Source: Devosia ginsengisoli
Lineage (GTDB): Bacteria; Pseudomonadota; Alphaproteobacteria; Rhizobiales; Devosiaceae
Length of the DNA stretch: 64,000 nt
NCBI RefSeq assembly: GCF_007859655.1
Contig: NZ_CP042304.1
Location: forward strand, 1,116,001 to 1,180,000
Direction of reading: 5' to 3'
The translations under genes and the position numbers were made by a program. Under the pieces are notes generated by a model. It was given only the letters and a program-made list of their open reading frames with translations. It was not told where the DNA came from and searched no databases. Shown one piece after another: positions 1 to 64,000 of this stretch; the first letter of the stretch is position 1; each line of letters begins with the position of its first letter.

Positions 1-1077
1 CATTGCGTAGACGCTGAGCACGCGGCCGCGCAGGCCATCCTCGACATTCACCTGTACCAGGGTCTGGGCGCAGATGGCCGATGCCACGAGGAAGAAGCCG
101 GAAACTACCATTGTCGGAAGGGCGACCAGCGTATGGAACGACAGTGAGAAGGCCAGCAGAGACAGCGCCATACCCAGGCAGCAAAACAGATAGGCTCTGA
201 CCAAGCCGACAATGCTCGGCCTGCCAGCGAGCCATAGCCCGCCGAACACCGCGCCGATACCAACCGCCGAGGTGAGCGCCGCTAGGTCGCTGGCATTGCC
301 CGAGAATATCTCGCCTGCCCAACCGGGAAGCAGTTCGACGACAGGGCGGCCCGCCAGGCATGTCACGCTGAGCAGGCCAAGCACGATACCGATACCCGGG
401 GTCGACACGGCATGCCGAACCCCCTCGATGGCATCGGCGATGACCGATACCTTCTTGGTCGGCACGGTCCGCGCGACAGGCGCCAGGCGCACCATGAGCA
501 ATGCACCCAACAGCACCAGAAACGACAGGGCATTTGCCGCAAAGGCCCAACCGACGCCGACCGTGGCAATGACGATGCCGGCAATGGCCGGTCCAACGAA
601 CCGCGCCAGGTTGAACGTGATGGACTTGATGGCGACGGCGGTCGTCAGGTCCGACCTGGGCACCAGCGCCGACACAAAGGCCAGCCGGAAAGGCTGAACG
701 AAGGCATCGACCGTGCCGAGCATCAGGGTCACGATCAGCAGCGTCCAGACTGTGACCTGGCCAGCAAAAAACAGCAATGCCAGCACACCGCCGATCAGAA
801 AACCCAGTATCTGGGCCAGCTTCATCATCTTCAGGCGATCCCACCGGTCTGCCGCCACGCCGGCAAAGGGCGCAATGACGACGGCCGGAAAGAGATCCGC
901 GAAGGCCACGAGCCCGAGCCAGGTAGCCGATTGCGTCAGTTCCCAGGTGAACCATCCTGCCGCGATGCGCTGCATCCAGGTGCCGATAAGCGAGCCGACA
1001 TTGCCCGCCACATAGACCCCGAAATTGCGATGCGCCAGCGTTTGCAGGATTTTGCCGAACTGGAAACTGGCTGCCAT
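1..1077 (-). CDS. MFS transporter, MFS_3 (EntS-like) type; 3' end outside window
   Basis: These are the first 359 codons of a leftward gene that runs off the left edge. Translation from the ATG at 1077 begins MAASFQFGKI and continues as a chain of hydrophobic segments. The loop GTWMQRIAAGW (residues 32-42) and the motif-A-like GVAADRWDR (73-81) are typical of the MFS_3 group of inner-membrane drug and siderophore exporters. The gene diverges from the thiolase-like gene, and a TTGTATACCA site lies 53 bases upstream, so it probably belongs to the catabolic regulon. Export of a toxic intermediate or uptake of the substrate are both possible; the substrate cannot be read from sequence. Confidence 0.8.
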   Translation of the reverse strand, partial: MAASFQFGKILQTLAHRNFGVYVAGNVGSLIGTWMQRIAAGWFTWELTQSATWLGLVAFADLFPAVVIAPFAGVAADRWDRLKMMKLAQILGFLIGGVLALLFFAGQVTVWTLLIVTLMLGTVDAFVQPFRLAFVSALVPRSDLTTAVAIKSITFNLARFVGPAIAGIVIATVGVGWAFAANALSFLVLLGALLMVRLAPVARTVPTKKVSVIADAIEGVRHAVSTPGIGIVLGLLSVTCLAGRPVVELLPGWAGEIFSGNASDLAALTSAVGIGAVFGGLWLAGRPSIVGLVRAYLFCCLGMALSLLAFSLSFHTLVALPTMVVSGFFLVASAICAQTLVQVNVEDGLRGRVLSVYAM

Positions 1078-1130
1078 TTTGGATTCGATTCTCTCACCGA
1101 ACGCCGACCAGCCGGCGCATATGAATTCTA

Positions 1131-1140
1131 TTGTATACCA
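1131..1140. promoter_or_regulatory. Operator-like palindrome TTGTATACCA (copy 1), MFS promoter
   Basis: GTATAC core at 1133-1138, 53 bases upstream of the leftward MFS start. It is preceded by GAATTC two bases away, the same arrangement as copy 5 at 18919. It fits the consensus known for FadR-type GntR regulators (GT-AC half-sites), so I infer binding by the GntR protein at 19017-19712. Confidence 0.55.
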
Positions 1141-1219
1141 TGATACGAGTCGTACAAGCACCTGCCGACTAAGGGCGTATGCCCGGATGACGTTTAGGCG
1201 CTGTCATACAGAAATTCCC

Positions 1220-1229
1220 TAGTATACAA
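1220..1229. promoter_or_regulatory. Operator-like palindrome TAGTATACAA (copy 2), thiolase-operon promoter
   Basis: GTATAC core at 1222-1227, 31 bases upstream of the thiolase-like ATG. Together with copy 1 it gives one site per promoter in this divergent gap (1078-1260). The site may overlap a -10 box, as expected for a repressor. Confidence 0.55.
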
Positions 1230-1260
1230 TTTGCGGAAGATTCACTGATCGGAGCGAGAG

Positions 1261-2427
1261 ATGACAATCCGCGGCGCGGCTTACATCGTCGGGGCCTTCG
1301 AGCACCCTACGCGTTTTGCTCCAGATAAATCCCACGCACAGCTCCATGCCGAGGTTGCCGCTGGTGCCATCGCCGATGCGGGGCTGAGCAAGGCCGATAT
1401 CGACGGCTATTTCTGCTCCGGCGACGCGCCGGGCGGGCTGCAATCACTACTGAACTACCTCAACCTCGAGGTGCGCCATGTCGACTCGACCGATATCGGC
1501 GGGGTCTCCCCGATCGTGCAGGTCGCCCATGCGGCAGAGGCCATCGCGCTGGGCAAATGCAATGTCGCATTGATCACCCTTGCCGGCAGGCCCAAGGCCG
1601 ACGATGTCCGCACCGGCACCACGCCCCGCATTCGTCACGCCGCCGCACCGGACGTGCAATGGGAATATCCCTATGCCATCCCGACAGCCGTGAGCTACGC
1701 GCTTGCCGCGCAGCGGCATATGTACGAGTTCGGCACGACCAGTGAGCAACTGGCCTGGATCAAGGTCGCGGCTTCCCATCACGCGCAACACAATCCCAAT
1801 GCCGTCCTGCGCGACGTCGTTACCGTGGAGGATGTAGTCAATTCACCGATGGTGGCGGATCCGCTGCATCGCCTGGATTGCTGCGTCATCAGCGATGGTG
1901 GTGGCGCCGTCATCGTGGCGCGTCCCGAAATTGCACGAAAGCTCAATCGGCCGCTGGTTCGCGTGCTTGGCGCGGGCGAAACCACCAAGCATCAGGCCGG
2001 CGGGAAGATCGACCTCACCTATACCGGCGCAGCACGAACCGGACCGATCGCTTTCGCAGAGGCCGGCGTCGCTGTCTCCGACATCAAATATGTGTCGCTC
2101 TATGACAGCTTCACCATAACGGTGCTGCTGCAGTTGGAAGACCTCGGCTTCTGCGCCAAGGGCAAGGGCGGCGCATTCGTCGCCGATGGCAATCTCATAT
2201 CCGGCGTGGGTCGCCTGCCGTTCAACACCGATGGCGGCGGATTATGCAACAACCACCCGGCGAACCGGGGCGGCATTACCAAAATCATCGAGGCCGTACG
2301 GCAACTGCGTGGCGAAGCCCATCCCGCCGTACAGGTCGCCAATTGCGATCTGGCTCTGGTGCATGGCACCGGCGGCCAGCTCGCCACGCGCCATGGTAGT
2401 GGAACCCTCATTCTGGAGCGGGAGTAA
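1261..2427 (+). CDS. Thiolase-family protein, probable Ltp2-type aldolase subunit
   Basis: A 388-residue protein of the thiolase/SCP2 (lipid-transfer) family. The start is an ATG with GGAG nine bases upstream. The loop that carries the nucleophilic cysteine in true thiolases reads GGVSP (residues 80-84) and has no Cys, while YDSF in the C-terminal half and the late HGTGG motif are kept. The gene is followed five bases later by a DUF35 protein. In steroid side-chain catabolism such a pair (Ltp2 with ChsH2) is a retro-aldolase, not a thiolase, and that is my inferred role: splitting a beta-hydroxyacyl-CoA into a carbonyl compound and a short acyl-CoA. A degraded thiolase with another role remains possible. 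Confidence 0.75.
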   Translation: MTIRGAAYIVGAFEHPTRFAPDKSHAQLHAEVAAGAIADAGLSKADIDGYFCSGDAPGGLQSLLNYLNLEVRHVDSTDIGGVSPIVQVAHAAEAIALGKCNVALITLAGRPKADDVRTGTTPRIRHAAAPDVQWEYPYAIPTAVSYALAAQRHMYEFGTTSEQLAWIKVAASHHAQHNPNAVLRDVVTVEDVVNSPMVADPLHRLDCCVISDGGGAVIVARPEIARKLNRPLVRVLGAGETTKHQAGGKIDLTYTGAARTGPIAFAEAGVAVSDIKYVSLYDSFTITVLLQLEDLGFCAKGKGGAFVADGNLISGVGRLPFNTDGGGLCNNHPANRGGITKIIEAVRQLRGEAHPAVQVANCDLALVHGTGGQLATRHGSGTLILERE

Positions 2428-2432
2428 TCGAC

Positions 2433-2837
2433 ATGCAGCCAACCGGACGAGCCGTTCCCGCGCCACACCCCGATGCGGAGTCGCAGCCCTTCTGGGATGC
2501 CGCCGCGCAAGGCCGCTTCCTCATCAAGCGCTGCACGTCCTGTGGCGAGGCGCACTGGTTTCCGCGCACGCTGTGCCCCTTCTGCTGGAGCGACAAAACC
2601 GAATGGATCGAGGGAAGTGGCACCGGCACGATCTATAGCTGGACCGTCATGCACCGCGCCAAGCCACCCTATGCGGTGGCCTATGTCGAACTCGCCGAAG
2701 GGCCGCGCATGCTGACCAATATCGTGGAATGCGATCTCGACCGGCTGCATATCGGCCAGCAGGTGGAACTGGTCTTCACCCCGACCAGCGGCGAGGATAC
2801 GCCGCCGGTGCCGATGTTTCGTCCCATCGGGGGCTAG
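2433..2837 (+). CDS. DUF35 / OB-fold Zn-ribbon protein, partner of the thiolase-like protein
   Basis: A 134-residue protein with an N-terminal zinc ribbon (CTSC and CPFC pairs near residues 33-36 and 48-51) and a C-terminal OB-fold acyl-CoA-binding domain, the DUF35 architecture. It starts five bases after the thiolase-like gene with GGAG upstream, so the two are co-translated. Family members form obligate complexes with thiolase-like aldolases or acyltransferases. Its last four bases overlap the convergent etfA gene. Confidence 0.85.
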   Translation: MQPTGRAVPAPHPDAESQPFWDAAAQGRFLIKRCTSCGEAHWFPRTLCPFCWSDKTEWIEGSGTGTIYSWTVMHRAKPPYAVAYVELAEGPRMLTNIVECDLDRLHIGQQVELVFTPTSGEDTPPVPMFRPIGG

Positions 2838-3766
2838 AGCTTGCTTTCAAGCTCGGGCAGGATTTCAAAGAGGTCGCCGACCAGTCCGTAGTCGGCGACC
2901 TGGAAGATCGGCGCATCGGCATCCTTGTTGATGGCGACGATGTAGCGGGAATCCTTCATGCCGGCCAGGTGCTGGATGGCCCCGGATATGCCGCAGGCGA
3001 TATAGAGATCGGGAGCGACCACCTTGCCCGTCTGCCCAACCTGCAACTCGTTGCCGGCATAGCCGGAGTCCACGGCGGCGCGCGATGCGCCGATGGCGGC
3101 GCCGAGTTTAGCGGCGATGGGCTCGAGGAACCTGTCGAATGTCTCTTTCGAGCCGAATGCCCGCCCTCCTGAGATGACAATACGCGCCGACCCCAGGTCA
3201 GGGCGATCGGTCTGCGCCAGTTCCTGGCGTTCAAAGGCCGACAATGCCATGTCGTCCGGAACTGCCACCGCAGTGATCGGGGCGCTAGCATCGCCCTGCC
3301 CTGCCGGCTCGAAGGCGCTGGAGCGAACAGTGATGACCTTGATCGGGTCGCTCGACTGGATCGTCTCGATCGCATTGCCGGCATAGATCGGCCGGACAAA
3401 CGTATCGGGCGACTCGATCCGGGTCACTTCCGAGACCTGCATCACATCCAGCAAGGCAGCCGCTCTCGGCAGAACGCTCTTGCCAGTAGAGCTAGCAACG
3501 GCAAGCACTGCCTGAAAATCCCGCGCCAGTTCGGCAATGAGTGCACCCATGGGCTCCGCGGCCTGCTGGGCCAGGTGCGGCGCGTCGGCGACCAGGACCT
3601 TTTCGACCCCATCGAGGCGGGCCGCCTGTTCTGCGACTGCCTTGCAATTCGAACCGGCGACCAGCAGCGTCACCGGCGCTTGCATGGCGCAGGCAGCCGT
3701 AAGTGCGCGGGCCGTGAGGTCGCTGAGATTGGTATTATCGTGTTCTGCGATCAGCAGCGTTGCCAT
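2834..3766 (-). CDS. etfA: Electron transfer flavoprotein, alpha subunit
   Basis: A 310-residue ETF alpha subunit (FixB type). It begins MATLLIAEHDN, the usual N terminus; the ATG at 3766 has GGAG upstream and is preferred to a longer in-frame extension. The C-terminal FAD-binding domain carries SGGRAFGSKE and QVGQTGKVV-type motifs. It is the last gene of the leftward operon, 22 bases after etfB. With ETF beta it accepts electrons from the acyl-CoA dehydrogenase of the same operon and passes them to the ETF-quinone oxidoreductase at 19954. It is probably a pathway-specific second ETF; a housekeeping copy elsewhere cannot be checked here. Confidence 0.93.
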   Translation of the reverse strand: MATLLIAEHDNTNLSDLTARALTAACAMQAPVTLLVAGSNCKAVAEQAARLDGVEKVLVADAPHLAQQAAEPMGALIAELARDFQAVLAVASSTGKSVLPRAAALLDVMQVSEVTRIESPDTFVRPIYAGNAIETIQSSDPIKVITVRSSAFEPAGQGDASAPITAVAVPDDMALSAFERQELAQTDRPDLGSARIVISGGRAFGSKETFDRFLEPIAAKLGAAIGASRAAVDSGYAGNELQVGQTGKVVAPDLYIACGISGAIQHLAGMKDSRYIVAINKDADAPIFQVADYGLVGDLFEILPELESKL

Positions 3767-3788
3767 TGTCTCTACTCCTGTCTGGCGT

Positions 3789-4538
3789 TCAGAGAACGCC
3801 GGCCTCGTTGCGCAGCCGGTCGAGCAGTTCATCGACCGACGCCACCAGGGTGCCCGCCTTGCGTGCCGGTGGCTCGGTCACCGACAACACAGTATGCCTT
3901 GGCGCAATATCCACGCCGAGGCTTTCGACCGTGCGGACGTCGACCGGCTTCTTCTTGGCCTTCATGATATTGGGCAGCGATGCATAGCGCGGCTCGTTGA
4001 GCCGCAGGTCGGTGGTGATCACGGCCGGCAACTTCAGCGATACGGTCTGCAGGCCACCATCCACTTCCCTTGTGACGGATACCCGCCCTTCCCCGAGTTC
4101 GACCCTTGATGCAAAAGTGCCTTGGGCCCAGCCCAGCAGCGCTGCCAGCATCTGACCGGTCTGGTTGGCATCGTCGTCGATGGCCTGCTTGCCGAGGAAC
4201 ATCAGGTCGGCCGCCTCTTCCATGGCGATTGCCTTGAGCAGCTTGGCAACGGCGAGTGGCTCGACACGCGCATCGGTCTGCACATGAATGCCCCTGTCGG
4301 CGCCCATGGCCAGGCCGTTGCGCAGGGTCTCATTGGCCTGCGCCGGACCGATGGAAACCAGCACCACCTCCTCGGCCTTGCCAGTCTCCTTGAGCCGCAG
4401 CGCCTCTTCGACGGCAATTTCGTCGAACGGATTCATGGCCATCTTGACGTTGGTGAGTTCGACCCCCTGCCCGTCCGGGCGCACGCGCACCCGCACATTC
4501 GGATCGACGACGCGTTTGACGGCAACAAGAATCTTCAT
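3789..4538 (-). CDS. etfB: Electron transfer flavoprotein, beta subunit
   Basis: A 249-residue ETF beta subunit (FixA type). It begins [13 protein letters not shown], the family's standard N terminus, so the ATG at 4538 with GAGG upstream is taken instead of a TTG two codons earlier. The [21 protein letters not shown] stretch is the ETF-beta recognition-loop signature that docks acyl-CoA dehydrogenases. It lies between the acyl-CoA dehydrogenase gene and etfA and forms the AMP/FAD-binding heterodimer with EtfA. Confidence 0.93.
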
Positions 4539-4568
4539 TTGCAAACCTCGGATAAACAGGCCGGACCG

Positions 4569-6904
4569 CTACTTCGGCAGTCCGAGCACACGCTGTGCCA
4601 GCACGTTGCGCTGGATGTCGTTTGAGCCCGACGCGATCTGCGACGGGAACATTGCGTAGAACGGGGCAAGGACATCGATATCGGCGCTGCCGAAAGCTTG
4701 CCGGCCGACAATGCCCCCCCTCCTCACCGGCCGTTTCGATCAGCAGCTCTGACAACCGCTGAGCGCATTCGCCGGCCCATATCTTGAGTTGGGAGATTTC
4801 CGGCCCCGGCATGAGGCCGTTACCCACAATGTCCGAGAAGCGCGAATAGGCCGATTTGAGATCGGTTATATCCAGATAGATCGCGGTGTATTTTTCCCGA
4901 TAGACCGGGTCCAGGGCCAGCGAACGGGCATCGGCGACCTGCTGCAGCAGCTTGAGCGGCCCCTGCACGCGCCGCGGGCTGCCATTGTTGAGGCGCTCGA
5001 AGCCGAGCAGCGATTTGGCGACCGACCAGCCCTTATCGAGTTCCCCAATAAGATTGTCGGCAGGCACCCGAACTTCGTCGAAGAAGACCTCGCAGAACTC
5101 TTCATGCCCCGCCAGGTTGCCGATGGGCCGGATGGTCACGCCTGATGTCTTGAGGTCGAGCACGAAAAAGCTGATGCCCTCCTGCTTCTTTACGGCCTTG
5201 TTGGTGCGCGCCAGCAGGAACATATGCGTCGCGTGATGCGCCATCGTGGTCCAGATCTTGGACCCGTTGATGACGAAGGCATCGCCATCTCGCACCGCCT
5301 CAGTGCGCAGGCTAGCCAGGTCGGATCCAGCATTGGGTTCCGGAATAACCCTGGCACCAGATATACTCATTGGTGACGATCTTGGGCAGGAAGCGCCGCT
5401 TCTGCTCGTCCGTGCCGTAGCGCATGAGCATGGGCCCGAACATCACCACGCCCTGGTCCGGATTCCGGGCGATACCCACACGCTCGCGCTCTTCGATGAA
5501 GATCACCTGCTTGGCCGGCGACAGGCCCATTCCGCCATGCTCGACCGGCCAGGCCGGGGCTATCCAGCCCTTGCGGACCATGCGGTCGAGCCAATCCGCC
5601 ATTTCACCTGGCGTTCCGCGCCGGCCCAGCCCTCTGAGATGCTGCGGATAGTGCGCCTCAAGATAAGCGCGTATGCCGGCCCGGAAAGCATCGTTCGAAA
5701 AACTGTTCCAGTCCACGGCCAGCTTTTGCTCGGCCATGAACTCCGCAGGCACCGCCGCAGCCGTGACCTCCCGGCCCTCTTCCAGCCCACCCTGGCGGCG
5801 CTCCAATAATGCACCATAGCGGGCCTGATGCGCCGCTGCATTGCCATGAAGGGCCGCCAGCGACAGCAGGCGCTTGAGATAGAGGCCGACGTCATATTCG
5901 TCGGTTACGCCGATCGCGCCATGCAGCTTGATCGCTTCACGGCCGATCAGCATGCCCGCCGCGCTGCAGCGAGCCTTGGCCCGGGAAGCCTCCATCTCGA
6001 TCAGCTCGAGATCATCGGAGCCATCGAGCGCGGCGATTGCTTCGGAGAGCACTGAACGGCTCAATTCCTTCTGGATATAGAGGTCCACAGCACGGTGCTG
6101 CAGGGCCTGGAAACTGCCGATGGGCCTGTCGAACTGCACCCGTGTTTTCATATAGTCCAGCGTGATGGACAGCGCCTCGTCCATGGCGCCGAAGAGCTCA
6201 GCCGCCGTCATCAGCACGGCCGCTGCCCGCCCCCGGATTAAGGCGGCCGAGGCTGCGGCGCCTTCAGCCAAGACGTTTTCGGCCGATACCCGCACCTCGG
6301 CGAAGGTAACGGTACCCGAAAAGGTGCCATCGGCGCGGCTTTCGGGCACGATCGATATGCCGGGCGCTGCGGCGTCGACGAAGACGATCAAGGTTTCGGC
6401 GCCATCGCGCGCAGCAACGACAAAGCCGTCAACTGCCAATGCTGGCAGGACATGCCGTGCAGTGCCGGTAAGGCGCCTAGCGCCATCATGCGTAACCGCA
6501 ATATCGGCTTCCACGACTGCACAGAGCTTGTCGCCCGATGCGATCTGTACCAGCAGTTCGGGGCTGCGGTTATCCTGCCGGCATCCCAGCAGAACCGTTG
6601 CCGCATGAACGGCGCAACCGACGATTGGCTCCGGACTGAGGCCCCGCGCCAACTCCTCGACGATGACCTGCATTGCTGCAAAAGGCAGCCCGAGCCCGCC
6701 GGACGCTTCCGGAATAATGGTGCCCAGCCAGCCCTGCTGCGCCATTTCGCGCCACGCGTCGCGATCAAAACCAGGCTGGACTCCCCGCAGTTTGCGCACG
6801 CGCTTGAGACCGCCCTGCTCATTGAAACGCCGGACACTGTCCCGCAACATCTCGAGCGTCTCAGTATCGACTACCGCTTCGGCATGGACATTGGCGGTGG
6901 TCAT
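4569..6904 (-). pseudogene. Tandem (FadE34-like) acyl-CoA dehydrogenase, two frameshifts
   Basis: Two acyl-CoA dehydrogenase units are joined in one reading frame, about 777 residues after repair. The ATG at 6904 overlaps the stop of the upstream MmgE gene (ATGA). Unit one covers residues 1-365. A 20-residue linker leads to unit two, whose first residue is the internal Met at 5737 (residue 390). Unit two carries the WCQGYSEPNAGSDL flavin and substrate motif and ends near NDIQRN and LGLPK. As given it is broken twice: an extra G at the doublet 5340-5341, and an extra base in the C7 run 4714-4720. Both repaired halves read as intact protein, so a sequencing cause is likely. Role: alpha,beta-desaturation of an acyl-CoA with ETF as acceptor. 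Tandem fusions occur in steroid-type degraders. Two separate proteins translated from the internal GGAG/ATG are also possible. Confidence 0.8.
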
Positions 6905-8292
6905 GGCTGGCGACCTTCCCCAGCAACCAACCCCAGCGGCAGCCGCGAAACGTCCGAGCAGGTAGCAATACTTTCCAATGCGTCGGCCAATGCCTCCATC
7001 CGGGATGGCGGAAAGGCACGGGTGAGCGACAGGAAGCGCCGACGCAACTGTGCCGCATCGAGCGGGCTCTCCGGGCAACCAAGGAAGCCAGCCGGTTCAC
7101 CCGCCAGCACGCGACCATCGGTGAGCGTCACCCGCATGCACGTCGACCATCCCTTGAGTGCCGGATCGGCGGTCATGCGAATGCGATCGGCCAGCGCATG
7201 CACCTTCGGCTCCCTTATCGCGCCATCGGTCAAGGTGCCGGGATCATCGAGGTCGTTATAGACCGAGAAGGCAAGCATGAACGGCACGCTGTACTGGGCC
7301 AGCGCCATATCGGCCGGATGTTGCTCGGCATGATGACTGGCAAGCTTGGGGGCGACATCGAGTTCAATTCCGGCGATATCGGCGGGGCCGAACATGGCGG
7401 CTGCCCGCCAATCCGACAACATCTGGATGGGCGCCTGGGCAGTGACATGGCAGGCATAGCGCTTGATGCACAGCGTCTCGATCTCGTAGCGGCGTCCCAA
7501 ACCGGCATCGAGCAGTTCAGGACGCGATGTTTCGCAGAACGTCTCGAGCACGCCCCCCGGACCTTCGATCACGGCGCTCGGGCCCTCATAGCCAGCCGCA
7601 GCAAGCCGGGCGGCAATAACGCCGTTCTGCGCAGCCCGCCCCAGGTGGAGCCGCTTGATCATGCCCCCATCGCCCGAAGCGGCAAAGCGCAGCAGGCCGC
7701 CGCTCATCGAGGCGGCAATGCCGAGGCAGTGCGCCATCTGCCGGGGTGACAGCCCCATGAGGCGGCCGGCCGCCACGGCGGAGCCGAAGACGCCCGTAAT
7801 ACCCGGCGCGTGAAAGCCGCGCTTTTCGGCCGTGTGAAGCGTCGCGGCACCGATACGGAACATCACCTCTATCCCGGCAACGATGGCAGTCAGCAGCTCG
7901 CGCCCGCTGCTCCCAAGCGACTGGGCCACTGCCAGCGCCGGCAGCGCCACTGTCGCACCGGGGTGGACACCGGCGCCAGGCTTGCGCAGGGAATCAAGTT
8001 CGAAAGCATGCGCGAAGACACCCGAGAGCAGCGCCGCTGACGCCGCATCGGTTGTGATGTCCGTGCCAAGCACGGCCACCAACCCGACCGGCCGTTCGAC
8101 CGCGCTCACCACGGCTTGCGACCAGGCAAACCTGCTGCCGAACCAGGCGCAGGCAACGGCATCGACAAGGCAATTGCTCGCAGCCGCGACAACATGCGGC
8201 GGCAGGTCATCGAACCGGAGATTGGCGCCATAGCCGGCCAGTGCCTCGGTATAGACAGGCAGGCGCGTTGCTTGCTGTGGTAAGGCCGTCAC
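6901..8292 (-). CDS. MmgE/PrpD family protein (1)
   Basis: A 463-residue protein of the MmgE/PrpD fold (2-methylcitrate dehydratase, cis-aconitate decarboxylase and related lyases). Family landmarks are SNCLVDAVACAW near the N terminus, the FAHAFELDSL helix, HPGATVALPAL, the GFHAPGITGVFG segment and IKRLHLGRAAQNG. I chose the GTG at 8292 because it just clears the upstream flavoprotein gene and gives the usual N terminus; no ATG fits. The end overlaps the acyl-CoA dehydrogenase start by four bases. It is likely to hydrate, dehydrate, epimerise or decarboxylate a polycarboxylic acid or its CoA ester; the substrate is unknown. It is one of three diverged paralogues in the locus. Confidence 0.8.
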   Translation of the reverse strand: MTALPQQATRLPVYTEALAGYGANLRFDDLPPHVVAAASNCLVDAVACAWFGSRFAWSQAVVSAVERPVGLVAVLGTDITTDAASAALLSGVFAHAFELDSLRKPGAGVHPGATVALPALAVAQSLGSSGRELLTAIVAGIEVMFRIGAATLHTAEKRGFHAPGITGVFGSAVAAGRLMGLSPRQMAHCLGIAASMSGGLLRFAASGDGGMIKRLHLGRAAQNGVIAARLAAAGYEGPSAVIEGPGGVLETFCETSRPELLDAGLGRRYEIETLCIKRYACHVTAQAPIQMLSDWRAAAMFGPADIAGIELDVAPKLASHHAEQHPADMALAQYSVPFMLAFSVYNDLDDPGTLTDGAIREPKVHALADRIRMTADPALKGWSTCMRVTLTDGRVLAGEPAGFLGCPESPLDAAQLRRRFLSLTRAFPPSRMEALADALESIATCSDVSRLPLGLVAGEGRQP

Positions 8293-8326
8293 TCTGGTTC
8301 TCGTCCCGCTGGCATGGTCGATCCGA

Positions 8327-9844
8327 TCAGGCCGCAGCCTTGGCCTGCTGGGCGAAGCGCGCCGCGCCCGCGCCGGCCAGGCGCCCAAAGGTAGCGCCCG
8401 ACATCAGCCCGGTACCGCTTGCGTAGTTCTGGAAGAACAGCCCCCGACCATCTCGCCAGCGGCATAGAGCCCCTTCACCACACCGGAATAGCTGTCTTCC
8501 ACCTCGGCCTCCGGCGTGACCTTGAGTCCGCCAAAGGTGAAGGTGACGCCCGTGGTTACGTGATAGGCATGGTATGGCGGCGTATCGAGCGCATTGGCCC
8601 AGTTGGTCTTGTCGATCTGCAGGCCGGACGTGGCGCGGCCATCAAGAATGTTGGGGTTGAACGGTACATCCGAGCGGCAAGCCTCGTTGAACGCCCGCAC
8701 GGTCTCCAGGAATTGCCTGGAATTGACACCCTCCAACTGCTCGGCGAGCCCCTCCAGCGTATCGGATTCCGCCTTGGTCACGCGCCGGATACGGTACTCA
8801 CTGCGCAACAGGTGTGAGACTTTGGAATCAAACACTTGCCAGGCGAACATGCCAGGCTGCTTGAGGATTTCGCCACCATATTTGGCATAGGTGTGGCTAT
8901 GGAAATTGGCGCCCTCGTCCACATAGCGCTCCCCCCTTGGCGTTGACCATGATGCCGAAAGGATAGTTGTGCTTCTGGAACTGGTCGCCGACCGTCAGGT
9001 CGCCCGTTGCCGGCGCGTTGACGTCCCATGCCACCGAGTGGCAGCCCGACCAATTGCCATGGGGCTTGGCGCCGATGGCAAGAGCCATCTTGAGCCCCTG
9101 CCCCATATTGAACCGCGTGCCGCGAACCTTGGCCATGTCCCAGCCCTGGCCCAGGTAATTGGCGCGCATTTCGGGGTTGGATTCGAAACCACCGCAGGCC
9201 AGCACGACCGCGCCGGCGCGAATATCGACCGCCTCGCCGCGTAGCCGCGCCCCGACGCCGACAACGCGGCCACCCTCCTGGATCAGGCTCTGCGCCGGGC
9301 AATCGTAGATGATCTCGATGCCACGCTGCTCGGCATTCCTGTAGAGCGCCTCCATCATTGCCGGGCCGCCCCCGGAAATGTGCAAAGCGAGGCCGCCCCA
9401 GAATTTGAACTTTCCGTCGACCTTGAACGCCTGGCGCCCCAGGCCCGGCCGTAGCTCGACGCCCTGGCGCGCGAACCACTTGGCTGTTTCGAGGCTATTG
9501 CGCACCAGCACTTCGCATAGCTCGGGATCGGTGCGGTACTGGGTCAGCTCATACATGTCGTCGAAATACTGGTCGGTCGTATACGTGCCGAAGTCGATGT
9601 TCTCTAGGTTCTCCTCGTCCAGCGCCGCCGACACGCCGCGGAGATCGTCCACCCCGTCATAGGCGAAGCGGAAGGCACCACCGGTGAAGAAGGAGTTGCC
9701 GCCACGTTCCTCGAGCGGCGCTGCCTCGATGATCAGCACGTTGGCGCCCTGTTCATGGGCGGAAATTGCCGAGCACAAGGCCGCGTTGCCAGCTCCCACA
9801 ACAAGCACATCCGGACGCTTCGACGACAATTCCTGAACGTTCAT
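8327..9844 (-). pseudogene. FAD-dependent dehydrogenase, tricarballylate dehydrogenase (TcuA)-like, two frameshifts
   Basis: A 505-residue flavoprotein of the fumarate reductase/succinate dehydrogenase flavoprotein superfamily after repair. The N-terminal FAD-binding motif VVGAGNAALCSAIS and the following RGGNS closely resemble TcuA, which oxidises tricarballylate to cis-aconitate. The C terminus after repair has the FAD-contacting GLYAAGEMVGG and SGTGLMSGATFGR. As given there is one extra base in the C6 run 8931-8936 and one missing base in the C5 run 8441-8445; the two shifts cancel in length. It is first in the leftward operon, with copy 3 of the palindrome 17 bases upstream. Relatives also include ketosteroid dehydrogenases, so the substrate is open. 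Confidence 0.75.
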
Positions 9845-9861
9845 CCCTAAACCCTGGATTA

Positions 9862-9871
9862 TGGTATACCA
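9862..9871. promoter_or_regulatory. Operator-like palindrome TGGTATACCA (copy 3), flavoprotein-operon promoter
   Basis: A perfect 10-base palindrome, extended to 12 bases (9861-9872), 17 bases upstream of the flavoprotein ATG. This is the most symmetric of the seven copies. It lies in the divergent gap 9845-10116, which holds copy 4 and no gene. Confidence 0.6.
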
Positions 9872-10046
9872 TCGTACTCATGCACCAAAGCTGCAGGCAT
9901 GGCAAGTTCGTTCGAGCGTTTTTCCGGGGAGTTATGTGGATGTGGCGCTATGGGCACATGGAATCACGTAACCGCAGAACTGCCGTGGTTCTCGGGTCGC
10001 TACCTCCGCCAGATAAATATGAAGACCTGGGTGCCGTTGATCAAAA

Positions 10047-10056
10047 AAGTATACCA
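10047..10056. promoter_or_regulatory. Operator-like palindrome AAGTATACCA (copy 4), MBL-fold gene promoter
   Basis: GTATAC core at 10049-10054, 60 bases upstream of the metallo-beta-lactamase-fold gene. An A-run precedes it. With copy 3 it again gives one site for each of two divergent promoters. Confidence 0.5.
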
Positions 10057-10116
10057 ATGTATTCTTTTGGCCGTGACGAACCGCGGACTCGCGCCAGACA
10101 TGTATGAAAGGCCCCG

Positions 10117-11157
10117 ATGCATTCCCATTCTCAGAGTCTGCAATTTCCGTTCGAAATTCCACCGGTCGGTGCCGCACCCGTCGAGGTAGCCGTCGGCCTG
10201 TTCTGGCTACGGCTGCCGCTTCCCGGGCGCCTGGATCACGTCAATGCCTGGCTATGCGACGGACCGGACGGCTGGACAGTCATTGATTGTGGCATGAACT
10301 CCGCCGAAACCCAGTCGGTATGGGACCGCACATTCGAGACCACGCTGGCCGCGCGACGCGTTAGCGACATCCTCGTCACCCATGGCCATGTGGATCATGT
10401 CGGTTATCTCGGAACGCTGGCCAAACGCACCGGGGCAGCGGTCTGGATGTCGCTCTCCGAACACCTCACCGCCGGCATGCGGATCACCGAGCCCGAGGAG
10501 CGCATCGCCGAACAGGCCGAAACCTGGCTGACCTGGTGCGGCTGCCCACCCGACGAAAGCGAGACCATCATCGCGAACCGCATCGGAATCCGCTCAAACT
10601 TCGTGCCCCTGCCCCTGCAATACCGCCGGCTGCAAACCGGCGATAGCTTTCCCGCCGGCGGAACAATATGGGAGGTCAGGGCTTTCGGCGGCCACGCGCC
10701 CGAGATGATCACCCTGTTCGATCCCGACCGGCACCTGCTGATCGCGGCCGACCAGATCCTGTCGCACATCACGCCGCCCATCACGGTGCATCCCGGCGAG
10801 CCTTACGGCGATCCCCTGCAGGAATTCTTCGCCTCCTTCGACACCCTGGCGCAATTACCCGCCGACACGCTCGTCTTGCCGTCGCATGGCGCGCCTTTCT
10901 ACGGTCTGCATGAGAGGCTGGCACAGTTGCGATCGCACCATGAAGCGCGGCTGGAGCAGGTCGAGGCGACCCTCGACACGCCACAGACGCCCTATGCGGT
11001 GGCCCGCATGGTCTTCGCCCGCGCCATGGCAGGCAACCACGCGCGCCAGGCGCTCTCCGAAACCCTGGCGCACCTCAATTACCTGCAACGCCGCGGCCGC
11101 GTGGTCGCCGATTTGGACGACCACGGCGTAGCGCACTTTTCGCGCCAGGCGGATTGA
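10117..11157 (+). CDS. Metallo-beta-lactamase-fold hydrolase
   Basis: A 346-residue MBL-fold protein with the zinc-binding motif THGHVDH (His89, His91, Asp93, His94), further metal ligands in GGHAPE and LPSHG, and a C-terminal helical extension of about 80 residues as in the glyoxalase II/LACTB2-like branch. The ATG follows GAAAGG by six bases. It stands alone on the plus strand, convergent with the MmgE gene ending at 11164. A thioesterase or lactonase acting on a CoA-linked or lactone intermediate would fit, but this is inference. Confidence 0.85.
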   Translation: MHSHSQSLQFPFEIPPVGAAPVEVAVGLFWLRLPLPGRLDHVNAWLCDGPDGWTVIDCGMNSAETQSVWDRTFETTLAARRVSDILVTHGHVDHVGYLGTLAKRTGAAVWMSLSEHLTAGMRITEPEERIAEQAETWLTWCGCPPDESETIIANRIGIRSNFVPLPLQYRRLQTGDSFPAGGTIWEVRAFGGHAPEMITLFDPDRHLLIAADQILSHITPPITVHPGEPYGDPLQEFFASFDTLAQLPADTLVLPSHGAPFYGLHERLAQLRSHHEARLEQVEATLDTPQTPYAVARMVFARAMAGNHARQALSETLAHLNYLQRRGRVVADLDDHGVAHFSRQAD

Positions 11158-11163
11158 GACCTG

Positions 11164-12564
11164 TCAGGCCCGAACGACCAGTTGGTCGGTCAGCATCCTG
11201 GCATCGTCGAGGTCTTCGAGGTTGAGCACCGCATCGACCAGGCGCTGTTGTTGATCCGAGGGCATGACGCTGTCGGCGAGCTTCCTGAACTTCTCGACAA
11301 TGTCCTCGGCACTGGCAAAGCTTTTCTCGCTGCCGCGCGGCGCCTCGCGCTCCTCGTGGTGCACGCTGCCGTCCCTGAGATGAACCTCGACCTTGACCAT
11401 GTGGCGGAAGGTCGAGCCCTTTGCGGTGATTTCCGGATCATGCACGACCTGTACCCGCTTGAGCAGGTCCATCCGCTGGCGGTCGGCCACCAGTTCATCG
11501 GAGAACTGGTTGACGAATACATCGCCTTCCAGCAGCAGTGTCGCCACGCAATATGGCAGGTTGAGCTGCGCCGAGGTTATGCCCTCCGGCCGATATTCCC
11601 AGCCCACGTGATCGACAGTAACCTGCGAGCCCCGGACCACGATTTTATCCAGCTCATCGACCGTAAACGGGCGGCGCTGCTGGATGGCGCGGATGGAATC
11701 CAGCGTGGTGTGGTTGCTGCCTACGCAGGAATAGAACTTGAGCGCAATGCGCATGGTCTCGAAGGTCTCGCCCAGACCGCTCGTCAGCGCATCCAGGTTG
11801 AATCGGTCGTCCGATCGCGAAAAAGTCGTGGCAAAACCACCATAAGGCGCCTCGAACACGTCGATAATGCCGGTAAAGCCGTTGGCTGCCAGAAGCGCGC
11901 CATAGAGCCCGCTCTGGGCCGAGCGACCCGCATGCATCCGCTTGACCATGGCGCCGAACTGCGCCGCCATCAGCCCGGCAGATTGCGTACCGGCGATACC
12001 CAGGGCATGGACGGTCCTATCGGCATCGAGACTCAATGCACGGGCTGCCGCAGCAGCCGAGGAAAACACGCCCAGCGTGGCGCCAGAATGCCAGCCTTGA
12101 CCGATATGCTCCTGCCCCATGCAGATGCCGACGCGCGGGCCGACTTCGTAACCCGCCAGCGCCGCCGTGAGGAACTCGCGTCCGGAGAGGTTCCGATGCG
12201 CTTCCGCAATGCCGACCAGTCCGGGAAGCGTTACCGCCCCCACATGCATGACACCGACGCGATGCACGTCATCGAGTTCAAAACCCTGGACCTGCGTGCC
12301 GTTGATCAAAGCCGCATGCGGCGTCGAGATACGCCTGTTGGTCCCCCAGATGCCTGCCGAGCTGCTGGTATCGACGGCGCCCAGCGTCTCGTGGAGAATA
12401 TGCGACCATTGCAGGTTGGCCCCATAAAGCGCACAGCCGAGCGAGTCGAGAATAAGCAGCTTGAGGCGTTCGCGAACCGCGTCGGGAATATCTTCGTAGC
12501 GAAGCCCGGAAACGAATTCGGCAACTGCGCGCGTATAGGGGTTGCCCGAGCCGATGTGACCCAT
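11164..12564 (-). CDS. MmgE/PrpD family protein (2)
   Basis: A 466-residue MmgE/PrpD-fold protein. Markers are LLILDSLGCALYG near the N terminus, QVQGFELDDVH, a HSGATLGVFSSAAAAA segment, MVKRMHAGRSAQSG and FYSCVGSNHTTLD. It is the last gene of the leftward operon, 20 bases after the PrpB-like lyase. In the 2-methylcitrate cycle a PrpD dehydratase feeds the PrpB lyase, so this protein or paralogue 3 probably supplies the lyase's substrate. It has clearly diverged from paralogues 1 and 3, so three distinct steps are likely. Confidence 0.82.
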   Translation of the reverse strand: MGHIGSGNPYTRAVAEFVSGLRYEDIPDAVRERLKLLILDSLGCALYGANLQWSHILHETLGAVDTSSSAGIWGTNRRISTPHAALINGTQVQGFELDDVHRVGVMHVGAVTLPGLVGIAEAHRNLSGREFLTAALAGYEVGPRVGICMGQEHIGQGWHSGATLGVFSSAAAAARALSLDADRTVHALGIAGTQSAGLMAAQFGAMVKRMHAGRSAQSGLYGALLAANGFTGIIDVFEAPYGGFATTFSRSDDRFNLDALTSGLGETFETMRIALKFYSCVGSNHTTLDSIRAIQQRRPFTVDELDKIVVRGSQVTVDHVGWEYRPEGITSAQLNLPYCVATLLLEGDVFVNQFSDELVADRQRMDLLKRVQVVHDPEITAKGSTFRHMVKVEVHLRDGSVHHEEREAPRGSEKSFASAEDIVEKFRKLADSVMPSDQQQRLVDAVLNLEDLDDARMLTDQLVVRA

Positions 12565-12584
12565 GCCGATAGTCTCCTGATCTG

Positions 12585-13487
12585 TTATTCGAGAACGGTT
12601 TTGACGATCTTGGCGTCGAGCGCCTCGTAGTCGTAATAGCCGATGGTCTGGTAGAGCTCGGCCCGCGTCATCATCGTGTCGATGGACGCCCCGACTTCGC
12701 CGTCGCGCTTGATCGCCTCATAGACCGACTTGCTGGCGCGCCAGGCGGCACGAGCGGCCGAGACGGGATAGATAACGAGTTCATAGCCCAATTCGTTGAA
12801 TGTCTGGAGCGAGGTCTGCGGCGTGCGCCCGAACTCGGTCATGTTGGCCAACAACGGCGCCGCTATTTCCGCGCGAGCCCGGCGCATGGCCTCGATCGAA
12901 TGCAGCGCTTCGACGAAGATCACGTCTGCACCGGCCGCGACATAGCGGTTGGCACGCCGGATCGCATCGTCGAAATCCGCGGTGCCCGCATCGGTGCGCG
13001 CGCAGATCAGCAGTCCCGAGGAGGCCTGCCGCGCAGCAGCGATCTTGCGGCACATATCCTCGACCGGCACGACCGACTTGTCGTTGAGGTGCCCGCACTT
13101 CTTGGGAAATACCTGATCTTCGATCTGGATGCAGGCCGCTCCAGCCTCTTCCAGCTCGCGCACCGCGCGCATGATATTCAGCACCTCGCCGAAGCCGGTA
13201 TCCGCATCGACGATCAGCGGGAGTCCGGATGCGCGAACCACCTCACGCGCCTTGCGCGTCACATCCTCGAGCGTCAGCATGCCCAGGTCAGGCAGGGCCA
13301 TCGAGGCCGAGACGGCGGCGCCCGAGAGGTAGAGCGCCTCAAACCCGGCATCGCGCGCCAGTTGCGCACTCATGCCGTCGGCCGCTCCGGGCACAGCCAC
13401 GCTCTGCTTGCGCGCAATCAGTTGGCGCAGGACGGCGGCACGATCGGCACGGCCCTGCGCCGCACCATCCAGCCAATCGGTGGACAT
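12585..13487 (-). CDS. Isocitrate lyase/PEP mutase family lyase, methylisocitrate lyase (PrpB)-like
   Basis: A 300-residue alpha/beta-barrel enzyme, the length of PrpB. The signature KKCGH (residues 129-133) holds the catalytic Cys131, and the Mg-binding DADTGFGE (94-101) is intact. ANMTEFGRTP and the C-terminal helix with YYDYEALD also resemble PrpB. A retained Cys argues for a C-C lyase (2-methylisocitrate or isocitrate type), not a phosphonomutase or oxaloacetate decarboxylase. It lies between two MmgE/PrpD genes, with 15- and 20-base gaps. No methylcitrate synthase is present, so its substrate is probably a different 2-alkyl or 3-alkyl isocitrate-like acid. Confidence 0.83.
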   Translation of the reverse strand: MSTDWLDGAAQGRADRAAVLRQLIARKQSVAVPGAADGMSAQLARDAGFEALYLSGAAVSASMALPDLGMLTLEDVTRKAREVVRASGLPLIVDADTGFGEVLNIMRAVRELEEAGAACIQIEDQVFPKKCGHLNDKSVVPVEDMCRKIAAARQASSGLLICARTDAGTADFDDAIRRANRYVAAGADVIFVEALHSIEAMRRARAEIAAPLLANMTEFGRTPQTSLQTFNELGYELVIYPVSAARAAWRASKSVYEAIKRDGEVGASIDTMMTRAELYQTIGYYDYEALDAKIVKTVLE

Positions 13488-13502
13488 ACTATTCTCCGTC
13501 GG

Positions 13503-14882
13503 TCAGGCGCGAACCAGCGCCATGGTTTCGGCAAGGGCGCCCGGTTCGTCGAAACGGTAGAGCGTCGCGAGCAGCCTTTCGGCCTTTTCGGCGCCCAGCC
13601 GCGGCTCGACCAGTGACATGAACTTGGCGTGGACCTGCTCCGGGCTCATCGGATTCTGCGGATGCCCCAGAAAGAGCTTGGTCTCGGACTGCAGATGCGT
13701 GCCGTCTTCCAGCCAGACATCGAGATAGGCCTCGAATTGCGGCTGCTCGCGCTGCGGCAGCAGTTCCACATTGGGCAGGATGGCCTGCACGGCCGGATCG
13801 CGCAGCATGCGCTCGGTGAAATCGGTCCCGACCATGGAATAGCCCTCAAGCGCTGCCGCAATGCAGAAGGCAACCGAGAACTTGCATTCGAGCGGCGATT
13901 GCGGGTTGGTCTTGCCCGCGCTGAACGGCGCATTGTAGTGCACTTTCGAGGTAACGCGCTTGACCTTGCGGCCCTTGACCTGCGCCGTCAGCTTGTGCGC
14001 TGCGGCGATGGAGGCATGCGTCGCGCGGCAGCAGGCGAACGGCTTGTAGCCATTGTTCAGCAGCTCCCAGCCATCATCGAAGTCGATATTCGGAATCTCG
14101 GCGCGATTGTCCTGGATGAGCGCGGCCAGCATGCCCTTTTCGCGCTCGAACAGCCCCTTGGCCGCCGTGAAGCCATTGGCCGCCAGATCAGCCGCCAAGA
14201 TACCGTTCCACGCTGCACGGCCGGCATGATAGGGCTTTGAATCACTGCCGAACGAGGCGACGAATCCTGACGCCGACGTGGCCGCGGCGCCGAGCGCATT
14301 GGCCGACTGCTCCTCATCCAGCCCCTGCATGGCTGCGCTGGCGGCGGCTGCGCCCACGACGCCATGAACACCCGTGGGATGAAACCCGCACTGCTGCAGG
14401 TTGCGCCCCACGCCCCTTATCCCGCCCGTCCCCAAATGCGCCATCACCTCGAAACCGGTGATGAAGCCGGAAAGCGCCGCCTTCTCGTCGAGCCCCCGCT
14501 CGCCGGCAACCCCCAGGGCCGCCGACCAGACCGGCGCCCCGATATGTCCCGAGCCGCCGATATGGGTGTCGTCATAATCCTGGCAATGCGCCATCGTGCC
14601 GTTGACCAGTGCCGCCATCGCCGCATTGGTGGTCCCGGCACCGAAGATCTGCGCCTTGCCCGGCACGCCCCAAGCCTCGGCAACCGCGCGTGTCGCCTTG
14701 GCCGCGGGCTCTTCGAACGAACCGATGGTAACGCCGACAAAATCGACCAGCGCGCCCTTGGCCGCGGCAATGATTTCGGGCGGATAGTCCCGGCCAGGAG
14801 CTGCAGCGACGAATTTCGCCAGCTTTTCGCCGCGGTGGCCTTCCCCGATCCCATCGAGCTGGGCCATTTCTACTGCCGCCAT
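13503..14882 (-). CDS. MmgE/PrpD family protein (3)
   Basis: A 459-residue MmgE/PrpD-fold protein with KGALVDFVGVTIG, MAHCQDYDDTH, GFHPTGVHGVVGAAAA, SKPYHAGRAAWNG and NGYKPFACCRATH. These positions line the active site of family members whose structures are known. It follows the MaoC-type gene by 30 bases and precedes the PrpB-like lyase by 15. It is the paralogue closest to the lyase on the 5' side and is a candidate dehydratase or hydratase for it. Start: ATG at 14882, no better option upstream. Confidence 0.82.
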   Translation of the reverse strand: MAAVEMAQLDGIGEGHRGEKLAKFVAAAPGRDYPPEIIAAAKGALVDFVGVTIGSFEEPAAKATRAVAEAWGVPGKAQIFGAGTTNAAMAALVNGTMAHCQDYDDTHIGGSGHIGAPVWSAALGVAGERGLDEKAALSGFITGFEVMAHLGTGGIRGVGRNLQQCGFHPTGVHGVVGAAAASAAMQGLDEEQSANALGAAATSASGFVASFGSDSKPYHAGRAAWNGILAADLAANGFTAAKGLFEREKGMLAALIQDNRAEIPNIDFDDGWELLNNGYKPFACCRATHASIAAAHKLTAQVKGRKVKRVTSKVHYNAPFSAGKTNPQSPLECKFSVAFCIAAALEGYSMVGTDFTERMLRDPAVQAILPNVELLPQREQPQFEAYLDVWLEDGTHLQSETKLFLGHPQNPMSPEQVHAKFMSLVEPRLGAEKAERLLATLYRFDEPGALAETMALVRA

Positions 14883-14912
14883 CGTTCTGCTCCTCGGTGT
14901 TCTGTTCCGCCG

Positions 14913-15770
14913 TCAGGCGAGTTCGGCATGCCCGAAATCGAGCACGACCTCATTGTCCCGGGCCGGCACCAGGCAGCGGAAATGCGCCGCATCCCCGCGC
15001 TGCCAAATCTGAATTTGAAGTGTGTCGCCGGGATAGACCGGCCTGGAAAAGCGCGCGCTCATCGCCACGAACCGCGCCGGCTCGTAGTCGCACAGGCTGC
15101 GTAGCAGCGCATGGCCGGCGATACCATAGGTGCAAAGGCCATGCAGGATAGGCCGCGGAAACCCGTTCGACCGCGCGTGCTCCGGATCGGCATGGAGCGG
15201 GTTATAGTCCCCGCTCAGCCGGTAGATCAGTCCCTGCTGCGGCAGGGTGGGCATGTCAACGACCATGTCGGGCGGAATGCTTGGCACCTCGTGAACAGGT
15301 ACCGACGACGTCGAGGGACCGCCGAATCCGCCATCGCCCCGCTGCATGCTCGTCGACAGGATCTCGAAGATCAGCGCATCATCCTGCTGCGAGAAGACAC
15401 GGCGCCGCGTCGTCACCAGCGCGGCCTTGCCCTCACCCTTGTCGACCACCTCGTCGACCGTATTTTCGCTCCGAAAGCTGCCTTCCACCGGGATGGGTCG
15501 ATGCAGCCTGAAGCTGATGCCGGCATGTACGCTCTTGCCGCTGGAACCAACATTGGCCTTCCTGATCCAGGCATGGGGCGCTGCAATCAACGTCGCCATG
15601 GTCGGCACGGCCAGCAGGTTCTTCTCGTAGACAAAACGAAGCTGGCGCTCGTCGGTAGGATCGCCCCCCAACCCGACTCCCAGGGCATAGAGCATGGTAT
15701 CGCGTCTGGTCAGTGCCATCTCGGTCTGCGGGATGCGGTAAGCCCTAAGGGCTTCGTAATCGAGCGGCAC
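14913..15770 (-). CDS. MaoC-like enoyl-CoA hydratase 2
   Basis: A 285-residue double hot-dog protein of the hydratase-2 family. The catalytic motif is SGDYNPLHADPEHA with Asp188, Asn190 and His193, followed by GFPRPILHGLCTYG. The N-terminal half is the degenerate non-catalytic hot dog, as in fungal and animal MFE-2. The start is a GTG three bases after the ligase gene, with an AGGGGG ribosome site inside the ligase's end. It would hydrate the double bond made by the acyl-CoA dehydrogenase, giving a beta-hydroxyacyl-CoA for the SDR or the aldolase-like pair. Confidence 0.87.
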   Translation of the reverse strand: MPLDYEALRAYRIPQTEMALTRRDTMLYALGVGLGGDPTDERQLRFVYEKNLLAVPTMATLIAAPHAWIRKANVGSSGKSVHAGISFRLHRPIPVEGSFRSENTVDEVVDKGEGKAALVTTRRRVFSQQDDALIFEILSTSMQRGDGGFGGPSTSSVPVHEVPSIPPDMVVDMPTLPQQGLIYRLSGDYNPLHADPEHARSNGFPRPILHGLCTYGIAGHALLRSLCDYEPARFVAMSARFSRPVYPGDTLQIQIWQRGDAAHFRCLVPARDNEVVLDFGHAELA

Positions 15771-15773
15771 CGG

Positions 15774-17930
15774 CTACCCCCTACCCTTGAGCGCAATCAG
15801 CGCATCCGCGGCAAGAATGGTGCTGCCATTGACGAAGATGGGATTGATATCAATGCTCTCGATAGCGTCCCTATAGTCGCTCATGAGCCAGCCCAGCCGC
15901 ACGGCGATATCGGCCAGTGCGTCGAGATCGGCCACCGCCTGCCCCCGATACCCCTGAAGCAACCTGGCGCCCTTGATCTCGGCAAGCATGTCTTGGGCCG
16001 ACAGCCTGTCGAACGGCGCAAACCTGTAGACAACATCGGCCATGACCTCAGCGAAAATACCGCCCAGGCCGAACAGGACGATGGGGCCGAAACAGGCATC
16101 GTCGGCCGCGCCGAGCAGCAACTCGGTTCCCTTCGCCATTTCCTGCACCAGCACCCCGTCGACACGGGCGCCCGGATCATAATTTCGTGCCGCTGCGATC
16201 ACCTCGCGCGCCGCCGACCGCACCCCTTCGGGGGTCGTGAGGTTGACGCGGATCGCCCCGGCCTCGCTCTTATGCGGAATGTCGGGTGAATTGACCTTCA
16301 CCACGACCGGGAAAGTCAGGCTCTGCAAATTCAGCCTGTCCACGGCGTTAGCCGGAACGAACTCCTGGCGGACGAGAGGAATGCCATATTGGGCGAGCAC
16401 ATCGCGCGACGCGCGTTCGCTGAGGAATGTCTCTCCCGCAGGGAACGACAGCTCCGGGCGAGGAAATGCCCTCTGGATCGTCCGAGGGCGCACGGCCCAT
16501 TTCTGTTGTCGCATCGAGAAATCGGCCAAGGCCCGCGCGGCAGTGGCAGCCCGGCCAACCGTCAGGAACCATGGCAGGCCTGCGGCATCGAACAGCGCCT
16601 TGGCCGGCAGGTGATCCTCGGCAACCGTCGCCACAAGCACCGGCTTGTCGGCCGCGCGGGCAATATCGATGATGGACTGCGCCGCCTCGACACTGCCGGT
16701 CGTCTGGCCGGAACGCACCATCACCATGTCGATATTTTCGTCGGCAAGCACCGCTTCGGCCGCAGCATTGGACAGGCTCTTGCCGTCCTTGGTGTTCTGG
16801 CCCGAAATGTCCACCGGGTTACCGGTTCCGGCGAGCGGCGGCAGCATGTCGCGCAATGCGGCCTTGGTCGTCGCGGAGAATTCGGGCAATTGCAGGCCGG
16901 CCTGCATGAAACGGTCCGAAGCGATGACCCCGGCCCCACCCGAGCCGGACACCAGCCCGACGCGGTCGCCGCGCGGCAGCGTTCCGGCGAGGAAAGCCTT
17001 CGCCAGGTCGACGAGATCTTCATAGTCATCGACCTCGACATAGCCGCCATGCCGAAATGCCGCCTGATAGAGCGCATAGCTGCTGGCGAGGCTCGCCGTA
17101 TGCGATGCGGCCGCTTTCTGGCCCGCCGCGGTATTGCCGGCCTTCCAGACGAGAATGGGCTTGTTGCGCTCGAGGGCCTTGCGTCCAAGTTCGAGCAGCC
17201 GCCTGCCGTCCGAAACACCTTCGATGAAAGCGGTCACCACCTTCACGTCGTCGCAGTCGAGAAAGTAGTCGATGAAATCGAGAACATTGAGATCGACGCT
17301 GTTGCCGACCGAGGCGATATAGTTGAACCCCGTCCCGGCGCGGCTGGCATTGCGCACCAGCGTAAAGCCATAGCCGCCGCTCTGTGTGGCCATCGCCACC
17401 GGCCCGGTGGAATAGTCCTTTACCCCAAAGCCCTGCCCGAAGCCGTTATGGACCTTCTTGGGAATATTGAGCACGCCCATGCAATTGGGGCCGACGGCAC
17501 GAATCCCGGTTTCCTTGATGGCTGTGATCAGTTCGGCTTCGATAGCCTTGCCCTCGTCACCCGCCTCGCGAAAACCCGAAGAGAGAATGACCGCGAAGGG
17601 AATGCCTTTGGCGCCTGCCTGGCGGATCACATCGGGCACAAGGCGTGCCGCGACAGCGATCAGCACGACATCGCAGCCGGAGGGAATATCCGCCAGTGAC
17701 GGATAGCACTTGCGGCCGAGCACCGTCTCCCGGTTCGGATTGACCGGAAACACCTCGCCTGCGTAGCCATAGGTGGTGAGATAGTGCATCGGCTGGCCGC
17801 CGACGGCCCGGCTCGACTCCGTCGCGCCAACCACCGCGATGGCGCGCGGATCGAACAGCCGCGACAGATCGACGGCGCGCGCCTCGTTACCCCTAGTTTC
17901 CGCGGCAACCTGGTTCATGGCGCGACTCAC
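15774..17930 (-). CDS. Acyl-CoA synthetase, ADP-forming (ACD/acetyl-CoA ligase type)
   Basis: A 718-residue fused NDP-forming CoA ligase: CoA-binding domain (about 25-125), two succinyl-CoA-synthetase-like domains (about 155-460) with the phosphohistidine loop ASHTAS (His277), and a C-terminal ATP-grasp domain (about 495-715) with VVVKVNSPDIPHKSEAGA. It activates a carboxylic acid with ATP and CoA, giving ADP, or runs in reverse for ATP synthesis. The GTG at 17930 overlaps the SDR stop; an ATG four codons in (17918) is an alternative. The locus also carries a CaiB-type transferase, so two acids may need activation. Confidence 0.88.
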   Translation of the reverse strand: MSRAMNQVAAETRGNEARAVDLSRLFDPRAIAVVGATESSRAVGGQPMHYLTTYGYAGEVFPVNPNRETVLGRKCYPSLADIPSGCDVVLIAVAARLVPDVIRQAGAKGIPFAVILSSGFREAGDEGKAIEAELITAIKETGIRAVGPNCMGVLNIPKKVHNGFGQGFGVKDYSTGPVAMATQSGGYGFTLVRNASRAGTGFNYIASVGNSVDLNVLDFIDYFLDCDDVKVVTAFIEGVSDGRRLLELGRKALERNKPILVWKAGNTAAGQKAAASHTASLASSYALYQAAFRHGGYVEVDDYEDLVDLAKAFLAGTLPRGDRVGLVSGSGGAGVIASDRFMQAGLQLPEFSATTKAALRDMLPPLAGTGNPVDISGQNTKDGKSLSNAAAEAVLADENIDMVMVRSGQTTGSVEAAQSIIDIARAADKPVLVATVAEDHLPAKALFDAAGLPWFLTVGRAATAARALADFSMRQQKWAVRPRTIQRAFPRPELSFPAGETFLSERASRDVLAQYGIPLVRQEFVPANAVDRLNLQSLTFPVVVKVNSPDIPHKSEAGAIRVNLTTPEGVRSAAREVIAAARNYDPGARVDGVLVQEMAKGTELLLGAADDACFGPIVLFGLGGIFAEVMADVVYRFAPFDRLSAQDMLAEIKGARLLQGYRGQAVADLDALADIAVRLGWLMSDYRDAIESIDINPIFVNGSTILAADALIALKGRG

Positions 17931-18850
17931 GGCAGATACGACGTGAACACATCACGCGTGCGGTCGAGCGGCATGAAAGCCGGCTCGAAGACGGGCATGA
18001 CGTGCTGGGCAATGGCCTGCGGGGTCCAGCCTTCGGCAGTATGCGCATGCCGGATCGGGCGCATCTGGTTGAACAGGAACAACTCGTTATCGCGCGTATA
18101 GAAAACCTGGCCCGTCACACGGCTGGCGGCGTCGCTGGCCAGGTAAACCACGATGGGAGCATTCTTTTCCGGCGCGATGGTCCGCCGGTTGGCGGCGCGC
18201 TGCTTCTGTTCCGCGGTTTCGGTCGGGATGGATTCGGTCATGCGGGTGAAGGCCGAGGGCGCCACCACATTGGAACGCACATTGAAGCGCTTCATGTCCA
18301 GCGCGATGGCCTTGGACAGCCCCTGGAGACCGATCTTGGCGGCGCCGTAATTGGCCTGGCCGACACCACCGATCAGCCCGGATGTGGAACTGATATGGAC
18401 GAAAGCGCCCGATTCCTGCTTGCGGAAATGCGCGGCTGCTGCCCGGCTCACATAGAAGCTGCCAGTCAGGATGACGCCGATCGACAGGTCCCAGTCGGCC
18501 TTTTCCATCTTGTGAAAGATCGTGTCTCGCAGGATGGCTGCATTGTTGACCACGCAGTCGATGCGCCCGAAGGCGTCGATTGCAGTCTGCACCATGCGAT
18601 GGGCGCCATCCCAGTCAGAGACGCTGTCGGCATTTGCGACGGCCTCGCCGCCCTCGGCGCGGATCTCGGCCGCGGCCTGCTCGGCAACGCTTTCATTCGC
18701 TCCGGTCCCGCCGACTTCGACGCCCAGATCGTTGAGCACGACCTTGGCACCCTGACGCGCCATCATGCGGGCAATTTCCTTGCCGATGCCCCGCCCGGCC
18801 CCCGTTACCAGGACAACCTTTCCTTCAACGATCCTGTCCGGAAGCTCCAC
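17927..18850 (-). CDS. SDR-family 3-hydroxyacyl-CoA dehydrogenase-like protein
   Basis: A 307-residue classical short-chain dehydrogenase. It has NAD(P)-binding TGAGRGIG (16-23), NNA (102-104), catalytic Ser155/156, Tyr168 and Lys172 (YGAAK). An acidic Asp41 after the second strand favours NAD. The 45-residue C-terminal extension and overall character match the dehydrogenase part of MFE-2-like proteins. Start: GTG at 18850 with GGAGGGG seven bases upstream. It is first in a six-gene operon, and copy 5 of the palindrome lies 68 bases upstream. Likely step: oxidation of a beta-hydroxyacyl-CoA. Confidence 0.87.
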   Translation of the reverse strand: MELPDRIVEGKVVLVTGAGRGIGKEIARMMARQGAKVVLNDLGVEVGGTGANESVAEQAAAEIRAEGGEAVANADSVSDWDGAHRMVQTAIDAFGRIDCVVNNAAILRDTIFHKMEKADWDLSIGVILTGSFYVSRAAAAHFRKQESGAFVHISSTSGLIGGVGQANYGAAKIGLQGLSKAIALDMKRFNVRSNVVAPSAFTRMTESIPTETAEQKQRAANRRTIAPEKNAPIVVYLASDAASRVTGQVFYTRDNELFLFNQMRPIRHAHTAEGWTPQAIAQHVMPVFEPAFMPLDRTRDVFTSYLP

Positions 18851-18918
18851 TGATACCCCTCCCCGTCGGCGCAGCGCGAATCCATCGGCACGCCTATCGC
18901 TCTATCAATAGAATTCCG

Positions 18919-18928
18919 TTGTATACCA
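18919..18928. promoter_or_regulatory. Operator-like palindrome TTGTATACCA (copy 5), SDR-operon promoter
   Basis: Identical 10-mer to copy 1, also preceded by GAATTC at two bases' distance (18911-18916). It lies 68 bases upstream of the SDR start in the 163-base gap before the GntR gene end. Confidence 0.58.
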
Positions 18929-19016
18929 TTTGAAAGCGACGTGACAAGCCCACACAGCCCCCCGCGCTTGTGGCGCGGGTGGCTGATCTGCAAGCAGCAA
19001 TGAAATGGAGGAGGTC

Positions 19017-19712
19017 TTAGTCGGCTTCGGTCGCGCTCTGGCGAGCGGCGCTGACCCTGAGACGCGCGGCAAAAGCGGCCTTGATGTGATTGGCGGCGGC
19101 GCGACCTGCTGCAGCGCCATCGCGTTCGGCGATCGCCTTGGCCAGTTTCTGGTGTTCTTCGACCACGGCGACCTGACGATCCGGATCAATCAGCGAAGAG
19201 CCGCGCCGATCGGCCGCCACGACATCGTCGAGGCCCAGGCTGAACTTGGCCAGATAGCGATTATGCCCCGCGCGACGGATCAGTTCATGGAAGGCCCTGT
19301 TATGTTCGTACATCTTGTCGCGATCACCAACCAGGCCCGGTTCCAGCTCGCAATGCCGCATGATGGCGCTGAGTTCCGGGCCTGAACCGTTCTGCGCGGC
19401 CTGCTCGGCAAGGGCGCTTTCCAGCACCTGCCGGGCCAGGAACAGCTCCTTGAGCGCATCTTCGTCGATTGTCGCCACGACCAGTCCGCGGCGCGCCCGA
19501 TAGGATAGCAGGCCTTCCGCCTCGAGACGCTGCAGGCCCTCGCGGGCCGGTGTGCGGCTGATCTTGAGCCAATCGGCAATGCGGTATTCCGACACGCGAT
19601 CGCCGGGAGAAAGCTCGCCGCTTTCGATTGCCTGACGCACGGCATCGTAAGCGCGCTGCGCCAGCGGCATGCCGTCGGCCTGGCTACGTTTTATGACGGG
19701 TTGTCGCGCCAT
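19017..19712 (-). CDS. GntR-family regulator, FadR/FCD subfamily
   Basis: A 231-residue regulator. The N-terminal winged helix-turn-helix (about 17-80) has RIADWLKISRTPAREGLQRLEAEGL, and an all-helical FCD effector domain (about 90-215) carries the metal-ligand pattern with EHNRAFHELI and late histidines. It is encoded leftward between the two main operons, with no operator copy close to its own start (nearest is 199 bases away, by the ETF-QO gene). FCD regulators usually repress catabolic genes until a carboxylic acid or acyl-CoA binds. The GTATAC palindrome at seven promoters fits its family's DNA consensus, so it is the likely local repressor. Confidence 0.9.
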   Translation of the reverse strand: MARQPVIKRSQADGMPLAQRAYDAVRQAIESGELSPGDRVSEYRIADWLKISRTPAREGLQRLEAEGLLSYRARRGLVVATIDEDALKELFLARQVLESALAEQAAQNGSGPELSAIMRHCELEPGLVGDRDKMYEHNRAFHELIRRAGHNRYLAKFSLGLDDVVAADRRGSSLIDPDRQVAVVEEHQKLAKAIAERDGAAAGRAAANHIKAAFAARLRVSAARQSATEAD

Positions 19713-19910
19713 TGGAGGTCCCTCGAAACGGTGTCAACGGAAGCGGTCGAAGCCGCAATATCGGGCAAGCGGTAGCATGGACTGGGGCCGGTCGGAAGTG
19801 TTGTGACAGTTTCTGGTCACCCACTCCACGGCAAAAAATGCAGAAATCCGGCCCGCACGGTGGGTCACGGAGTGCCGTGGAACACTCGTTTTGCCTTTAC
19901 CTTCTCTATT

Positions 19911-19920
19911 TGGTATACTA
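19911..19920. promoter_or_regulatory. Operator-like palindrome TGGTATACTA (copy 6), ETF-QO promoter
   Basis: GTATAC core at 19913-19918, 33 bases upstream of the ETF-QO ATG. The same bases read as an extended -10 element (TGGTATACT), so operator and promoter may coincide. The gap 19713-19953 holds nothing else I can name. Confidence 0.58.
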
Positions 19921-19953
19921 CTGCATTCAATACGTGTTGGCAGGAGCTATTTG

Positions 19954-21624
19954 ATGGCGGTGGACGGCGAGGGCATAGCGGACGATCGCGAGAGCATGGA
20001 TTTCGACGTGGTCGTTGTCGGGGCCGGCCCTGCCGGACTGGCCGCGGCGATCCGGCTCAAGCAGCTTGCTCCCGATCTGTCCGTGGTCGTTCTCGAAAAG
20101 GGCGCTGCGGTGGGCGCCCATATCCTGTCCGGCGCCGTGATCGATCCTTCCAGCCTCGACGAACTTCTGCCCGGCTGGCGTGATGGAGACCTGCCCCTGA
20201 TGACCGAGGTCACCAGCGACAGGTTTGACATCCTCACCCGTAATGGCCGCCTGCCCGTTCCCAACATTCTGATGCCGCCGCTGATGAGCAACCACGGCAA
20301 CCTCATTGTCTCGCTGGGCGATCTCTGCCGCTGGCTGGGCGAGAAAGCCGAGGCGCTGGGCGTCGAAATCTATCCCGGCTTTGCCGCCACCGAAGTCGTC
20401 TATAACGAGAGCGGCGCGGTACGCGGCGTCGCCACCGGCGATATGGGGATTTCGCGCGACGGTACGCCCGGCCCCGGCTTCGCGCGCGGCATGAAGCTGC
20501 TGGGCAAATATGTGCTGATGGCCGAAGGTGTTCGCGGCTCACTCTCCGAACGCATCATCGAGCGGTTCGAGCTGCGAAAGGGGCGCGAACCGCCCAAGTA
20601 TGGCCTGGGCATAAAGGAACTCTGGGAAGTCAGGCCTGAACAGCATAGGCAGGGTCAGGTCCACCATTCCTTCGGCTGGCCGCTTGGTGCCGGCACTGGC
20701 GGCGGATCGTTCCTCTATCACCTGCCCGACAATCTGGTCGCCGTCGGGCTGGTCGTGCACCTCAACTATTCCAATCCCTATCTGTCGCCATTTGAAGAGT
20801 TCCAACGCTTCAAGACACACAAGGCAATTGCCCCGATTTTTGCCGGAGGCAAACGGGTCGGCTACGGCGCCAGGGCGATCAGCGAAGGCGGCTGGCAGTC
20901 GGTGCCGCGCCTCAGCTTTCCGGGCGGCCTGCTGCTGGGCTGTGCGGCCGGGCTCGTCAACGTTCCACGCATCAAGGGTTTTCACAACGCATCCCGCTCC
21001 GGAATGCTGGCGGCCGAACATGTGGCAGCCGCCATTGCCGCCGGCCGCGCCGGTGACGAAATCAGCGCCTTCGAGGATTCCTGGCGCGACAGCACTATCG
21101 GGCAGGATCTCTGGCGGGTCCGCAACGTCAAGCCGCTCTGGTCGCGGTTCGGCACCTATCTCGGCATTGCACTGGGCGGGCTGGATATGTGGTGCAACAC
21201 GCTGTTCAAATGGTCTCCCTTCGGCACCATCGGACACAGTGGACCGGACCATGCAGCGCTCGATCCGGCTGCCGAGCACCAGCCAATCCAATACGACAAG
21301 CCGGACGGTGTGCTGACCTTCGACCGGCTGTCCTCGGTCTTCCTGTCGAACACCAACCATGAGGAAGACCAGCCGGTCCACCTACATGTGTTGGATCCGG
21401 CATTGCAGCGGCAGAGCGAACTGGAGGTCTTTCAAGGCCCTTCGACCCGCTACTGCCCCGCGGCAGTCTACGAGTGGCAGACCGAAGCCGACGGCAGTCC
21501 GCGCTTCGTCATCAATGCGCAGAACTGCGTGCACTGCAAAACCTGCGACATCAAGGACCCCAACCAGAATATCCGCTGGGTGCCGCCACAGGGTGGCGAA
21601 GGCCCCGTCTATCCGCGCATGTAG
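19954..21624 (+). CDS. Electron transfer flavoprotein-ubiquinone oxidoreductase
   Basis: A 556-residue ETF-QO. It has an N-terminal FAD-binding motif VVVGAGPAGLAAAIRL, a membrane-dipping ubiquinone region, and a C-terminal 4Fe-4S ferredoxin-like segment NCVHCKTCDIKDP near residues 523-535. The ATG at 19954 with CAGGAG eight bases upstream is chosen over an earlier in-frame Met that would precede the operator. It passes electrons from reduced ETF to the quinone pool at the inner membrane. Having ETF, ETF-QO and the dehydrogenase under one operator set gives the pathway its own route to respiration. Confidence 0.94.
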   Translation: MAVDGEGIADDRESMDFDVVVVGAGPAGLAAAIRLKQLAPDLSVVVLEKGAAVGAHILSGAVIDPSSLDELLPGWRDGDLPLMTEVTSDRFDILTRNGRLPVPNILMPPLMSNHGNLIVSLGDLCRWLGEKAEALGVEIYPGFAATEVVYNESGAVRGVATGDMGISRDGTPGPGFARGMKLLGKYVLMAEGVRGSLSERIIERFELRKGREPPKYGLGIKELWEVRPEQHRQGQVHHSFGWPLGAGTGGGSFLYHLPDNLVAVGLVVHLNYSNPYLSPFEEFQRFKTHKAIAPIFAGGKRVGYGARAISEGGWQSVPRLSFPGGLLLGCAAGLVNVPRIKGFHNASRSGMLAAEHVAAAIAAGRAGDEISAFEDSWRDSTIGQDLWRVRNVKPLWSRFGTYLGIALGGLDMWCNTLFKWSPFGTIGHSGPDHAALDPAAEHQPIQYDKPDGVLTFDRLSSVFLSNTNHEEDQPVHLHVLDPALQRQSELEVFQGPSTRYCPAAVYEWQTEADGSPRFVINAQNCVHCKTCDIKDPNQNIRWVPPQGGEGPVYPRM

Positions 21625-21664
21625 CCGCCACGCACTGCCCGCGGCTAACCACAGGAGTTCCGCA

Positions 21665-22855
21665 ATGCAGGGTCTGGCGGCTTTGGACGGCATCCGAGTT
21701 GTCTGCTTCGGCATGGGTGCGGCCGCGCCCTTCGCCACCGCGTCCCTCGCCGATTTCGGTGCCGAGGTCATCAAGGTCGAACCACCGGGTGGCGACTGGT
21801 CACGCACCACGCCCGGTCTCGGCACGCGCGAATTCAACCGCAACAAGCGCGGCATCGCCATTAACCTGAAATCGAGCGACGGTCTCGCGCTGGCGCTCAA
21901 GCTGATCGCCCGTGCCGATGTGGTGATGGAAAGCTTCCGGCCCGGCGTCATGGACCGGCTGGGGCTGGGATATGCGACGCTGCAGCAGGCCCATCCCCGA
22001 CTGGTCTATTGCTCGGTCAGCGCCTATGGCCAGGATGGTCCGTGGAAGGACAGGCCGGGCGTCGATGGCATCATCCAGGCCGTATCCGGCATCATGAGCG
22101 TGCTCGGCAGCGAAGACGAGGATGCCGAGCCGATCAAGACGCCCTTCCCCATGGCCGATATGGCCGCCGGCTTTCTCGCGGCACAGGGCATCCTGCTGGC
22201 CTTGCTGGCGCGCGACAGGCACGGCATGGGCCAGCATGTTGATGTCAGCCTGCTCGAGGCGGCCCTCGTGATCCAGAAATCCTCGATGACCCGCTATCTC
22301 CAGTCCGGGGAACTGCCCCGTCGTACCGGCAGCCGCGCACCCTATGCCACGCCCAACGAGGCCTATCGCACCAGCGATGGTCACATCATGCTGGCCGCCT
22401 ATAGCCCTGCCCGCTGGAGTGCCTTCTGCCGCAATGTCCTGGATATGCCCGAACTGGAAACCGACCCGCGCTTTGTCGACCGCAAGGTTCGCCAGGGTAA
22501 CCAGAAAGCCTTGAAGCGCATCATCGAGGAGGTGTTCTCACACCGTACCAGCGCCGAATGGCTGGAACTGTGCGAGGCCAACGACCTGATCTGCGGTTCG
22601 ATCAACACCTATGACCGGGTGATCGCCCACGAGCAGGTCAGCGCGCGCAATGCGATCGAGACGGTGTCGTTTCCCGATGGAGAAACAATGCGCACGCTTG
22701 CCGCAGCGCCAAAGCTCAGCGCTACGCCCGGCAAGGTGACATCGCCCTACCCCGCCAAGATCGGGCAACACACGCGTCAGGTGCTCACGGAACTCGGCCT
22801 TGCGCCCGCCGAAATCGACCGGTTGCGGGATGAGGGCATCATCGGCACGGCTTGA
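21665..22855 (+). CDS. CaiB/BaiF (family III) CoA transferase
   Basis: A 396-residue family III CoA transferase. Asp165 in PMADMAAG is the expected catalytic aspartate that forms the anhydride. Other family marks are ADFGAEVIKVEPP, NRNKRGIAI and GRGQ-like GMGQHVDVSLLEA. The ATG at 21665 has AGGAG eight bases upstream. It follows ETF-QO by 40 bases on the same strand. It moves CoA from a donor thioester, often succinyl-CoA or an end product, to the pathway acid. It precedes a thiamine-diphosphate enzyme gene, a pairing that recalls formyl-CoA transferase with oxalyl-CoA decarboxylase, but the sequence does not prove that activity. Confidence 0.9.
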   Translation: MQGLAALDGIRVVCFGMGAAAPFATASLADFGAEVIKVEPPGGDWSRTTPGLGTREFNRNKRGIAINLKSSDGLALALKLIARADVVMESFRPGVMDRLGLGYATLQQAHPRLVYCSVSAYGQDGPWKDRPGVDGIIQAVSGIMSVLGSEDEDAEPIKTPFPMADMAAGFLAAQGILLALLARDRHGMGQHVDVSLLEAALVIQKSSMTRYLQSGELPRRTGSRAPYATPNEAYRTSDGHIMLAAYSPARWSAFCRNVLDMPELETDPRFVDRKVRQGNQKALKRIIEEVFSHRTSAEWLELCEANDLICGSINTYDRVIAHEQVSARNAIETVSFPDGETMRTLAAAPKLSATPGKVTSPYPAKIGQHTRQVLTELGLAPAEIDRLRDEGIIGTA

Positions 22856-22867
22856 TTTAAACTAGAA

Positions 22868-22877
22868 TAGTATACTG
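22868..22877. promoter_or_regulatory. Operator-like palindrome TAGTATACTG (copy 7), TctC promoter
   Basis: GTATAC core at 22870-22875, 123 bases upstream of the binding-protein gene and 12 bases after the CoA transferase stop. A second partial copy, TTGTATATTG, follows directly (22878-22887), so two dimers could bind. The spacing suggests a separate promoter for the last two genes. Confidence 0.5.
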
Positions 22878-23000
22878 TTGTATATTGCATGTTTTTCAAT
22901 GTTTCAGGCGGATTCTTGATGGACATGGAAAGTCCTTCGAGTCACAGTGTACCTCGGTGTTCTTCATAGGAAGATGCCCGATTGCTTCTGGGAGGAAGAA

Positions 23001-24143
23001 ATGTTCGGATCAAAACGCACACATGGCAGGCACTTTCCGGCGCGCTCCACGCTTTCGGCCTTGGCCGTTGCGGCAGGAGCGGCCCTCACCTTCATCGCAG
23101 CGTCGCCCGCTCTAGCGCAAGCCGACCTGGACTTTACCGGAGAAGAGATCGAGCTGACGGTCCCCTATGGGCCTGGCGGCGGCTCGAACACGCATAACCG
23201 CCTGTTTGTGCTGGGTTTGCAGCAGACGTTGCCCGGCCAGCCGACCATTGTGGTTCGCAACGTCGAGGGTGGCGGCTCCATCACCGGGACCAATGAATTC
23301 GCCGCACGCGCCGAACCTGATGGCCGCGCCTTCATCGGCGTCGGCTCGAGCACCATTCTCAACCAGATCCTGCGTGACCCATCGGTCCGCTACGACCTTG
23401 GCGAATTCATACCATTCCTCTCGTCCCCGGGCGGGTCCATCGTCTATGCGCGCAGCGACTACGCGGGCGGGCTGACCGACGACCCGATCGAGAACATCCG
23501 CAAGGTCATCGAGAATCCGCCCACCATTGCCAGCCAGACGATTACCTCCTCCGATATCGGCATGCTGCTCAGCTACGACCTGCTGGGGATCAAGCCCAAG
23601 GTGGTGTTCGGCATCGGCCTGGGAGAGTCGCGTGCCGGCCTGGAGCGCGGGGAATTCCAGATGCGGCACGATACCATGTTCTCCTATGGCGACGCCGTGG
23701 CACCGCTGGTGGAAGATGGCTCGGCCAAGCTGCTCTTCACCATGGGCTATGAAGAAGACGGTGAGATCGTGCGCGACCCCATGGTTCCCGACGTGCCGCA
23801 TTTCCTAGAGGTCTACGAGGCAATCTACGGCAAGCCCCTCTCGGGGATCGAATATGACGTGTGGAAATCCCTCTTCAACGTCCGCGTCATGGCGGGCAAG
23901 GTGCTGATGCTCCCGGCCGGAACCGCGCCGGAAATCGTCGAGGCCTACGCGCAGGCAACACGCGACGCGCTCGAACTACCCGTGATGCAGGACGGCCCGG
24001 CCAAGCTCATCATCGGTGAATACCCGCAGGTCACCGGCGCCGAGGCGACAGGCCGGATCATGGAAGGCGCACTGAGCCTTACCCCTGAACATCTCGAATG
24101 GCTCAAGGCCTGGGCTGCCGAAACGCACGGCGCAACCTTCTAA
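23001..24143 (+). CDS. Tripartite tricarboxylate transporter (TctC/Bug family) substrate-binding protein
   Basis: A 380-residue secreted binding protein. The ATG at 23001 has GGAGGA four bases upstream. A signal peptide of about 40 residues ends near SPALAQA. The mature protein starts with the Bug signature region (ELTVPYGPGGGSN) and VVRNVEGGGS, the loops that hold carboxylates in TctC/BugD. No TctA or TctB membrane subunit is encoded in the window, so it may use a transporter elsewhere or act as a periplasmic sensor. It supports a di- or tricarboxylate as pathway substrate, which is inference from family ligands. Confidence 0.9.
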   Translation: MFGSKRTHGRHFPARSTLSALAVAAGAALTFIAASPALAQADLDFTGEEIELTVPYGPGGGSNTHNRLFVLGLQQTLPGQPTIVVRNVEGGGSITGTNEFAARAEPDGRAFIGVGSSTILNQILRDPSVRYDLGEFIPFLSSPGGSIVYARSDYAGGLTDDPIENIRKVIENPPTIASQTITSSDIGMLLSYDLLGIKPKVVFGIGLGESRAGLERGEFQMRHDTMFSYGDAVAPLVEDGSAKLLFTMGYEEDGEIVRDPMVPDVPHFLEVYEAIYGKPLSGIEYDVWKSLFNVRVMAGKVLMLPAGTAPEIVEAYAQATRDALELPVMQDGPAKLIIGEYPQVTGAEATGRIMEGALSLTPEHLEWLKAWAAETHGATF

Positions 24144-24161
24144 GCACGTTGTTTGCTCCCC

Positions 24162-24185
24162 ACCGCCTGGCCACGGCCGGGCGGT
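24162..24185 (+). promoter_or_regulatory. Strong hairpin between tctC-like and ThDP-enzyme genes
   Basis: Arms 24162-24172 and 24175-24185 pair over 11 positions with one G-T wobble (ACCGCCTGGCC against GGCCGGGCGGT). No T-run follows, so it is more likely a processing or attenuation structure that lowers expression of the downstream enzyme than a full terminator. Confidence 0.45.
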
Positions 24186-24228
24186 ATTGCCATGCCCCGA
24201 TCATTCGACGCGCCCGGAGAACTGACCC

Positions 24229-25902
24229 ATGACCAACATGCCTATCTACGAGGCGCTCGCGCAGGCCTTTAGTGCGGAAGGCGTGGATACGCATTTCACG
24301 CTCATGGGCGATGGCAACATGCACTGGGCCACGGCCATGAAGAACATTTCGGGCATGACCACTGTCCACGCCCGCCACGAGCATTGCGCCTGCACTATGG
24401 CGATGGGCTATACCAGCGCCACCGGCAAAGTGGGCGTCGCTTCGGTTACCTGCGGCCCCGGCTTCACCCAGATCATGACGGCGCTGGCCTCAGCGTCGCG
24501 GGGCGGCGTGCCAATGGTGGTGTTTGCCGGCGAAACCCCGCTCAAGGCGAAATGGTATGGGCAGTTCATCGACCAGCAGCCGCTAGCGGCGGCCTGTGGC
24601 GCCCATTATATCACCGCTCATAGCCCCGATCGCATGTATCAATATGTCCGCGAGGCGTTCTACGTCGCGCGCCATGAGCGCAAGCCCGTCGTGATCGGTG
24701 TTCCCTATGACCTGCAGAAGCAGGCCATGCCCGATATCGGCGCCTACAAGCCATCATCCACGGTCCTGCCGCAGACCGCGCCCATGCCACCAAATCCGGA
24801 GCAGTTGGCCTATGTCGTCGATCGCCTGGCCCAGGCGAAGGCACCGATTATCCTGGCCGGACGCGGCGTCATATGGTCGGGCGCCCGGACCGAGGTGGAG
24901 GCTCTTGCCGAAGCCAGCGGTGCCCTCCTGTCCACCACGCTGCTGGGCCGCGGAATGTACGACCACAATCCCTTTTCCGTCGGCGTTTGCGGAGGCTTCG
25001 CCCGCGCCATCGCCCGAGAGGCTTTCGCCCAATCCGACCTGGTCCTGGCCATCGGGGCGAGCCTCACTTATCACACCATGGATGGCGGGCGCATCATTCC
25101 GGAAATCACCGAAGTCATCCAGATCGATCCACATCCGATCGGTCTGCGGGATGGCCTCGAAGCGGCCGACATCTACGTGAAAGCCGATGCCAAATTGACC
25201 GCGACGGCCCTGCTCACCGCACTCGAGAAACGAGGGCCCACAGCCGCCAGCATCCGCAGCGCGGAACTGGCCCGGCGTATCAGGGAAGAGCCGGCGGACA
25301 ATGCCCGGTATGATATCGCGCCCGGGACCCTCGATCCCCGCGCCGTTTTCGCCGAGCTGGAAACTGTCATCCCCCGCGATTACGACATGGTGAGCGGCTC
25401 GGGGCACCAGTCTTATTTCCACACGGTGATGCGCGGCGGCGAACCCACGCGCTATCACGCGATGCGCGATTTCGGTGCCATCGGCAACGCCATTTCCTAC
25501 GCCGTCGGCATCGCAGCCGTCCGCAAGACCGGCAAGGTCGTGCTGTTCGAGGGCGACGGCAGCCTGCTCATGCATGTCCAGGAGTTCGAAACCCTGAGGC
25601 GCCAAGGCATCAAGATGCTCATCGTCTGCAGCAATGACGGTGCCTATGGCGCCGAGATCCACAAGCTGCGGGAAGACGGCATCGACGATACAGGCGCCAT
25701 TTTCGGCCGACCCGACTTCGCCGAAATCGCCCGCGGCTTCGGGCTGCGCGGCGAGAACGTCACGACGCTCGGCCGGTTTAGGGACCTGCTGGAGGAGTTC
25801 GAACGCGGCGATACCACCATGGTGTGGAACGTCCATATGTCGGACCTGGTGGTCAATCCGCGCATGCGCCAGAACGTGAAGGCCGGCCACGGCGCCCGCT
25901 AG
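24229..25902 (+). CDS. Thiamine-diphosphate-dependent enzyme (acetolactate synthase/decarboxylase family)
   Basis: A 557-residue ThDP enzyme with the three expected domains: N-terminal PYR (catalytic Glu51 in ARHEHCA), central domain, and C-terminal PP domain with GDGS near residue 442 and the paired SNDGAYG about 27 residues on. The second Asn of the usual NN is Asp here. I see no extra ADP or CoA site as in oxalyl-CoA decarboxylase. Candidates are a 2-oxo-acid decarboxylase, a 2-hydroxyacyl-CoA lyase, or a carboligase acting on a product of the PrpB-like lyase (glyoxylate or pyruvate). It lies 85 bases after the binding-protein gene, separated by a hairpin. Confidence 0.85.
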   Translation: MTNMPIYEALAQAFSAEGVDTHFTLMGDGNMHWATAMKNISGMTTVHARHEHCACTMAMGYTSATGKVGVASVTCGPGFTQIMTALASASRGGVPMVVFAGETPLKAKWYGQFIDQQPLAAACGAHYITAHSPDRMYQYVREAFYVARHERKPVVIGVPYDLQKQAMPDIGAYKPSSTVLPQTAPMPPNPEQLAYVVDRLAQAKAPIILAGRGVIWSGARTEVEALAEASGALLSTTLLGRGMYDHNPFSVGVCGGFARAIAREAFAQSDLVLAIGASLTYHTMDGGRIIPEITEVIQIDPHPIGLRDGLEAADIYVKADAKLTATALLTALEKRGPTAASIRSAELARRIREEPADNARYDIAPGTLDPRAVFAELETVIPRDYDMVSGSGHQSYFHTVMRGGEPTRYHAMRDFGAIGNAISYAVGIAAVRKTGKVVLFEGDGSLLMHVQEFETLRRQGIKMLIVCSNDGAYGAEIHKLREDGIDDTGAIFGRPDFAEIARGFGLRGENVTTLGRFRDLLEEFERGDTTMVWNVHMSDLVVNPRMRQNVKAGHGAR

Positions 25903-25992
25903 TCGGGCACCTGCATGGATAAACGGCGCGCTGTAGCCGGTCCGCTGAGCTGCTAAGCTCATGGCAACACGATTCCAGCGACCGAGACACCC

Positions 25993-26802
25993 ATGCAGCC
26001 ATCCCGTGATATTGCCCGCCTGATCGAGATCATGGCCGCCCTGCGCAATCCGGTTGGCGGTTGTCCCTGGGACCTGGAGCAGGATTTCTCGACCATAAGA
26101 CACTATACGATCGAGGAAGCCTATGAGGTCGCCGACGCCATCGAGCGGCAGGATTTTGCCGATCTGCGCGAGGAACTGGGCGATCTGCTGCTGCAGCCGA
26201 TCTATCACGCGCAGATGGCCAGCGAGGCCGGCCATTTCGATATTGGCGACGTCATCTATGCCATCACCGACAAGCTGATCCGCCGCCATCCGCATGTCTT
26301 TGGCGATGTCGATGCCGGCAATTCGGCCGCCTCCGAGCAGCGCTGGGAGGCCATCAAGGCGCAGGAGCGGGCCGCAAAGGCCGCACGCAAGGGCGACGCG
26401 ACGCCATCCATTCTCGATGACGTCCCCAATGTGCTCCCTGCCCTGGCCCGCGCCGAAAAGCTCACCAAGCGCGCCGCCAAGGTCGGTTTCGACTGGCCGG
26501 ATTTCGCCTCGGTCAAGGCCAAGGTCGATGAGGAACTCGCGGAAGTCGCCGAGGCCCAGGCATCAGGCGACGCCGCGGCGGTGCAGGAGGAAATCGGCGA
26601 CCTGCTCTTCGCCGTCGCCAACCTGGCCCGCCATGCCGGCGTCGATGCCGAAGCCGCCCTGCGCGACGCCAACTACAAGTTCACCCGCCGCTTCCACCAT
26701 GTCGAAGCGCGCTGCCGAGAAGATGGCATCGATCCAAAACAAGCCGGCCTGGAGCGCCTTGACGGCTACTGGAATGAAATCCGAGCCGCAGACAAAGCCT
26801 AG
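25993..26802 (+). CDS. mazG: Nucleoside triphosphate pyrophosphohydrolase MazG
   Basis: A 269-residue protein with two MazG-fold repeats. The first carries CPWD, the metal-binding EEAYE (residues 38-42) and EELGDLLLQ; the second has DEELAEVAEA and EEIGDLLFAVANLARH. It hydrolyses NTPs to NMP and pyrophosphate and limits (p)ppGpp-linked or damaged nucleotide pools. It converges with hflX, five bases apart. Upstream, 25903-25992 holds only a 6-bp inverted repeat (TGAGCT/AGCTCA at 25946-25961) and marks the right edge of the catabolic locus. Confidence 0.94.
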   Translation: MQPSRDIARLIEIMAALRNPVGGCPWDLEQDFSTIRHYTIEEAYEVADAIERQDFADLREELGDLLLQPIYHAQMASEAGHFDIGDVIYAITDKLIRRHPHVFGDVDAGNSAASEQRWEAIKAQERAAKAARKGDATPSILDDVPNVLPALARAEKLTKRAAKVGFDWPDFASVKAKVDEELAEVAEAQASGDAAAVQEEIGDLLFAVANLARHAGVDAEAALRDANYKFTRRFHHVEARCREDGIDPKQAGLERLDGYWNEIRAADKA

Positions 26803-26807
26803 AGAAT

Positions 26808-28163
26808 CTAGGCGTCCGAACTCTCGATCCGGCCATTGAACCGCTCGAGAAACGCCGTCTTGTGCCGCGGCTCGACCCGCACGACAAAACCCGAACCCTG
26901 TTCGGTCGGCTCGTCGCGGGAGACGATTTCGGTATGCGAATGCAGCCAGCCGATATCGGATCCCGCCGCATGCGGCACATGGACGTGATAGGTCCGGCTT
27001 TTCTCGCCCAGCGCTTTCTCGATAGCCAGCTTGAGCGCATCGAGCCCCTGCCCGGTCAGCGCCGAAGCCGACACCGCGGCAGCCACCTTGCCCGCCGGCA
27101 CGATACCGACCAGAGCATCTTCGCTGACCAGGTCGACCTTGTTCCAGACCTCAATGATCGGCGTCGTCTCGGGTGAAACACCAAGTTCCGCCAACACCTT
27201 GAGCACGTCATGCGCCTGACCCACATGGTCGGGATTGGCGATATCGCGCGCATGCAGGATCACATCGGCATCCAGCACTTCTTCCAGTGTGGCACGGAAC
27301 GCCGCCACCAAATCCGTCGGCAGGTCGGCGACAAAGCCCACCGTGTCGCTCAGCATCACCTCGCGGCCATGCGGCAGTGCCAGCTTGCGCACCGTCGTAT
27401 CGAGCGTGGCGAACAACAAATCCCTGGCAAACACCCCTGCCCCGGTCAAGGCATTGAACAGGCTGGATTTTCCGGCATTGGTATAGCCAACCAATGCCAC
27501 GATCGGCGTGCCATCGCGCTGCTGGCGCTGCTGCGCACGGGTCTTCTTGACCTTTTCCAACCGGTCTTCCAGCAGCACGATGCGGTCGGTGATCTGCCGC
27601 CGGTCGCTTTCGATCTGCGTTTCGCCCGGGCCGCCCATGAAGCCGGTGCCGCCGCTGCCGCGCTGGCGCTCCAGGTGAGTCCAGGAGCGGACCAGCCGCC
27701 CCTTCTGGTAGTTGAGATGGGCCAGCTCGACCTGCAGCACGCCTTCGCGCGTCGCGGCGCGCTCGCCGAAGATTTCGAGGATCAGCGCGGTGCGGTCCAG
27801 CACCTTGGCGCCGGTTTCGGTTTCGAGATTGCGCTGCTGGATGGCGGTCAGCGCCGCATCGACCAGCAACAGGTCGATCTTCTCCGCCTTGACCCGCGTG
27901 GCCAGCGTCTCGGTATGGCCGCCACCGATAAAGGTCGCCGGCTTGATCTCGCGAACCCTCAAGACCTCGGAAAAGGCCACATCGAGGTGAATGGCCCCGG
28001 CCAGCCCTTCGAACTCGGCCTTGCGCGCCTCGATCGAATGCCGGGACGCCTGCCCGCGCACATCAGGCACGACGAGGCCCGCACGCGTCGGCTGCGCACG
28101 CTGGTCGATAAACGCCTGCGGGCCGCCCCGCTGGACGGCCTCGTCGTCGTCAAATCCGCTCAT
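26808..28163 (-). CDS. hflX: GTPase HflX
   Basis: A 451-residue HflX. It has the N-terminal HflX domain with the GGGH loop, a coiled linker (GGPGETQIESDRR), then a G domain with G1 GYTNAGKS, G3 DTVGF and G4 NKVD. The family binds the large ribosomal subunit and splits stalled ribosomes. It follows hfq by nine bases, the conserved order in this class. Start: ATG at 28163 (MSGFDDD). Confidence 0.95.
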   Translation of the reverse strand: MSGFDDDEAVQRGGPQAFIDQRAQPTRAGLVVPDVRGQASRHSIEARKAEFEGLAGAIHLDVAFSEVLRVREIKPATFIGGGHTETLATRVKAEKIDLLLVDAALTAIQQRNLETETGAKVLDRTALILEIFGERAATREGVLQVELAHLNYQKGRLVRSWTHLERQRGSGGTGFMGGPGETQIESDRRQITDRIVLLEDRLEKVKKTRAQQRQQRDGTPIVALVGYTNAGKSSLFNALTGAGVFARDLLFATLDTTVRKLALPHGREVMLSDTVGFVADLPTDLVAAFRATLEEVLDADVILHARDIANPDHVGQAHDVLKVLAELGVSPETTPIIEVWNKVDLVSEDALVGIVPAGKVAAAVSASALTGQGLDALKLAIEKALGEKSRTYHVHVPHAAGSDIGWLHSHTEIVSRDEPTEQGSGFVVRVEPRHKTAFLERFNGRIESSDA

Positions 28164-28172
28164 AAAAGCCTA

Positions 28173-28424
28173 TCAGTCGCTGTCGTGGTTCTGCTCGGGA
28201 TCGAACAGCTGGATCGGCGCACCCGGCATGATGGTCGAGATCGCGTGCTTGTAGACCAGCTGCGACTGCGCGTCGCGGCGCAGCAGCAGGCAGAAATTGT
28301 CGAACCAGGTGATCACGCCCTGCAGTTTCACCCCGTTCACGAGAAAGATCGTGACCGGTACTTTCTGCTTGCGAACGTGGTTGAGAAAGGAATCCTGCAG
28401 ATTTTGTTGTTTTTCGTTCGCCAT
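28173..28424 (-). CDS. hfq: RNA-binding protein Hfq
   Basis: An 83-residue Hfq. The Sm1 core carries [18 protein letters not shown] and the Sm2 motif YKHAIST is exact. The ATG at 28424 ([11 protein letters not shown]) has GAGG upstream and gives the family's normal length; a longer in-frame start is not needed. The short charged tail after FDPEQ is typical of alphaproteobacteria. It forms a hexamer that pairs small RNAs with mRNAs. It sits downstream of ntrX and shares its strand with hflX. Confidence 0.97.
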
Positions 28425-28564
28425 AGAGGCCTCTTTTCGCGGCATTGCTTGTCGCTGTTGTCGTTGCAACTACCTGCCAGTCCGGCTTTGGAACTGCCGC
28501 CCAGTTCCTGCCGTCATCAACTCATCACACATCAAACACTATGGCACAGATCATTTTTCATGCC

Positions 28565-28590
28565 TACCGCGCCCGTCGCATGGCGCGGTA
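28565..28590 (-). terminator. Hairpin between ntrX and hfq, possible terminator
   Basis: A perfect 8-bp inverted repeat (TACCGCGC/GCGCGGTA) with a 10-base loop, 18 bases after the ntrX stop on the leftward strand. No T-run follows in that direction, so it may only attenuate read-through into hfq. The rest of the gap 28425-28564 presumably holds the hfq promoter, which I could not pinpoint. Confidence 0.4.
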
Positions 28591-28607
28591 GAATTTTCAA
28601 AGCATTT

Positions 28608-29990
28608 TCATAGCCCGAGCGATTTGATCTTCCGGTGCAGCGCGCTGCGCTCCATGCCGACGAACTCGGCGGTCTTGGAAATATTGCCACCAAAACGCTC
28701 GATCTGCGCCAGCAGATACTGGCGCTCGAACACCTCGCGGGCGTCGCGCAAGGGCAGGCTCATCAGATGCGCCGAGGCGTCCGTATCGCCCACCGTGGGC
28801 AGCACTTCGCCGATATCGGACGGCAGCATGGCCGCGGTGATCACGCCATCCTCGGGCTGCTGGTCCTTCATCAGGATCAGCAGGCGCTCGATGGAATTGC
28901 GCAACTGCCGCGCATTGCCCGGCCATTCCTGCGCCTGCAGCACGGCAATGGCGTCGTCGCCCACGGTCATGCGCTGCAGATTGTGCATGCGGCACACCTG
29001 CTCGATGAACACATTGACCAGTGGCGGCACGTCCTCGCGCCGTTCCTTGAGCGGCGTCAGCGGCAGCGGCACGATGGAAAGCCGGTGGAACAGGTCCGAA
29101 CGGAATTCGCTGGCTTCGATCTGCGCCGCCACATTCTGCGAGCTGGACGAGATGATGCGCACGTCGATCGGCACCGCCTGCGTGCCGCCGACGCGGTTGA
29201 ACCGGTTCTCCACCAGCGTCCGCAGCAAAGCCGCCTGCGTTGCTGCCGGCAGCGTCGTCACCTCGGAGAGGTAAAGCGTGCCGCCATGCGCCTTTTCCAG
29301 CGCCCCGACCTCGACCTTGAGAATGCCCGTCTTTTCTCGGGCTTCGCGGCCGAACAGCACCACCGGCACTTCCTCGGGCGCATAGAGCGAGGCGTTGATC
29401 TCGACGAACGGCGCCTCGGCGCGCGGGCTGCGCTGATGGATCAGCCGGGCCACCAGCCCCTTCCCCGCGCCCGACGGACCGGAAATGAAGATGCGCGAAT
29501 TGGTCGGCGCCGATTTCTCGATAATGCCGCGCACCTGCTGCAGACCCGGCGAGGTGCCCACCATGTCGGCGCTCTTGGCGGCCGACCGCTCCTTGAGCTC
29601 GGCCACCTCGCTGCGCAGGCGCGTCGCTTCCATCGCCCGCTGGGTGATATGCAGCAGTCGGTCGATCTTGAACGGCTTCTCGATATAGTCATAGGCGCCG
29701 CGGCGAATAGCCGACACGGCCGTCTCCACATTGCCGTGGCCCGAGATCATCACGACAGGCATGTCAGGGTGCTGGCTCTGGAACACATCCAGCAATTGCA
29801 GCCCGTCGAGCCGCGATCCCTGCATCCAGATATCGAGGAAAACCAGGCTCGGCCGCCGCCGCGCGATCTCGTTCAGCCCGCTATCGGCGTCATGAGCCTG
29901 CCGCGTTTCGAAGCCCTCGTCCTCCAGGATACCGGCGATCAGGTCGCGGATGTCGTCTTCGTCGTCAATGATGAGAATATCGAGTGCCAT
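28608..29990 (-). CDS. ntrX: Nitrogen-assimilation response regulator NtrX, with degenerate AAA+ motifs
   Basis: A 460-residue NtrC-family regulator. The receiver domain has phospho-acceptor Asp53 in FLDIW and the acidic pair DDED. The AAA+ domain has the Walker A motif GPSGAGKG, and a Fis-type helix-turn-helix (SKTAEFVGMERSALHRKIKS) ends the protein. The sigma54-contact motif GAFTGA is absent and the Walker B region reads LYLSEV, with Ser in place of Asp, so it may not activate sigma54 promoters. Its ATG overlaps the ntrY stop (TAATG). NtrY phosphorylates it. The family controls nitrogen metabolism, envelope and respiration genes. Confidence 0.93.
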   Translation of the reverse strand: MALDILIIDDEDDIRDLIAGILEDEGFETRQAHDADSGLNEIARRRPSLVFLDIWMQGSRLDGLQLLDVFQSQHPDMPVVMISGHGNVETAVSAIRRGAYDYIEKPFKIDRLLHITQRAMEATRLRSEVAELKERSAAKSADMVGTSPGLQQVRGIIEKSAPTNSRIFISGPSGAGKGLVARLIHQRSPRAEAPFVEINASLYAPEEVPVVLFGREAREKTGILKVEVGALEKAHGGTLYLSEVTTLPAATQAALLRTLVENRFNRVGGTQAVPIDVRIISSSSQNVAAQIEASEFRSDLFHRLSIVPLPLTPLKERREDVPPLVNVFIEQVCRMHNLQRMTVGDDAIAVLQAQEWPGNARQLRNSIERLLILMKDQQPEDGVITAAMLPSDIGEVLPTVGDTDASAHLMSLPLRDAREVFERQYLLAQIERFGGNISKTAEFVGMERSALHRKIKSLGL

Positions 29991-32323
29991 TACTTGTGAA
30001 CCACCGCTGAAATGAGCGGTTCCTCCTGTTGGGCAGATGCGGATTCCGAGTGCGAACCGTCCGCCGCTGAAGATTTGGTAGGTGACTGCAAGGGAAGCGT
30101 GAACGTCACGCAGGCGCCGACCCGGCCGATCGGATCAGGTTCGGCATCGATCAGCTCGACGATGCCGCCATGCTGCTCGATGATCTTGGCGACGATGGCG
30201 AGGCCCAGGCCCGTGCCCTTCTCGCGCGTCGTCATATAAGGCTCCAGCAGGCGCTGGCGATTGTCCTTCGGCCAGCCCTTGCCATTGTCGGAAACGGCGA
30301 CGCGCGCATGGTTGCCCTCCACCTGCGCTTCCACCGTGATCGTTGGCTGCCAGTCGGCAGACATGTCAACGGTTTCAAATGCTTCCACCGCGTTCTTGAT
30401 CAGGTTGGTGAGTGATTGCGCGATGAGGCGATTGTCGAACCAAGCATAGATGGCATCTTCCGGCAGGATGGTACGGATGGTGATTTCGGGCAGCCGCACG
30501 CTTTCCAGGAACACCGCCTGCCGCACGGTATCGCTGAGATCGGTGACCTCAGGCGCCGCCTCGGGCATGCGGGCAAAAGCCGAAAATTCATCGACCATGC
30601 GCCCGATATCGCCCACCTGCCGCACAATGGTGTTGATGCATTTGTCGAACACCTCGCGGTCATCCTCCAGCTTGCTGCCATAGCGGCGGCGCAGGCGCTC
30701 CGCGGACAGCTGGATGGGCGTCAGCGGGTTCTTGATCTCGTGGGCGATACGGCGCGCCACATCTGCCCAGGCGCTGGTGCGCTGCGCCGATTCGAGGTCG
30801 GTAATGTCGTCGAAGGTCAGCACATAGCCCTTGGATTCGGTGATCGAGCCCTCCCGCGTGAGCTGCACCTGATAGGTGCGCCGGTCGGTTTCATTGCCGA
30901 GTTGGATCTGGTCGCGCACCTGCCCGCGCCGCGCCGAGCGCGCCCGCTCCAGCGTCGGCGCCAGTTGCGGCATGACCTTCTCGATCGGCTCGCCCATCAG
31001 GTCGATTTCATCGCGGTCGAGCATTTCGCAGGCGCGGGCATTGACCAGCGTCACCGCCCCGAACGGATCGAGCCCGATAATGCCGGCCGACACGCCCTCC
31101 ACCACCGCCTCGGTGAATTGCCGGCGCTTCTCGTTCATCTCGCTGGCCGTCAGCAGCGCCTCGCGCTGGCTCTTGAGCTGCTCGGTCATGCGGTTGAAAC
31201 CGTTGCTGAGGTCGCGCAGGTCGCCCCTGCCCTCCTGCACCGGCACCTGCACGTCGAGTTCGCCCCGGCTGACGCGATTGGAGGCGATCATCAGGTTACG
31301 AATCGGGTCGACGAAGCGATTGGCCAGCGCAATGCCGATCCACAAAGCCGCCAGCAGCAGCACCACGGCAAGGCCGACATACATGATGGTGAAGGTGATC
31401 TGGAACACCAGCCGGTTGGACGCATATTCTCGGTATTCGGTGATGTTCTCATCGGTGAGCTGCATATATTCGAGCACCTCGGCCTCCACGGGCCGGGCGA
31501 CGAACAGGTAGGTATCGTCGTAACCGCGCAGCTTTATGACAGAGCCGACAAGGTTGATCCGCCCTGGCGCAATCGCCGCCGGTATGCCTTCCACCAGCCC
31601 TTCGGTGATCCCCTCGGGCAATTGCGGATAGGCGCCCTGCACCGCGATCTGCGCCCGCATCAGCGTATCACCTCGTGCATTCACCAGCGACGTAAAGGGC
31701 AGCGACCGCGTCACGGCCAGGGCCGTCAGGATGCGCTGGAAGCGCTCCTGGTCCTCGTCAAAGGTTGCGTGCGCCTGTTCCAGTTCCTCGGCCACCCAGA
31801 TCACGTCATCGCGCAGCACCTGCGCATGTTCGAGCATGTAGGACCGCGCCACCAGCCGGGAGCTCTCCACCATGGCTCTGGTACGCTCGGAGAACCACTG
31901 GTCCAACCCCTGATTGAGGGCAATGGTCGCCACCACAGCCACGATGAAGGCGGGAATGGCGGCAACCAGCGCAAACATGGTCACCATGCGGATTTGCATG
32001 CCGGCACCGGCCTGCCCCTGCATCCGCGCCTGGATCAGCAGCACCGCCTCGGTCACGACAAGCGCGATCACCAGCAGCACCAGGATGCCGGTGACGATCC
32101 AGATCACGGTCCAGACGGTCGTCGATGGCTCGATATTGGTCGTGCCCGACAGGATCAGGAACGACATCGACGACATCAGCACCGAGGCAAACACCACGAT
32201 GAAGCCGAGAATGCGCAGTGATCGATTGTTGCGTGCGGACGCAAATGGCGACCTGGCCGGTTTGGCCATTTCGCTGACGACACCCTGCTGGGCCCCCTCG
32301 CTCGTCGTCGTCACATCACTCAT
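29990..32323 (-). CDS. ntrY: Sensor histidine kinase NtrY
   Basis: A 777-residue membrane sensor kinase. It has three or four N-terminal transmembrane helices within the first 150 residues, a periplasmic part, another helix, a HAMP domain (IALANRFVDPIRNLM onward), a PAS domain, a HisKA domain with the phosphohistidine in [12 protein letters not shown], and an ATPase domain with NLIKNAVEAF and GTGLGLAI. I take the ATG at 32323 (MSDVTTTSEG) instead of a TTG 28 codons upstream. It partners NtrX. Confidence 0.94.
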   Translation of the reverse strand: MSDVTTTSEGAQQGVVSEMAKPARSPFASARNNRSLRILGFIVVFASVLMSSMSFLILSGTTNIEPSTTVWTVIWIVTGILVLLVIALVVTEAVLLIQARMQGQAGAGMQIRMVTMFALVAAIPAFIVAVVATIALNQGLDQWFSERTRAMVESSRLVARSYMLEHAQVLRDDVIWVAEELEQAHATFDEDQERFQRILTALAVTRSLPFTSLVNARGDTLMRAQIAVQGAYPQLPEGITEGLVEGIPAAIAPGRINLVGSVIKLRGYDDTYLFVARPVEAEVLEYMQLTDENITEYREYASNRLVFQITFTIMYVGLAVVLLLAALWIGIALANRFVDPIRNLMIASNRVSRGELDVQVPVQEGRGDLRDLSNGFNRMTEQLKSQREALLTASEMNEKRRQFTEAVVEGVSAGIIGLDPFGAVTLVNARACEMLDRDEIDLMGEPIEKVMPQLAPTLERARSARRGQVRDQIQLGNETDRRTYQVQLTREGSITESKGYVLTFDDITDLESAQRTSAWADVARRIAHEIKNPLTPIQLSAERLRRRYGSKLEDDREVFDKCINTIVRQVGDIGRMVDEFSAFARMPEAAPEVTDLSDTVRQAVFLESVRLPEITIRTILPEDAIYAWFDNRLIAQSLTNLIKNAVEAFETVDMSADWQPTITVEAQVEGNHARVAVSDNGKGWPKDNRQRLLEPYMTTREKGTGLGLAIVAKIIEQHGGIVELIDAEPDPIGRVGACVTFTLPLQSPTKSSAADGSHSESASAQQEEPLISAVVHK

Positions 32324-32419
32324 AAATGCCCGAAAGCACTCCGTATCCGCCGCAAAGAGGCAGAGTCTGACCCAATTCGCCCGACCCTTCAAGACAATTG
32401 TTGCCAAAATGTGACACTA

Positions 32420-32476
32420 ACGACCGGCGCGCCTAAAGGCGCGTCAAATCGCTCCAGTGGAGCGATTTGAGGTCGT
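32420..32476. repeat. Three-armed palindromic element between ntrY and the DMT transporter
   Basis: Three nested inverted repeats: an outer 6-bp stem ACGACC/GGTCGT (32420-32425, 32471-32476), a 6-bp hairpin CGCGCC-TAAA-GGCGCG (32428-32443), and a perfect 12-bp hairpin (32444-32455 with 32459-32470, 3-base loop). It can fold as a three-way junction on either strand. It lies 97 bases upstream of the ntrY start and upstream of the opposite gene. Confidence 0.75.
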
Positions 32477-32550
32477 CAGGCCCGGAGCGCTATGCGCGCA
32501 GGGCCCGGATGCCCCCAAACTCGGCTTCACATGCCCACTGGACAACCCTC

Positions 32551-33507
32551 ATGCCGCCGGGCACACATCGCTCCCCAGCGCCCCCGCTCATTCCGAGTCT
32601 CCCGTTGTCCGCCCCCGCTCCAGTTCGTGTCGAAACCGCCAGTCTCACGGGCATGGCCCTGGGCGTTGCGGCCTATTCGCTGTTCGCCGCCCATGACGCG
32701 ATGATCAAGGGCGTGATCACCGCCCTGCCCGCCCCACAAATCCTGTTCGTGCGCGGCGTGGTCGTCATCGCTCTCTGCCTGATCATCGGCCGCCATCGCG
32801 TGGTGATCGACCTCTGGCACTCGAAGAATCGCATGCTGATCCTCGGCCGCGGCCTGATGACCCTGGCCGCCTGGGTCATGTATTACAGCGCCGGGCGTGA
32901 CCTGCAGTTGGCCGAGATGACCACGCTCTACTATGTCGCGCCGGTGCTGACGACGGTCCTGGCGGTGATCTTCCTCAAGGAGCAGCTGACACTGGCCCGC
33001 ATCGGCGGCGCCTCGATTGGCTTTTTCGGTATAGTCGTGGCCGCCAATCCAAGCGGCTTCACCATTGGCTGGCCGGTGATCATGGTGCTGGGCGCCGCCC
33101 TGTTCTGGGCCTTCGCCATGATCCTGATGCGCACCATCTCCAGAAGCGACAGCACGCTGGTGCAGGTCTTCGCACAGAACCTTATCCATGTGCTTGTCAT
33201 GGCCGTGGCCGCCCTGCCGTTCTGGCAAGGCATGGGCCTGCGCGAGATCGCTCTATGCGTCGCTGCCGGCCTTGTCGGTGGCCTGGCCCAGTTCATACTG
33301 GTGGAAGCCGCCCGATCGGTGCCGGCCAGCGTGCTCGGCACCGTCGAATATGGCGCGCTGATCTGGAGCTTTATCTTCGGCTACCTGTTCTGGGCCGAAA
33401 TGCCGGTCACCACCGTCTATGTCGGCGCCTTCCTGGTCGTCGCCGCCGGCCTGACGCTCGCCCTGAGCGAGCATCGCAACCGCCGCGAGATCATCGACGC
33501 GCCTTAG
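32551..33507 (+). CDS. DMT-superfamily (EamA) membrane transporter
   Basis: About 318 residues with ten predicted transmembrane segments in two EamA repeats. The N-terminal 30-40 residues before the first helix ([13 protein letters not shown]) are Pro-rich and uncertain. ATG 32551 is my choice, without a clear ribosome site, and later starts are possible. Drug/metabolite exporters of this type move amino acids, nucleosides or other small molecules. The gene splits the usual ntrBC-ntrYX neighbourhood on the opposite strand and overlaps the convergent ntrC end by four bases. Confidence 0.85.
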
Positions 33508-34952
33508 CCGTTGCGCCGGCTGTGCTTGACGATCTCGATGCTATGCGTGCGGATCTTCTTGCGCAGCGTATTGCGGTTCAGCCCCAGCAGGTCCGCCGCC
33601 TTGATCTGGTTGCCGCCGCATGCATTGAGCGCCATGGCGATCAACGGCGCCTCCACCCGGTCGATGACCCGCTGGTAAAGACCCGCCGGCGGCAGGTTGG
33701 GCTCATATTCGCGCAGCAACTGCCCGACATGGGTCTCCACCGCCATCGAAACGTCCATCGGGCCGCCATTGCCCGCTACGCCGGGCCGCTCGGCGATATT
33801 GAGCTCGTTCTGCACGATCTCGGCCGAAATCGATTCGTCGGCATAAAGCGCCGACAACCGCCGCACCAGGTTTTCCAGCTCGCGCACATTGCCCGGCCAG
33901 GAATAGTTCTGCATCAGCTTGATGGCCTCGGGCGAGATCGACTTGGTCGGCTCGCCATCTCGCTGCGCCGCCTTGAGGAAATGCGCCGCCAGGTCGCCGA
34001 CATCATCGACACGCTCCCGCAGCGGCGGCAGGCGGATCGGCACGACATTGAGCCGGTAGTAAAGATCCTCGCGGAACAGCCCCTGCCGGATCATCTGGCT
34101 GAGGTCGCGATGCGTGGCGGCGACGATACGCACATTGGTCTTGATCGAGGACCGCCCCCCGACCATCGTATATTCGCCCTCCTGCAGCACGCGCAGCAGG
34201 CGGGTCTGGGCGTCCATCGGCATGTCGCCGATTTCGTCGAGGAACAGCGTGCCGCCCTCGGCCTGTTCGAACCGGCCCGACGAGCGCGTATTGGCGCCGG
34301 TAAAGGCCCCCTTCTCGTGGCCGAACAGTTCCGCCTCGATCAGGTCGCGCGGAATGGCGGCCATGTTGATGGCCACGAACGGCCCGTTGCGACGCTTGCC
34401 GAAGTCATGCAGCGCCCGCGCCACCAGTTCCTTGCCGGTGCCGCTCTCGCCGGTAATCGTCACTGTAAGGTCGGTCTGCATCAGTCGCGCCAGCGCGCGA
34501 TAGATGTCCTGCATGGCGGTCGAGCGCCCGACCAGCGGCATGGTCTCGCCGGGATCTTCGACCCTACGGTCCGTCGTGCTCGGCTTCTTGGCATCGGCCA
34601 GCGCCCGCGCCACCACCGACAGCACCTCGGTAATATCGAACGGCTTGGGCAGGTATTCATAAGCGCCCACTTCCGAAGCCCGGATGGCCGTCATGAACGT
34701 GTTCTGCGCGCTCATCACGATCATCGGCAGGTCGGGGCGCAGCTTCTTGATCTTGGGCATCACCTCGAAGGCATTGCCGTCGGGCATGGCTACGTCGGTG
34801 ATCAGGATATCGCCCTCGCCACGGCTCACCCAGTTCCACATCGTGGAGATATTGCCAGTCGGACGAACCTCATAGCCGGCCCGGGTCAGCGCCTGGTTGA
34901 GCACCATGCGGATCGCGGCGTCGTCGTCGGCGAGCAGGACCACATGGCTCAT
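33504..34952 (-). CDS. ntrC: Nitrogen regulation response regulator NtrC
   Basis: A 482-residue sigma54 activator. The receiver domain has DDDAA and Asp54 in [10 protein letters not shown]. The AAA+ domain has Walker A GESGTGKE, the intact GAFTGA loop, and Walker [12 protein letters not shown]. The C terminus is a Fis-like DNA-binding domain ([18 protein letters not shown]). The ATG overlaps the ntrB stop (ATGA), so kinase and regulator are co-translated. It drives glnA and ammonium-uptake type promoters when phosphorylated by NtrB. Confidence 0.96.
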
Positions 34953-36088
34953 CGTGCCGCTTCCTCTTCATTGATTAGCTGGAATGCCGCGCTCGCGACG
35001 GGAAGAAGCACCCTGAACCGGGTGCGGCCCGGCCGGCTCTCGCACTCGATGACCCCACCGTGATCGCTGACGATCTTCGCCACCAGTGCCAGCCCGAGGC
35101 CCGAGCCATTGGTCTTGGTAGTAACGAAGGGATCGAACAGAAAGGGTAGGATGTCGGGCGGCACGCCGGGACCATTATCCTCGATGACGATTTCCAGCGG
35201 CAACGAGATGCGTTCGGACACGCCGGCCACGCTGATCCGGATGCCCGGCCGGAAGGCGGTCGAGAATTTGATTTCAGGTTTCTGTGTTCGATCAAGAGCT
35301 TCCGCAGCATTCTTCACGAGATTGAGGAAGATTTGAATCAGTTGATCGCGATTGCCGAACACCGGCGGCAGCGATGGATCATACTCGTCCGAAAAGGCGA
35401 TGCCCCGCGCCACGCCATTGCGCGCCAGCAGTTTCACCCGATCCAGCACGACGTGGATATTGATCGGCTCGCGCTCCATCGGCCGCTCGTCGCCGAACAC
35501 TTCCACCCGATCGATCAACCCGACAATGCGATCGGTCTCTTCGCGGATCAGCCGTGCCAGCGGGATTTCGTCGCTGCTGACCGTCTGCTCCAGCAATTGC
35601 GCCGCGCCGCGAATGCCTGACAACGGATTCTTGATCTCATGCGCCAGCATCGAGGCTAGTCCCGTCACCGAGCGCGCCGCCCCGCGCGACACCATCTGCC
35701 GGTCGATCTTGTCGGCCATGGTGCGCTCCTGGATCAGCAGCGCCACCCTGCCGTCGCTGTCCGATAGCGGGCTGGCAAACACATCGGCAATCCGCTCATC
35801 GCCAAAGCGCGACGAGCCGATGCGCACCCGATATTCGGTCATCGGCGCCCGCCGCGCCGCCACCGTTTCCACCAGCCCTATAATCGGTGAGCCGAAGGCG
35901 ATCAGGTCATCCAGCCGCTGCCGCGTCAGCACGCTCAGCGATGCGCCGAAAAATGCCTCGGCGGCATAGTTGACGAAGGTGATCTCGCGATCCTCGCCAC
36001 AGACGATGATCGGCTGCGGCAGGGCCTGCAGCACTGATGTCGACGGAACGGGGCCGGCAGCAGGCGCCGGAGCCTCGATGGCGCTCAT
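34949..36088 (-). CDS. ntrB: Nitrogen regulation sensor kinase NtrB
   Basis: A 379-residue soluble kinase. It has a PAS domain (about 20-125), a HisKA domain with the phosphorylated His in [19 protein letters not shown], and a HATPase domain with [18 protein letters not shown] and [11 protein letters not shown]. Its ATG overlaps the dusB stop and its stop overlaps the ntrC start, so the three genes are a tightly coupled operon, as in rhizobia (nifR3-ntrB-ntrC). PII protein would control its kinase/phosphatase balance. Confidence 0.96.
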
Positions 36089-37086
36089 GCAGCAGCCCTT
36101 TGCTCGCTGGAAAAGATGGCAGCGATCTGCCGCAGCACATCGGCCGGCACATCATTGTTGAGAAAGGCGTTGCGGGCAGGCTTGTCGAGCACGATGCCCG
36201 CAGCCTCGGTGTACCAGTCGAGATGCTTGCGCGCCGCCCGCAGGCCGACCGCTGTGCCGTATTCGACCAGCATGTCCTCGTAATGCTCGGACACCAGCGC
36301 AACCAGTTCATCGCCCTCGGGCGCAGCCGGCCCCGACTGCCCCGACAGCCCTGCCCCGATCTGCGCCACGGCCCATGGCCGCCCCTGCGCGCCGCGACCA
36401 AGCATCACGGCCGCAGCCCCGGACTGTTCCAGCGCCTCGCGCGCCGACGCCAGGTCGACAATGTCGCCATTGACCACGACAGGCACGTCCACGGCCTCCA
36501 CTACGGCCCGCACCAGCTCCCAGCGCGCAAAGCCCTTGTAGAACTGCTGCCGCGTCCGCCCATGCACGGTGATCATCTGCACGCCGGCATCCACAGCCCG
36601 CCGCGCCATGTCAGGCGCATTGAGGCTGTCGTCGTCCCAGCCCAGCCGCATCTTCACCGTCACCGGCAGCGGCGTCGCGCTCACCACGGCGTCGATCAGC
36701 GTCATGGCATGGTCCGGCACGCGCATCAGCGCCGAGCCGGCATAGCCATTGGTCACCCGCTTGGCGGGGCAACCGAAATTGATGTCGATAATGTCGGCGC
36801 CGGCCTCATGGGCGATTTTCGCCCCGCGCGTCATCCATTCGGCCTCGCAGCCGGCCAGTTGCACCATATGCGGCAGCGTGCCGGGCCTGCCGAGCTTGCG
36901 CGCCATGTCCTGGCTACCCACGGCCAGCGCATTGCTGGCAATCATCTCGGAGACCACCATGCCGGCGCCGAAATGCTCGGCGAGCTTGCGGAACGGCCGA
37001 TCGGTAATTCCGGCCATGGGTGCCAGGAAAGCATTATTGCGAACCGCGTGGCTCCCGATGCTCAACTTGCAGGCAACCTCAGACAC
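36085..37086 (-). CDS. dusB: tRNA-dihydrouridine synthase DusB
   Basis: A 333-residue flavoprotein that reduces uridine in tRNA D-loops. It shows FLAPMAGITDRPFR, DINFGCPAKRVTNGYAGSAL with the catalytic Cys, MRLGWDD, TVHGRTRQQFYKG and VVNGDI. The start is a GTG at 37086; no ATG gives the conserved N terminus. It heads the dusB-ntrB-ntrC operon. The divergent gap to ispDF (37087-37265) must hold both promoters, but I see no clear box. Confidence 0.95.
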   Translation of the reverse strand: MSEVACKLSIGSHAVRNNAFLAPMAGITDRPFRKLAEHFGAGMVVSEMIASNALAVGSQDMARKLGRPGTLPHMVQLAGCEAEWMTRGAKIAHEAGADIIDINFGCPAKRVTNGYAGSALMRVPDHAMTLIDAVVSATPLPVTVKMRLGWDDDSLNAPDMARRAVDAGVQMITVHGRTRQQFYKGFARWELVRAVVEAVDVPVVVNGDIVDLASAREALEQSGAAAVMLGRGAQGRPWAVAQIGAGLSGQSGPAAPEGDELVALVSEHYEDMLVEYGTAVGLRAARKHLDWYTEAAGIVLDKPARNAFLNNDVPADVLRQIAAIFSSEQRAAA

Positions 37087-37265
37087 AAACTGCCCCAGAA
37101 ATGGTCATTTTCAAATGAATGCCTGCACAATAGTCAAAACGGCTGGCAGCGCAATACCTTATATGGTGCCCGCCACGGTGCGGCAGCCCTGCACTTGCCG
37201 CATGCCATGCCGGGCGCTAGACCACGAGCACGTGACGGTTTCAAGTCCAGGTTGCCCGGTTTTCC

Positions 37266-38456
37266 ATGCGTCAGAAGTCCATTTTCGTCATTGTCGTCGC
37301 CGCCGGGAAAGGCGAACGCGCCAGCGCCGATGGCTCTACCGACCCCAAGCAATATCGCTCGCTGGCCGGCATACCGGTATTGGCCCGCACCATCAGGGCC
37401 TTTCTCGACCTGCCCTATGTCACCAACGTCCTCACCGTGATCCACCCCGATCACGCCGACCGCTATGCTTCACTTGGCCTCGCCGATGATCGCCTGCTGC
37501 CCCCGGTTACCGGTGGCGCCTCGCGCCAGGCCTCGGTGTTGGAAGGGCTCAAGGCCCTGGCCCCGCTCCGCCCGGACCTGGTGCTAATCCAGGATGCCGC
37601 CCGCCCCTTCGCCACGCCCCAGGTGATCGGCGACGTCATTGCCGCCCTCGACCAGTATGACGGCGCCCTGCCCGCTTTGCCCGTCACCGACACCATCAAG
37701 CGCTCACTCGACGGCCGCCAGGTCGCCACCACCGAGGATCGCAGCCAGCTCGCCGCTGCGCAGACGCCACAAGGTTTCCGCTTCGGCCAGATTTTCTCCG
37801 CCCATATGCGTGCCGCAACGCTGCCCCGCCAGTTCACCGACGATGCCGAGATCGCCGAATGGGCCGGCCTGCGCGTCGCCATGGTCATGGGCGACCGCGA
37901 CAACATCAAGATCACCCATCCGCAAGACTTCGCCCAGGCGGAGCGCATCCTCTCCGGAGACGCCATCATGGAAACCCGTATCGGCTCGGGCTTCGATTTT
38001 CACCAGTTCGAGCCGGGCGATGCTGTATGGCTGGGCGGCGTCCGCATCCCCCACCACGCCAAACTCAAAGGCCATTCCGACGCCGACGTGGCCCTGCATG
38101 CCCTCACCGATGCCATTCTCGGTGCCATCGGAGAAGGCGATATCGGCGTCCATTTCCCGCCCTCCGACATGCAGTGGCAAGGCGCGGCCTCCACCATCTT
38201 CCTCAAGCATGCCGGGGACCTCGTGGCCAAGGCCGGCGGCCGCATCGTCAATCTCGACGTGACAATCGTCTGTGAAGCGCCGAAGATCGCCAGTCATGTT
38301 CCGGCGATGCAACGGGTCATCGGCGAAACACTGGGCATCGCGCCGACACGGATCGCCGTCAAGGCGACGACAAGCGAGAAGCTCGGCTTCATCGGGCGGG
38401 AGGAGGGTATGGTGGCAATGGCCAGCGCGAGCGTAGAAATGCCGAGGGTCGATTGA
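37266..38456 (+). CDS. ispDF: Bifunctional IspD/IspF of the MEP isoprenoid pathway
   Basis: A 396-residue fusion. The N-terminal IspD part (1-230) has VVAAGKGER, DPKQY and QDAARPF; it makes CDP-methylerythritol. The C-terminal IspF part (from about 235, METRIGSGFDFHQF) has the zinc ligands in GFDFH, GHSDADVALHALTDA and GDIGVHFPP; it closes the cyclodiphosphate. Fused IspDF is usual in alphaproteobacteria. The stop overlaps the cinA start by one base (TGATG). Confidence 0.96.
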   Translation: MRQKSIFVIVVAAGKGERASADGSTDPKQYRSLAGIPVLARTIRAFLDLPYVTNVLTVIHPDHADRYASLGLADDRLLPPVTGGASRQASVLEGLKALAPLRPDLVLIQDAARPFATPQVIGDVIAALDQYDGALPALPVTDTIKRSLDGRQVATTEDRSQLAAAQTPQGFRFGQIFSAHMRAATLPRQFTDDAEIAEWAGLRVAMVMGDRDNIKITHPQDFAQAERILSGDAIMETRIGSGFDFHQFEPGDAVWLGGVRIPHHAKLKGHSDADVALHALTDAILGAIGEGDIGVHFPPSDMQWQGAASTIFLKHAGDLVAKAGGRIVNLDVTIVCEAPKIASHVPAMQRVIGETLGIAPTRIAVKATTSEKLGFIGREEGMVAMASASVEMPRVD

Positions 38457-38964
38457 TGGCGAAAAAGACCGAGGCACCGACGCCCAATCCGGGCAAGCAG
38501 ATCATCGATATCCTGGCCAGCAAGAACCAGACCATCGTCACCGCCGAAAGCTGCACCGGCGGCATGGTCGCCGCCGCACTGACCGACATTCCCGGCGCCT
38601 CAGCCGCGCTCTATGGCGGCTACGTCACCTACGCCAATACCGCCAAGTCCCGCATGATCCACGTCCAGGCAAGGCTGATCCGCGACTATGGCGCCGTCAG
38701 TAACCAGGTGGCCCGCGCCATGGCCGACGGCGCCCGCAACACCGCGCGCGCCGACTATGCCGTCTCGGTCACCGGCATTGCCGGCCCCGACGGCGGCAGC
38801 GAAAAAAGCCGGTCGGCCTCGTCTATGTCGCCGTATCTTCAGAACTCGCCACCGTTGTCATCGAAAATCGTTTCGGCGACCTCGGCCGCGACGAAATCCG
38901 CAAAGCCAGCGTCAACGCCGCGCTCGAACTGGTCCTGCACGTGCTGACCAGCGACAAGGGCTGA
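38456..38964 (+). pseudogene. CinA C-terminal domain protein (PncC-type amidase), frameshifted
   Basis: A stand-alone CinA C-terminal domain of 169 residues after repair, with TAESCTGGMVAAALT, GGYVTYANTAK, VARAMADGAR and VTGIAGPDGGS. Such proteins deamidate nicotinamide mononucleotide. One base is missing in the A6 run 38802-38807; restoring it gives the normal KKPVGLVYVAV continuation to the stop at 38962-38964. Without repair the last 50 residues are out of frame. It is coupled to ispDF. Confidence 0.85.
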
Positions 38965-39005
38965 GCCACTTCTGACTGCCGTGGCTCCCGTCACCCCACC
39001 CTCAA

Positions 39006-39028
39006 TCCCTCCCCATCGAGGGGAGGGA
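39006..39028. repeat. Palindrome TCCCTCCCC...GGGGAGGGA
   Basis: A 9-bp perfect inverted repeat with a 5-base loop in the convergent gap between cinA and the COQ10-like gene (38965-39139). It is closely related to the palindrome at 39084-39108 and could act as a transcription stop for cinA, but no T-run follows. Confidence 0.6.
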
Positions 39029-39083
39029 GGCGCATGACCACATTCCTGGATCGCTCGATGTTTCACCGTTTACCCGGCCAAGC

Positions 39084-39108
39084 TTCCCTCCCCCTTGTGG
39101 GGAGGGAA
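39084..39108. repeat. Palindrome TTCCCTCCCC...GGGGAGGGAA
   Basis: A 10-bp perfect inverted repeat with a 5-base loop (CTTGT), second of two related copies in the same gap. The pair is about 75 bases apart and may be a mobile palindromic repeat unit of the genome or a bidirectional stop. Confidence 0.6.
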
Positions 39109-39139
39109 TGAGTCACACGCACTAACGCCAGTGAAGCCC

Positions 39140-39583
39140 CTACTCCCCGTACCGCCGATCGGCCTCATCCGCAAAAGCCTGGATGATCTCATCCTGCTTG
39201 GCCGCAAAAGCCGGTTCGGCAACCGCCGCGATGAACGGGTTGGAAATCTTGAAGTCGATTTCGAACCGCACCCGCGTTCCCATGCCCTCGGGCTCGAAGC
39301 TCCACACGCTGTCGAGATAGGCGAACGGTCCATCCACCGCCTTGGCCGTGATAGTCAGCGCCTGATGGTCCAGTGTCACCCGGCTGGTATAGGCTTGGGT
39401 GATCGGCCCGAAATACAGCGTCATCTTGGCCAGACGCACATCCGCGCTGCCAGCTGCCGGGTCCTTGCGGACATCCATCGCCTTGCAGTTGGGAATAAAG
39501 CGCGGATAGTCCCCGAGATCGGCCACGATCTCGAACATGCGCTGGGGCAGGTGCGGCACATGCCGCTCGAAGAAACGCTTCAT
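39140..39583 (-). CDS. RatA/COQ10-family ubiquinone-binding START-domain protein
   Basis: A 147-residue polyketide-cyclase/START-like protein. It starts [27 protein letters not shown] and has FIPNCKAM and the C-terminal helix KQDEIIQAFADEADRRYG. Relatives are yeast COQ10, which chaperones ubiquinone in respiration, and E. coli RatA, which has been described as a ribosome-association toxin. In this class a ubiquinone-related role is likelier. The ATG overlaps the lipA stop by one base. Confidence 0.9.
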   Translation of the reverse strand: MKRFFERHVPHLPQRMFEIVADLGDYPRFIPNCKAMDVRKDPAAGSADVRLAKMTLYFGPITQAYTSRVTLDHQALTITAKAVDGPFAYLDSVWSFEPEGMGTRVRFEIDFKISNPFIAAVAEPAFAAKQDEIIQAFADEADRRYGE

Positions 39584-40536
39584 CAGTGCCCCAGCCTGGC
39601 CATCCGCGCCGCCTTGAGCCGTGCAAAATCCTCGCCGGCATGGTGCGACGACCGGGTCAGCGGGCTCGATGACACCAGCGCAAAGCCCTTCGCCGTCGCC
39701 ACCGTGGCATAGGACTTGAACTCGTCCGGCGTCACGAACCGCTGCAACGGATAGTGCTTCTTGGTCGGCTGCAGATACTGCCCGATGGTCAGGAAATCCA
39801 CCTCCGCCGAGCGCAGGTCATCCATGAGCTGCAGCACTTCGTTGCGCTCCTCGCCCAGCCCCACCATGAAGCCCGACTTGGTGAACATGGTCGGATCGAG
39901 TTCCTTGACCTTCTGCAACAGCCGGATCGAGTGGAAGTAGCGCGCACCTGGGCGCACCTTGAGATATTTGGACGGCACCGTTTCCAGATTGTGGTTGAAC
40001 ACGTCAGGCTTGGCCGCCACCACGATTTCGAGAGCCCCTTCCTTGCGCAGGAAGTCCGGCGTCAGGATTTCGATCGTGGTCTTTGGATTGCGCGCGCGGA
40101 TCGCCAGGATCACATCGGCAAAATGCTGCGCCCCGCCATCGGCCAGGTCGTCGCGATCCACCGAGGTGATAACGACATGCTCCAGCCCGAGCTTTTCCAC
40201 GGCCTTGGCCACATTTTCCGGCTCGTTGATATCGAGCGGCCCCGGCAGGCCCGTCCGCACATTGCAGAAGGCGCAGGCGCGGGTGCAAATCTCGCCCATG
40301 ATCATCATGGTCGCGTGCTTCTTGGACCAGCATTCCCCGATATTGGGGCAGCCGGCCTCCTCGCACACCGTGACGAGATTGTTCTCCCGCACGATCTGCT
40401 GGGTTTCCTTGTAGACCGGGGAGCCCGGCGCCTTGACGCGGATCCAGTCCGGCTTGCGCAACACCACGCTGTCGGGCCGGTTGGCCTTTTCAGGGTGACG
40501 CGGCTTGGCCAGGGAATTGTCGATCAGAGTGACCAC
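39583..40536 (-). CDS. lipA: Lipoyl synthase
   Basis: A 317-residue radical-SAM enzyme. The radical-SAM cluster motif is CTRACAFC, the auxiliary cluster motif [12 protein letters not shown], and the C-terminal RSSHHAGE contains the conserved serine. It inserts two sulfurs into octanoyl groups on the lipoyl domains of PdhB, PdhC and other complexes. I chose the GTG at 40536 ([12 protein letters not shown]) because it matches orthologue N termini; a TTG seven codons upstream is less likely. Confidence 0.95.
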
Positions 40537-40549
40537 GGAAGTGGAGTCC

Positions 40550-40807
40550 TTATGCAATCAGCCGTGCGAGAATCACGACGATGATGGCGCCGACCGTCGA
40601 GGTCACGATCTGGCGGACCAGATCGTTGCGGATACCGAGATCGATCCGCAGCGCCGTGAACAGATACCCTCCCACGAACGAACCGATCACCCCGCTGATG
40701 AGGTAAGTGATCAGCCCGCCGCCTCCGACGATAAGGCTGGCGAGGAAACCAGCCACGATGCCGATTCCGAGAAACACCAGGATCGCGCGATTATTGTTGC
40801 CGCCCAT
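40550..40807 (-). CDS. GlsB/YeaQ/YmgE family membrane protein (1)
   Basis: An 85-residue protein with three hydrophobic segments and the glycine-rich turn VGGGG, typical of the transglycosylase-associated (GlsB/YeaQ/YmgE) family. The ATG at 40807 has GGAGG upstream. It lies 13 bases before lipA on the same strand and 102 bases after a paralogue. Members are often induced by envelope or general stress, but their activity is not known. Confidence 0.88.
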
Positions 40808-40909
40808 GGTGAAGCCTCCACCCGTACTTTGCCGTTCCGGTAATGCCATTCTTTGTGCCCTCTCAAACTCTCGACGGGATATTGCGTCTCGCCGAGCGCC
40901 CTTCAAGCC

Positions 40910-41167
40910 CTATCGCGCAATCACGCGCGCTACGGCAATCACCACGATTGCCCCGATAGTGGCCGTGATGATCTGGCTCACCAGCGCGTTGCCGATGGGC
41001 AGCGAGATATTGGCCGCCGACAGCAGCCAGCCGCCTACAAAGGCGCCGATGACGCCGACAATCAGGTTGCGCAGCAACCCGCCACCGCCCAGTACCAGCC
41101 CAGCCAGCCATCCGGCCACCAGCCCGATGCCGAGAAAGATCAGCAGTTCAGTCGTTCCGACACTCAT
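40910..41167 (-). CDS. GlsB/YeaQ/YmgE family membrane protein (2)
   Basis: An 85-residue paralogue of the protein at 40550, with the same length, three transmembrane segments and the LGGGG turn (GWLAGLVLGGGGL). The ATG overlaps the stop of the Gfo/Idh/MocA gene (ATGA) and has GGAGG upstream. It appears to be a local tandem duplication that has diverged. Confidence 0.88.
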   Translation of the reverse strand: MSVGTTELLIFLGIGLVAGWLAGLVLGGGGLLRNLIVGVIGAFVGGWLLSAANISLPIGNALVSQIITATIGAIVVIAVARVIAR

Positions 41168-42204
41168 TGCAATACCTCCGCGATTTCGACCCATTCGCCA
41201 TGGCGCGAGGCCGACAGAATCGTCGCCTGCACCAGCGCCAGGGAATGCAGGTTATCCTCACCCGAGCTGAAACGGGCAGGAATCGCACCGGTCTCGATCA
41301 CCTTGGCGATAGACGCCAGCGTGCCGGTCCGGTCGGCGAATTCGATTGGCTCCAGCGGAAAGGCCACCGCCTCCCCGTCGCGCTCGCGCAGGCTGAGCCT
41401 GTCCGGCCCCGCCTTGCCCATGAAATGGTCGCGCGAACTCCAGATGATTTCGCCTTCCGAGCAATCCATCGTCCATTCGCCCGACCACGGCGTCACCGGG
41501 CCGGAACTCATCCAGCTGCCGCGATAGGACACGATGGTACCCTTCTCGAATTCCAGCGTCGCCACCCCGATCGGGTGATGCCCGAACGGGCTCGCCGCCG
41601 GATTCCAGGTGCGGCACGACACCCGCTTGGGATTGTCGTTCAGCACCATGCGCATCAGGTCGAAATGGTGGATCGACATATCGGCCAGCAGCGGATCGGG
41701 CATATCCCAATAGCGATACCCCTGGCTCGGCGCATGCCGGCGGAAGTCGATGGAGACCAGGTTCACCGGCCCGAATTTCTGCGCCCCGATCAGTTCGGCC
41801 GCGGCAATCGGCGCCGGCTGGAAGCGATAATTCTGGCTGACCATCAGCACCCGGCCATTGGCCTTGGCCAGCTCCACCAGTTCCCTGCCCTGCGCGATGG
41901 TCGAGGCGAAGGGCTTTTCCACGATCACGTTGAGGCCGAGTTCAAGGCAACGCTTCACCACCGGATAATGCGCCTCGGTACGGAGTGTGCAGATGGCGAG
42001 GTCCGCCTCGAGCCCCTGCGCCGCCTCATCGAGGCTCAGGAAGCACCGCTTCTCCTCGATGCCAAGCTCATCCTGCACCCGCTTGATGGCCTCGGGATTG
42101 GAATCCACATAGCCCACCATGTGAATGCTGGGAACTTTGGGGATAACTTCCTTGGTCCAGCTGAATCCCCAGTGTCCCAGGCCGACTTGGATCGCCTTGA
42201 CCAT
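41164..42204 (-). CDS. Gfo/Idh/MocA family oxidoreductase
   Basis: A 346-residue NAD(P)-dependent sugar-type oxidoreductase. The Rossmann motif is VGLGHWG near the N terminus, followed by the EKPFAST catalytic-lysine motif (residues around 98-104) and a C-terminal alpha/beta domain with DMSIHHFDLMR. The ATG at 42204 has AAGGAG nine bases upstream. Its substrate (inositol, glucose derivative or similar) cannot be told. Only a GlsB-type gene is coupled to it. Confidence 0.88.
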   Translation of the reverse strand: MVKAIQVGLGHWGFSWTKEVIPKVPSIHMVGYVDSNPEAIKRVQDELGIEEKRCFLSLDEAAQGLEADLAICTLRTEAHYPVVKRCLELGLNVIVEKPFASTIAQGRELVELAKANGRVLMVSQNYRFQPAPIAAAELIGAQKFGPVNLVSIDFRRHAPSQGYRYWDMPDPLLADMSIHHFDLMRMVLNDNPKRVSCRTWNPAASPFGHHPIGVATLEFEKGTIVSYRGSWMSSGPVTPWSGEWTMDCSEGEIIWSSRDHFMGKAGPDRLSLRERDGEAVAFPLEPIEFADRTGTLASIAKVIETGAIPARFSSGEDNLHSLALVQATILSASRHGEWVEIAEVLQ

Positions 42205-42244
42205 GTGGATAACTCCTTGTTGCTCGGGCCCTGTCCCATCCACG

Positions 42245-42335
42245 ATGTCATCCCGGCCTCGAGCCGGGATCCATCCTGAGATGTTGCCCGCTCATCAATC
42301 TCAGGATGGGCCCCGGCTCAAGGCCGGGGTGACAC
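42245..42335. repeat. Composite palindromic intergenic element
   Basis: Three inverted repeats in 91 bases: hairpin TCCCGGC/GCCGGGA (42251-42269), a 12-bp long-range pair (42271-42282 with 42298-42309), and hairpin CCCCGGC/GCCGGGG (42311-42329). The outer TGTCATCCCGGC and GCCGGGGTGACA also pair with one mismatch. This layout is typical of the palindromic repeats scattered between genes in Hyphomicrobiales genomes (RIME-like). It lies between the Gfo/Idh/MocA start and the lpdA end. Confidence 0.75.
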
Positions 42336-42362
42336 CGAGGATGTGGCGGCTTAGAGCCCATC

Positions 42363-43802
42363 TCAAATATTCAGCGCCCGCCCATAAGCATCCAGCACGC
42401 TTTCCTTCATCGTCTCGCTCAGCGTCGGATGCGGGAAGATGGTGTGGATCAGTTCTTCCTCGGTCGTTTCGAGGTTCATCGCAATCACGAAACCCTGGAT
42501 CAGTTCGGTCACTTCGGCACCCACCATATGCGCGCCCAGCAATTCGCCGGTCTTGGCGTCAAAGATGGTCTTGACCAGCCCATCCGGCTCGCCCAGCGCG
42601 ATCGCCTTGCCGTTGCCGACAAATGGGAACCGCCCGACCTTGATTTCGCGCCCAGCTTCCTTGGCCTTGGCCTCGGTCAGCCCCACGCTCGCCACCTGCG
42701 GCTCGCAATAGGTGCAGCCCGGCACCTTGGTCTTGTCCAGCCCATGCACCTTCATGCCGGCGATCTTCTCGACGGTGATGACAGCCTCATGCTCCGCCTT
42801 GTGCGCCAGCATCGGCGGCCCGGCCACGTCGCCAATGGCCCAGATGCCATCCACATTGGTCTTGCCATAGCCATCGATGACAATGGCCCCGCGTTCGGTC
42901 TTCACGCCGAGCGTTTCCAGCCCAAGATTTTCAATATTGCACTGCACGCCCACGGCCGAGATCAGCTTCTCGCCCGAGATTTGCTGCTTGCTGCCATCCT
43001 TGAGTTCGACATGCGCCGTCACGCCATCCTTGGTCTTCTCGACCTTGGCCACCTTGGCATCCGTCAGAATCTTGATGCCGCGCTTCTCCAGCCGCTTGCG
43101 CGCCAGCCCGGCAATCTCGGCATCTTCCACCGGCATGATCTGCGGCAGCAGCTCGATAATGGTCACTTCCGCGCCCATCGAACGATAGAAGGAGGCGAAC
43201 TCGACGCCGATGGCACCCGACCCCATCACCACCAGGCTCTTGGGCATGGTGGTCGGCTTCATCGCCTCGAAATAGGTCCATATCTTGTCGCCATCGGGCT
43301 CGATGCCGGGCAGCACGCGCGGCCGCGCACCGGTGGCGATGATGATGTTCTTGGCCTTGTAGGTCCCCTCGCCCAGCGCATTCTTGGGCGGCGGCACCTG
43401 CGGCTGCTGGATGGCCTTCTTGGTCGGCGCGACCTTGACCTCGCCGGCCTTGGTGATGACAGCCTCGCCCCAGATGGTGTCGACCTTGTTCTTCTTCATG
43501 AGGAACTGGACGCCATTGTTCATCTGCGCCGCAATGGCGCGCGAGCGCTTCACCACGCCGTCGATATCCACGCCGAACTTCTCGGCCGTGAGGCCATAGT
43601 CCTTGGCATGGGTCATGTGGCCGTAAATTTCGGCCGAGCGCAGCAGCGCCTTGGTCGGAATGCAACCCCAGTTGGAGCAGATGCCCGCCATATGCTCGCG
43701 CTCGATAATGCCCACCTTCATGCCGAGCTGCGCGCCACGGATAGCGGCAACATAGCCGCCGGGGCCGGCGCCGATGACGAGAAGGTCGTATTGGTCAGCC
43801 AT
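42363..43802 (-). CDS. lpdA: Dihydrolipoamide dehydrogenase (E3)
   Basis: A 479-residue flavoprotein disulfide reductase. It has FAD motif VIGAGPGGYVAAIRGAQLG, redox pair CSNWGC, NAD-binding VMGSGAIGVEFA, and the C-terminal catalytic HPHPTLSE-like stretch FPHPTLSETM. An insert with Lys/Pro-rich character (about 130-145) is common in PDH-linked E3 of this class. It reoxidises the lipoyl groups of the pyruvate dehydrogenase complex encoded just upstream. Confidence 0.95.
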   Translation of the reverse strand: MADQYDLLVIGAGPGGYVAAIRGAQLGMKVGIIEREHMAGICSNWGCIPTKALLRSAEIYGHMTHAKDYGLTAEKFGVDIDGVVKRSRAIAAQMNNGVQFLMKKNKVDTIWGEAVITKAGEVKVAPTKKAIQQPQVPPPKNALGEGTYKAKNIIIATGARPRVLPGIEPDGDKIWTYFEAMKPTTMPKSLVVMGSGAIGVEFASFYRSMGAEVTIIELLPQIMPVEDAEIAGLARKRLEKRGIKILTDAKVAKVEKTKDGVTAHVELKDGSKQQISGEKLISAVGVQCNIENLGLETLGVKTERGAIVIDGYGKTNVDGIWAIGDVAGPPMLAHKAEHEAVITVEKIAGMKVHGLDKTKVPGCTYCEPQVASVGLTEAKAKEAGREIKVGRFPFVGNGKAIALGEPDGLVKTIFDAKTGELLGAHMVGAEVTELIQGFVIAMNLETTEEELIHTIFPHPTLSETMKESVLDAYGRALNI

Positions 43803-43832
43803 TTGGGCCTCCAGTAAGTCTGTTGTCCCGAC

Positions 43833-44483
43833 CTAAAGGTCGAGCATGGATTTCACGACCGGCACGAGCCCCTCGCCGATCGCGCGTGTATTGGCCGCGT
43901 CGAGATGGATGCCGTCGCGCGGGTCGGGTTGCGCGACCGTCGAAGCATCGAAGAAGCCGGTATTCCATTCCTGCGCCCGGCGCGCATAGTGCAGCGCCAG
44001 TTCGCCCGCCTGCGTCAGCGCATGGTCGAGCCCGCCAAAATGCCCCATCATGTCGCCATTGTCAGTGGCGCAGACCAGCGGCGGCGCCACCAGCAGGATA
44101 TCCGGCACCGGCTCGTCGAGCATGGCAAAATGCCCGCGCGTGATCTGCACCAGCCGGCGCATGCCATAGGATGCGGTCAGCGCATTGCCGTTGACGGCAG
44201 GCTTGAGGTCATTGGTGCCCAGCATGATGATGACCATGTCGAGCGGCGCATGGCTGGCCAGCAGCGTCGGCAGGATGCGCGCGCCGTTCCGGTCGGCATC
44301 AGCCGTCCAGTCGTCGAACGCCGTCGTCCGACCGCCCAGCCCTTCGGCAATCACCCGCGCCTTGCCGCCCAGCCCGCGCTCGAGCACACTCGGCCACCGG
44401 TCCTCATAGTCATGCCGCGGCCCGCCGGGCTGCGGATTGGACCCGAAGGTCAGGCTGTCGCCATAGGCCAGGATGGTTTTCAT
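43833..44483 (-). CDS. SGNH/GDSL hydrolase (arylesterase-like)
   Basis: A 216-residue SGNH hydrolase. Block I is GDSLTFG with the catalytic Ser10, block III is GTND, and block V is DGIHLD with the catalytic Asp/His. There is no signal peptide, so it is cytoplasmic. It lies between pdhC (12 bases) and lpdA (30 bases) in the PDH run. The family cleaves small esters; the physiological substrate is unknown. Confidence 0.9.
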   Translation of the reverse strand: MKTILAYGDSLTFGSNPQPGGPRHDYEDRWPSVLERGLGGKARVIAEGLGGRTTAFDDWTADADRNGARILPTLLASHAPLDMVIIMLGTNDLKPAVNGNALTASYGMRRLVQITRGHFAMLDEPVPDILLVAPPLVCATDNGDMMGHFGGLDHALTQAGELALHYARRAQEWNTGFFDASTVAQPDPRDGIHLDAANTRAIGEGLVPVVKSMLDL

Positions 44484-44495
44484 GGCGCGACGCTC

Positions 44496-45839
44496 CTAGG
44501 CCAGCATCATGACCGGGTTTTCGATCAGGCCCTTGAACACGCCGAGCACTTCCGCCCCCAGCGCGCCATCCACGGCGCGGTGGTCGCAGGAGAGCGTGCA
44601 GCTCATGAACTGGCCGATCTTGATCTCGCCCTTGTCGGCATAGACGCGTTCCTCGCCCACGCCCACCGCCAGGATCGTGCCATGCGGCGGGTTGATGACG
44701 GCGCCGAATTCCTTGATGCCGAACATGCCCAGATTGGATACCGACGAGGCCCCGCCCTGATATTCATGCGGCGCCAGCTTCTTGCCGCGCGCGCGGGTCG
44801 CCAGATCCTTCACCTCTTCGGAGATTTCCCGCAGCGTCTTGGTATCGCAGCTCTTGACCACCGGTGTGAACAACCCACCCGGCACGGCCACGGCAACCGC
44901 CACGTCCGAGCGCTTGTGGTAGAGGATCGAATCCACCGCCCAGGTGGCGTTGGCCAGCGGCACGCGCTGCAGGGCCACGGCCCAGGCCTTCATCACGAAG
45001 TCATTGACCGAGAGCTTGTATTCCGGCTTGCCGTCCTTGCTCTTGGGCGCAGCAGCATTGATCTGCTCGCGCGCCGCCATAAGCGCATCGATCTTGCAAT
45101 CGATCGTCAGGTAGAAATGCGGCACCGTCTGCTTGCTCTCGGTCAGCCGCGCCGCGACAACCTTGCGCATGCCGTCATTCGGCACCAGCTCGTAGCTGCC
45201 TTCAGGGTAAAGCGCCAAGACCTGCGCCTTGGTCATGCCCCCGGCCATCGCCGCACCGCCGCTTGCCGAAGCAGGAGCCGACGCAGCCGCCTTGAGCGGC
45301 ACCTTGCCCGATTTGGCCGCTTCCACATCCGACTTCACCACGCGCCCTTTGGGGCCGGAGCCTGATATAGCCGACACGTCAATCCCGGCTTCCTTGGCCA
45401 GCCGCCGCGCCAGCGGCGAGGCAAACACCTTGCCCTCGGATTTCGCCGGAGCCGGTGCCGCGGCAACGGGGGCAGTCGCCGCCGGCGCCGGTGCAGCAGC
45501 GGCCGGCTTTGGCTCCTCTGCCTTGGAAGCTTCGGCGGCCGGTTCAGCCTTCTTGGCCTCTGCCTTGGGCGCCGCAGCCACCGCATCGGCGCTTTCACCC
45601 TCCTGCAGCAGCACGGCGATCACGGCATTGACCTTCACGCCTTCGGTGCCTTCAGCGACCATGATCTTGCCGATCTTGCCCTCGTCCACAGCCTCGACTT
45701 CCATCGTGGCCTTGTCGGTCTCGATCTCGGCAATCACGTCGCCCGAGGAGACGCTGTCGCCTTCCTTGACGTGCCACTTGGCGAGCTTGCCCTCTTCCAT
45801 CGTCGGAGAAAGCGCCGGCATGGTGATATCAATTGGCAT
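44496..45839 (-). CDS. pdhC: Pyruvate dehydrogenase E2, dihydrolipoamide acetyltransferase
   Basis: A 447-residue E2. It has one N-terminal lipoyl domain with the lipoylated Lys in [10 protein letters not shown], an Ala/Pro/Glu linker (about 85-135), a peripheral-subunit-binding domain ([14 protein letters not shown]), and a catalytic domain ending in the [12 protein letters not shown] active-site motif. It transfers acetyl groups to CoA and forms the complex core. It follows pdhB by 11 bases. Confidence 0.95.
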
Positions 45840-45850
45840 CCCGGTTCTCC

Positions 45851-47257
45851 TTACGAGCGGTAGGTCACGGCATTCACCGCCGCGATCACTTCATCGACGT
45901 TCGGCAGCGCCAGTTTTTCGAGGTTGGCGGCATAGGGCATGGGCACGTCCTTGCCGGTGACGCGCATAACAGGGGCATCGAGATAGTCGAACGCCTGTTC
46001 CATCACCCGCGCCGACAGTTCCGAGCCGATACCGCCCTGCGGCCAGCCCTCTTCCACCGTCACCAGCCGCCCGGTCTTCTTGACCGATTCGATCACCGTG
46101 TCGCTGTCCAGCGGCCGCAAGGTGCGCAGGTCGATCAGTTCCACATCGACGCCGGCCGCCACCAGCTTCTCGGTCGCCTGCGTCGCATAGCGCATGCCCA
46201 TCGAGAACGAGACGATCGTCACGTCAGCACCCTTGCGGGCAATGCGCGCCTTGCCGATCGGCAGCAGGAAGTCATCGACCTTGGGCACCAGGCCCGTCGA
46301 GCCATAGAGAATTTCGTTTTCGAGGAAGACCACCGGGTTCGGCGAACGGATCGCCGCTTTCAGCAGCCCCTTGGCGTCTGCCGCGCTATAGGGCGCGATG
46401 ACAGTCAGCCCCGGCACATGGCTGTACCACGCCGAATAATCCTGGCTGTGCTGCGCACCCACGCGCGCGGCAGGGCCATTGGGCCCGCGAAACACCATCG
46501 GCGCCTTGACCTGCCCACCCGACATATAGAGCTGCTTGGCCGCCGAGTTGATGATCTGGTCGATCGCCTGCATGGCAAAGTTCCAGGTCATGAACTCCAC
46601 GATCGGCTTGAGCCCCGCAAAGGCCGCACCCACTGCCAGCCCGGCAAAGCCGTGCTCGGTAATCGGCGTATCGATGATGCGCTCGGGCCCGAATTCCTGC
46701 AGCAGGTTCTGGGTGATCTTGTAGGCGCCCTGATATTCGGCCACCTCCTCGCCCATCACGAACACGTCCTTGTCGCGGCGCAGTTCCTCCGCCATGGCCT
46801 CGTTCAGCGCCTGGCGCACGGTCATCTCGACCATTTCCACGCCTTCCGGCAGGTCCGGGTCGCTTTGCGCCTCGAACTTCGGCGCTGCCGGCGCGGCGGC
46901 AGCCGATGGCGCGGCTTCCGCCGCTTTTTCGGCAACCGCGACCGGCGCTTCGGCCTCGACCATGGTGGACGCTGCTTCGGCAGCCGGCCCAGCGGCGGGC
47001 GCGGCACTCGCCGTCTCGCCCTCGGCCAGCACCAGCGCGATCGGCGTGTTGACCTTTACGCCCTCGGTGCCTTCTTCGACCAGCAATTCCTTGACCACGC
47101 CTTCATCGACCGACTCGACTTCCATCGTCGCCTTGTCGGTCTCGATTTCAGCCAGCACGTCGCCGGATTTGACCGTGTCGCCAACTTTCACCAGCCATTT
47201 GGACAGCTTGCCCTCTTCCATGGTGGGCGACAGCGCGGGCATCAGGATTTGGGGCAT
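45851..47257 (-). CDS. pdhB: Pyruvate dehydrogenase E1 beta subunit with N-terminal lipoyl domain
   Basis: A 468-residue E1 beta. An N-terminal lipoyl domain (1-80, Lys in [10 protein letters not shown]) and an Ala-rich linker precede the transketolase-like domain ([35 protein letters not shown]). The added lipoyl domain on PdhB is characteristic of alphaproteobacteria. It is one base from the end of the small membrane-protein gene upstream. Confidence 0.96.
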
Positions 47258-47258
47258 A

Positions 47259-47663
47259 TCAGCTCTCCAGGATTTCTTGGGCGCCGGGCATGGTGGCCAC
47301 GCGGCGAAGGTCTGTGTTGAAGGCGAATTGCGCGGGTATGACGCGCGGATCGTTGATCAGCCGCGGTTCGGCCGATGCGGTGGCCGCGGCCGGCGTCTGG
47401 TTGCTGACCCAGCCGCTCAGGATCAGGCCGAGCAGCAGGAAGACGATGAAAGCGATCACCGAGCGCTTGTAGATAATGAGCGACGGCGCCGCCGCAGCGC
47501 CCGCCTTGGCTTCGAGCTGGGAAAATTTCCACCAGCCCAGCGGCATGAACCCGGCCAGATCAGCGCCGGCAGGCGCCGCTCGCACGATGGCGACGGCCTG
47601 AATGACCGCCACGACCAGCGCGAGCACTGCGAAAAGCACGATGACGCCGAGCAGGACGCTCAT
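47259..47663 (-). CDS. Small membrane protein of unknown function inside the PDH operon
   Basis: A 134-residue protein with an N-terminal transmembrane helix (residues 4-28), a second helix near 66-86 after the KRS motif, and a C-terminal soluble tail of about 45 residues. I recognise no family. The stop lies one base from the pdhB start and the start is eight bases from the pdhA end, so it must be co-expressed with the pyruvate dehydrogenase genes. A Gly/Trp-rich patch ([11 protein letters not shown]) sits between the helices. A membrane tether or assembly factor is conceivable but not shown. Confidence 0.75.
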
Positions 47664-47671
47664 GGCTCGCC

Positions 47672-48691
47672 TCAGGCGCTGACTGTGATGTCGGTCCAGA
47701 GTTCGGACGCATCCGGCTCGGGATCGTTGGTCGCAAAGTCAGCGGCTTCGGTGACGATGGCGCGAATGTCGTTCTCGATCTTCTTGAGCTCGTCCTCGGT
47801 CTGGAACCCGCCCTCGATCAGCCGCCCCTTGACCTGCTCGATCGGGTCGCGCTCCTGCCGGTACTTGGTCACTTCGTCCTTGGTGCGATACTTCGCCGGG
47901 TCGGACATGGAATGGCCCCGATAGCGATAGGTCAGCATTTCGAGGATGAATGGGCCCTTGCCCGAGCGGGCATGCTCGATAGCGCGGCGGGCCGCGTCAT
48001 AGACCATGCGCACATCCATGCCGTCGACCTGCTCGCCCGGAATATCGAAGCTCAGGCCGCGCTGGGAGAAATCGGTGGTCGCCGCGGCCCGCTCGATCGA
48101 GGTGCCCATGGCGTATTTGTTGTTCTCGATGATGAAGACAACAGGCAGCTTCCACAGCTTGGCCATGTTGAAGCTCTCATAGACCTGGCCCTGGTTGGCC
48201 GCGCCATCGCCGAAATAGGCAATGCTCACCGAATTGTCGCCGCGATATTTGGCGGCAAAGGCCAGCCCTGCCCCCAGCGAGACCTGCGCGCCGACAATGC
48301 CGTTGCCACCGTAGAATTTGTGCTCGTTGCTGAACATGTGCATCGAGCCGCCCTTGCCCTTGGAAAGGCCGCCCTGGCGGCCGGTCAACTCGGCCATCAC
48401 GCCCTTGGGGTCGAGCCCCATGACCAGCATGTGTCCGTGGTCACGATAGCCGGTAATCTGGGCATCCGAGCCCTTTTCCGATGCCATGGTGACGCCGGTC
48501 ACCACCGCTTCCTGGCCGATATAGAGGTGGCAGAAACCGCCGATCAGGCCCATGCCATACATCTGGCCGGCCTTTTCCTCGAAACGCCGGATCAGCAGCA
48601 TTTCGCGATAGGCTTCGAGGTCCTGTTCCTGGCTGAATTCTGGTACGTTGGATTGCGTCTTGGCCTTGCTGGCCACAGGCTTACGCGCCAT
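47672..48691 (-). CDS. pdhA: Pyruvate dehydrogenase E1 alpha subunit
   Basis: A 339-residue E1 alpha. The ThDP motif is GDGAANQGQVYESFN followed by IIENN, the substrate region YRDHGHML, and the phosphorylation-loop-like TYRYRGHSMSDPAKYR. The ATG at 48691 (MARKPVASK) is chosen because it gives the usual N terminus; a longer in-frame start is unneeded. It decarboxylates pyruvate with PdhB and heads the operon pdhA-x-pdhB-pdhC-SGNH-lpdA. Confidence 0.96.
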   Translation of the reverse strand: MARKPVASKAKTQSNVPEFSQEQDLEAYREMLLIRRFEEKAGQMYGMGLIGGFCHLYIGQEAVVTGVTMASEKGSDAQITGYRDHGHMLVMGLDPKGVMAELTGRQGGLSKGKGGSMHMFSNEHKFYGGNGIVGAQVSLGAGLAFAAKYRGDNSVSIAYFGDGAANQGQVYESFNMAKLWKLPVVFIIENNKYAMGTSIERAAATTDFSQRGLSFDIPGEQVDGMDVRMVYDAARRAIEHARSGKGPFILEMLTYRYRGHSMSDPAKYRTKDEVTKYRQERDPIEQVKGRLIEGGFQTEDELKKIENDIRAIVTEAADFATNDPEPDASELWTDITVSA

Positions 48692-48807
48692 GAGGGAACG
48701 CTCCGCATCGAAATGGATTTGCTGCCTGGCCCGATCTGGCCACACTTGCGCATCATAGTGCAAGCAATGCGCAGAAAGCAATGCTCGCCAATGGCGCCGG
48801 ATTGCAG

Positions 48808-49206
48808 CTAAAGCGTTGAATCCGCTTCGATAAGTCGCATTAACTCATCTGTGGCTAATTCTTCGTATTTACCGGAAAGTGGTTCACCGGTAACCGGGTC
48901 GACCATCACCAGAATATCGTCCGCATTGGCCATGTTCAGCAGGGCGCGAGCCCGCTCGGTGATGATGTCGGGGTCCAGCCGCCGCGTATCCATCAGCGTG
49001 GCCCGGTGCCGATAGGCGTCGATCTCGGCCTGCAATGCCGCCGACTTGGCCTTGAACTGATCGATATCGAGCAGGATCTGCGCCCGGTTATCGATACCGA
49101 ACTGCCCGCCAATGGCCGAGAAACCGAGATAACCCTGAAACCCGAGCAACGCCACGGTCAGTGCCAAGGGGCGCCAGAGTGCAGGACGTTTGAGACGGGT
49201 GGGCAT
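48808..49206 (-). CDS. ftsB: Septum formation initiator FtsB/DivIC-like protein
   Basis: A 132-residue bitopic membrane protein. It has one N-terminal transmembrane helix (about 13-33), then a coiled coil with FKAKSAALQAEIDAYRHRATLM and a conserved DPDIITERARALLNMA region. It links FtsL and FtsQ in the division site. The position just upstream of pdhA is usual in this class. Residues around NADDILVM match the DivIC/FtsB C-terminal part. Confidence 0.88.
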   Translation of the reverse strand: MPTRLKRPALWRPLALTVALLGFQGYLGFSAIGGQFGIDNRAQILLDIDQFKAKSAALQAEIDAYRHRATLMDTRRLDPDIITERARALLNMANADDILVMVDPVTGEPLSGKYEELATDELMRLIEADSTL

Positions 49207-49305
49207 GGGCTAACCGGAATTGAACCCAGTCATTATGCCTGACAAGGGTTTAACGGGGGGTTGCCATATCGGGGCACACATCCTCTCCACCATCACCAGC
49301 CGTCA

Positions 49306-49381
49306 CCCTCGGGCCTGACCCGAGGGCTCTTCACTTAATGAATGCACCGCAAGTGCAATACCCTCGGGTCAGGCCCGAGGG
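49306..49381. repeat. Perfect 21-bp inverted repeat
   Basis: Arms 49306-49326 and 49361-49381 are exact reverse complements separated by 34 bases; each arm is itself nearly palindromic (CCCTCGGG...CCCGAGGG). It fills much of the 233-base gap between the ftsB start and the Dabb gene end. No gene is visible in the gap. It is likely a dispersed palindromic element that can fold into one long or two short hairpins. Confidence 0.75.
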
Positions 49382-49439
49382 CGACGATCCAGTTTGGGAG
49401 AGGCTGGCGGTGCCCCATCTCGCCGTTCAGGCCACGCCC

Positions 49440-49730
49440 TCACACCGGCACGTAATCGATCTCCAGGAACCGCCCCACCTCCGGCACCCAGCGGTCCCGT
49501 ACGAAGGCCACATGATCGGGGTGGTCATTATACCCCGCATAGGCCGCCTGGTCGGTGAATTCCATCGAGAAGCCGAACGCATAGTCGTTCTTGGGACTGA
49601 CCTGCCGCAACTGTTCGAATTTCTCGACACCCGGAATCGCGGCCAGCACGAGGGCATCGCGCAGGAACGCCCCCTCCTCCGCCGACCCCGCCTCATGCTT
49701 CAGCGAAAACACCACGGTATGACGGATCAT
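49440..49730 (-). CDS. Dabb (stress-responsive A/B barrel) domain protein
   Basis: A 96-residue ferredoxin-like dimeric barrel. It begins [11 protein letters not shown] and has PKNDYAFGFSMEF and the helix-turn DHPDHVAFVRDRW, the Dabb family pattern. The ATG overlaps the maeB stop (ATGA), so it is translated with maeB. Members bind small ligands or act as small isomerases or cyclases; no function can be assigned. Confidence 0.88.
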   Translation of the reverse strand: MIRHTVVFSLKHEAGSAEEGAFLRDALVLAAIPGVEKFEQLRQVSPKNDYAFGFSMEFTDQAAYAGYNDHPDHVAFVRDRWVPEVGRFLEIDYVPV

Positions 49731-52012
49731 CCCTCCGCTCCGATCGCTTCCGTCGCCGCAATGGCCGCCATATTGACGATGCCGCGGCTGGTGGTCGATG
49801 GCGCCAGGATATGCGCCGGCGATTTCGGCCCCATCAGGATCGGGCCAACCGACAGCGCATTGTTCATCTCCTTGAGCAGCGTCATGGACAGGTTCGCCGC
49901 ATCGAGATTGGGGAAGATCAGCAAGTTGGCTTCACCGCCCAGCACGCTGTCGGGGATATAGCGCTCGCGCAGCCCCTGGTTCAGCGCCAGGTCGCCCTGC
50001 ATTTCGCCTTCCACGATCAACTCGGGCGCCACCACCTTGAGCTTGTCATAGGCTTCCCGCATCTTGAATGCACTGTCGCCCTCGCGTGAGCCGAAATTGG
50101 AATAGCTCAGCAGCGCCACCCGGGCTTCGATATTGAAGCGCTTGAGGTGGTTGCGCGCCTGCAGAGCGATGCCGACGATCTCGTCGGCCGTCGGCTCCTG
50201 GTTCATATAGGTGTCGGCCAGGAAGAAGGCTCCCCGCGGCATGATCAGCATGGAAAGCGCCGAAACATTTGCCACGCCATCCTGCAGTCCGATGATTGAG
50301 CGGATGTCGCGCACATGCTTGATGAACCGCCCCTGCAACCCGCAGATCAGCGCATCGGCTTCCCCGCGCTTTACCGCCAGCGCGCCGATGACAGTCGTAT
50401 TGGTGCGCACCACCTGCCGCGCTGTATCCGGCGTCACGCCGTCACGGCCGACCAGCGAATGGAACAGGCTCACATAGTCGCGGTACCGCGGATCGTCCTC
50501 GGGGTTGATGACCTCGAAATCCACGCCCGGCCGCAAATTGAGCCCGAACCGCTCGATACGCGATTCGATGACGGCCGGACGGCCAATCAGGATGGGCCGC
50601 GCCACGCGCTCTTCGAGCAGCACCTGCGTGGCCCGCAGCACCCGCTCGTCCTCGCCATCGGCAAAGGCGATACGTTTCTGCAGCCCCTGCGCCCGGTCGA
50701 AGATCGGCTTCATCACCAGCCCCGAGCGGAACACGAAGCGGTTGAGACTGTCCATATAGGCGTCCCAGTCGCTGATCGGATTCTTGGCGACGCCCGATTC
50801 CATGGCGGCCCGCGCCACGGCCGGCGCAATGCGCAGCATCAGCCGCTGGTCGAACGGATTGGGAATGATGTGGTCCGGCCCGAACACCGCCGGCGCGCCC
50901 GATGACGACACTTCCAGCGCCGGCTCATGCGCCAGCTTGGCAATGGCCCGCACCGCCGCCAGCTTCATTTCCTCGTTGATGACTGTGGCGCCGACATCGA
51001 GCGCCCCGCGGAAGATGAACGGGAAACACAGGACATTGTTGACCTGGTTGGGATAGTCCGAGCGCCCGGTGCAGACCATGGCGTCGGCCCGTGTCTCCTT
51101 GGCCAGTTCCGGGGTGATTTCCGGGTTGGGATTGGCCAGCGCCAGGATCAATGGCTTGGGCGCCATTTTCACCAGCATGTCCGGCCTCAGCGCACCCGCC
51201 GCCGATAGCCCGAGGAACACATCGGCCCCCTCGATCACCTCGGCAAGCGTCGTCGCGTCGCTGGTGCGGCGGAACTGCCCGCGCCACTTGTCATTGACAT
51301 CATTACGCTTGTGGGTGACCAGGCCATCCTTGTCGGCGACCCAGATATTCTCGTATTTCGCCCCCAAAGCCACCAGCACATTGAGGCAGGCAATAGCCGC
51401 CGCCCCTGCCCCCGAAGCGCAGATCTTGACGTCCTCGATCTTCTTGCCCTTGAGCTCCAGCCCGTTGAGCACCGCCGCGCCGACGATGATGGCCGTGCCA
51501 TGCTGGTCGTCGTGGAACACCGGGATCGGCATGCGCTCGCGCAAAGCCTCCTCGATCTCGAAACAGTCCGGCGCGCGGATATCTTCCAGGTTGATGCCAC
51601 CAAAGGTCGGCCACAACGGCGCCACCGCATCGATGAACTTCTTCGGATCGAGTTCGTCGATCTCGAGATCGAACACATCGATCCCGGCGAATTTCTTGAA
51701 CAGCACCGCCTTGCCTTCCATGACAGGCTTGCTGGCCAGCGCTCCGATATTGCCCAGGCCGAGCACGGCCGTGCCGTTGGAAATAACAGCGACCAGGTTC
51801 TGCCGCGACGTATATTTCGCCACCGTTTCGGGGTGTTCGGCAATTTCCTCGCACGGCGCCGCGACGCCGGGGGAATAGGCCAGCGCCAGATCGCGCTGGT
51901 TGCCCAGCGGCTTGGTCGGCTGGATTTCGAGTTTACCGGGCTTGGGGAATTCGTGGAAGTGGAGCGCGGCTTCGCGCAGGGCGGTCCGCTGTTCGTTGGG
52001 GTCGGTCGTCAC
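49727..52012 (-). CDS. maeB: NADP-dependent malic enzyme with C-terminal phosphotransacetylase-like domain
   Basis: A 761-residue MaeB. The malic enzyme part (1-430) has [18 protein letters not shown] and the nucleotide-binding [10 protein letters not shown]. The C-terminal phosphotransacetylase-like domain (about 440-761) is regulatory in this family and usually senses acetyl-CoA. It converts malate to pyruvate and CO2 with NADPH. Start: GTG at 52012 (MTTDPNEQR). It is encoded with a Dabb protein downstream. The 125-base gap to the EAL gene holds nothing recognised. Confidence 0.95.
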
Positions 52013-52137
52013 GCGCAGTCCTCCTCACCCGCCTTGCGTGGTGGCGGGCATAGTATGGGACTGCTTGGTGCCACCAATCGCCGGCGATGAAAAGGGACTA
52101 AGTCCGCGCAGGGCTGTCGCTAAAGCCGAATTATGCG

Positions 52138-53772
52138 TCAGGCGGCGCTGGCAACGATACTCTCGATGCGGCTGCGCGGCGTCGCCGTCGCATGCAGGGC
52201 CGTAGCCAGCTCGCGGAAGGCCCCGATCTTGAGCGCCGGGGCAAAGATATAGCCCTGCGCCTGCACCACGCCCCGCGACCGCAGATAGAGCGCCTGCTCT
52301 TCCGTCTCGACCCCCTCGGCCACGATCTCGCAATCGAGATCCTTGGCCAGCGCGATCAGCCCATCGAGCACCGGAACCTGCGTCGTGCCCGGCTTGACCA
52401 TGTCCACGAAGATGCGGTCGATCTTGATCACATCGACACCCAGCGTGCCGAGATAGGCCAGGTTGGAATGCCCCGTGCCGGCATCGTCCATCGCCAGCCG
52501 CGAGCCCAGCGCATGCAGGCCCGCAATGACGCTATTGGCCACCGCCGAATTGCCCAGCGGATGCCGCTCGGTGATTTCGAACACCAACTGCCGGAAGCCG
52601 ATCGGCGAATTGCCGAAAATAGCCTGCACATCCTCGACAATGCTGTCGTCGCGGAAATGGCCCTCGAACAGGTTGATGGAGATTTTCAGCTCCGGCATCA
52701 TCTGGCTCAGGTCACTAAGGTCGAACTTGACCTGCTGCATCAGCGACAGCGTCATCGGAATGGCCAGCCCCGTCACCTCGGCATAGTCGATGAAGGCGCC
52801 GGGCGGAATCACCTGCCCGTTCTTCTTCTCCCACCGGCACAGCACTTCGCAGCCCATCAGCTCGCCCGTGCGCAGGTTGATGACCGGCTGGTAATAAGGC
52901 TTGATCTCGCCCCGCGCGATCGCCCGCTCCAGATCGAACGCCGGCACGCGCGAGCGCCGAACATAGCCCAGCGACAGCAGCAGCACCACGGCGCTCATCC
53001 CGCAGGCAATCGCCGTGAACACCATGTCGAGATCGGCATAGCTCGCCCGCGCCATGACGAACGGCACGGCATATTCCACCTTGAGCGGCAATTCGCCGGC
53101 AAAACCCTGCGCATAGATGAATTCGGCGCTCGAAGAGCGGCGGTCGAAGGCGCTGGAATCGCCCACTGTCAGCACCGGCGTGCCATTGGTCAGCAACACC
53201 CGCATCATCGCGGCACTGGCCAGCCCCTGCGCCAACCCGTCCGAGGTCTGCCCCATCAGCGGCACGAAGGCCGACACAAGGCGCGTCTGGCCAAAGGTCT
53301 GGGTAATCTTGAGCGCCGGCATATCCAGCCCACCAAGCTGGACCAGGGTAATGGACTCCGTCCGCCCCGGCACCGGCAGGCTTTCCGACAGCGGTGAATA
53401 GACGACATTGCGCCCGAAGGCGTCGCAATACTGCACGCCATCCGAATTTTCGACCAGCACCTGCTTCAAATTGAGACTGGATTCGATTTCGCGCTGCACA
53501 TTGGCCACGAAGGTCGGCGTACACAGCGACGGGCTCTCCGCCAGGACGCGCCGCAGCGAGGCAATGGCGTCATTCACACCAATTTCAATTTGTGAGGTAA
53601 TGGCGCCAACATTCTGCTTCGTATCGGCTTTCTCTCTTACGCGGACATAGCCGTCCAGCAGATAATCCACCGCCACGATCGGAACAAACGCCAGCAGCGC
53701 TCCGATCAGCGTCAGGATATGAGAGTATTTGGATTTCAAGATTCGAATCCGAAAACACCAGTCGACTGCCAA
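52138..53772 (-). CDS. CSS-motif EAL-domain cyclic-di-GMP phosphodiesterase
   Basis: About 544 residues. An N-terminal helix (about 18-38), a periplasmic CSS-type sensor (about 40-245) with Cys near 83 and 116, a second helix (about 255-275), then an EAL domain. The metal and catalytic residues are present: EVLCRW for EAL, Asn in SINLF, FEITER, DDAGTG, KIDRIFVD and AEGVET. CSS-EAL enzymes degrade c-di-GMP and are controlled by periplasmic disulfide state. The start is uncertain: TTG at 53772 is the longest option and no ATG precedes the first helix. Confidence 0.88.
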   Translation of the reverse strand: MAVDWCFRIRILKSKYSHILTLIGALLAFVPIVAVDYLLDGYVRVREKADTKQNVGAITSQIEIGVNDAIASLRRVLAESPSLCTPTFVANVQREIESSLNLKQVLVENSDGVQYCDAFGRNVVYSPLSESLPVPGRTESITLVQLGGLDMPALKITQTFGQTRLVSAFVPLMGQTSDGLAQGLASAAMMRVLLTNGTPVLTVGDSSAFDRRSSSAEFIYAQGFAGELPLKVEYAVPFVMARASYADLDMVFTAIACGMSAVVLLLSLGYVRRSRVPAFDLERAIARGEIKPYYQPVINLRTGELMGCEVLCRWEKKNGQVIPPGAFIDYAEVTGLAIPMTLSLMQQVKFDLSDLSQMMPELKISINLFEGHFRDDSIVEDVQAIFGNSPIGFRQLVFEITERHPLGNSAVANSVIAGLHALGSRLAMDDAGTGHSNLAYLGTLGVDVIKIDRIFVDMVKPGTTQVPVLDGLIALAKDLDCEIVAEGVETEEQALYLRSRGVVQAQGYIFAPALKIGAFRELATALHATATPRSRIESIVASAA

Positions 53773-53840
53773 TCGGTACCAACCAGCATTTAACGGATCA
53801 TTAACGCTGATTAACCGATCGCAAATCGCGGGAGCGCACT

Positions 53841-54113
53841 ATGAACCAGGCCTGGCCGGCGACGCCCTTCGCCCATCTCGTGCCCGAGCGGAACTATGTG
53901 GTGATACGGGCCTTCCGCGACTACGATGGCGCCGACCATCCCATCGGCGAAAGCTGGACCTTCATCGGCTCCAGCTTCCTGCCTTATGATGACGGCCTGT
54001 CGCTCTTCGCCGTGATCCACGGCCAACGCCACCAGGTCCGCATGCAATGGCGCGACGAGGAACAGGGCCCGATCATCGACAATCTCAGCGCCTATCTGCA
54101 GCCAAAGAAATAG
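53841..54113 (+). CDS. DUF3601 domain protein
   Basis: A 90-residue protein beginning MNQAWPATPF, with a compact beta-rich body: YVVIRAFRDYDG, HPIGESWTFIGSSFLPYDDGLSLF and EQGPIIDNLSAYL. This pattern is that of the DUF3601 family, small cytoplasmic proteins without known activity. The ATG has GGGAG upstream. It diverges from the EAL gene and converges with aspS. Confidence 0.8.
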   Translation: MNQAWPATPFAHLVPERNYVVIRAFRDYDGADHPIGESWTFIGSSFLPYDDGLSLFAVIHGQRHQVRMQWRDEEQGPIIDNLSAYLQPKK

Positions 54114-54135
54114 GCGGCCCCAACGGGACCGCCTA
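54111..54135. terminator. Bidirectional hairpin between the DUF3601 gene and aspS
   Basis: TAGGCGG (54111-54117, including the DUF3601 stop) pairs with CCGCCTA (54129-54135), and an inner CCC/GGG extends the stem. Its place in a convergent gap (54114-54202) fits a terminator, though T-runs are weak. Confidence 0.45.
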
Positions 54136-54202
54136 CGGAATTTCCAGAGACCTCATGGTGAGCTTGTCGACCCACGAGGTCGAGGCGAGTAGAGGCCGCC
54201 CT

Positions 54203-55990
54203 CTACTGCACGTTCAGCCTGATGCTCAGCTCGCGCAACTGCTTGGCCGAAGCCTGGCTCGGTGCGCCCATCAGCAGGTCTTCGGCCTGCTGGTTCATCG
54301 GGAAGGCCGTGATTTCGCGCAGGTTCTGCACGCCGCACAGCAGCATCACGATGCGATCCACGCCGAAAGCCGCGCCGCCATGCGGCGGAGCGCCATACTG
54401 GAAGGCGCGATAAAGCCCGCCAAACTGCTCCTCAACCTCGTCGCGGCTCTTGCCGGTCAGTTCGAACGCCTTGACCATGGTCTCGGGCAACTGGTTACGG
54501 ATCGACCCGGAGGCGATTTCGTAGCCATTGCACACGGCGTCATACTGATACGCCTTGATGGTCAGCGGATCCTGGCTGTTGAGCGCATCGATCCCGCCCT
54601 GCGGCATGGAGAAGGGATTATGCGCGAAGTCCACGCGCTTTTCCTCTTCGCTCCACTCGTAGAACGGGAAGTCGACGATCCAGCACAATGCGAACTGCTC
54701 GGTATCCACCACGCCCAGGTCCGTACCCGCCTTGGTGCGGGCATCGCCGGCAAACCGGTAGAACTTTTCCGGCCGCCCGCAGACGAAGAACACGGCATCA
54801 CCGTCCTCAAGCCCGAGCTGCGCTTTGATGGCCGCCGTCCGTTCCTCGCCGATATTCTTGGCGATGGGGCCGGAGCCCTGCCCGTCCTTGAAGAAAATAT
54901 AGCCCAGACCCGGCTGGCCCTCGCCCTGCGCCCAGGCATTCATGCGGTCACAGAATGCCCGGCCGATCGGCTCGGCACCCGCCTTGTTCTTGGCCGGAAT
55001 GGCCCAGACTTCCACCTTGGGATCGACCTCGATCTGCCCGGCAAACACCTTGAATCCTGACCCGGCGAAATGCTCGGTCACCGCCTGCATTTCGATCGGG
55101 TTGCGCAGGTCCGGCTTGTCCGAACCATATTTGCGGATCGCCGTGTCATAGGGAATGCGCGGCCAGTCCTTGGTCACGCGCTTGCCCTCGGCAAACTGCT
55201 CGAAAATATCAGTGATGACAGGCGTCATCGTGTCCCACACATCTTCCTGGGTGACGAAGCTCATCTCCAGGTCGAGCTGGTAGAATTCGCCCGGCAGCCG
55301 GTCGGCGCGCGGATCCTCGTCGCGGAAGCATGGCGCAATCTGGAAATAGCGGTCAAAGCCCGCCACCATCAGCAACTGCTTATACTGCTGCGGCGCCTGC
55401 GGCAGCGCGAAGAACTTGCCGGGATGGATGCGTGACGGCACGAGGAAATCGCGCGCGCCTTCCGGCGAACTCGCCGTCAGGATCGGTGTCGAATATTCGG
55501 CAAAACCCTGCTCGGCCATGCCCGATCGCATTGCCGCGATCACCTTGGTGCGCTTGACCAGGTTGGCATGCAGCTTCTCGCGGCGCAGGTCGAGGAAGCG
55601 GTAGCGCAGACGGATGTCCTCGGGATATTCCGCATCGCCGAATACCGGCAGCGGCAATTCCTTGGCCGCCGACAGCACTTCGATCTCGCGGATGAATACT
55701 TCAATCGTGCCGGTGGGCAGGTTCGGGTTCACCGCCGCCGCATCACGCAGTTTCACTTCGCCATCAATGCGGATCACCCATTCCGAGCGCACCTTTTCGG
55801 CAGCGGCGAAAGCGGGAGAATCAGGGTCGATGACGGCCTGCGTCACCCCGTAATGGTCGCGCAGGTCGATAAACAGCAGGCCGCCATGGTCGCGGATGCG
55901 ATGCACCCAGCCGCTCAGGCGCACGGTCTGGCCGGCTTCCTTGGCAGTGAGGGCCCCGCAGGTATGCGAGCGGTAGCGATGTGAGGTCAT
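54203..55990 (-). CDS. aspS: Aspartyl-tRNA synthetase
   Basis: A 595-residue class IIb synthetase. It has an N-terminal OB-fold anticodon domain ([25 protein letters not shown]), the motif-2 region ([11 protein letters not shown]), the bacterial GAD insert (about 290-420) and the class II motif-3 [14 protein letters not shown]. The ATG at 55990 ([12 protein letters not shown]) is preferred to a 29-codon upstream extension. The bacterial-type enzyme may also charge tRNA-Asn in genomes lacking AsnRS. Confidence 0.96.
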
Positions 55991-56190
55991 GTCGAAACTC
56001 TGGGAAAAGGCCTGAATCTTGGGCGGGAAAAGCGCATGGGAGCCCCCGCTTGTCAAGGCGGACGCGCCCCGAAGCATGCCGGCTCACCGCCCGCGCGCTA
56101 ACCCTTCCGGAACACTCAACAAATCCTGTATGGAGTGGACCTGCTGCACCTGCTAGGAAGAATATTGACGAATTTGAGACGGACGCCGGT

Positions 56191-57360
56191 ATGGACCTCA
56201 TAGTTTCCACAGATGTGCTCGCCGCTTTCTGCGAGCGCGCTGCCAAGTTTGATTTTGTGACGGTTGATACCGAATTCCTGCGCGAAACCACTTACTGGCC
56301 GAAACTCTGCCTTATTCAGGCGGCGACCGATGACGAAGCGGTGTTGATCGACCCGCTGGCGCCCGACCTCGACCTGTCGAGCTTCTTCGAGCTTTTGGCC
56401 AATCCTGCTATCACCAAGGTCTTCCACGCCGCACGGCAGGATATCGAGATATTCGTCAAGCTGACCGGCAAGGTCCCGGTCAATCTCTTCGATACCCAGA
56501 TCGCCGCCAGCGTCTGCGGCTTCGGCGACAGCGTGTCCTACGACAATCTGGTGCGCTCCATCACCAATGTCGAACTCGACAAATCCTCCCGCTTCACCGA
56601 CTGGTCGGCTCGCCCCCTGAGTGAAAAGCAGCGCCTCTACGCCGTGGCCGACGTCACCCACCTGCGCGACATCTACCGCGAATTGCGCAAGCAGGTCGAC
56701 GCCACCCGGCGTTGGGACTGGGTCGAGGACGAACTGGGCGTGCTGCGCAGCATCGACACCTATGTCGTCCAGCCCGAGCAGGCCTGGGAACGCCTCAAGA
56801 TGAAGATCAATCGTCCGCGCGACCTGGCGGCTCTGAAAAAGCTCGCCGCCTGGCGCGAAAAGCGCGCCCAGGACAGCGACCAGCCGCGCAGCCGCGTCCT
56901 CAAGGACGATGTGCTGTTCGAACTGGCCATGCAGCGCCCGCTGACCGCAGATGCCTTCGAAAAGCTCCGCGCCGTTCCGCGCGGCTTCGGCCGTTCTTCG
57001 GCCGCTGCCGAAATCATGGCCCTGCTGAAAGATGTCGAGGCTCTGCCCAAATCCGACCTGCCCACCATGCCCGAGCGCTATCGCGGCCCCTCGCCCAAAG
57101 GCGCCGTCGGCGACCTCATCCGTGTGCTGCTGAAATCGGTCGCCGAACAACACGGCGTCGCCGCCCGCATCCTGGCCACCTCCGACGATATCGACGCCCT
57201 GGTGCTTGACGACGAAGCCGACGTCCCCGCCCTCAAGGGCTGGCGCCGCAAGCTCTTCGGCGACAAGGCCCTCGACATCAAGCACGGCCGCATCGGCCTC
57301 GTCGCCACCCGCAAGGGCGTCCTGGAATTCGCCGTCAAGGACGCAACGCCGGCTGAGTAG
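56191..57360 (+). CDS. rnd: Ribonuclease D
   Basis: A 389-residue RNase D. The 3'-5' exonuclease (DEDDy) domain has VDTEFLRE, the FHAARQDIE motif and YAVADVTHL. It is followed by an HRDC domain (about 210-290) and a C-terminal helical part. It trims tRNA 3' ends. The ATG at 56191 (MDLIVSTDVLAAF) gives the family's normal start; a 70-codon extension overlapping aspS is not supported. It diverges from aspS. Confidence 0.94.
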   Translation: MDLIVSTDVLAAFCERAAKFDFVTVDTEFLRETTYWPKLCLIQAATDDEAVLIDPLAPDLDLSSFFELLANPAITKVFHAARQDIEIFVKLTGKVPVNLFDTQIAASVCGFGDSVSYDNLVRSITNVELDKSSRFTDWSARPLSEKQRLYAVADVTHLRDIYRELRKQVDATRRWDWVEDELGVLRSIDTYVVQPEQAWERLKMKINRPRDLAALKKLAAWREKRAQDSDQPRSRVLKDDVLFELAMQRPLTADAFEKLRAVPRGFGRSSAAAEIMALLKDVEALPKSDLPTMPERYRGPSPKGAVGDLIRVLLKSVAEQHGVAARILATSDDIDALVLDDEADVPALKGWRRKLFGDKALDIKHGRIGLVATRKGVLEFAVKDATPAE

Positions 57361-57401
57361 CCCAGGTTGGAGTCTGCACCGCGCGCTGCTATATTCTAGC
57401 C

Positions 57402-57707
57402 ATGCGTAACCTGAGCCGTGAAAAACTCCTGGCCGAACTGCGCGCTCTCCGCCCCGAACTGGAGCGGGAGGGTGTGAGTCATCTCGGCCTTTTCGGCTCT
57501 CGTGCCCGTGGCGACAACCGCCAGGACAGCGACATTGATCTGCTCATGGACCTGAGCCCTGGCGAGAGTCTTTCCCTGCTGGACATCATTGGTATTGGAC
57601 ATCGGGTGGAGGATCGGGTCGGGCTTCCCACGCACATCGTGTTGCGCCGCAGTGCTCCAGAGCGCTTTCTGACCCGCACTGCACCCGACGAGGTTTCCGT
57701 CTTCTGA
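57402..57707 (+). CDS. MntA-type nucleotidyltransferase antitoxin
   Basis: A 101-residue minimal nucleotidyltransferase. The signature GSx10DxD is exact: GSRARGDNRQDSDID (residues about 32-46). A conserved third acidic position and a C-terminal helix follow. MntA antitoxins add AMP groups to the HepT (HEPN) toxin and silence it. It sits 41 bases after rnd, and its stop overlaps the hepT start (TGATG), the standard arrangement for a type VII toxin-antitoxin pair. Confidence 0.88.
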   Translation: MRNLSREKLLAELRALRPELEREGVSHLGLFGSRARGDNRQDSDIDLLMDLSPGESLSLLDIIGIGHRVEDRVGLPTHIVLRRSAPERFLTRTAPDEVSVF

Positions 57708-58088
57708 TGTCAGTACGCGTCTATGACCGCCTGCTCCATATCGAGGAGAATATCCGGCTGGTGCGGCAGTTGCTTGCCGGTCGCACCCATCGCGGAAGTC
57801 GAGGTTGATCCAATCATTCGCGCGGCGCTCGAACGATATCTGGAGATCGTAAGCGAAGCCTCACGATACATTCCGCCCGAGATGCAGCAGACATATGGTT
57901 CGGATGTGCCGTGGCGAGCAGTGGCGGACTTGGGCAACATCCTCAGACATGCTTACCACATGACCGACCTGCCGGCACTGTGGCGCATCTACCAGCAGGA
58001 CCTTGACCCGCTCGAAGCTGTCGTCAAGGCTATGCTGGCTGATTTGGACCCGGACGCCCCTACGCTACCCGCACCGCCGAAGTCTTGA
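57707..58088 (+). pseudogene. HepT-like (DUF86/HEPN) toxin, frameshifted
   Basis: From the ATG at 57707 the frame reads MSVRVYDRLLHIEENIRLVRQLL and then breaks at an extra G near 57794-57795. After repair the 126-residue protein is a complete HEPN-domain HepT: RAALERYLEIVSEASR, VPWRAVADLGNIL and WRIYQQDLDPL. The RNase motif (Rx4HxY) reads GNILRHAY, with Gly at the first Arg position. It is the partner of the MntA gene it overlaps, and its end overlaps the convergent ppx gene by 29 bases. Whether the toxin is dead or the base is an error cannot be told here. Confidence 0.75.
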
Positions 58089-59595
58089 ACCCCGCCACGC
58101 CGGCAAACTGGTCCAGCCTTCCCTGCAGATGCTCGCCATCCAGAAAAGCCAGGTCGCGCGGCAGGATCAGGGACAGCTTGTTGCCATCCACCTCGAAGCG
58201 GATGCGCGGCAGGATGCCGGGCATGGCGGCCGTCATCGGATAGGCCACGCGGAACAGCGCCCCGATCAGCCGCGCCCGCGCAGTCAGCTCCGCCGAACCA
58301 AGCCCGACCAAGGGCGCGGCCGTCTTGCTCTTGAGCCCGTCATAGCGCACCGCCATGACCTGCGCGATAAACGAACGCCCCGGATGATCCACCCCGGTCA
58401 GCGAGCCATAGGCCACGGCATCGACGCTTTGCGGCCCGCGATAATCGGGATGCGCGCGCCAGCCGATATCGGCCAGCAGGCAGGCCACGATCCGCAGCCG
58501 CCGCAGGGCATCACTCTCCGCAACGCCGGAGGCCGCAAGGAATTGCCCGGTAAATTCCACCAGGTCGCTGGCATGGGCCGGCGAGCGCGAGCGCAGCACC
58601 GAAAGCTCCTCAGCCCCCTGGATCAACGGGTCGATCTCCTGCTCGCGGCCATCGAGCAGGCCATAGAGATAGCCCTCGCGCACACCCAGAGCCGAAAACA
58701 CCACATTGGCGAACTGGCCGGCCTTGAGCACTTCGGCCATGACCGCCGCGCCGAATGGCACCAGCTCGCGCCGCGAGGAACTGACCTTCTCGGCGCCCGG
58801 ATAGGATTTGAGCGAAGAACCGCCGGTAATCTCCTGGCAGAACGCGATCATGTCATCGACCGGCACGACATAGTTCTGCACCATATGCAGCGGATACCCC
58901 CGCACCATCTGGTGCAGCTTGGCCAGCGAGCGCCAGGTGCCGCCAATTGCCGCGAACGACCCGCCCGCCGCCGCGCCGGGCAGCGCCGATTGCTGCAACC
59001 GCTCCCGCACGATCTCGGCCGCCTGCAGCGCCGAGCCATTGCTGTCGTCCTGCAGCCGGATCACCCCGATCTCGAAGGATTCGCCATTGGTGTCCGTACC
59101 GCCATTGATATGGGACAGCTCGAGGCTCCCGCCCCCCAGGTCGCCGACAATGCCGGAAAAGCCGGGAATGCCCGCCACCGCGCCGAGCGCCGCAAAATGG
59201 GCCTCCTGCTCGCCGCTCAACACCTGCACCTTGCTCTCGATCAATGCCTCCACGGCATCGACGAATTCCTGCCGGTTGGCAGCGTCGCGCACCGCCGACG
59301 TGGCCAGCACATGCACCCGGCCAACCCGCATCATGCGCGCCACCAGGGCGAAGCGTTTGATGGCGTTGAGCGCCTGCGCCATATTGGCGTCGGCCAGCCG
59401 CCCGGTGCGGCCCACGCCGCGCCCCAGTGCACAGGCCGATTTTTCGTTGTAGAGCGGCGTCAGCGCCCGGGCATGGCGCTCATAGACCACCAGACGCACC
59501 GAGTTGGACCCGATATCGAGTACCGCCACGGGCTTGGCGCCCTTGATACGGCCTTGCGCTGTCGGGTCGGCATCGACGCCCCAGAATTGATTCAA
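58060..59595 (-). CDS. ppx: Exopolyphosphatase, Ppx/GppA family
   Basis: A 511-residue ASKHA-fold phosphatase. It has [17 protein letters not shown] (phosphate 1), [20 protein letters not shown] (phosphate 2) and a C-terminal HD-like helical domain (about 320-511). It degrades polyphosphate or pppGpp. The start is probably the TTG at 59595, whose last bases overlap the ppk stop (TTGA); no ATG fits. It is paired with ppk as in many relatives. Confidence 0.92.
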
Positions 59596-61760
59596 GCCAG
59601 GCCCTCTTCGCCTTCGCCGCCGGCACTGCCGCGTCCCGACAGCGACGGATTGGTCATGAAGTAATCATGCGCGTTGAAGAGTTCTTCCCCTTCGGCCGGG
59701 CGCACGCGATGCGAACTGCCATCGGGCAGTACTTCCCAGCTCTGCTGATTATCGCGCAGATAGGCAACCAGAATCCGGTCCAGAATCTGTTTATGCACGG
59801 TGTTGTTGAGGATCGGCACCATCACTTCGACGCGGCCGTCCAGGTTCCGGCCCATCAGGTCGGCCGATGAAATATACACTTTGGCGCGTGGATTGGGCAT
59901 CGCATCGCCATTGCCGAAACAGTAGATGCGGCTGTGTTCGAGGAACCGCCCGACCACCGATTTCACCCTGATATTGTCGGAAAATCCGGGAATGCCCGGC
60001 CGCAGGCAGCAAATACCGCGCACGATGAGATCGACCTTCACGCCGGCCTGGCTGGCGTCATAAAGCGCATCGATGATCTCAGGGTCGACCAGCGAGTTCA
60101 TCTTGAGCAGCACGCTGGCCGGCTGGCCCTTGCCGGCCAGCTCGATTTCGCGCGCAATATCGTCCAGCAGGCGCTGCCGCAGGTTGACCGGCGAGACCGC
60201 GATCGTCTCGAGTTCGGTCGGCCGCGCATAGCCAGTGATGAAGTTGAACACCCGCGCCACATCCCGCGTGATGGCCGGGTCGATGGTGAAATAGCTGAGG
60301 TCGGTATAAATCTTGGCCGTAATCGGGTGGTAATTGCCGGTGCCGATATGGCAATAGCTCACCAGCTTGCCCTTTTCGCGCCGCACCACCTGGCTCAGCT
60401 TGGCATGGGTCTTCAGCTCGATGAAGCCGAACACCACCTGCGCCCCGGCCCGTTCCAGGTCGCGTGCCCAGCGGATATTGGCTTCCTCGTCAAACCGCGC
60501 CTTGAGCTCCACCAGGCACGTCACCGACTTGCCGGCTTCTGCCGCCAGCACCAGCGCCTTGATGATCGGGCTGTCGGCCGACGTGCGATAGAGCGTCTGC
60601 TTGATAGCCACCACGTCGGGGTCACGCGCCGCCTGCATCAGGAACTGCGCCACCACGTCGAAACTCTCGAACGGGTGATGCACCAGGATATCCTTGGCCC
60701 GGATCGCCGCAAAACTGTCCCCGCTATAGTCGCGGATGCGCTCGGGGAAGCGCGCATGATAGGGCGTGAACTTGAGGTCCGGCCGCTCCAGGTCGCAGAC
60801 CTTGCGCGCATCGGCCAGGCCCAGAAAGCCCTGCACCTCGAACACTTCGCTTTCCGTGACTCCGAGCTGCTCGCTGATCTGCCGCTTGAGCGCGCGCGGC
60901 ATCGAGCTCTCGATCTCGAACCGGATCACCTGCCCGCGCCGCCGCTGCCGCAACGCCGTCTCGAACTCCACCACCAGGTCCGCCGCCTCGTCGTCGATTT
61001 CGATTTCGCTGTCGCGAATGATGCGGAAGGCGCCGGAGCCGACCACTTCATGGCCGGGAAACATCTTGTGGAAGAACAGTTTGACCAGCGTGTCGATGGT
61101 CACCACTTCGCTGCGCCCTTCCGAAACCAGCCCGGTCGGCAGCGTGATGAAACGATCGAGATTGCCGGGAATGCGCACCAAAGCGGTCAGCGGCAGGTCA
61201 TTGTCCGGCCGCTTCAGCTCGAACGCCAGCGCCAGCCCCAGATTGGGGATGAACGGGAAGGGATGCGCCGGGTCCACCGCAATCGGCGTCAGCACCGGGA
61301 AGATTTCCTCACGGAACAGCTTCTGCAGGTAGTTGACCTGGTCGGTGCTGAGATCATCCGCTTCGTGGATCACCACATTCTGCGCAAACAGTTCCTCGCG
61401 CAGGTTCTGCCAATGATCCTGCTGCTCCAGTTGCAGGTGCTGGGCCAGCGTGGCGATCTCTTCCATCTGCTCGGCCGGCGTCAGCCCGTCGGCGCTCTGC
61501 CGCGTCAGCCCTGCTCGCATCTGCCCTTTGAGCCCGGCGACGCGCACCATGTAGAATTCATCGAGATTGTTGGCCGAAATGGAGACGAAGCGCAGCCGCT
61601 CTAGCAGCGGATGGTTGAGGTTGCCCGCCTCTTCCAGCACGCGCATGTTGAATTGCAGCCAGCTCACCTCGCGATTGACGAAGCGCGCCGGGCTGCTGCG
61701 CAGCGCCTCGACATCGGGGACCGAGACTTCGGTATCGGCGAACTCGCTCATCTCATTCAT
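59592..61760 (-). CDS. ppk: Polyphosphate kinase
   Basis: A 722-residue PPK1. It has the N-terminal domain ([32 protein letters not shown]), the head domain, and two phospholipase-D-like C-terminal domains with the phosphohistidine region [18 protein letters not shown] and an [16 protein letters not shown] segment. It polymerises ATP's terminal phosphate. The ATG at 61760 overlaps the hdaA end; ATG 61751 is an alternative. Co-directional overlap with ppx couples synthesis and breakdown. Confidence 0.95.
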
Positions 61761-62499
61761 CGTCTTCGGTATCCCAGTCCTGTTCCTGGCTCGCCCCGCC
61801 ATGCACGATCCGGCGGCGGTCGAGCGCATCGGCGGCGATGCTGCGGGTAATGGCCGTCCCCTTGGCCAGCGCGAGGCGGTCCATGAGGTCGGCAAGGCTC
61901 ACCACTTCCTCGGCGGAACGCTCCATGCGCGCCACCAGATAGGCGATAATCCTCGGATCGACCTTGATCTGCCGATCCCCGAACAATTTCACGAACATCT
62001 GTGACAATTGAATGTCGTCCGTCAGCTCCAGCGCATAGGCGGTCGCCCGCCGCGCCCGCGAGCGCACATCATCGGTCGCCAGCGGCCAATTCGCAATGTC
62101 TTCCCGCGCCGTCAGCAGGATCGGCCGCTGTTCGCGCATCGACTGGTTGAGCAGGTGGAACAGCCCCGCCTCGTCATAATCCAGCCGGTCCACATCCTCG
62201 ACGATGACAGGCACCACGCCCCCTTCGGTCGCCAGCGCCTCGAGGTCGCCCGTGCCGGCATAGCGGGCGCCGCTGCGATCGGCGAAAATCCGTGCCAGAT
62301 GCGACTTGCCCGATTTGGCCGGCCCCACCAGCAGCGTCACCGGGTCGGGCCAGTGCGGAAAGGCCATGATGCGGCCATGCGCGAGCGCGTTACCTTTCCC
62401 CACCAGGAAGTCGGCCGCGTCATGGGAAGGCGTATGCCCCAGCTCCAGCGTCAGCTGACCCTTGGGCCCGCCATTGTCAGGGTTTGCCGGCAGTGCCAT
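61753..62499 (-). CDS. hdaA: DnaA regulatory inactivator HdaA (DnaA-like AAA+ protein)
   Basis: A 248-residue AAA+ protein. The Walker A-like motif is [11 protein letters not shown], Walker [10 protein letters not shown], sensor I LLTARED, and an arginine-finger RSRARRA follows. The N-terminal QLTLELGH contains the expected beta-clamp-binding segment (QLTLEL). It promotes ATP hydrolysis on DnaA after replication starts. ATG 62499 ([10 protein letters not shown]) is my choice; ATG 62511 is possible. The start overlaps the perM end by 23 bases. Confidence 0.9.
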
Positions 62500-63567
62500 C
62501 GGGCCCACCATTTCGGCCGAGATAAAGCGTGCTTTCCTTGTATTTGCGCACACCGTAACGCACCAGCACCGAGGCGATAGCCGCCATCGGCACCGCCAGC
62601 AGCAGGCCGACAAAGCCGAACAGCGCCCCCAGCCCGAGCAGCGCGAACATCATCCACACCGGATTGATGTTGATCGAGGACCCGACCAGCTTGGGATAAA
62701 GAATATTGCCCTCGATGAACTGCCAGAACAGGAAGATGCCGGCCACGGCCGCCACCATCCACACATCGCCCGAATACTGCACGATGGCGATACCGACCGA
62801 CAGCCCGAACCCCAGCGCGAAGCCGACAAACGGGATGAAGCTCAGCAGCCCCCGATCAGCCCCACGGCCAGGCCGAAATTCAGCCCGAACAGGCTGAGCG
62901 CGGTCGCGTAGAAGGCCGCATCGAGCAGCAGCACGCCGCCCTGCCCCCGGATAACCCCGGCCATCGACTTGTCGATATCGCGCAGGATTGTCTGGATTTC
63001 GCCCTTGTGCTCCTGCGGCAGCAGGCTCTCGATGCCGCGCACCATGCCTTCCCAGTCCAGCAGCATGTAGAATGCCACCACCGGGGTCAGCACCGTAAAG
63101 CCGATCACCGCCGCACCGGTCAGGCCGATATTGACCAGTTCGCCCGGCAGCGTGGCAATGAAACCCAGCGCCTGCCGCGCCAGGTCGTTGATGCTGGTCT
63201 GCACCTGCGCCGCCCGCTCCGGCCCGAGCCATTCGTTGATTTCCGGCGACCAGCGCGCAAACAGCGCCTGCAGGTCCGCCACGAGCGCGGGGGCGCCCCG
63301 CAACAGTTCGATGATCTGCTGGCCGATCAGCGGCACGAACATCAGCAGCACGCTGACCACGATGGTGATGACGCTGAGCAGCACCACGGTCGTCGCCCAG
63401 CCGCGATTGAACCGCCACTTCTGTAACTGATTGACCAGCGGGTTCAGCAGATAGGCCAAAGCCGCGCCGACGATGAATGGCAGCAGGATGCCGCGGAACA
63501 GCCACAGCATCAGCACCAGCACGACGAGAAAGCCGACCCAGATCAGCACTTGATTTCGTAGTGTCAT
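62477..63567 (-). pseudogene. AI-2E/PerM family transporter, frameshifted
   Basis: A 363-residue AI-2E family membrane protein after repair. It has N-terminal helices (MTLRNQVLIWVGFLVV), a long amphipathic middle region, and C-terminal helices with SFIPFVGFALGFGLS and the conserved EGNILYPKLVGSSININPVWMMF. One base is missing in the C5 run 62849-62853, where the given frame ends in VGLIGGC. Restoring it joins the two parts exactly. Function in this family ranges from autoinducer export to Na/H antiport. The 134-base gap to purM is a divergent promoter region. Confidence 0.82.
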
Positions 63568-63701
63568 GATGCCGGGCGGCCCTTGCGTCGGTTGGGTTGA
63601 GAAGCTATCAGGCCCTCTAGCTTCCGGCTCCGGCGTTGGCAACCGCCTTGGTCTTCCGGTAACGGCTTTACGCACGCTTTCCCCACTACGGTCCGAGGCC
63701 A

Positions 63702-64000
63702 ATGTCCGATCCGCAAAACCTGCCATCAAACGGTCTCTCATACAAGCAGGCGGGCGTCGATATCGATGCCGGCAATGCACTGGTGGAAGCCATCAAGCCC
63801 GCCATCCGCTCCACGCGCCGCCCCGGCGCCGATGGCGAAATCGGCGGCTTCGGCGGATTGTTCGATCTCAAGGCGGCCGGTTTCACCGATCCGGTCCTGG
63901 TCGCCGCCAATGACGGCGTCGGCACCAAGCTCAAGATCGCCATCGATACCGGCAATCACGGCACCATCGGGCAGGACCTGGTGGCCATGTGCGTCAACGA
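63702..64000 (+). CDS. purM: Phosphoribosylformylglycinamidine cyclo-ligase, N-terminal part
   Basis: The first 99 codons of PurM; the rest lies beyond the window. It starts [11 protein letters not shown] with GAGG four bases upstream, then shows [26 protein letters not shown] and [14 protein letters not shown], all PurM marks including the ATP-binding DGVGTK. It closes the imidazole ring in purine synthesis. The position opposite perM-hdaA is usual for the class. Confidence 0.95.

Follow-up and report, generated by a model that had tools for sequence, protein, structure and literature searches.

Adjoining genes of Devosia ginsengisoli, apparently under a single switch, that look suited to the uptake and breakdown of a polycarboxylate

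To our knowledge, the degradation of branched tricarboxylates has been little described in bacteria. The closest described systems are tcuABC of Salmonella, in which a TcuA-type FAD dehydrogenase desaturates a tricarboxylate and transport is dedicated; the 2-methylcitrate cycle (prpBCD); and steroid side-chain beta-oxidation, with an acyl-CoA dehydrogenase of ChsE4-ChsE5 type and a DUF35 protein that goes with a thiolase-like aldolase. For branched short-chain dicarboxylates, the relevant part of a report on P. aeruginosa places a CoA-transferase, an acyl-CoA dehydrogenase and an MmgE/PrpD protein in one operon, PA0878-PA0886 (PMC9875883). A search of the open-licence literature did not find MmgE, PrpB and a transporter combined, the nearest paper with MmgE being that on the itaconate operon, and it returned no report joining tricarballylate with an electron transfer flavoprotein (ETF).

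In the stretch of D. ginsengisoli DNA analysed here (the window, 64,000 nucleotides), about 30 adjoining genes, some of them just before its start, look suited to the uptake and breakdown of a polycarboxylate. We lean slightly towards the view that a single catabolic regulon, under the GntR-FCD protein encoded at 19017-19712, spans the first 26 kb of the window and the ~15 kb preceding them. An earlier note had confined the locus to positions 1-25902; this boundary does not hold, since ~15 kb upstream, where a same-strand operon lies, belong to it too, with a second ThDP enzyme, a TctA-TctB fusion, a CaiB protein, an HMG-CoA-lyase-like protein and a fourth MmgE/PrpD protein. The note's gene inventory proved largely correct in profile searches, although the upstream half, a gene fusion and the operator had been overlooked. 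On the plus strand, the searches confirmed a thiolase/lipid-transfer type protein (1261-2427; PRK08142, 695 bits against a cut-off of 462) with its DUF35/ChsH2-type OB-fold neighbour (2433-2837; PF01796, PF12172), an MBL-fold hydrolase that is a possible thioesterase (10117-11157; PF00753, PF21221), ETF-QO (19954-21624; PF05187, PF21162), a CaiB family III CoA-transferase (21668-22855; PF02515, 407 bits) and a ThDP enzyme of the acetolactate synthase/2-hydroxyacyl-CoA lyase superfamily (24229-25902). Confirmed on the minus strand were ETF alpha (etfA, 2834-3765; PF01012, PF00766), ETF beta (etfB, 3789-4538; PF01012), three MmgE/PrpD proteins, namely prpD_a (6901-8320; PF03972, PF19305), prpD_b (11164-12564; PF03972) and prpD_c (13503-14882; PF03972), a methylisocitrate-lyase family protein with KKCGH (prpB, 12585-13487), a MaoC/MFE-2 type enoyl-CoA hydratase (14913-15770; PF01575, PF22622), an ADP-forming acyl-CoA synthetase (15774-17930), an SDR dehydrogenase (17927-18850; PRK07791-like, at 259 bits under the cut-off of 373) and the GntR-FCD regulator itself (PF00392, PF07729). 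Start codons are approximate throughout, including those given for etfA, etfB, prpD_a, ETF-QO and CaiB. An MFS transporter gene (1-1161, minus strand; PF05977, found on L008:17785-19161) runs off the window start.

A TGGTATAC-centred site was found before most transcription units of the locus. Exact matches to the extended pattern lie between the MFS gene, near its 5' end, and the thiolase gene (1123-1140, minus strand; TGGTATACNANNGNAYTC), upstream of tcuA (9862-9879, plus strand; its core is a perfect palindrome), upstream of the SDR operon (18911-18928, minus strand) and upstream of ETF-QO (19911-19928, plus strand). Sites with two mismatches precede the thiolase gene (1212-1229, minus strand) and the MBL gene (10047-10064, plus strand), each with only one mismatch at the corresponding place in G014, a relative of the same genus. 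These six matches in the window compare with a shuffle mean of 0.13. The 4.48-Mb genome holds five exact matches, all within the locus, for a pattern that was derived from the very sites counted, those of Terrihabitans soli included. With up to two mismatches, 7 of the 8 genome matches fall in the locus (reversed-pattern control, 3), as do 7 of 12 in G014, among them all seven with 0-1 mismatch (control, 4), and 5 of 10 in T. soli, among them all four with 0-1 mismatch (control, 4). The 8-base core is not exceptional by itself: in 82 kb, 25 of 1680 anagrams, the core among them, occur at no fewer than 7 places, and one of the core's own seven places falls within a crotonase gene. Given the distribution of the operator in the genome and its recurrence at promoters of T. 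soli, a single GntR regulon with TGGTATACCA-like putative operators is likely, and the GntR protein would bind the predicted sites. The upstream operon may answer to more than GntR alone, because it has its own divergent LysR gene. The single joint catabolic function proposed earlier gains support from the operator common to the units.

G014 carries a 48-kb colinear copy of the locus at 89.5% DNA identity, and comparison with it gave dN/dS values of 0.00-0.15 in 23 of 24 rows (the prpD_a row, out of phase, was left out), the basis for assuming purifying selection. Judged by this colinearity and the low dN/dS, the locus is probably more than a chance assembly. In T. soli, the order etfA-etfB-prpD_a-tcuA-prpD_b-prpB-prpD_c-gntR|etfqo is the same as in the window, at 62-87% identity (prpD_a 62%, ETF-QO 70%, etfA 71%, etfB 73%, gntR 74%, prpD_c 78%, tcuA 81-87%), and the cluster lacks the beta-oxidation genes of the window locus. 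The six-gene SDR-to-MmgE operon, once offered as the diagnostic unit, is colinear in G014 and was rejected as a conserved unit: T. soli retains only its prpD_c-prpB-prpD_b half, beside tcuA and ETF. Two further sets of relatives were set aside. Of the locus, a DNA match in Sinorhizobium NGR234 takes in just the ETF and ETF-QO genes, and prpD_c relatives in Klebsiella, Rhizobium, Sodalis and Shinella (44-48% identity) stand in different gene neighbourhoods. The NGR234 match adjoins genes resembling other flavoproteins and a transporter.

These genes are best read as a route by which a (branched) tricarboxylate is desaturated, hydrated and then split by aldol cleavage, CoA-dependent steps having been added in the genus; we infer the reactions, their directions and the precedence of the core. 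The ancestral core would be a free-acid pathway. A di- or tricarboxylate would enter through a TctAB/TctC-type system; the TcuA-type flavoenzyme would desaturate a saturated polycarboxylate and pass electrons to the locus's own ETF, from there to ETF-QO and on to quinone; the MmgE/PrpD proteins would turn the product, by hydration, dehydration or epimerisation, into a 2-hydroxy-(2-alkyl)-isocitrate-like acid; and the PrpB-family lyase would cleave that acid to a 2-oxoacid and succinate or a substituted dicarboxylate. The CoA-dependent additions in the genus (fused acyl-CoA dehydrogenase, MaoC, SDR, thiolase/DUF35, acyl-CoA synthetase, CaiB, HMG-CoA-lyase-like protein and crotonases) would probably shorten a side chain or process the fragments. 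In its most specific form, which we hold tentatively, this would be a pathway for an alkyl-substituted tricarboxylate in which a TcuA-class dehydrogenase works on ETF/ETF-QO instead of TcuB, dissimilar MmgE/PrpD proteins and a dedicated PrpB clade yield a 2-oxoacid and a dicarboxylate without citrate synthase, and a CoA-dependent side-chain module came later under the same GntR protein.

The tricarboxylate-like theme recognised earlier gains support from the TcuA and TctAB/TctC-like members. The TctC-like protein (22947-24143, plus strand) itself has no Pfam or NCBIfam match; a 50%-identity relative in L049 lies just above the PF03401 cut-off (27.3 against 27.0), and two others lie just below it (25.0 and 26.5). 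In the upstream fusion, the TctA part scores 393 bits and the TctB part 20.1 against 29.1. As to the substrate, the results favour none of tricarballylate, butane-1,2,3-tricarboxylate, hematinic-acid-like and terpene-derived tricarboxylates.

The electron route rests first on TcuA, a flavoprotein of tricarballylate-dehydrogenase type (8404-9844, minus strand). The window copy is split by frameshifts; the intact G014 orthologue reaches 575 bits against a cut-off of 369 for NF006130 but falls short of a second TcuA model, TIGR02485, at 275 against 372.55. No TcuB match (TIGR02484) was found in the window genome or G014, and the only TcuB of T. soli is far from the cluster, elsewhere in the genome. 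Gene order and operators in the window and T. soli place the dehydrogenase, ETF and ETF-QO together in one inferred regulon. Since T. soli has ETF and ETF-QO with no acyl-CoA dehydrogenase match in the 50 kb around its cluster, and its TcuB is distant, TcuA probably delivers electrons via ETF/ETF-QO. Acyl-CoA dehydrogenases are normally the electron donors of ETF, and the pair might instead serve only the fused acyl-CoA dehydrogenase, with TcuA passing electrons to quinone or oxygen otherwise; consistent with this, no ETF match occurs in the stretches examined of L047, L048, L049, G478 and G728, all of which have a TcuA relative. We regard this alternative as improbable, given that the T. soli ETF genes sit within a tcuA-prpD_a-etfB-etfA row with the operator upstream of tcuA.

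A comparable degree of doubt attaches to the idea that the locus is a mosaic of unrelated neighbouring operons, in which the TcuA-PrpD-PrpB core alone makes up a single pathway, the CoA-dependent genes acting on a different substrate. The beta-oxidation part is in itself ordinary: MaoC is listed with SDR, thiolase/DUF35, acyl-CoA dehydrogenases or CaiB in four plasmid stretches without annotated MmgE/PrpD or PrpB (the annotation being incomplete). The core stands without such sets in T. soli, and the upstream operon has its LysR gene. Against a mosaic, core and CoA-dependent units are preceded by the same operator in both the window genome and G014, and the extra genes are inserted within the gene order common with T. 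soli. Moreover, homologues of PrpB, MaoC and acyl-CoA synthetase (P0205, P0022 and P0251) share the same longest contig figure, 50,643 bases, which may point to a further linked case. A class-wide search with the acyl-CoA synthetase (E 1e-190) hit one of 385 genomes, the window's own.

An itaconate-type route is a weaker candidate still. Here the product of TcuA would be cis-aconitate or a homologue; one of the MmgE/PrpD proteins, prpD_c being the best candidate, would decarboxylate it, and the resulting itaconate-like acid would be broken down by CaiB together with a hydratase and a lyase. CaiB and hydratases are present in the locus. The best solved relatives of prpD_b are cis-aconitate decarboxylases (136 bits), and that of prpD_c is B. 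subtilis IRG1 (133.5 bits). For the active-site set we take D93, T97, H103, H159, K207 and H277, and the residues of prpD_a, prpD_c and the upstream PrpD were read by carrying the prpD_b alignment over by columns. prpD_c keeps five of the six, making a decarboxylation step possible, whereas prpD_b keeps only H103, H159 and K207, and prpD_a and the upstream PrpD keep four each. An MmgE/PrpD gene is also present in the itaconate/methylsuccinate operon of P. aeruginosa (PMC9875883). The route is countered by the constant pairing of prpD_b with PrpB in 7 of 7 clade loci, and by the lack of a CaiB match in the 50 kb of T. soli, although prpD_c is present there.

The frameshifts could also be taken as marks of pathway loss in a decaying locus. 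What had been called a tandem acyl-CoA dehydrogenase is the product of a single fused gene, PimD-like then PimC-like (4570-6908, minus strand; nearest structures 4x28 and 6wy8/6wy9), which in the window assembly has one extra base at each of two places; tcuA differs from G014 by one insertion and one deletion. Both genes are intact in G014 (778 aa for the fusion), where MBL and TctC-like genes are frameshifted instead. We find decay very doubtful: dN/dS is 0.016 and 0.028 either side of the tcuA frameshift, and assembly error is a plausible source, because genes beyond the locus are split as well, namely one for an AI-2E transporter in the window and one for a flavin disulphide oxidoreductase in G014.

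The pathway of desaturation, hydration and cleavage finally depends on PrpB and its partners. PrpB scores 371.4 against a cut-off of 354.4 for TIGR02317 and 286.6 against 353 for a second methylisocitrate lyase model, NF008455. It belongs to a clade of seven (support 100/100) linked to prpD_b, whose identity is 67-77% in five loci of the clade and 98% in G014; a PrpC match is present in none of the seven loci (stretches examined) against 36 of 81 other rows. The three PrpD proteins of the window reach at most 49 bits against PrpD model cut-offs of 458-950, and the upstream PrpD was searched at E 1e-30 only. The locus contains no recognised methylcitrate synthase, which supports the earlier note's PrpD-PrpB pair lacking this enzyme and plausibly fed by oxidation. 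A class-wide prpD_b search (E 1e-120) hit 3 of 385 genomes, the window's own included; the other two hold, in ~30 kb each, prpD_b with relatives of prpD_a (46-49%) and TcuA (59-60%), and no PrpB match. An order-wide PrpB search (E 1e-95) hit 3 of 397, one of them (58%) outside the clade. A variant of the methylcitrate cycle that serves propionate and whose synthase is unlinked, for which PrpB's passing of TIGR02317 and five citrate-synthase matches in four open frames of the genome might speak, is highly improbable, as none of the pieces scored, one from each frame, passes a methylcitrate-synthase model (one, of 187 aa, could hardly do so), the clade loci lack a PrpC match, and TcuA and the transporter are foreign to that cycle.

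If true, the proposed pathway would show, in terms concrete enough to test, how branched tricarboxylates may be degraded, would give TcuA-type enzymes a new electron partner with a wiring to respiration not described before, and would assign roles to those MmgE/PrpD and PrpB paralogues that often go under methylcitrate-cycle names; the predicted GntR protein and its sites could serve as a reporter for finding the inducing acid. Compared with tcuABC, the locus shares a TcuA-type dehydrogenase and putative dedicated transport, whereas its genome has no TcuB match, it carries its own ETF and ETF-QO, and its import is TctAB/TctC-like, with PrpD and PrpB downstream. With the 2-methylcitrate cycle it shares the PrpB family, above one curated cut-off, and the MmgE/PrpD family; it differs in its separate PrpB clade, low PrpD scores and lack of a recognised PrpC. 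The CoA-transferase, acyl-CoA dehydrogenase and MmgE/PrpD of PA0878-PA0886 recur here together with TcuA, PrpB and ETF, which the consulted part of that report does not name for the operon. Like steroid side-chain beta-oxidation, the locus has a heteromeric-type acyl-CoA dehydrogenase, DUF35, a thiolase-like protein and MaoC, but here a single polypeptide comprises both halves of the dehydrogenase, and the set lies within a putative polycarboxylate regulon.

The window covers positions 1,116,001-1,180,000 of a host genome of one contig (4.48 Mb). Profile searches upheld nearly all of the gene names proposed in the earlier note, but its placing of the locus start at the window edge had to be given up, as minus-strand genes of the locus were found upstream. 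This upstream set, identified by profile searches (stretch L008, positions 3285-17774) and all on the minus strand, comprises three crotonases, an acyl-CoA dehydrogenase, a CaiB, and an iron alcohol dehydrogenase, together with MmgE/PrpD, HMG-CoA-lyase-like, and TctC-like proteins, a second ThDP enzyme, and a fused TctA-TctB. The HMG-CoA-lyase-like protein scores 266 bits where the PRK05692 cut-off is 246, and the TctC-like protein shows 41% identity to that of the window; a LysR gene is divergent from the upstream operon.

Among 36 other genomes of the genus, a close prpD_c (13503..14882, minus strand; 98%) was found in only one, G014, which is colinear with the source genome over 48 kb at 89.5% identity. 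At E 1e-95, PrpB (12585..13487, minus strand) occurs in 3 of 397 sampled genomes of the order, the source genome counted. In one of these three, Terrihabitans soli, of the same order, the row reads etfA-etfB-prpD_a-tcuA-prpD_b-prpB-prpD_c-gntR with etfqo divergent (62-87% identity), and is flanked by TctAB, a TctC-like protein, an SDR, and one more PrpD. Within 50 kb, T. soli has no match to the fused acyl-CoA dehydrogenase, MaoC, acyl-CoA synthetase, or thiolase, nor to the DUF35, MBL, CaiB, or ThDP genes of the window. The genes common to both stand in identical order, and the extra genes of the window sit at separate points: in the etfB/prpD_a, tcuA/prpD_b, and prpD_c/gntR gaps, and outside the shared order. 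We read this arrangement as a putative core plus later additions, the alternative being that the extra genes were lost in T. soli. More distant prpD_c relatives (44-48%) are carried on Klebsiella, Rhizobium, Sodalis, and Shinella plasmids (L028, L029, L030, L031), often in the company of another MmgE/PrpD gene plus transporters of the TauE or tripartite tricarboxylate type.

Of the best 80 loci from a scan of named genomes, three have tcuA, prpB, prpD_b, and TctAB/TctC-like genes; they belong to Paracoccus onubensis and to two MAGs, one of Octadecabacter and one of Hyphomicrobiales. In a tree of 88 PrpB rows, the seven PrpD_b-linked ones (from the window and G014, both T. soli loci, and the three just named) formed one clade with support of 100/100. 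None of the seven clade loci had a PrpC match within the stretch examined around each; outside the clade, 36 of 81 rows had one, where a match means >100 bits to one alphaproteobacterial PrpC and may take in ordinary citrate synthases in Bacillota, and where some rows without a match lie on short contigs. The second T. soli copy (L134/L135, T. soli 2846753-2857033) combines prpB and prpD_b with TctAB, TctC-like, and ThDP genes (the last at 47%), has no tcuA match in 35 kb, and may represent related chemistry in a simpler form. Separately, two adjacent citrate-synthase-family genes lie on opposite strands at G000:C1:1251034-1253241; one passes the general PRK12350 model, and the other was scored as a 187-aa piece only. 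Two loci with a TcuA relative carry an ornithine-cyclodeaminase/mu-crystallin family gene between prpD_a and TctAB (L047 1678-2757; L049 1844-2944), a hint that a step in those loci may involve nitrogen or an imine.

The promoters flanking gntR (19017..19712, minus strand) have the sequence TGGTATAC in common. The octamer forming the predicted operator core occurs seven times in 82 kb. Five of these sites precede a unit (the upstream-PrpD operon, tcuA, MBL, the SDR operon, and etfqo, which runs from 19954 on the plus strand), one lies between the MFS gene and thiolase, and one is inside a crotonase gene. As a bare word it is not unusual, since 25 of its 1680 anagrams, itself included, occur at at least seven places (mean 1.1). 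The extended pattern TGGTATACNANNGNAYTC, derived from these sites and those of T. soli and so partly circular by construction, has five exact matches genome-wide, all in the locus; with up to two mismatches, seven of eight fall there (reversed-pattern control, 3). The corresponding figures are 7 of 12 in G014 and 5 of 10 in T. soli (control, 4 in each), and matches with at most one mismatch all lie in the locus (7 and 4, respectively). The octamer is absent from L047, L048, and L049, three loci with a TcuA relative, and from the second T. soli locus; in these four loci the GntR relatives are ~28-32% identical. The case for a predicted operator takes its weight from concentration in the locus and recurrence at shared-gene promoters in another family. 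The earlier note would be refuted by units that are not co-induced; on this point the distribution of the pattern points the positive way, short of proof. The upstream operon may be under double control, its own LysR gene adjoining a predicted site.

The acyl-CoA dehydrogenase (4570..6908, minus strand), described earlier as a tandem, does have PimD-like and PimC-like parts, but is a single gene in G014 (778 aa); the window copy carries two single-base insertions. Relative to G014, tcuA (8404..9844, minus strand) has one insertion and one deletion, and the MBL and TctC-like frames are split in the G014 copy. Codon comparison of the source genome with G014 gave dN/dS of 0.00-0.15 in 23 of 24 rows, the mis-phased prpD_a row being left out; tcuA, compared in two parts, gave 0.016 and 0.028, and the acyl-CoA dehydrogenase, compared over its first, unshifted part, gave 0.142. 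Selection has thus acted on the locus genes, and the frameshifts are therefore either recent events or assembly errors. Split genes occur beyond the locus in both assemblies. An AI-2E family transporter (window 62480-63675) is in two frames in the window and a single frame in G014; a flavin disulphide oxidoreductase (window 42363-43802) is intact in the window and in two frames in G014 C8, which suggests sequence errors in the G014 assembly.

The structures nearest to the fused acyl-CoA dehydrogenase are 4x28 and 6wy8/6wy9, which act on steroid side chains. The fused enzyme makes up a beta-oxidation or retro-aldol set together with SDR, MaoC, and thiolase/DUF35; comparable sets are annotated elsewhere with no PrpD/PrpB listed. 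The ThDP enzyme could use the 2-oxoacid product or serve as a 2-hydroxyacyl-CoA lyase. Among its solved relatives a lyase of that type ranks first (129 bits), with acetolactate synthases close behind (124 bits) and leading among family models, under every cut-off seen. The T. soli cluster has ETF and ETF-QO with no acyl-CoA dehydrogenase match in 50 kb, so the TcuA-type enzyme would be the obvious electron donor within it. According to PMC10468695, TcuB is the quinone oxidoreductase in tricarballylate utilisation by Salmonella. TcuB had no match in the source genome or G014; a T. soli homologue (361489-362574, L172) is over the cut-off, has one in-frame TGA, and is distant from the tcuA locus.

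The four MmgE/PrpD proteins (prpD_a, 6901..8320; prpD_b, 11164..12564, both minus strand; prpD_c; and the upstream one) share 22-29% mutual identity, and each keeps prpD_b positions D98, H107, and H159 and the lysine. With these positions kept at such low identity, all four are probably active and differ in function, which may be hydration, dehydration, or epimerisation. Decarboxylation is possibly the task of prpD_c because it keeps five of six cis-aconitate decarboxylase residues. For prpD_a and prpD_c, the closest solved structures include IDS-epimerase. PrpB scores over one methylisocitrate lyase model and under another. The simplest chain would run from desaturation through hydration to aldol cleavage. 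In P. aeruginosa, according to PMC9875883, an MmgE/PrpD protein is assigned as methylsuccinate isomerase.
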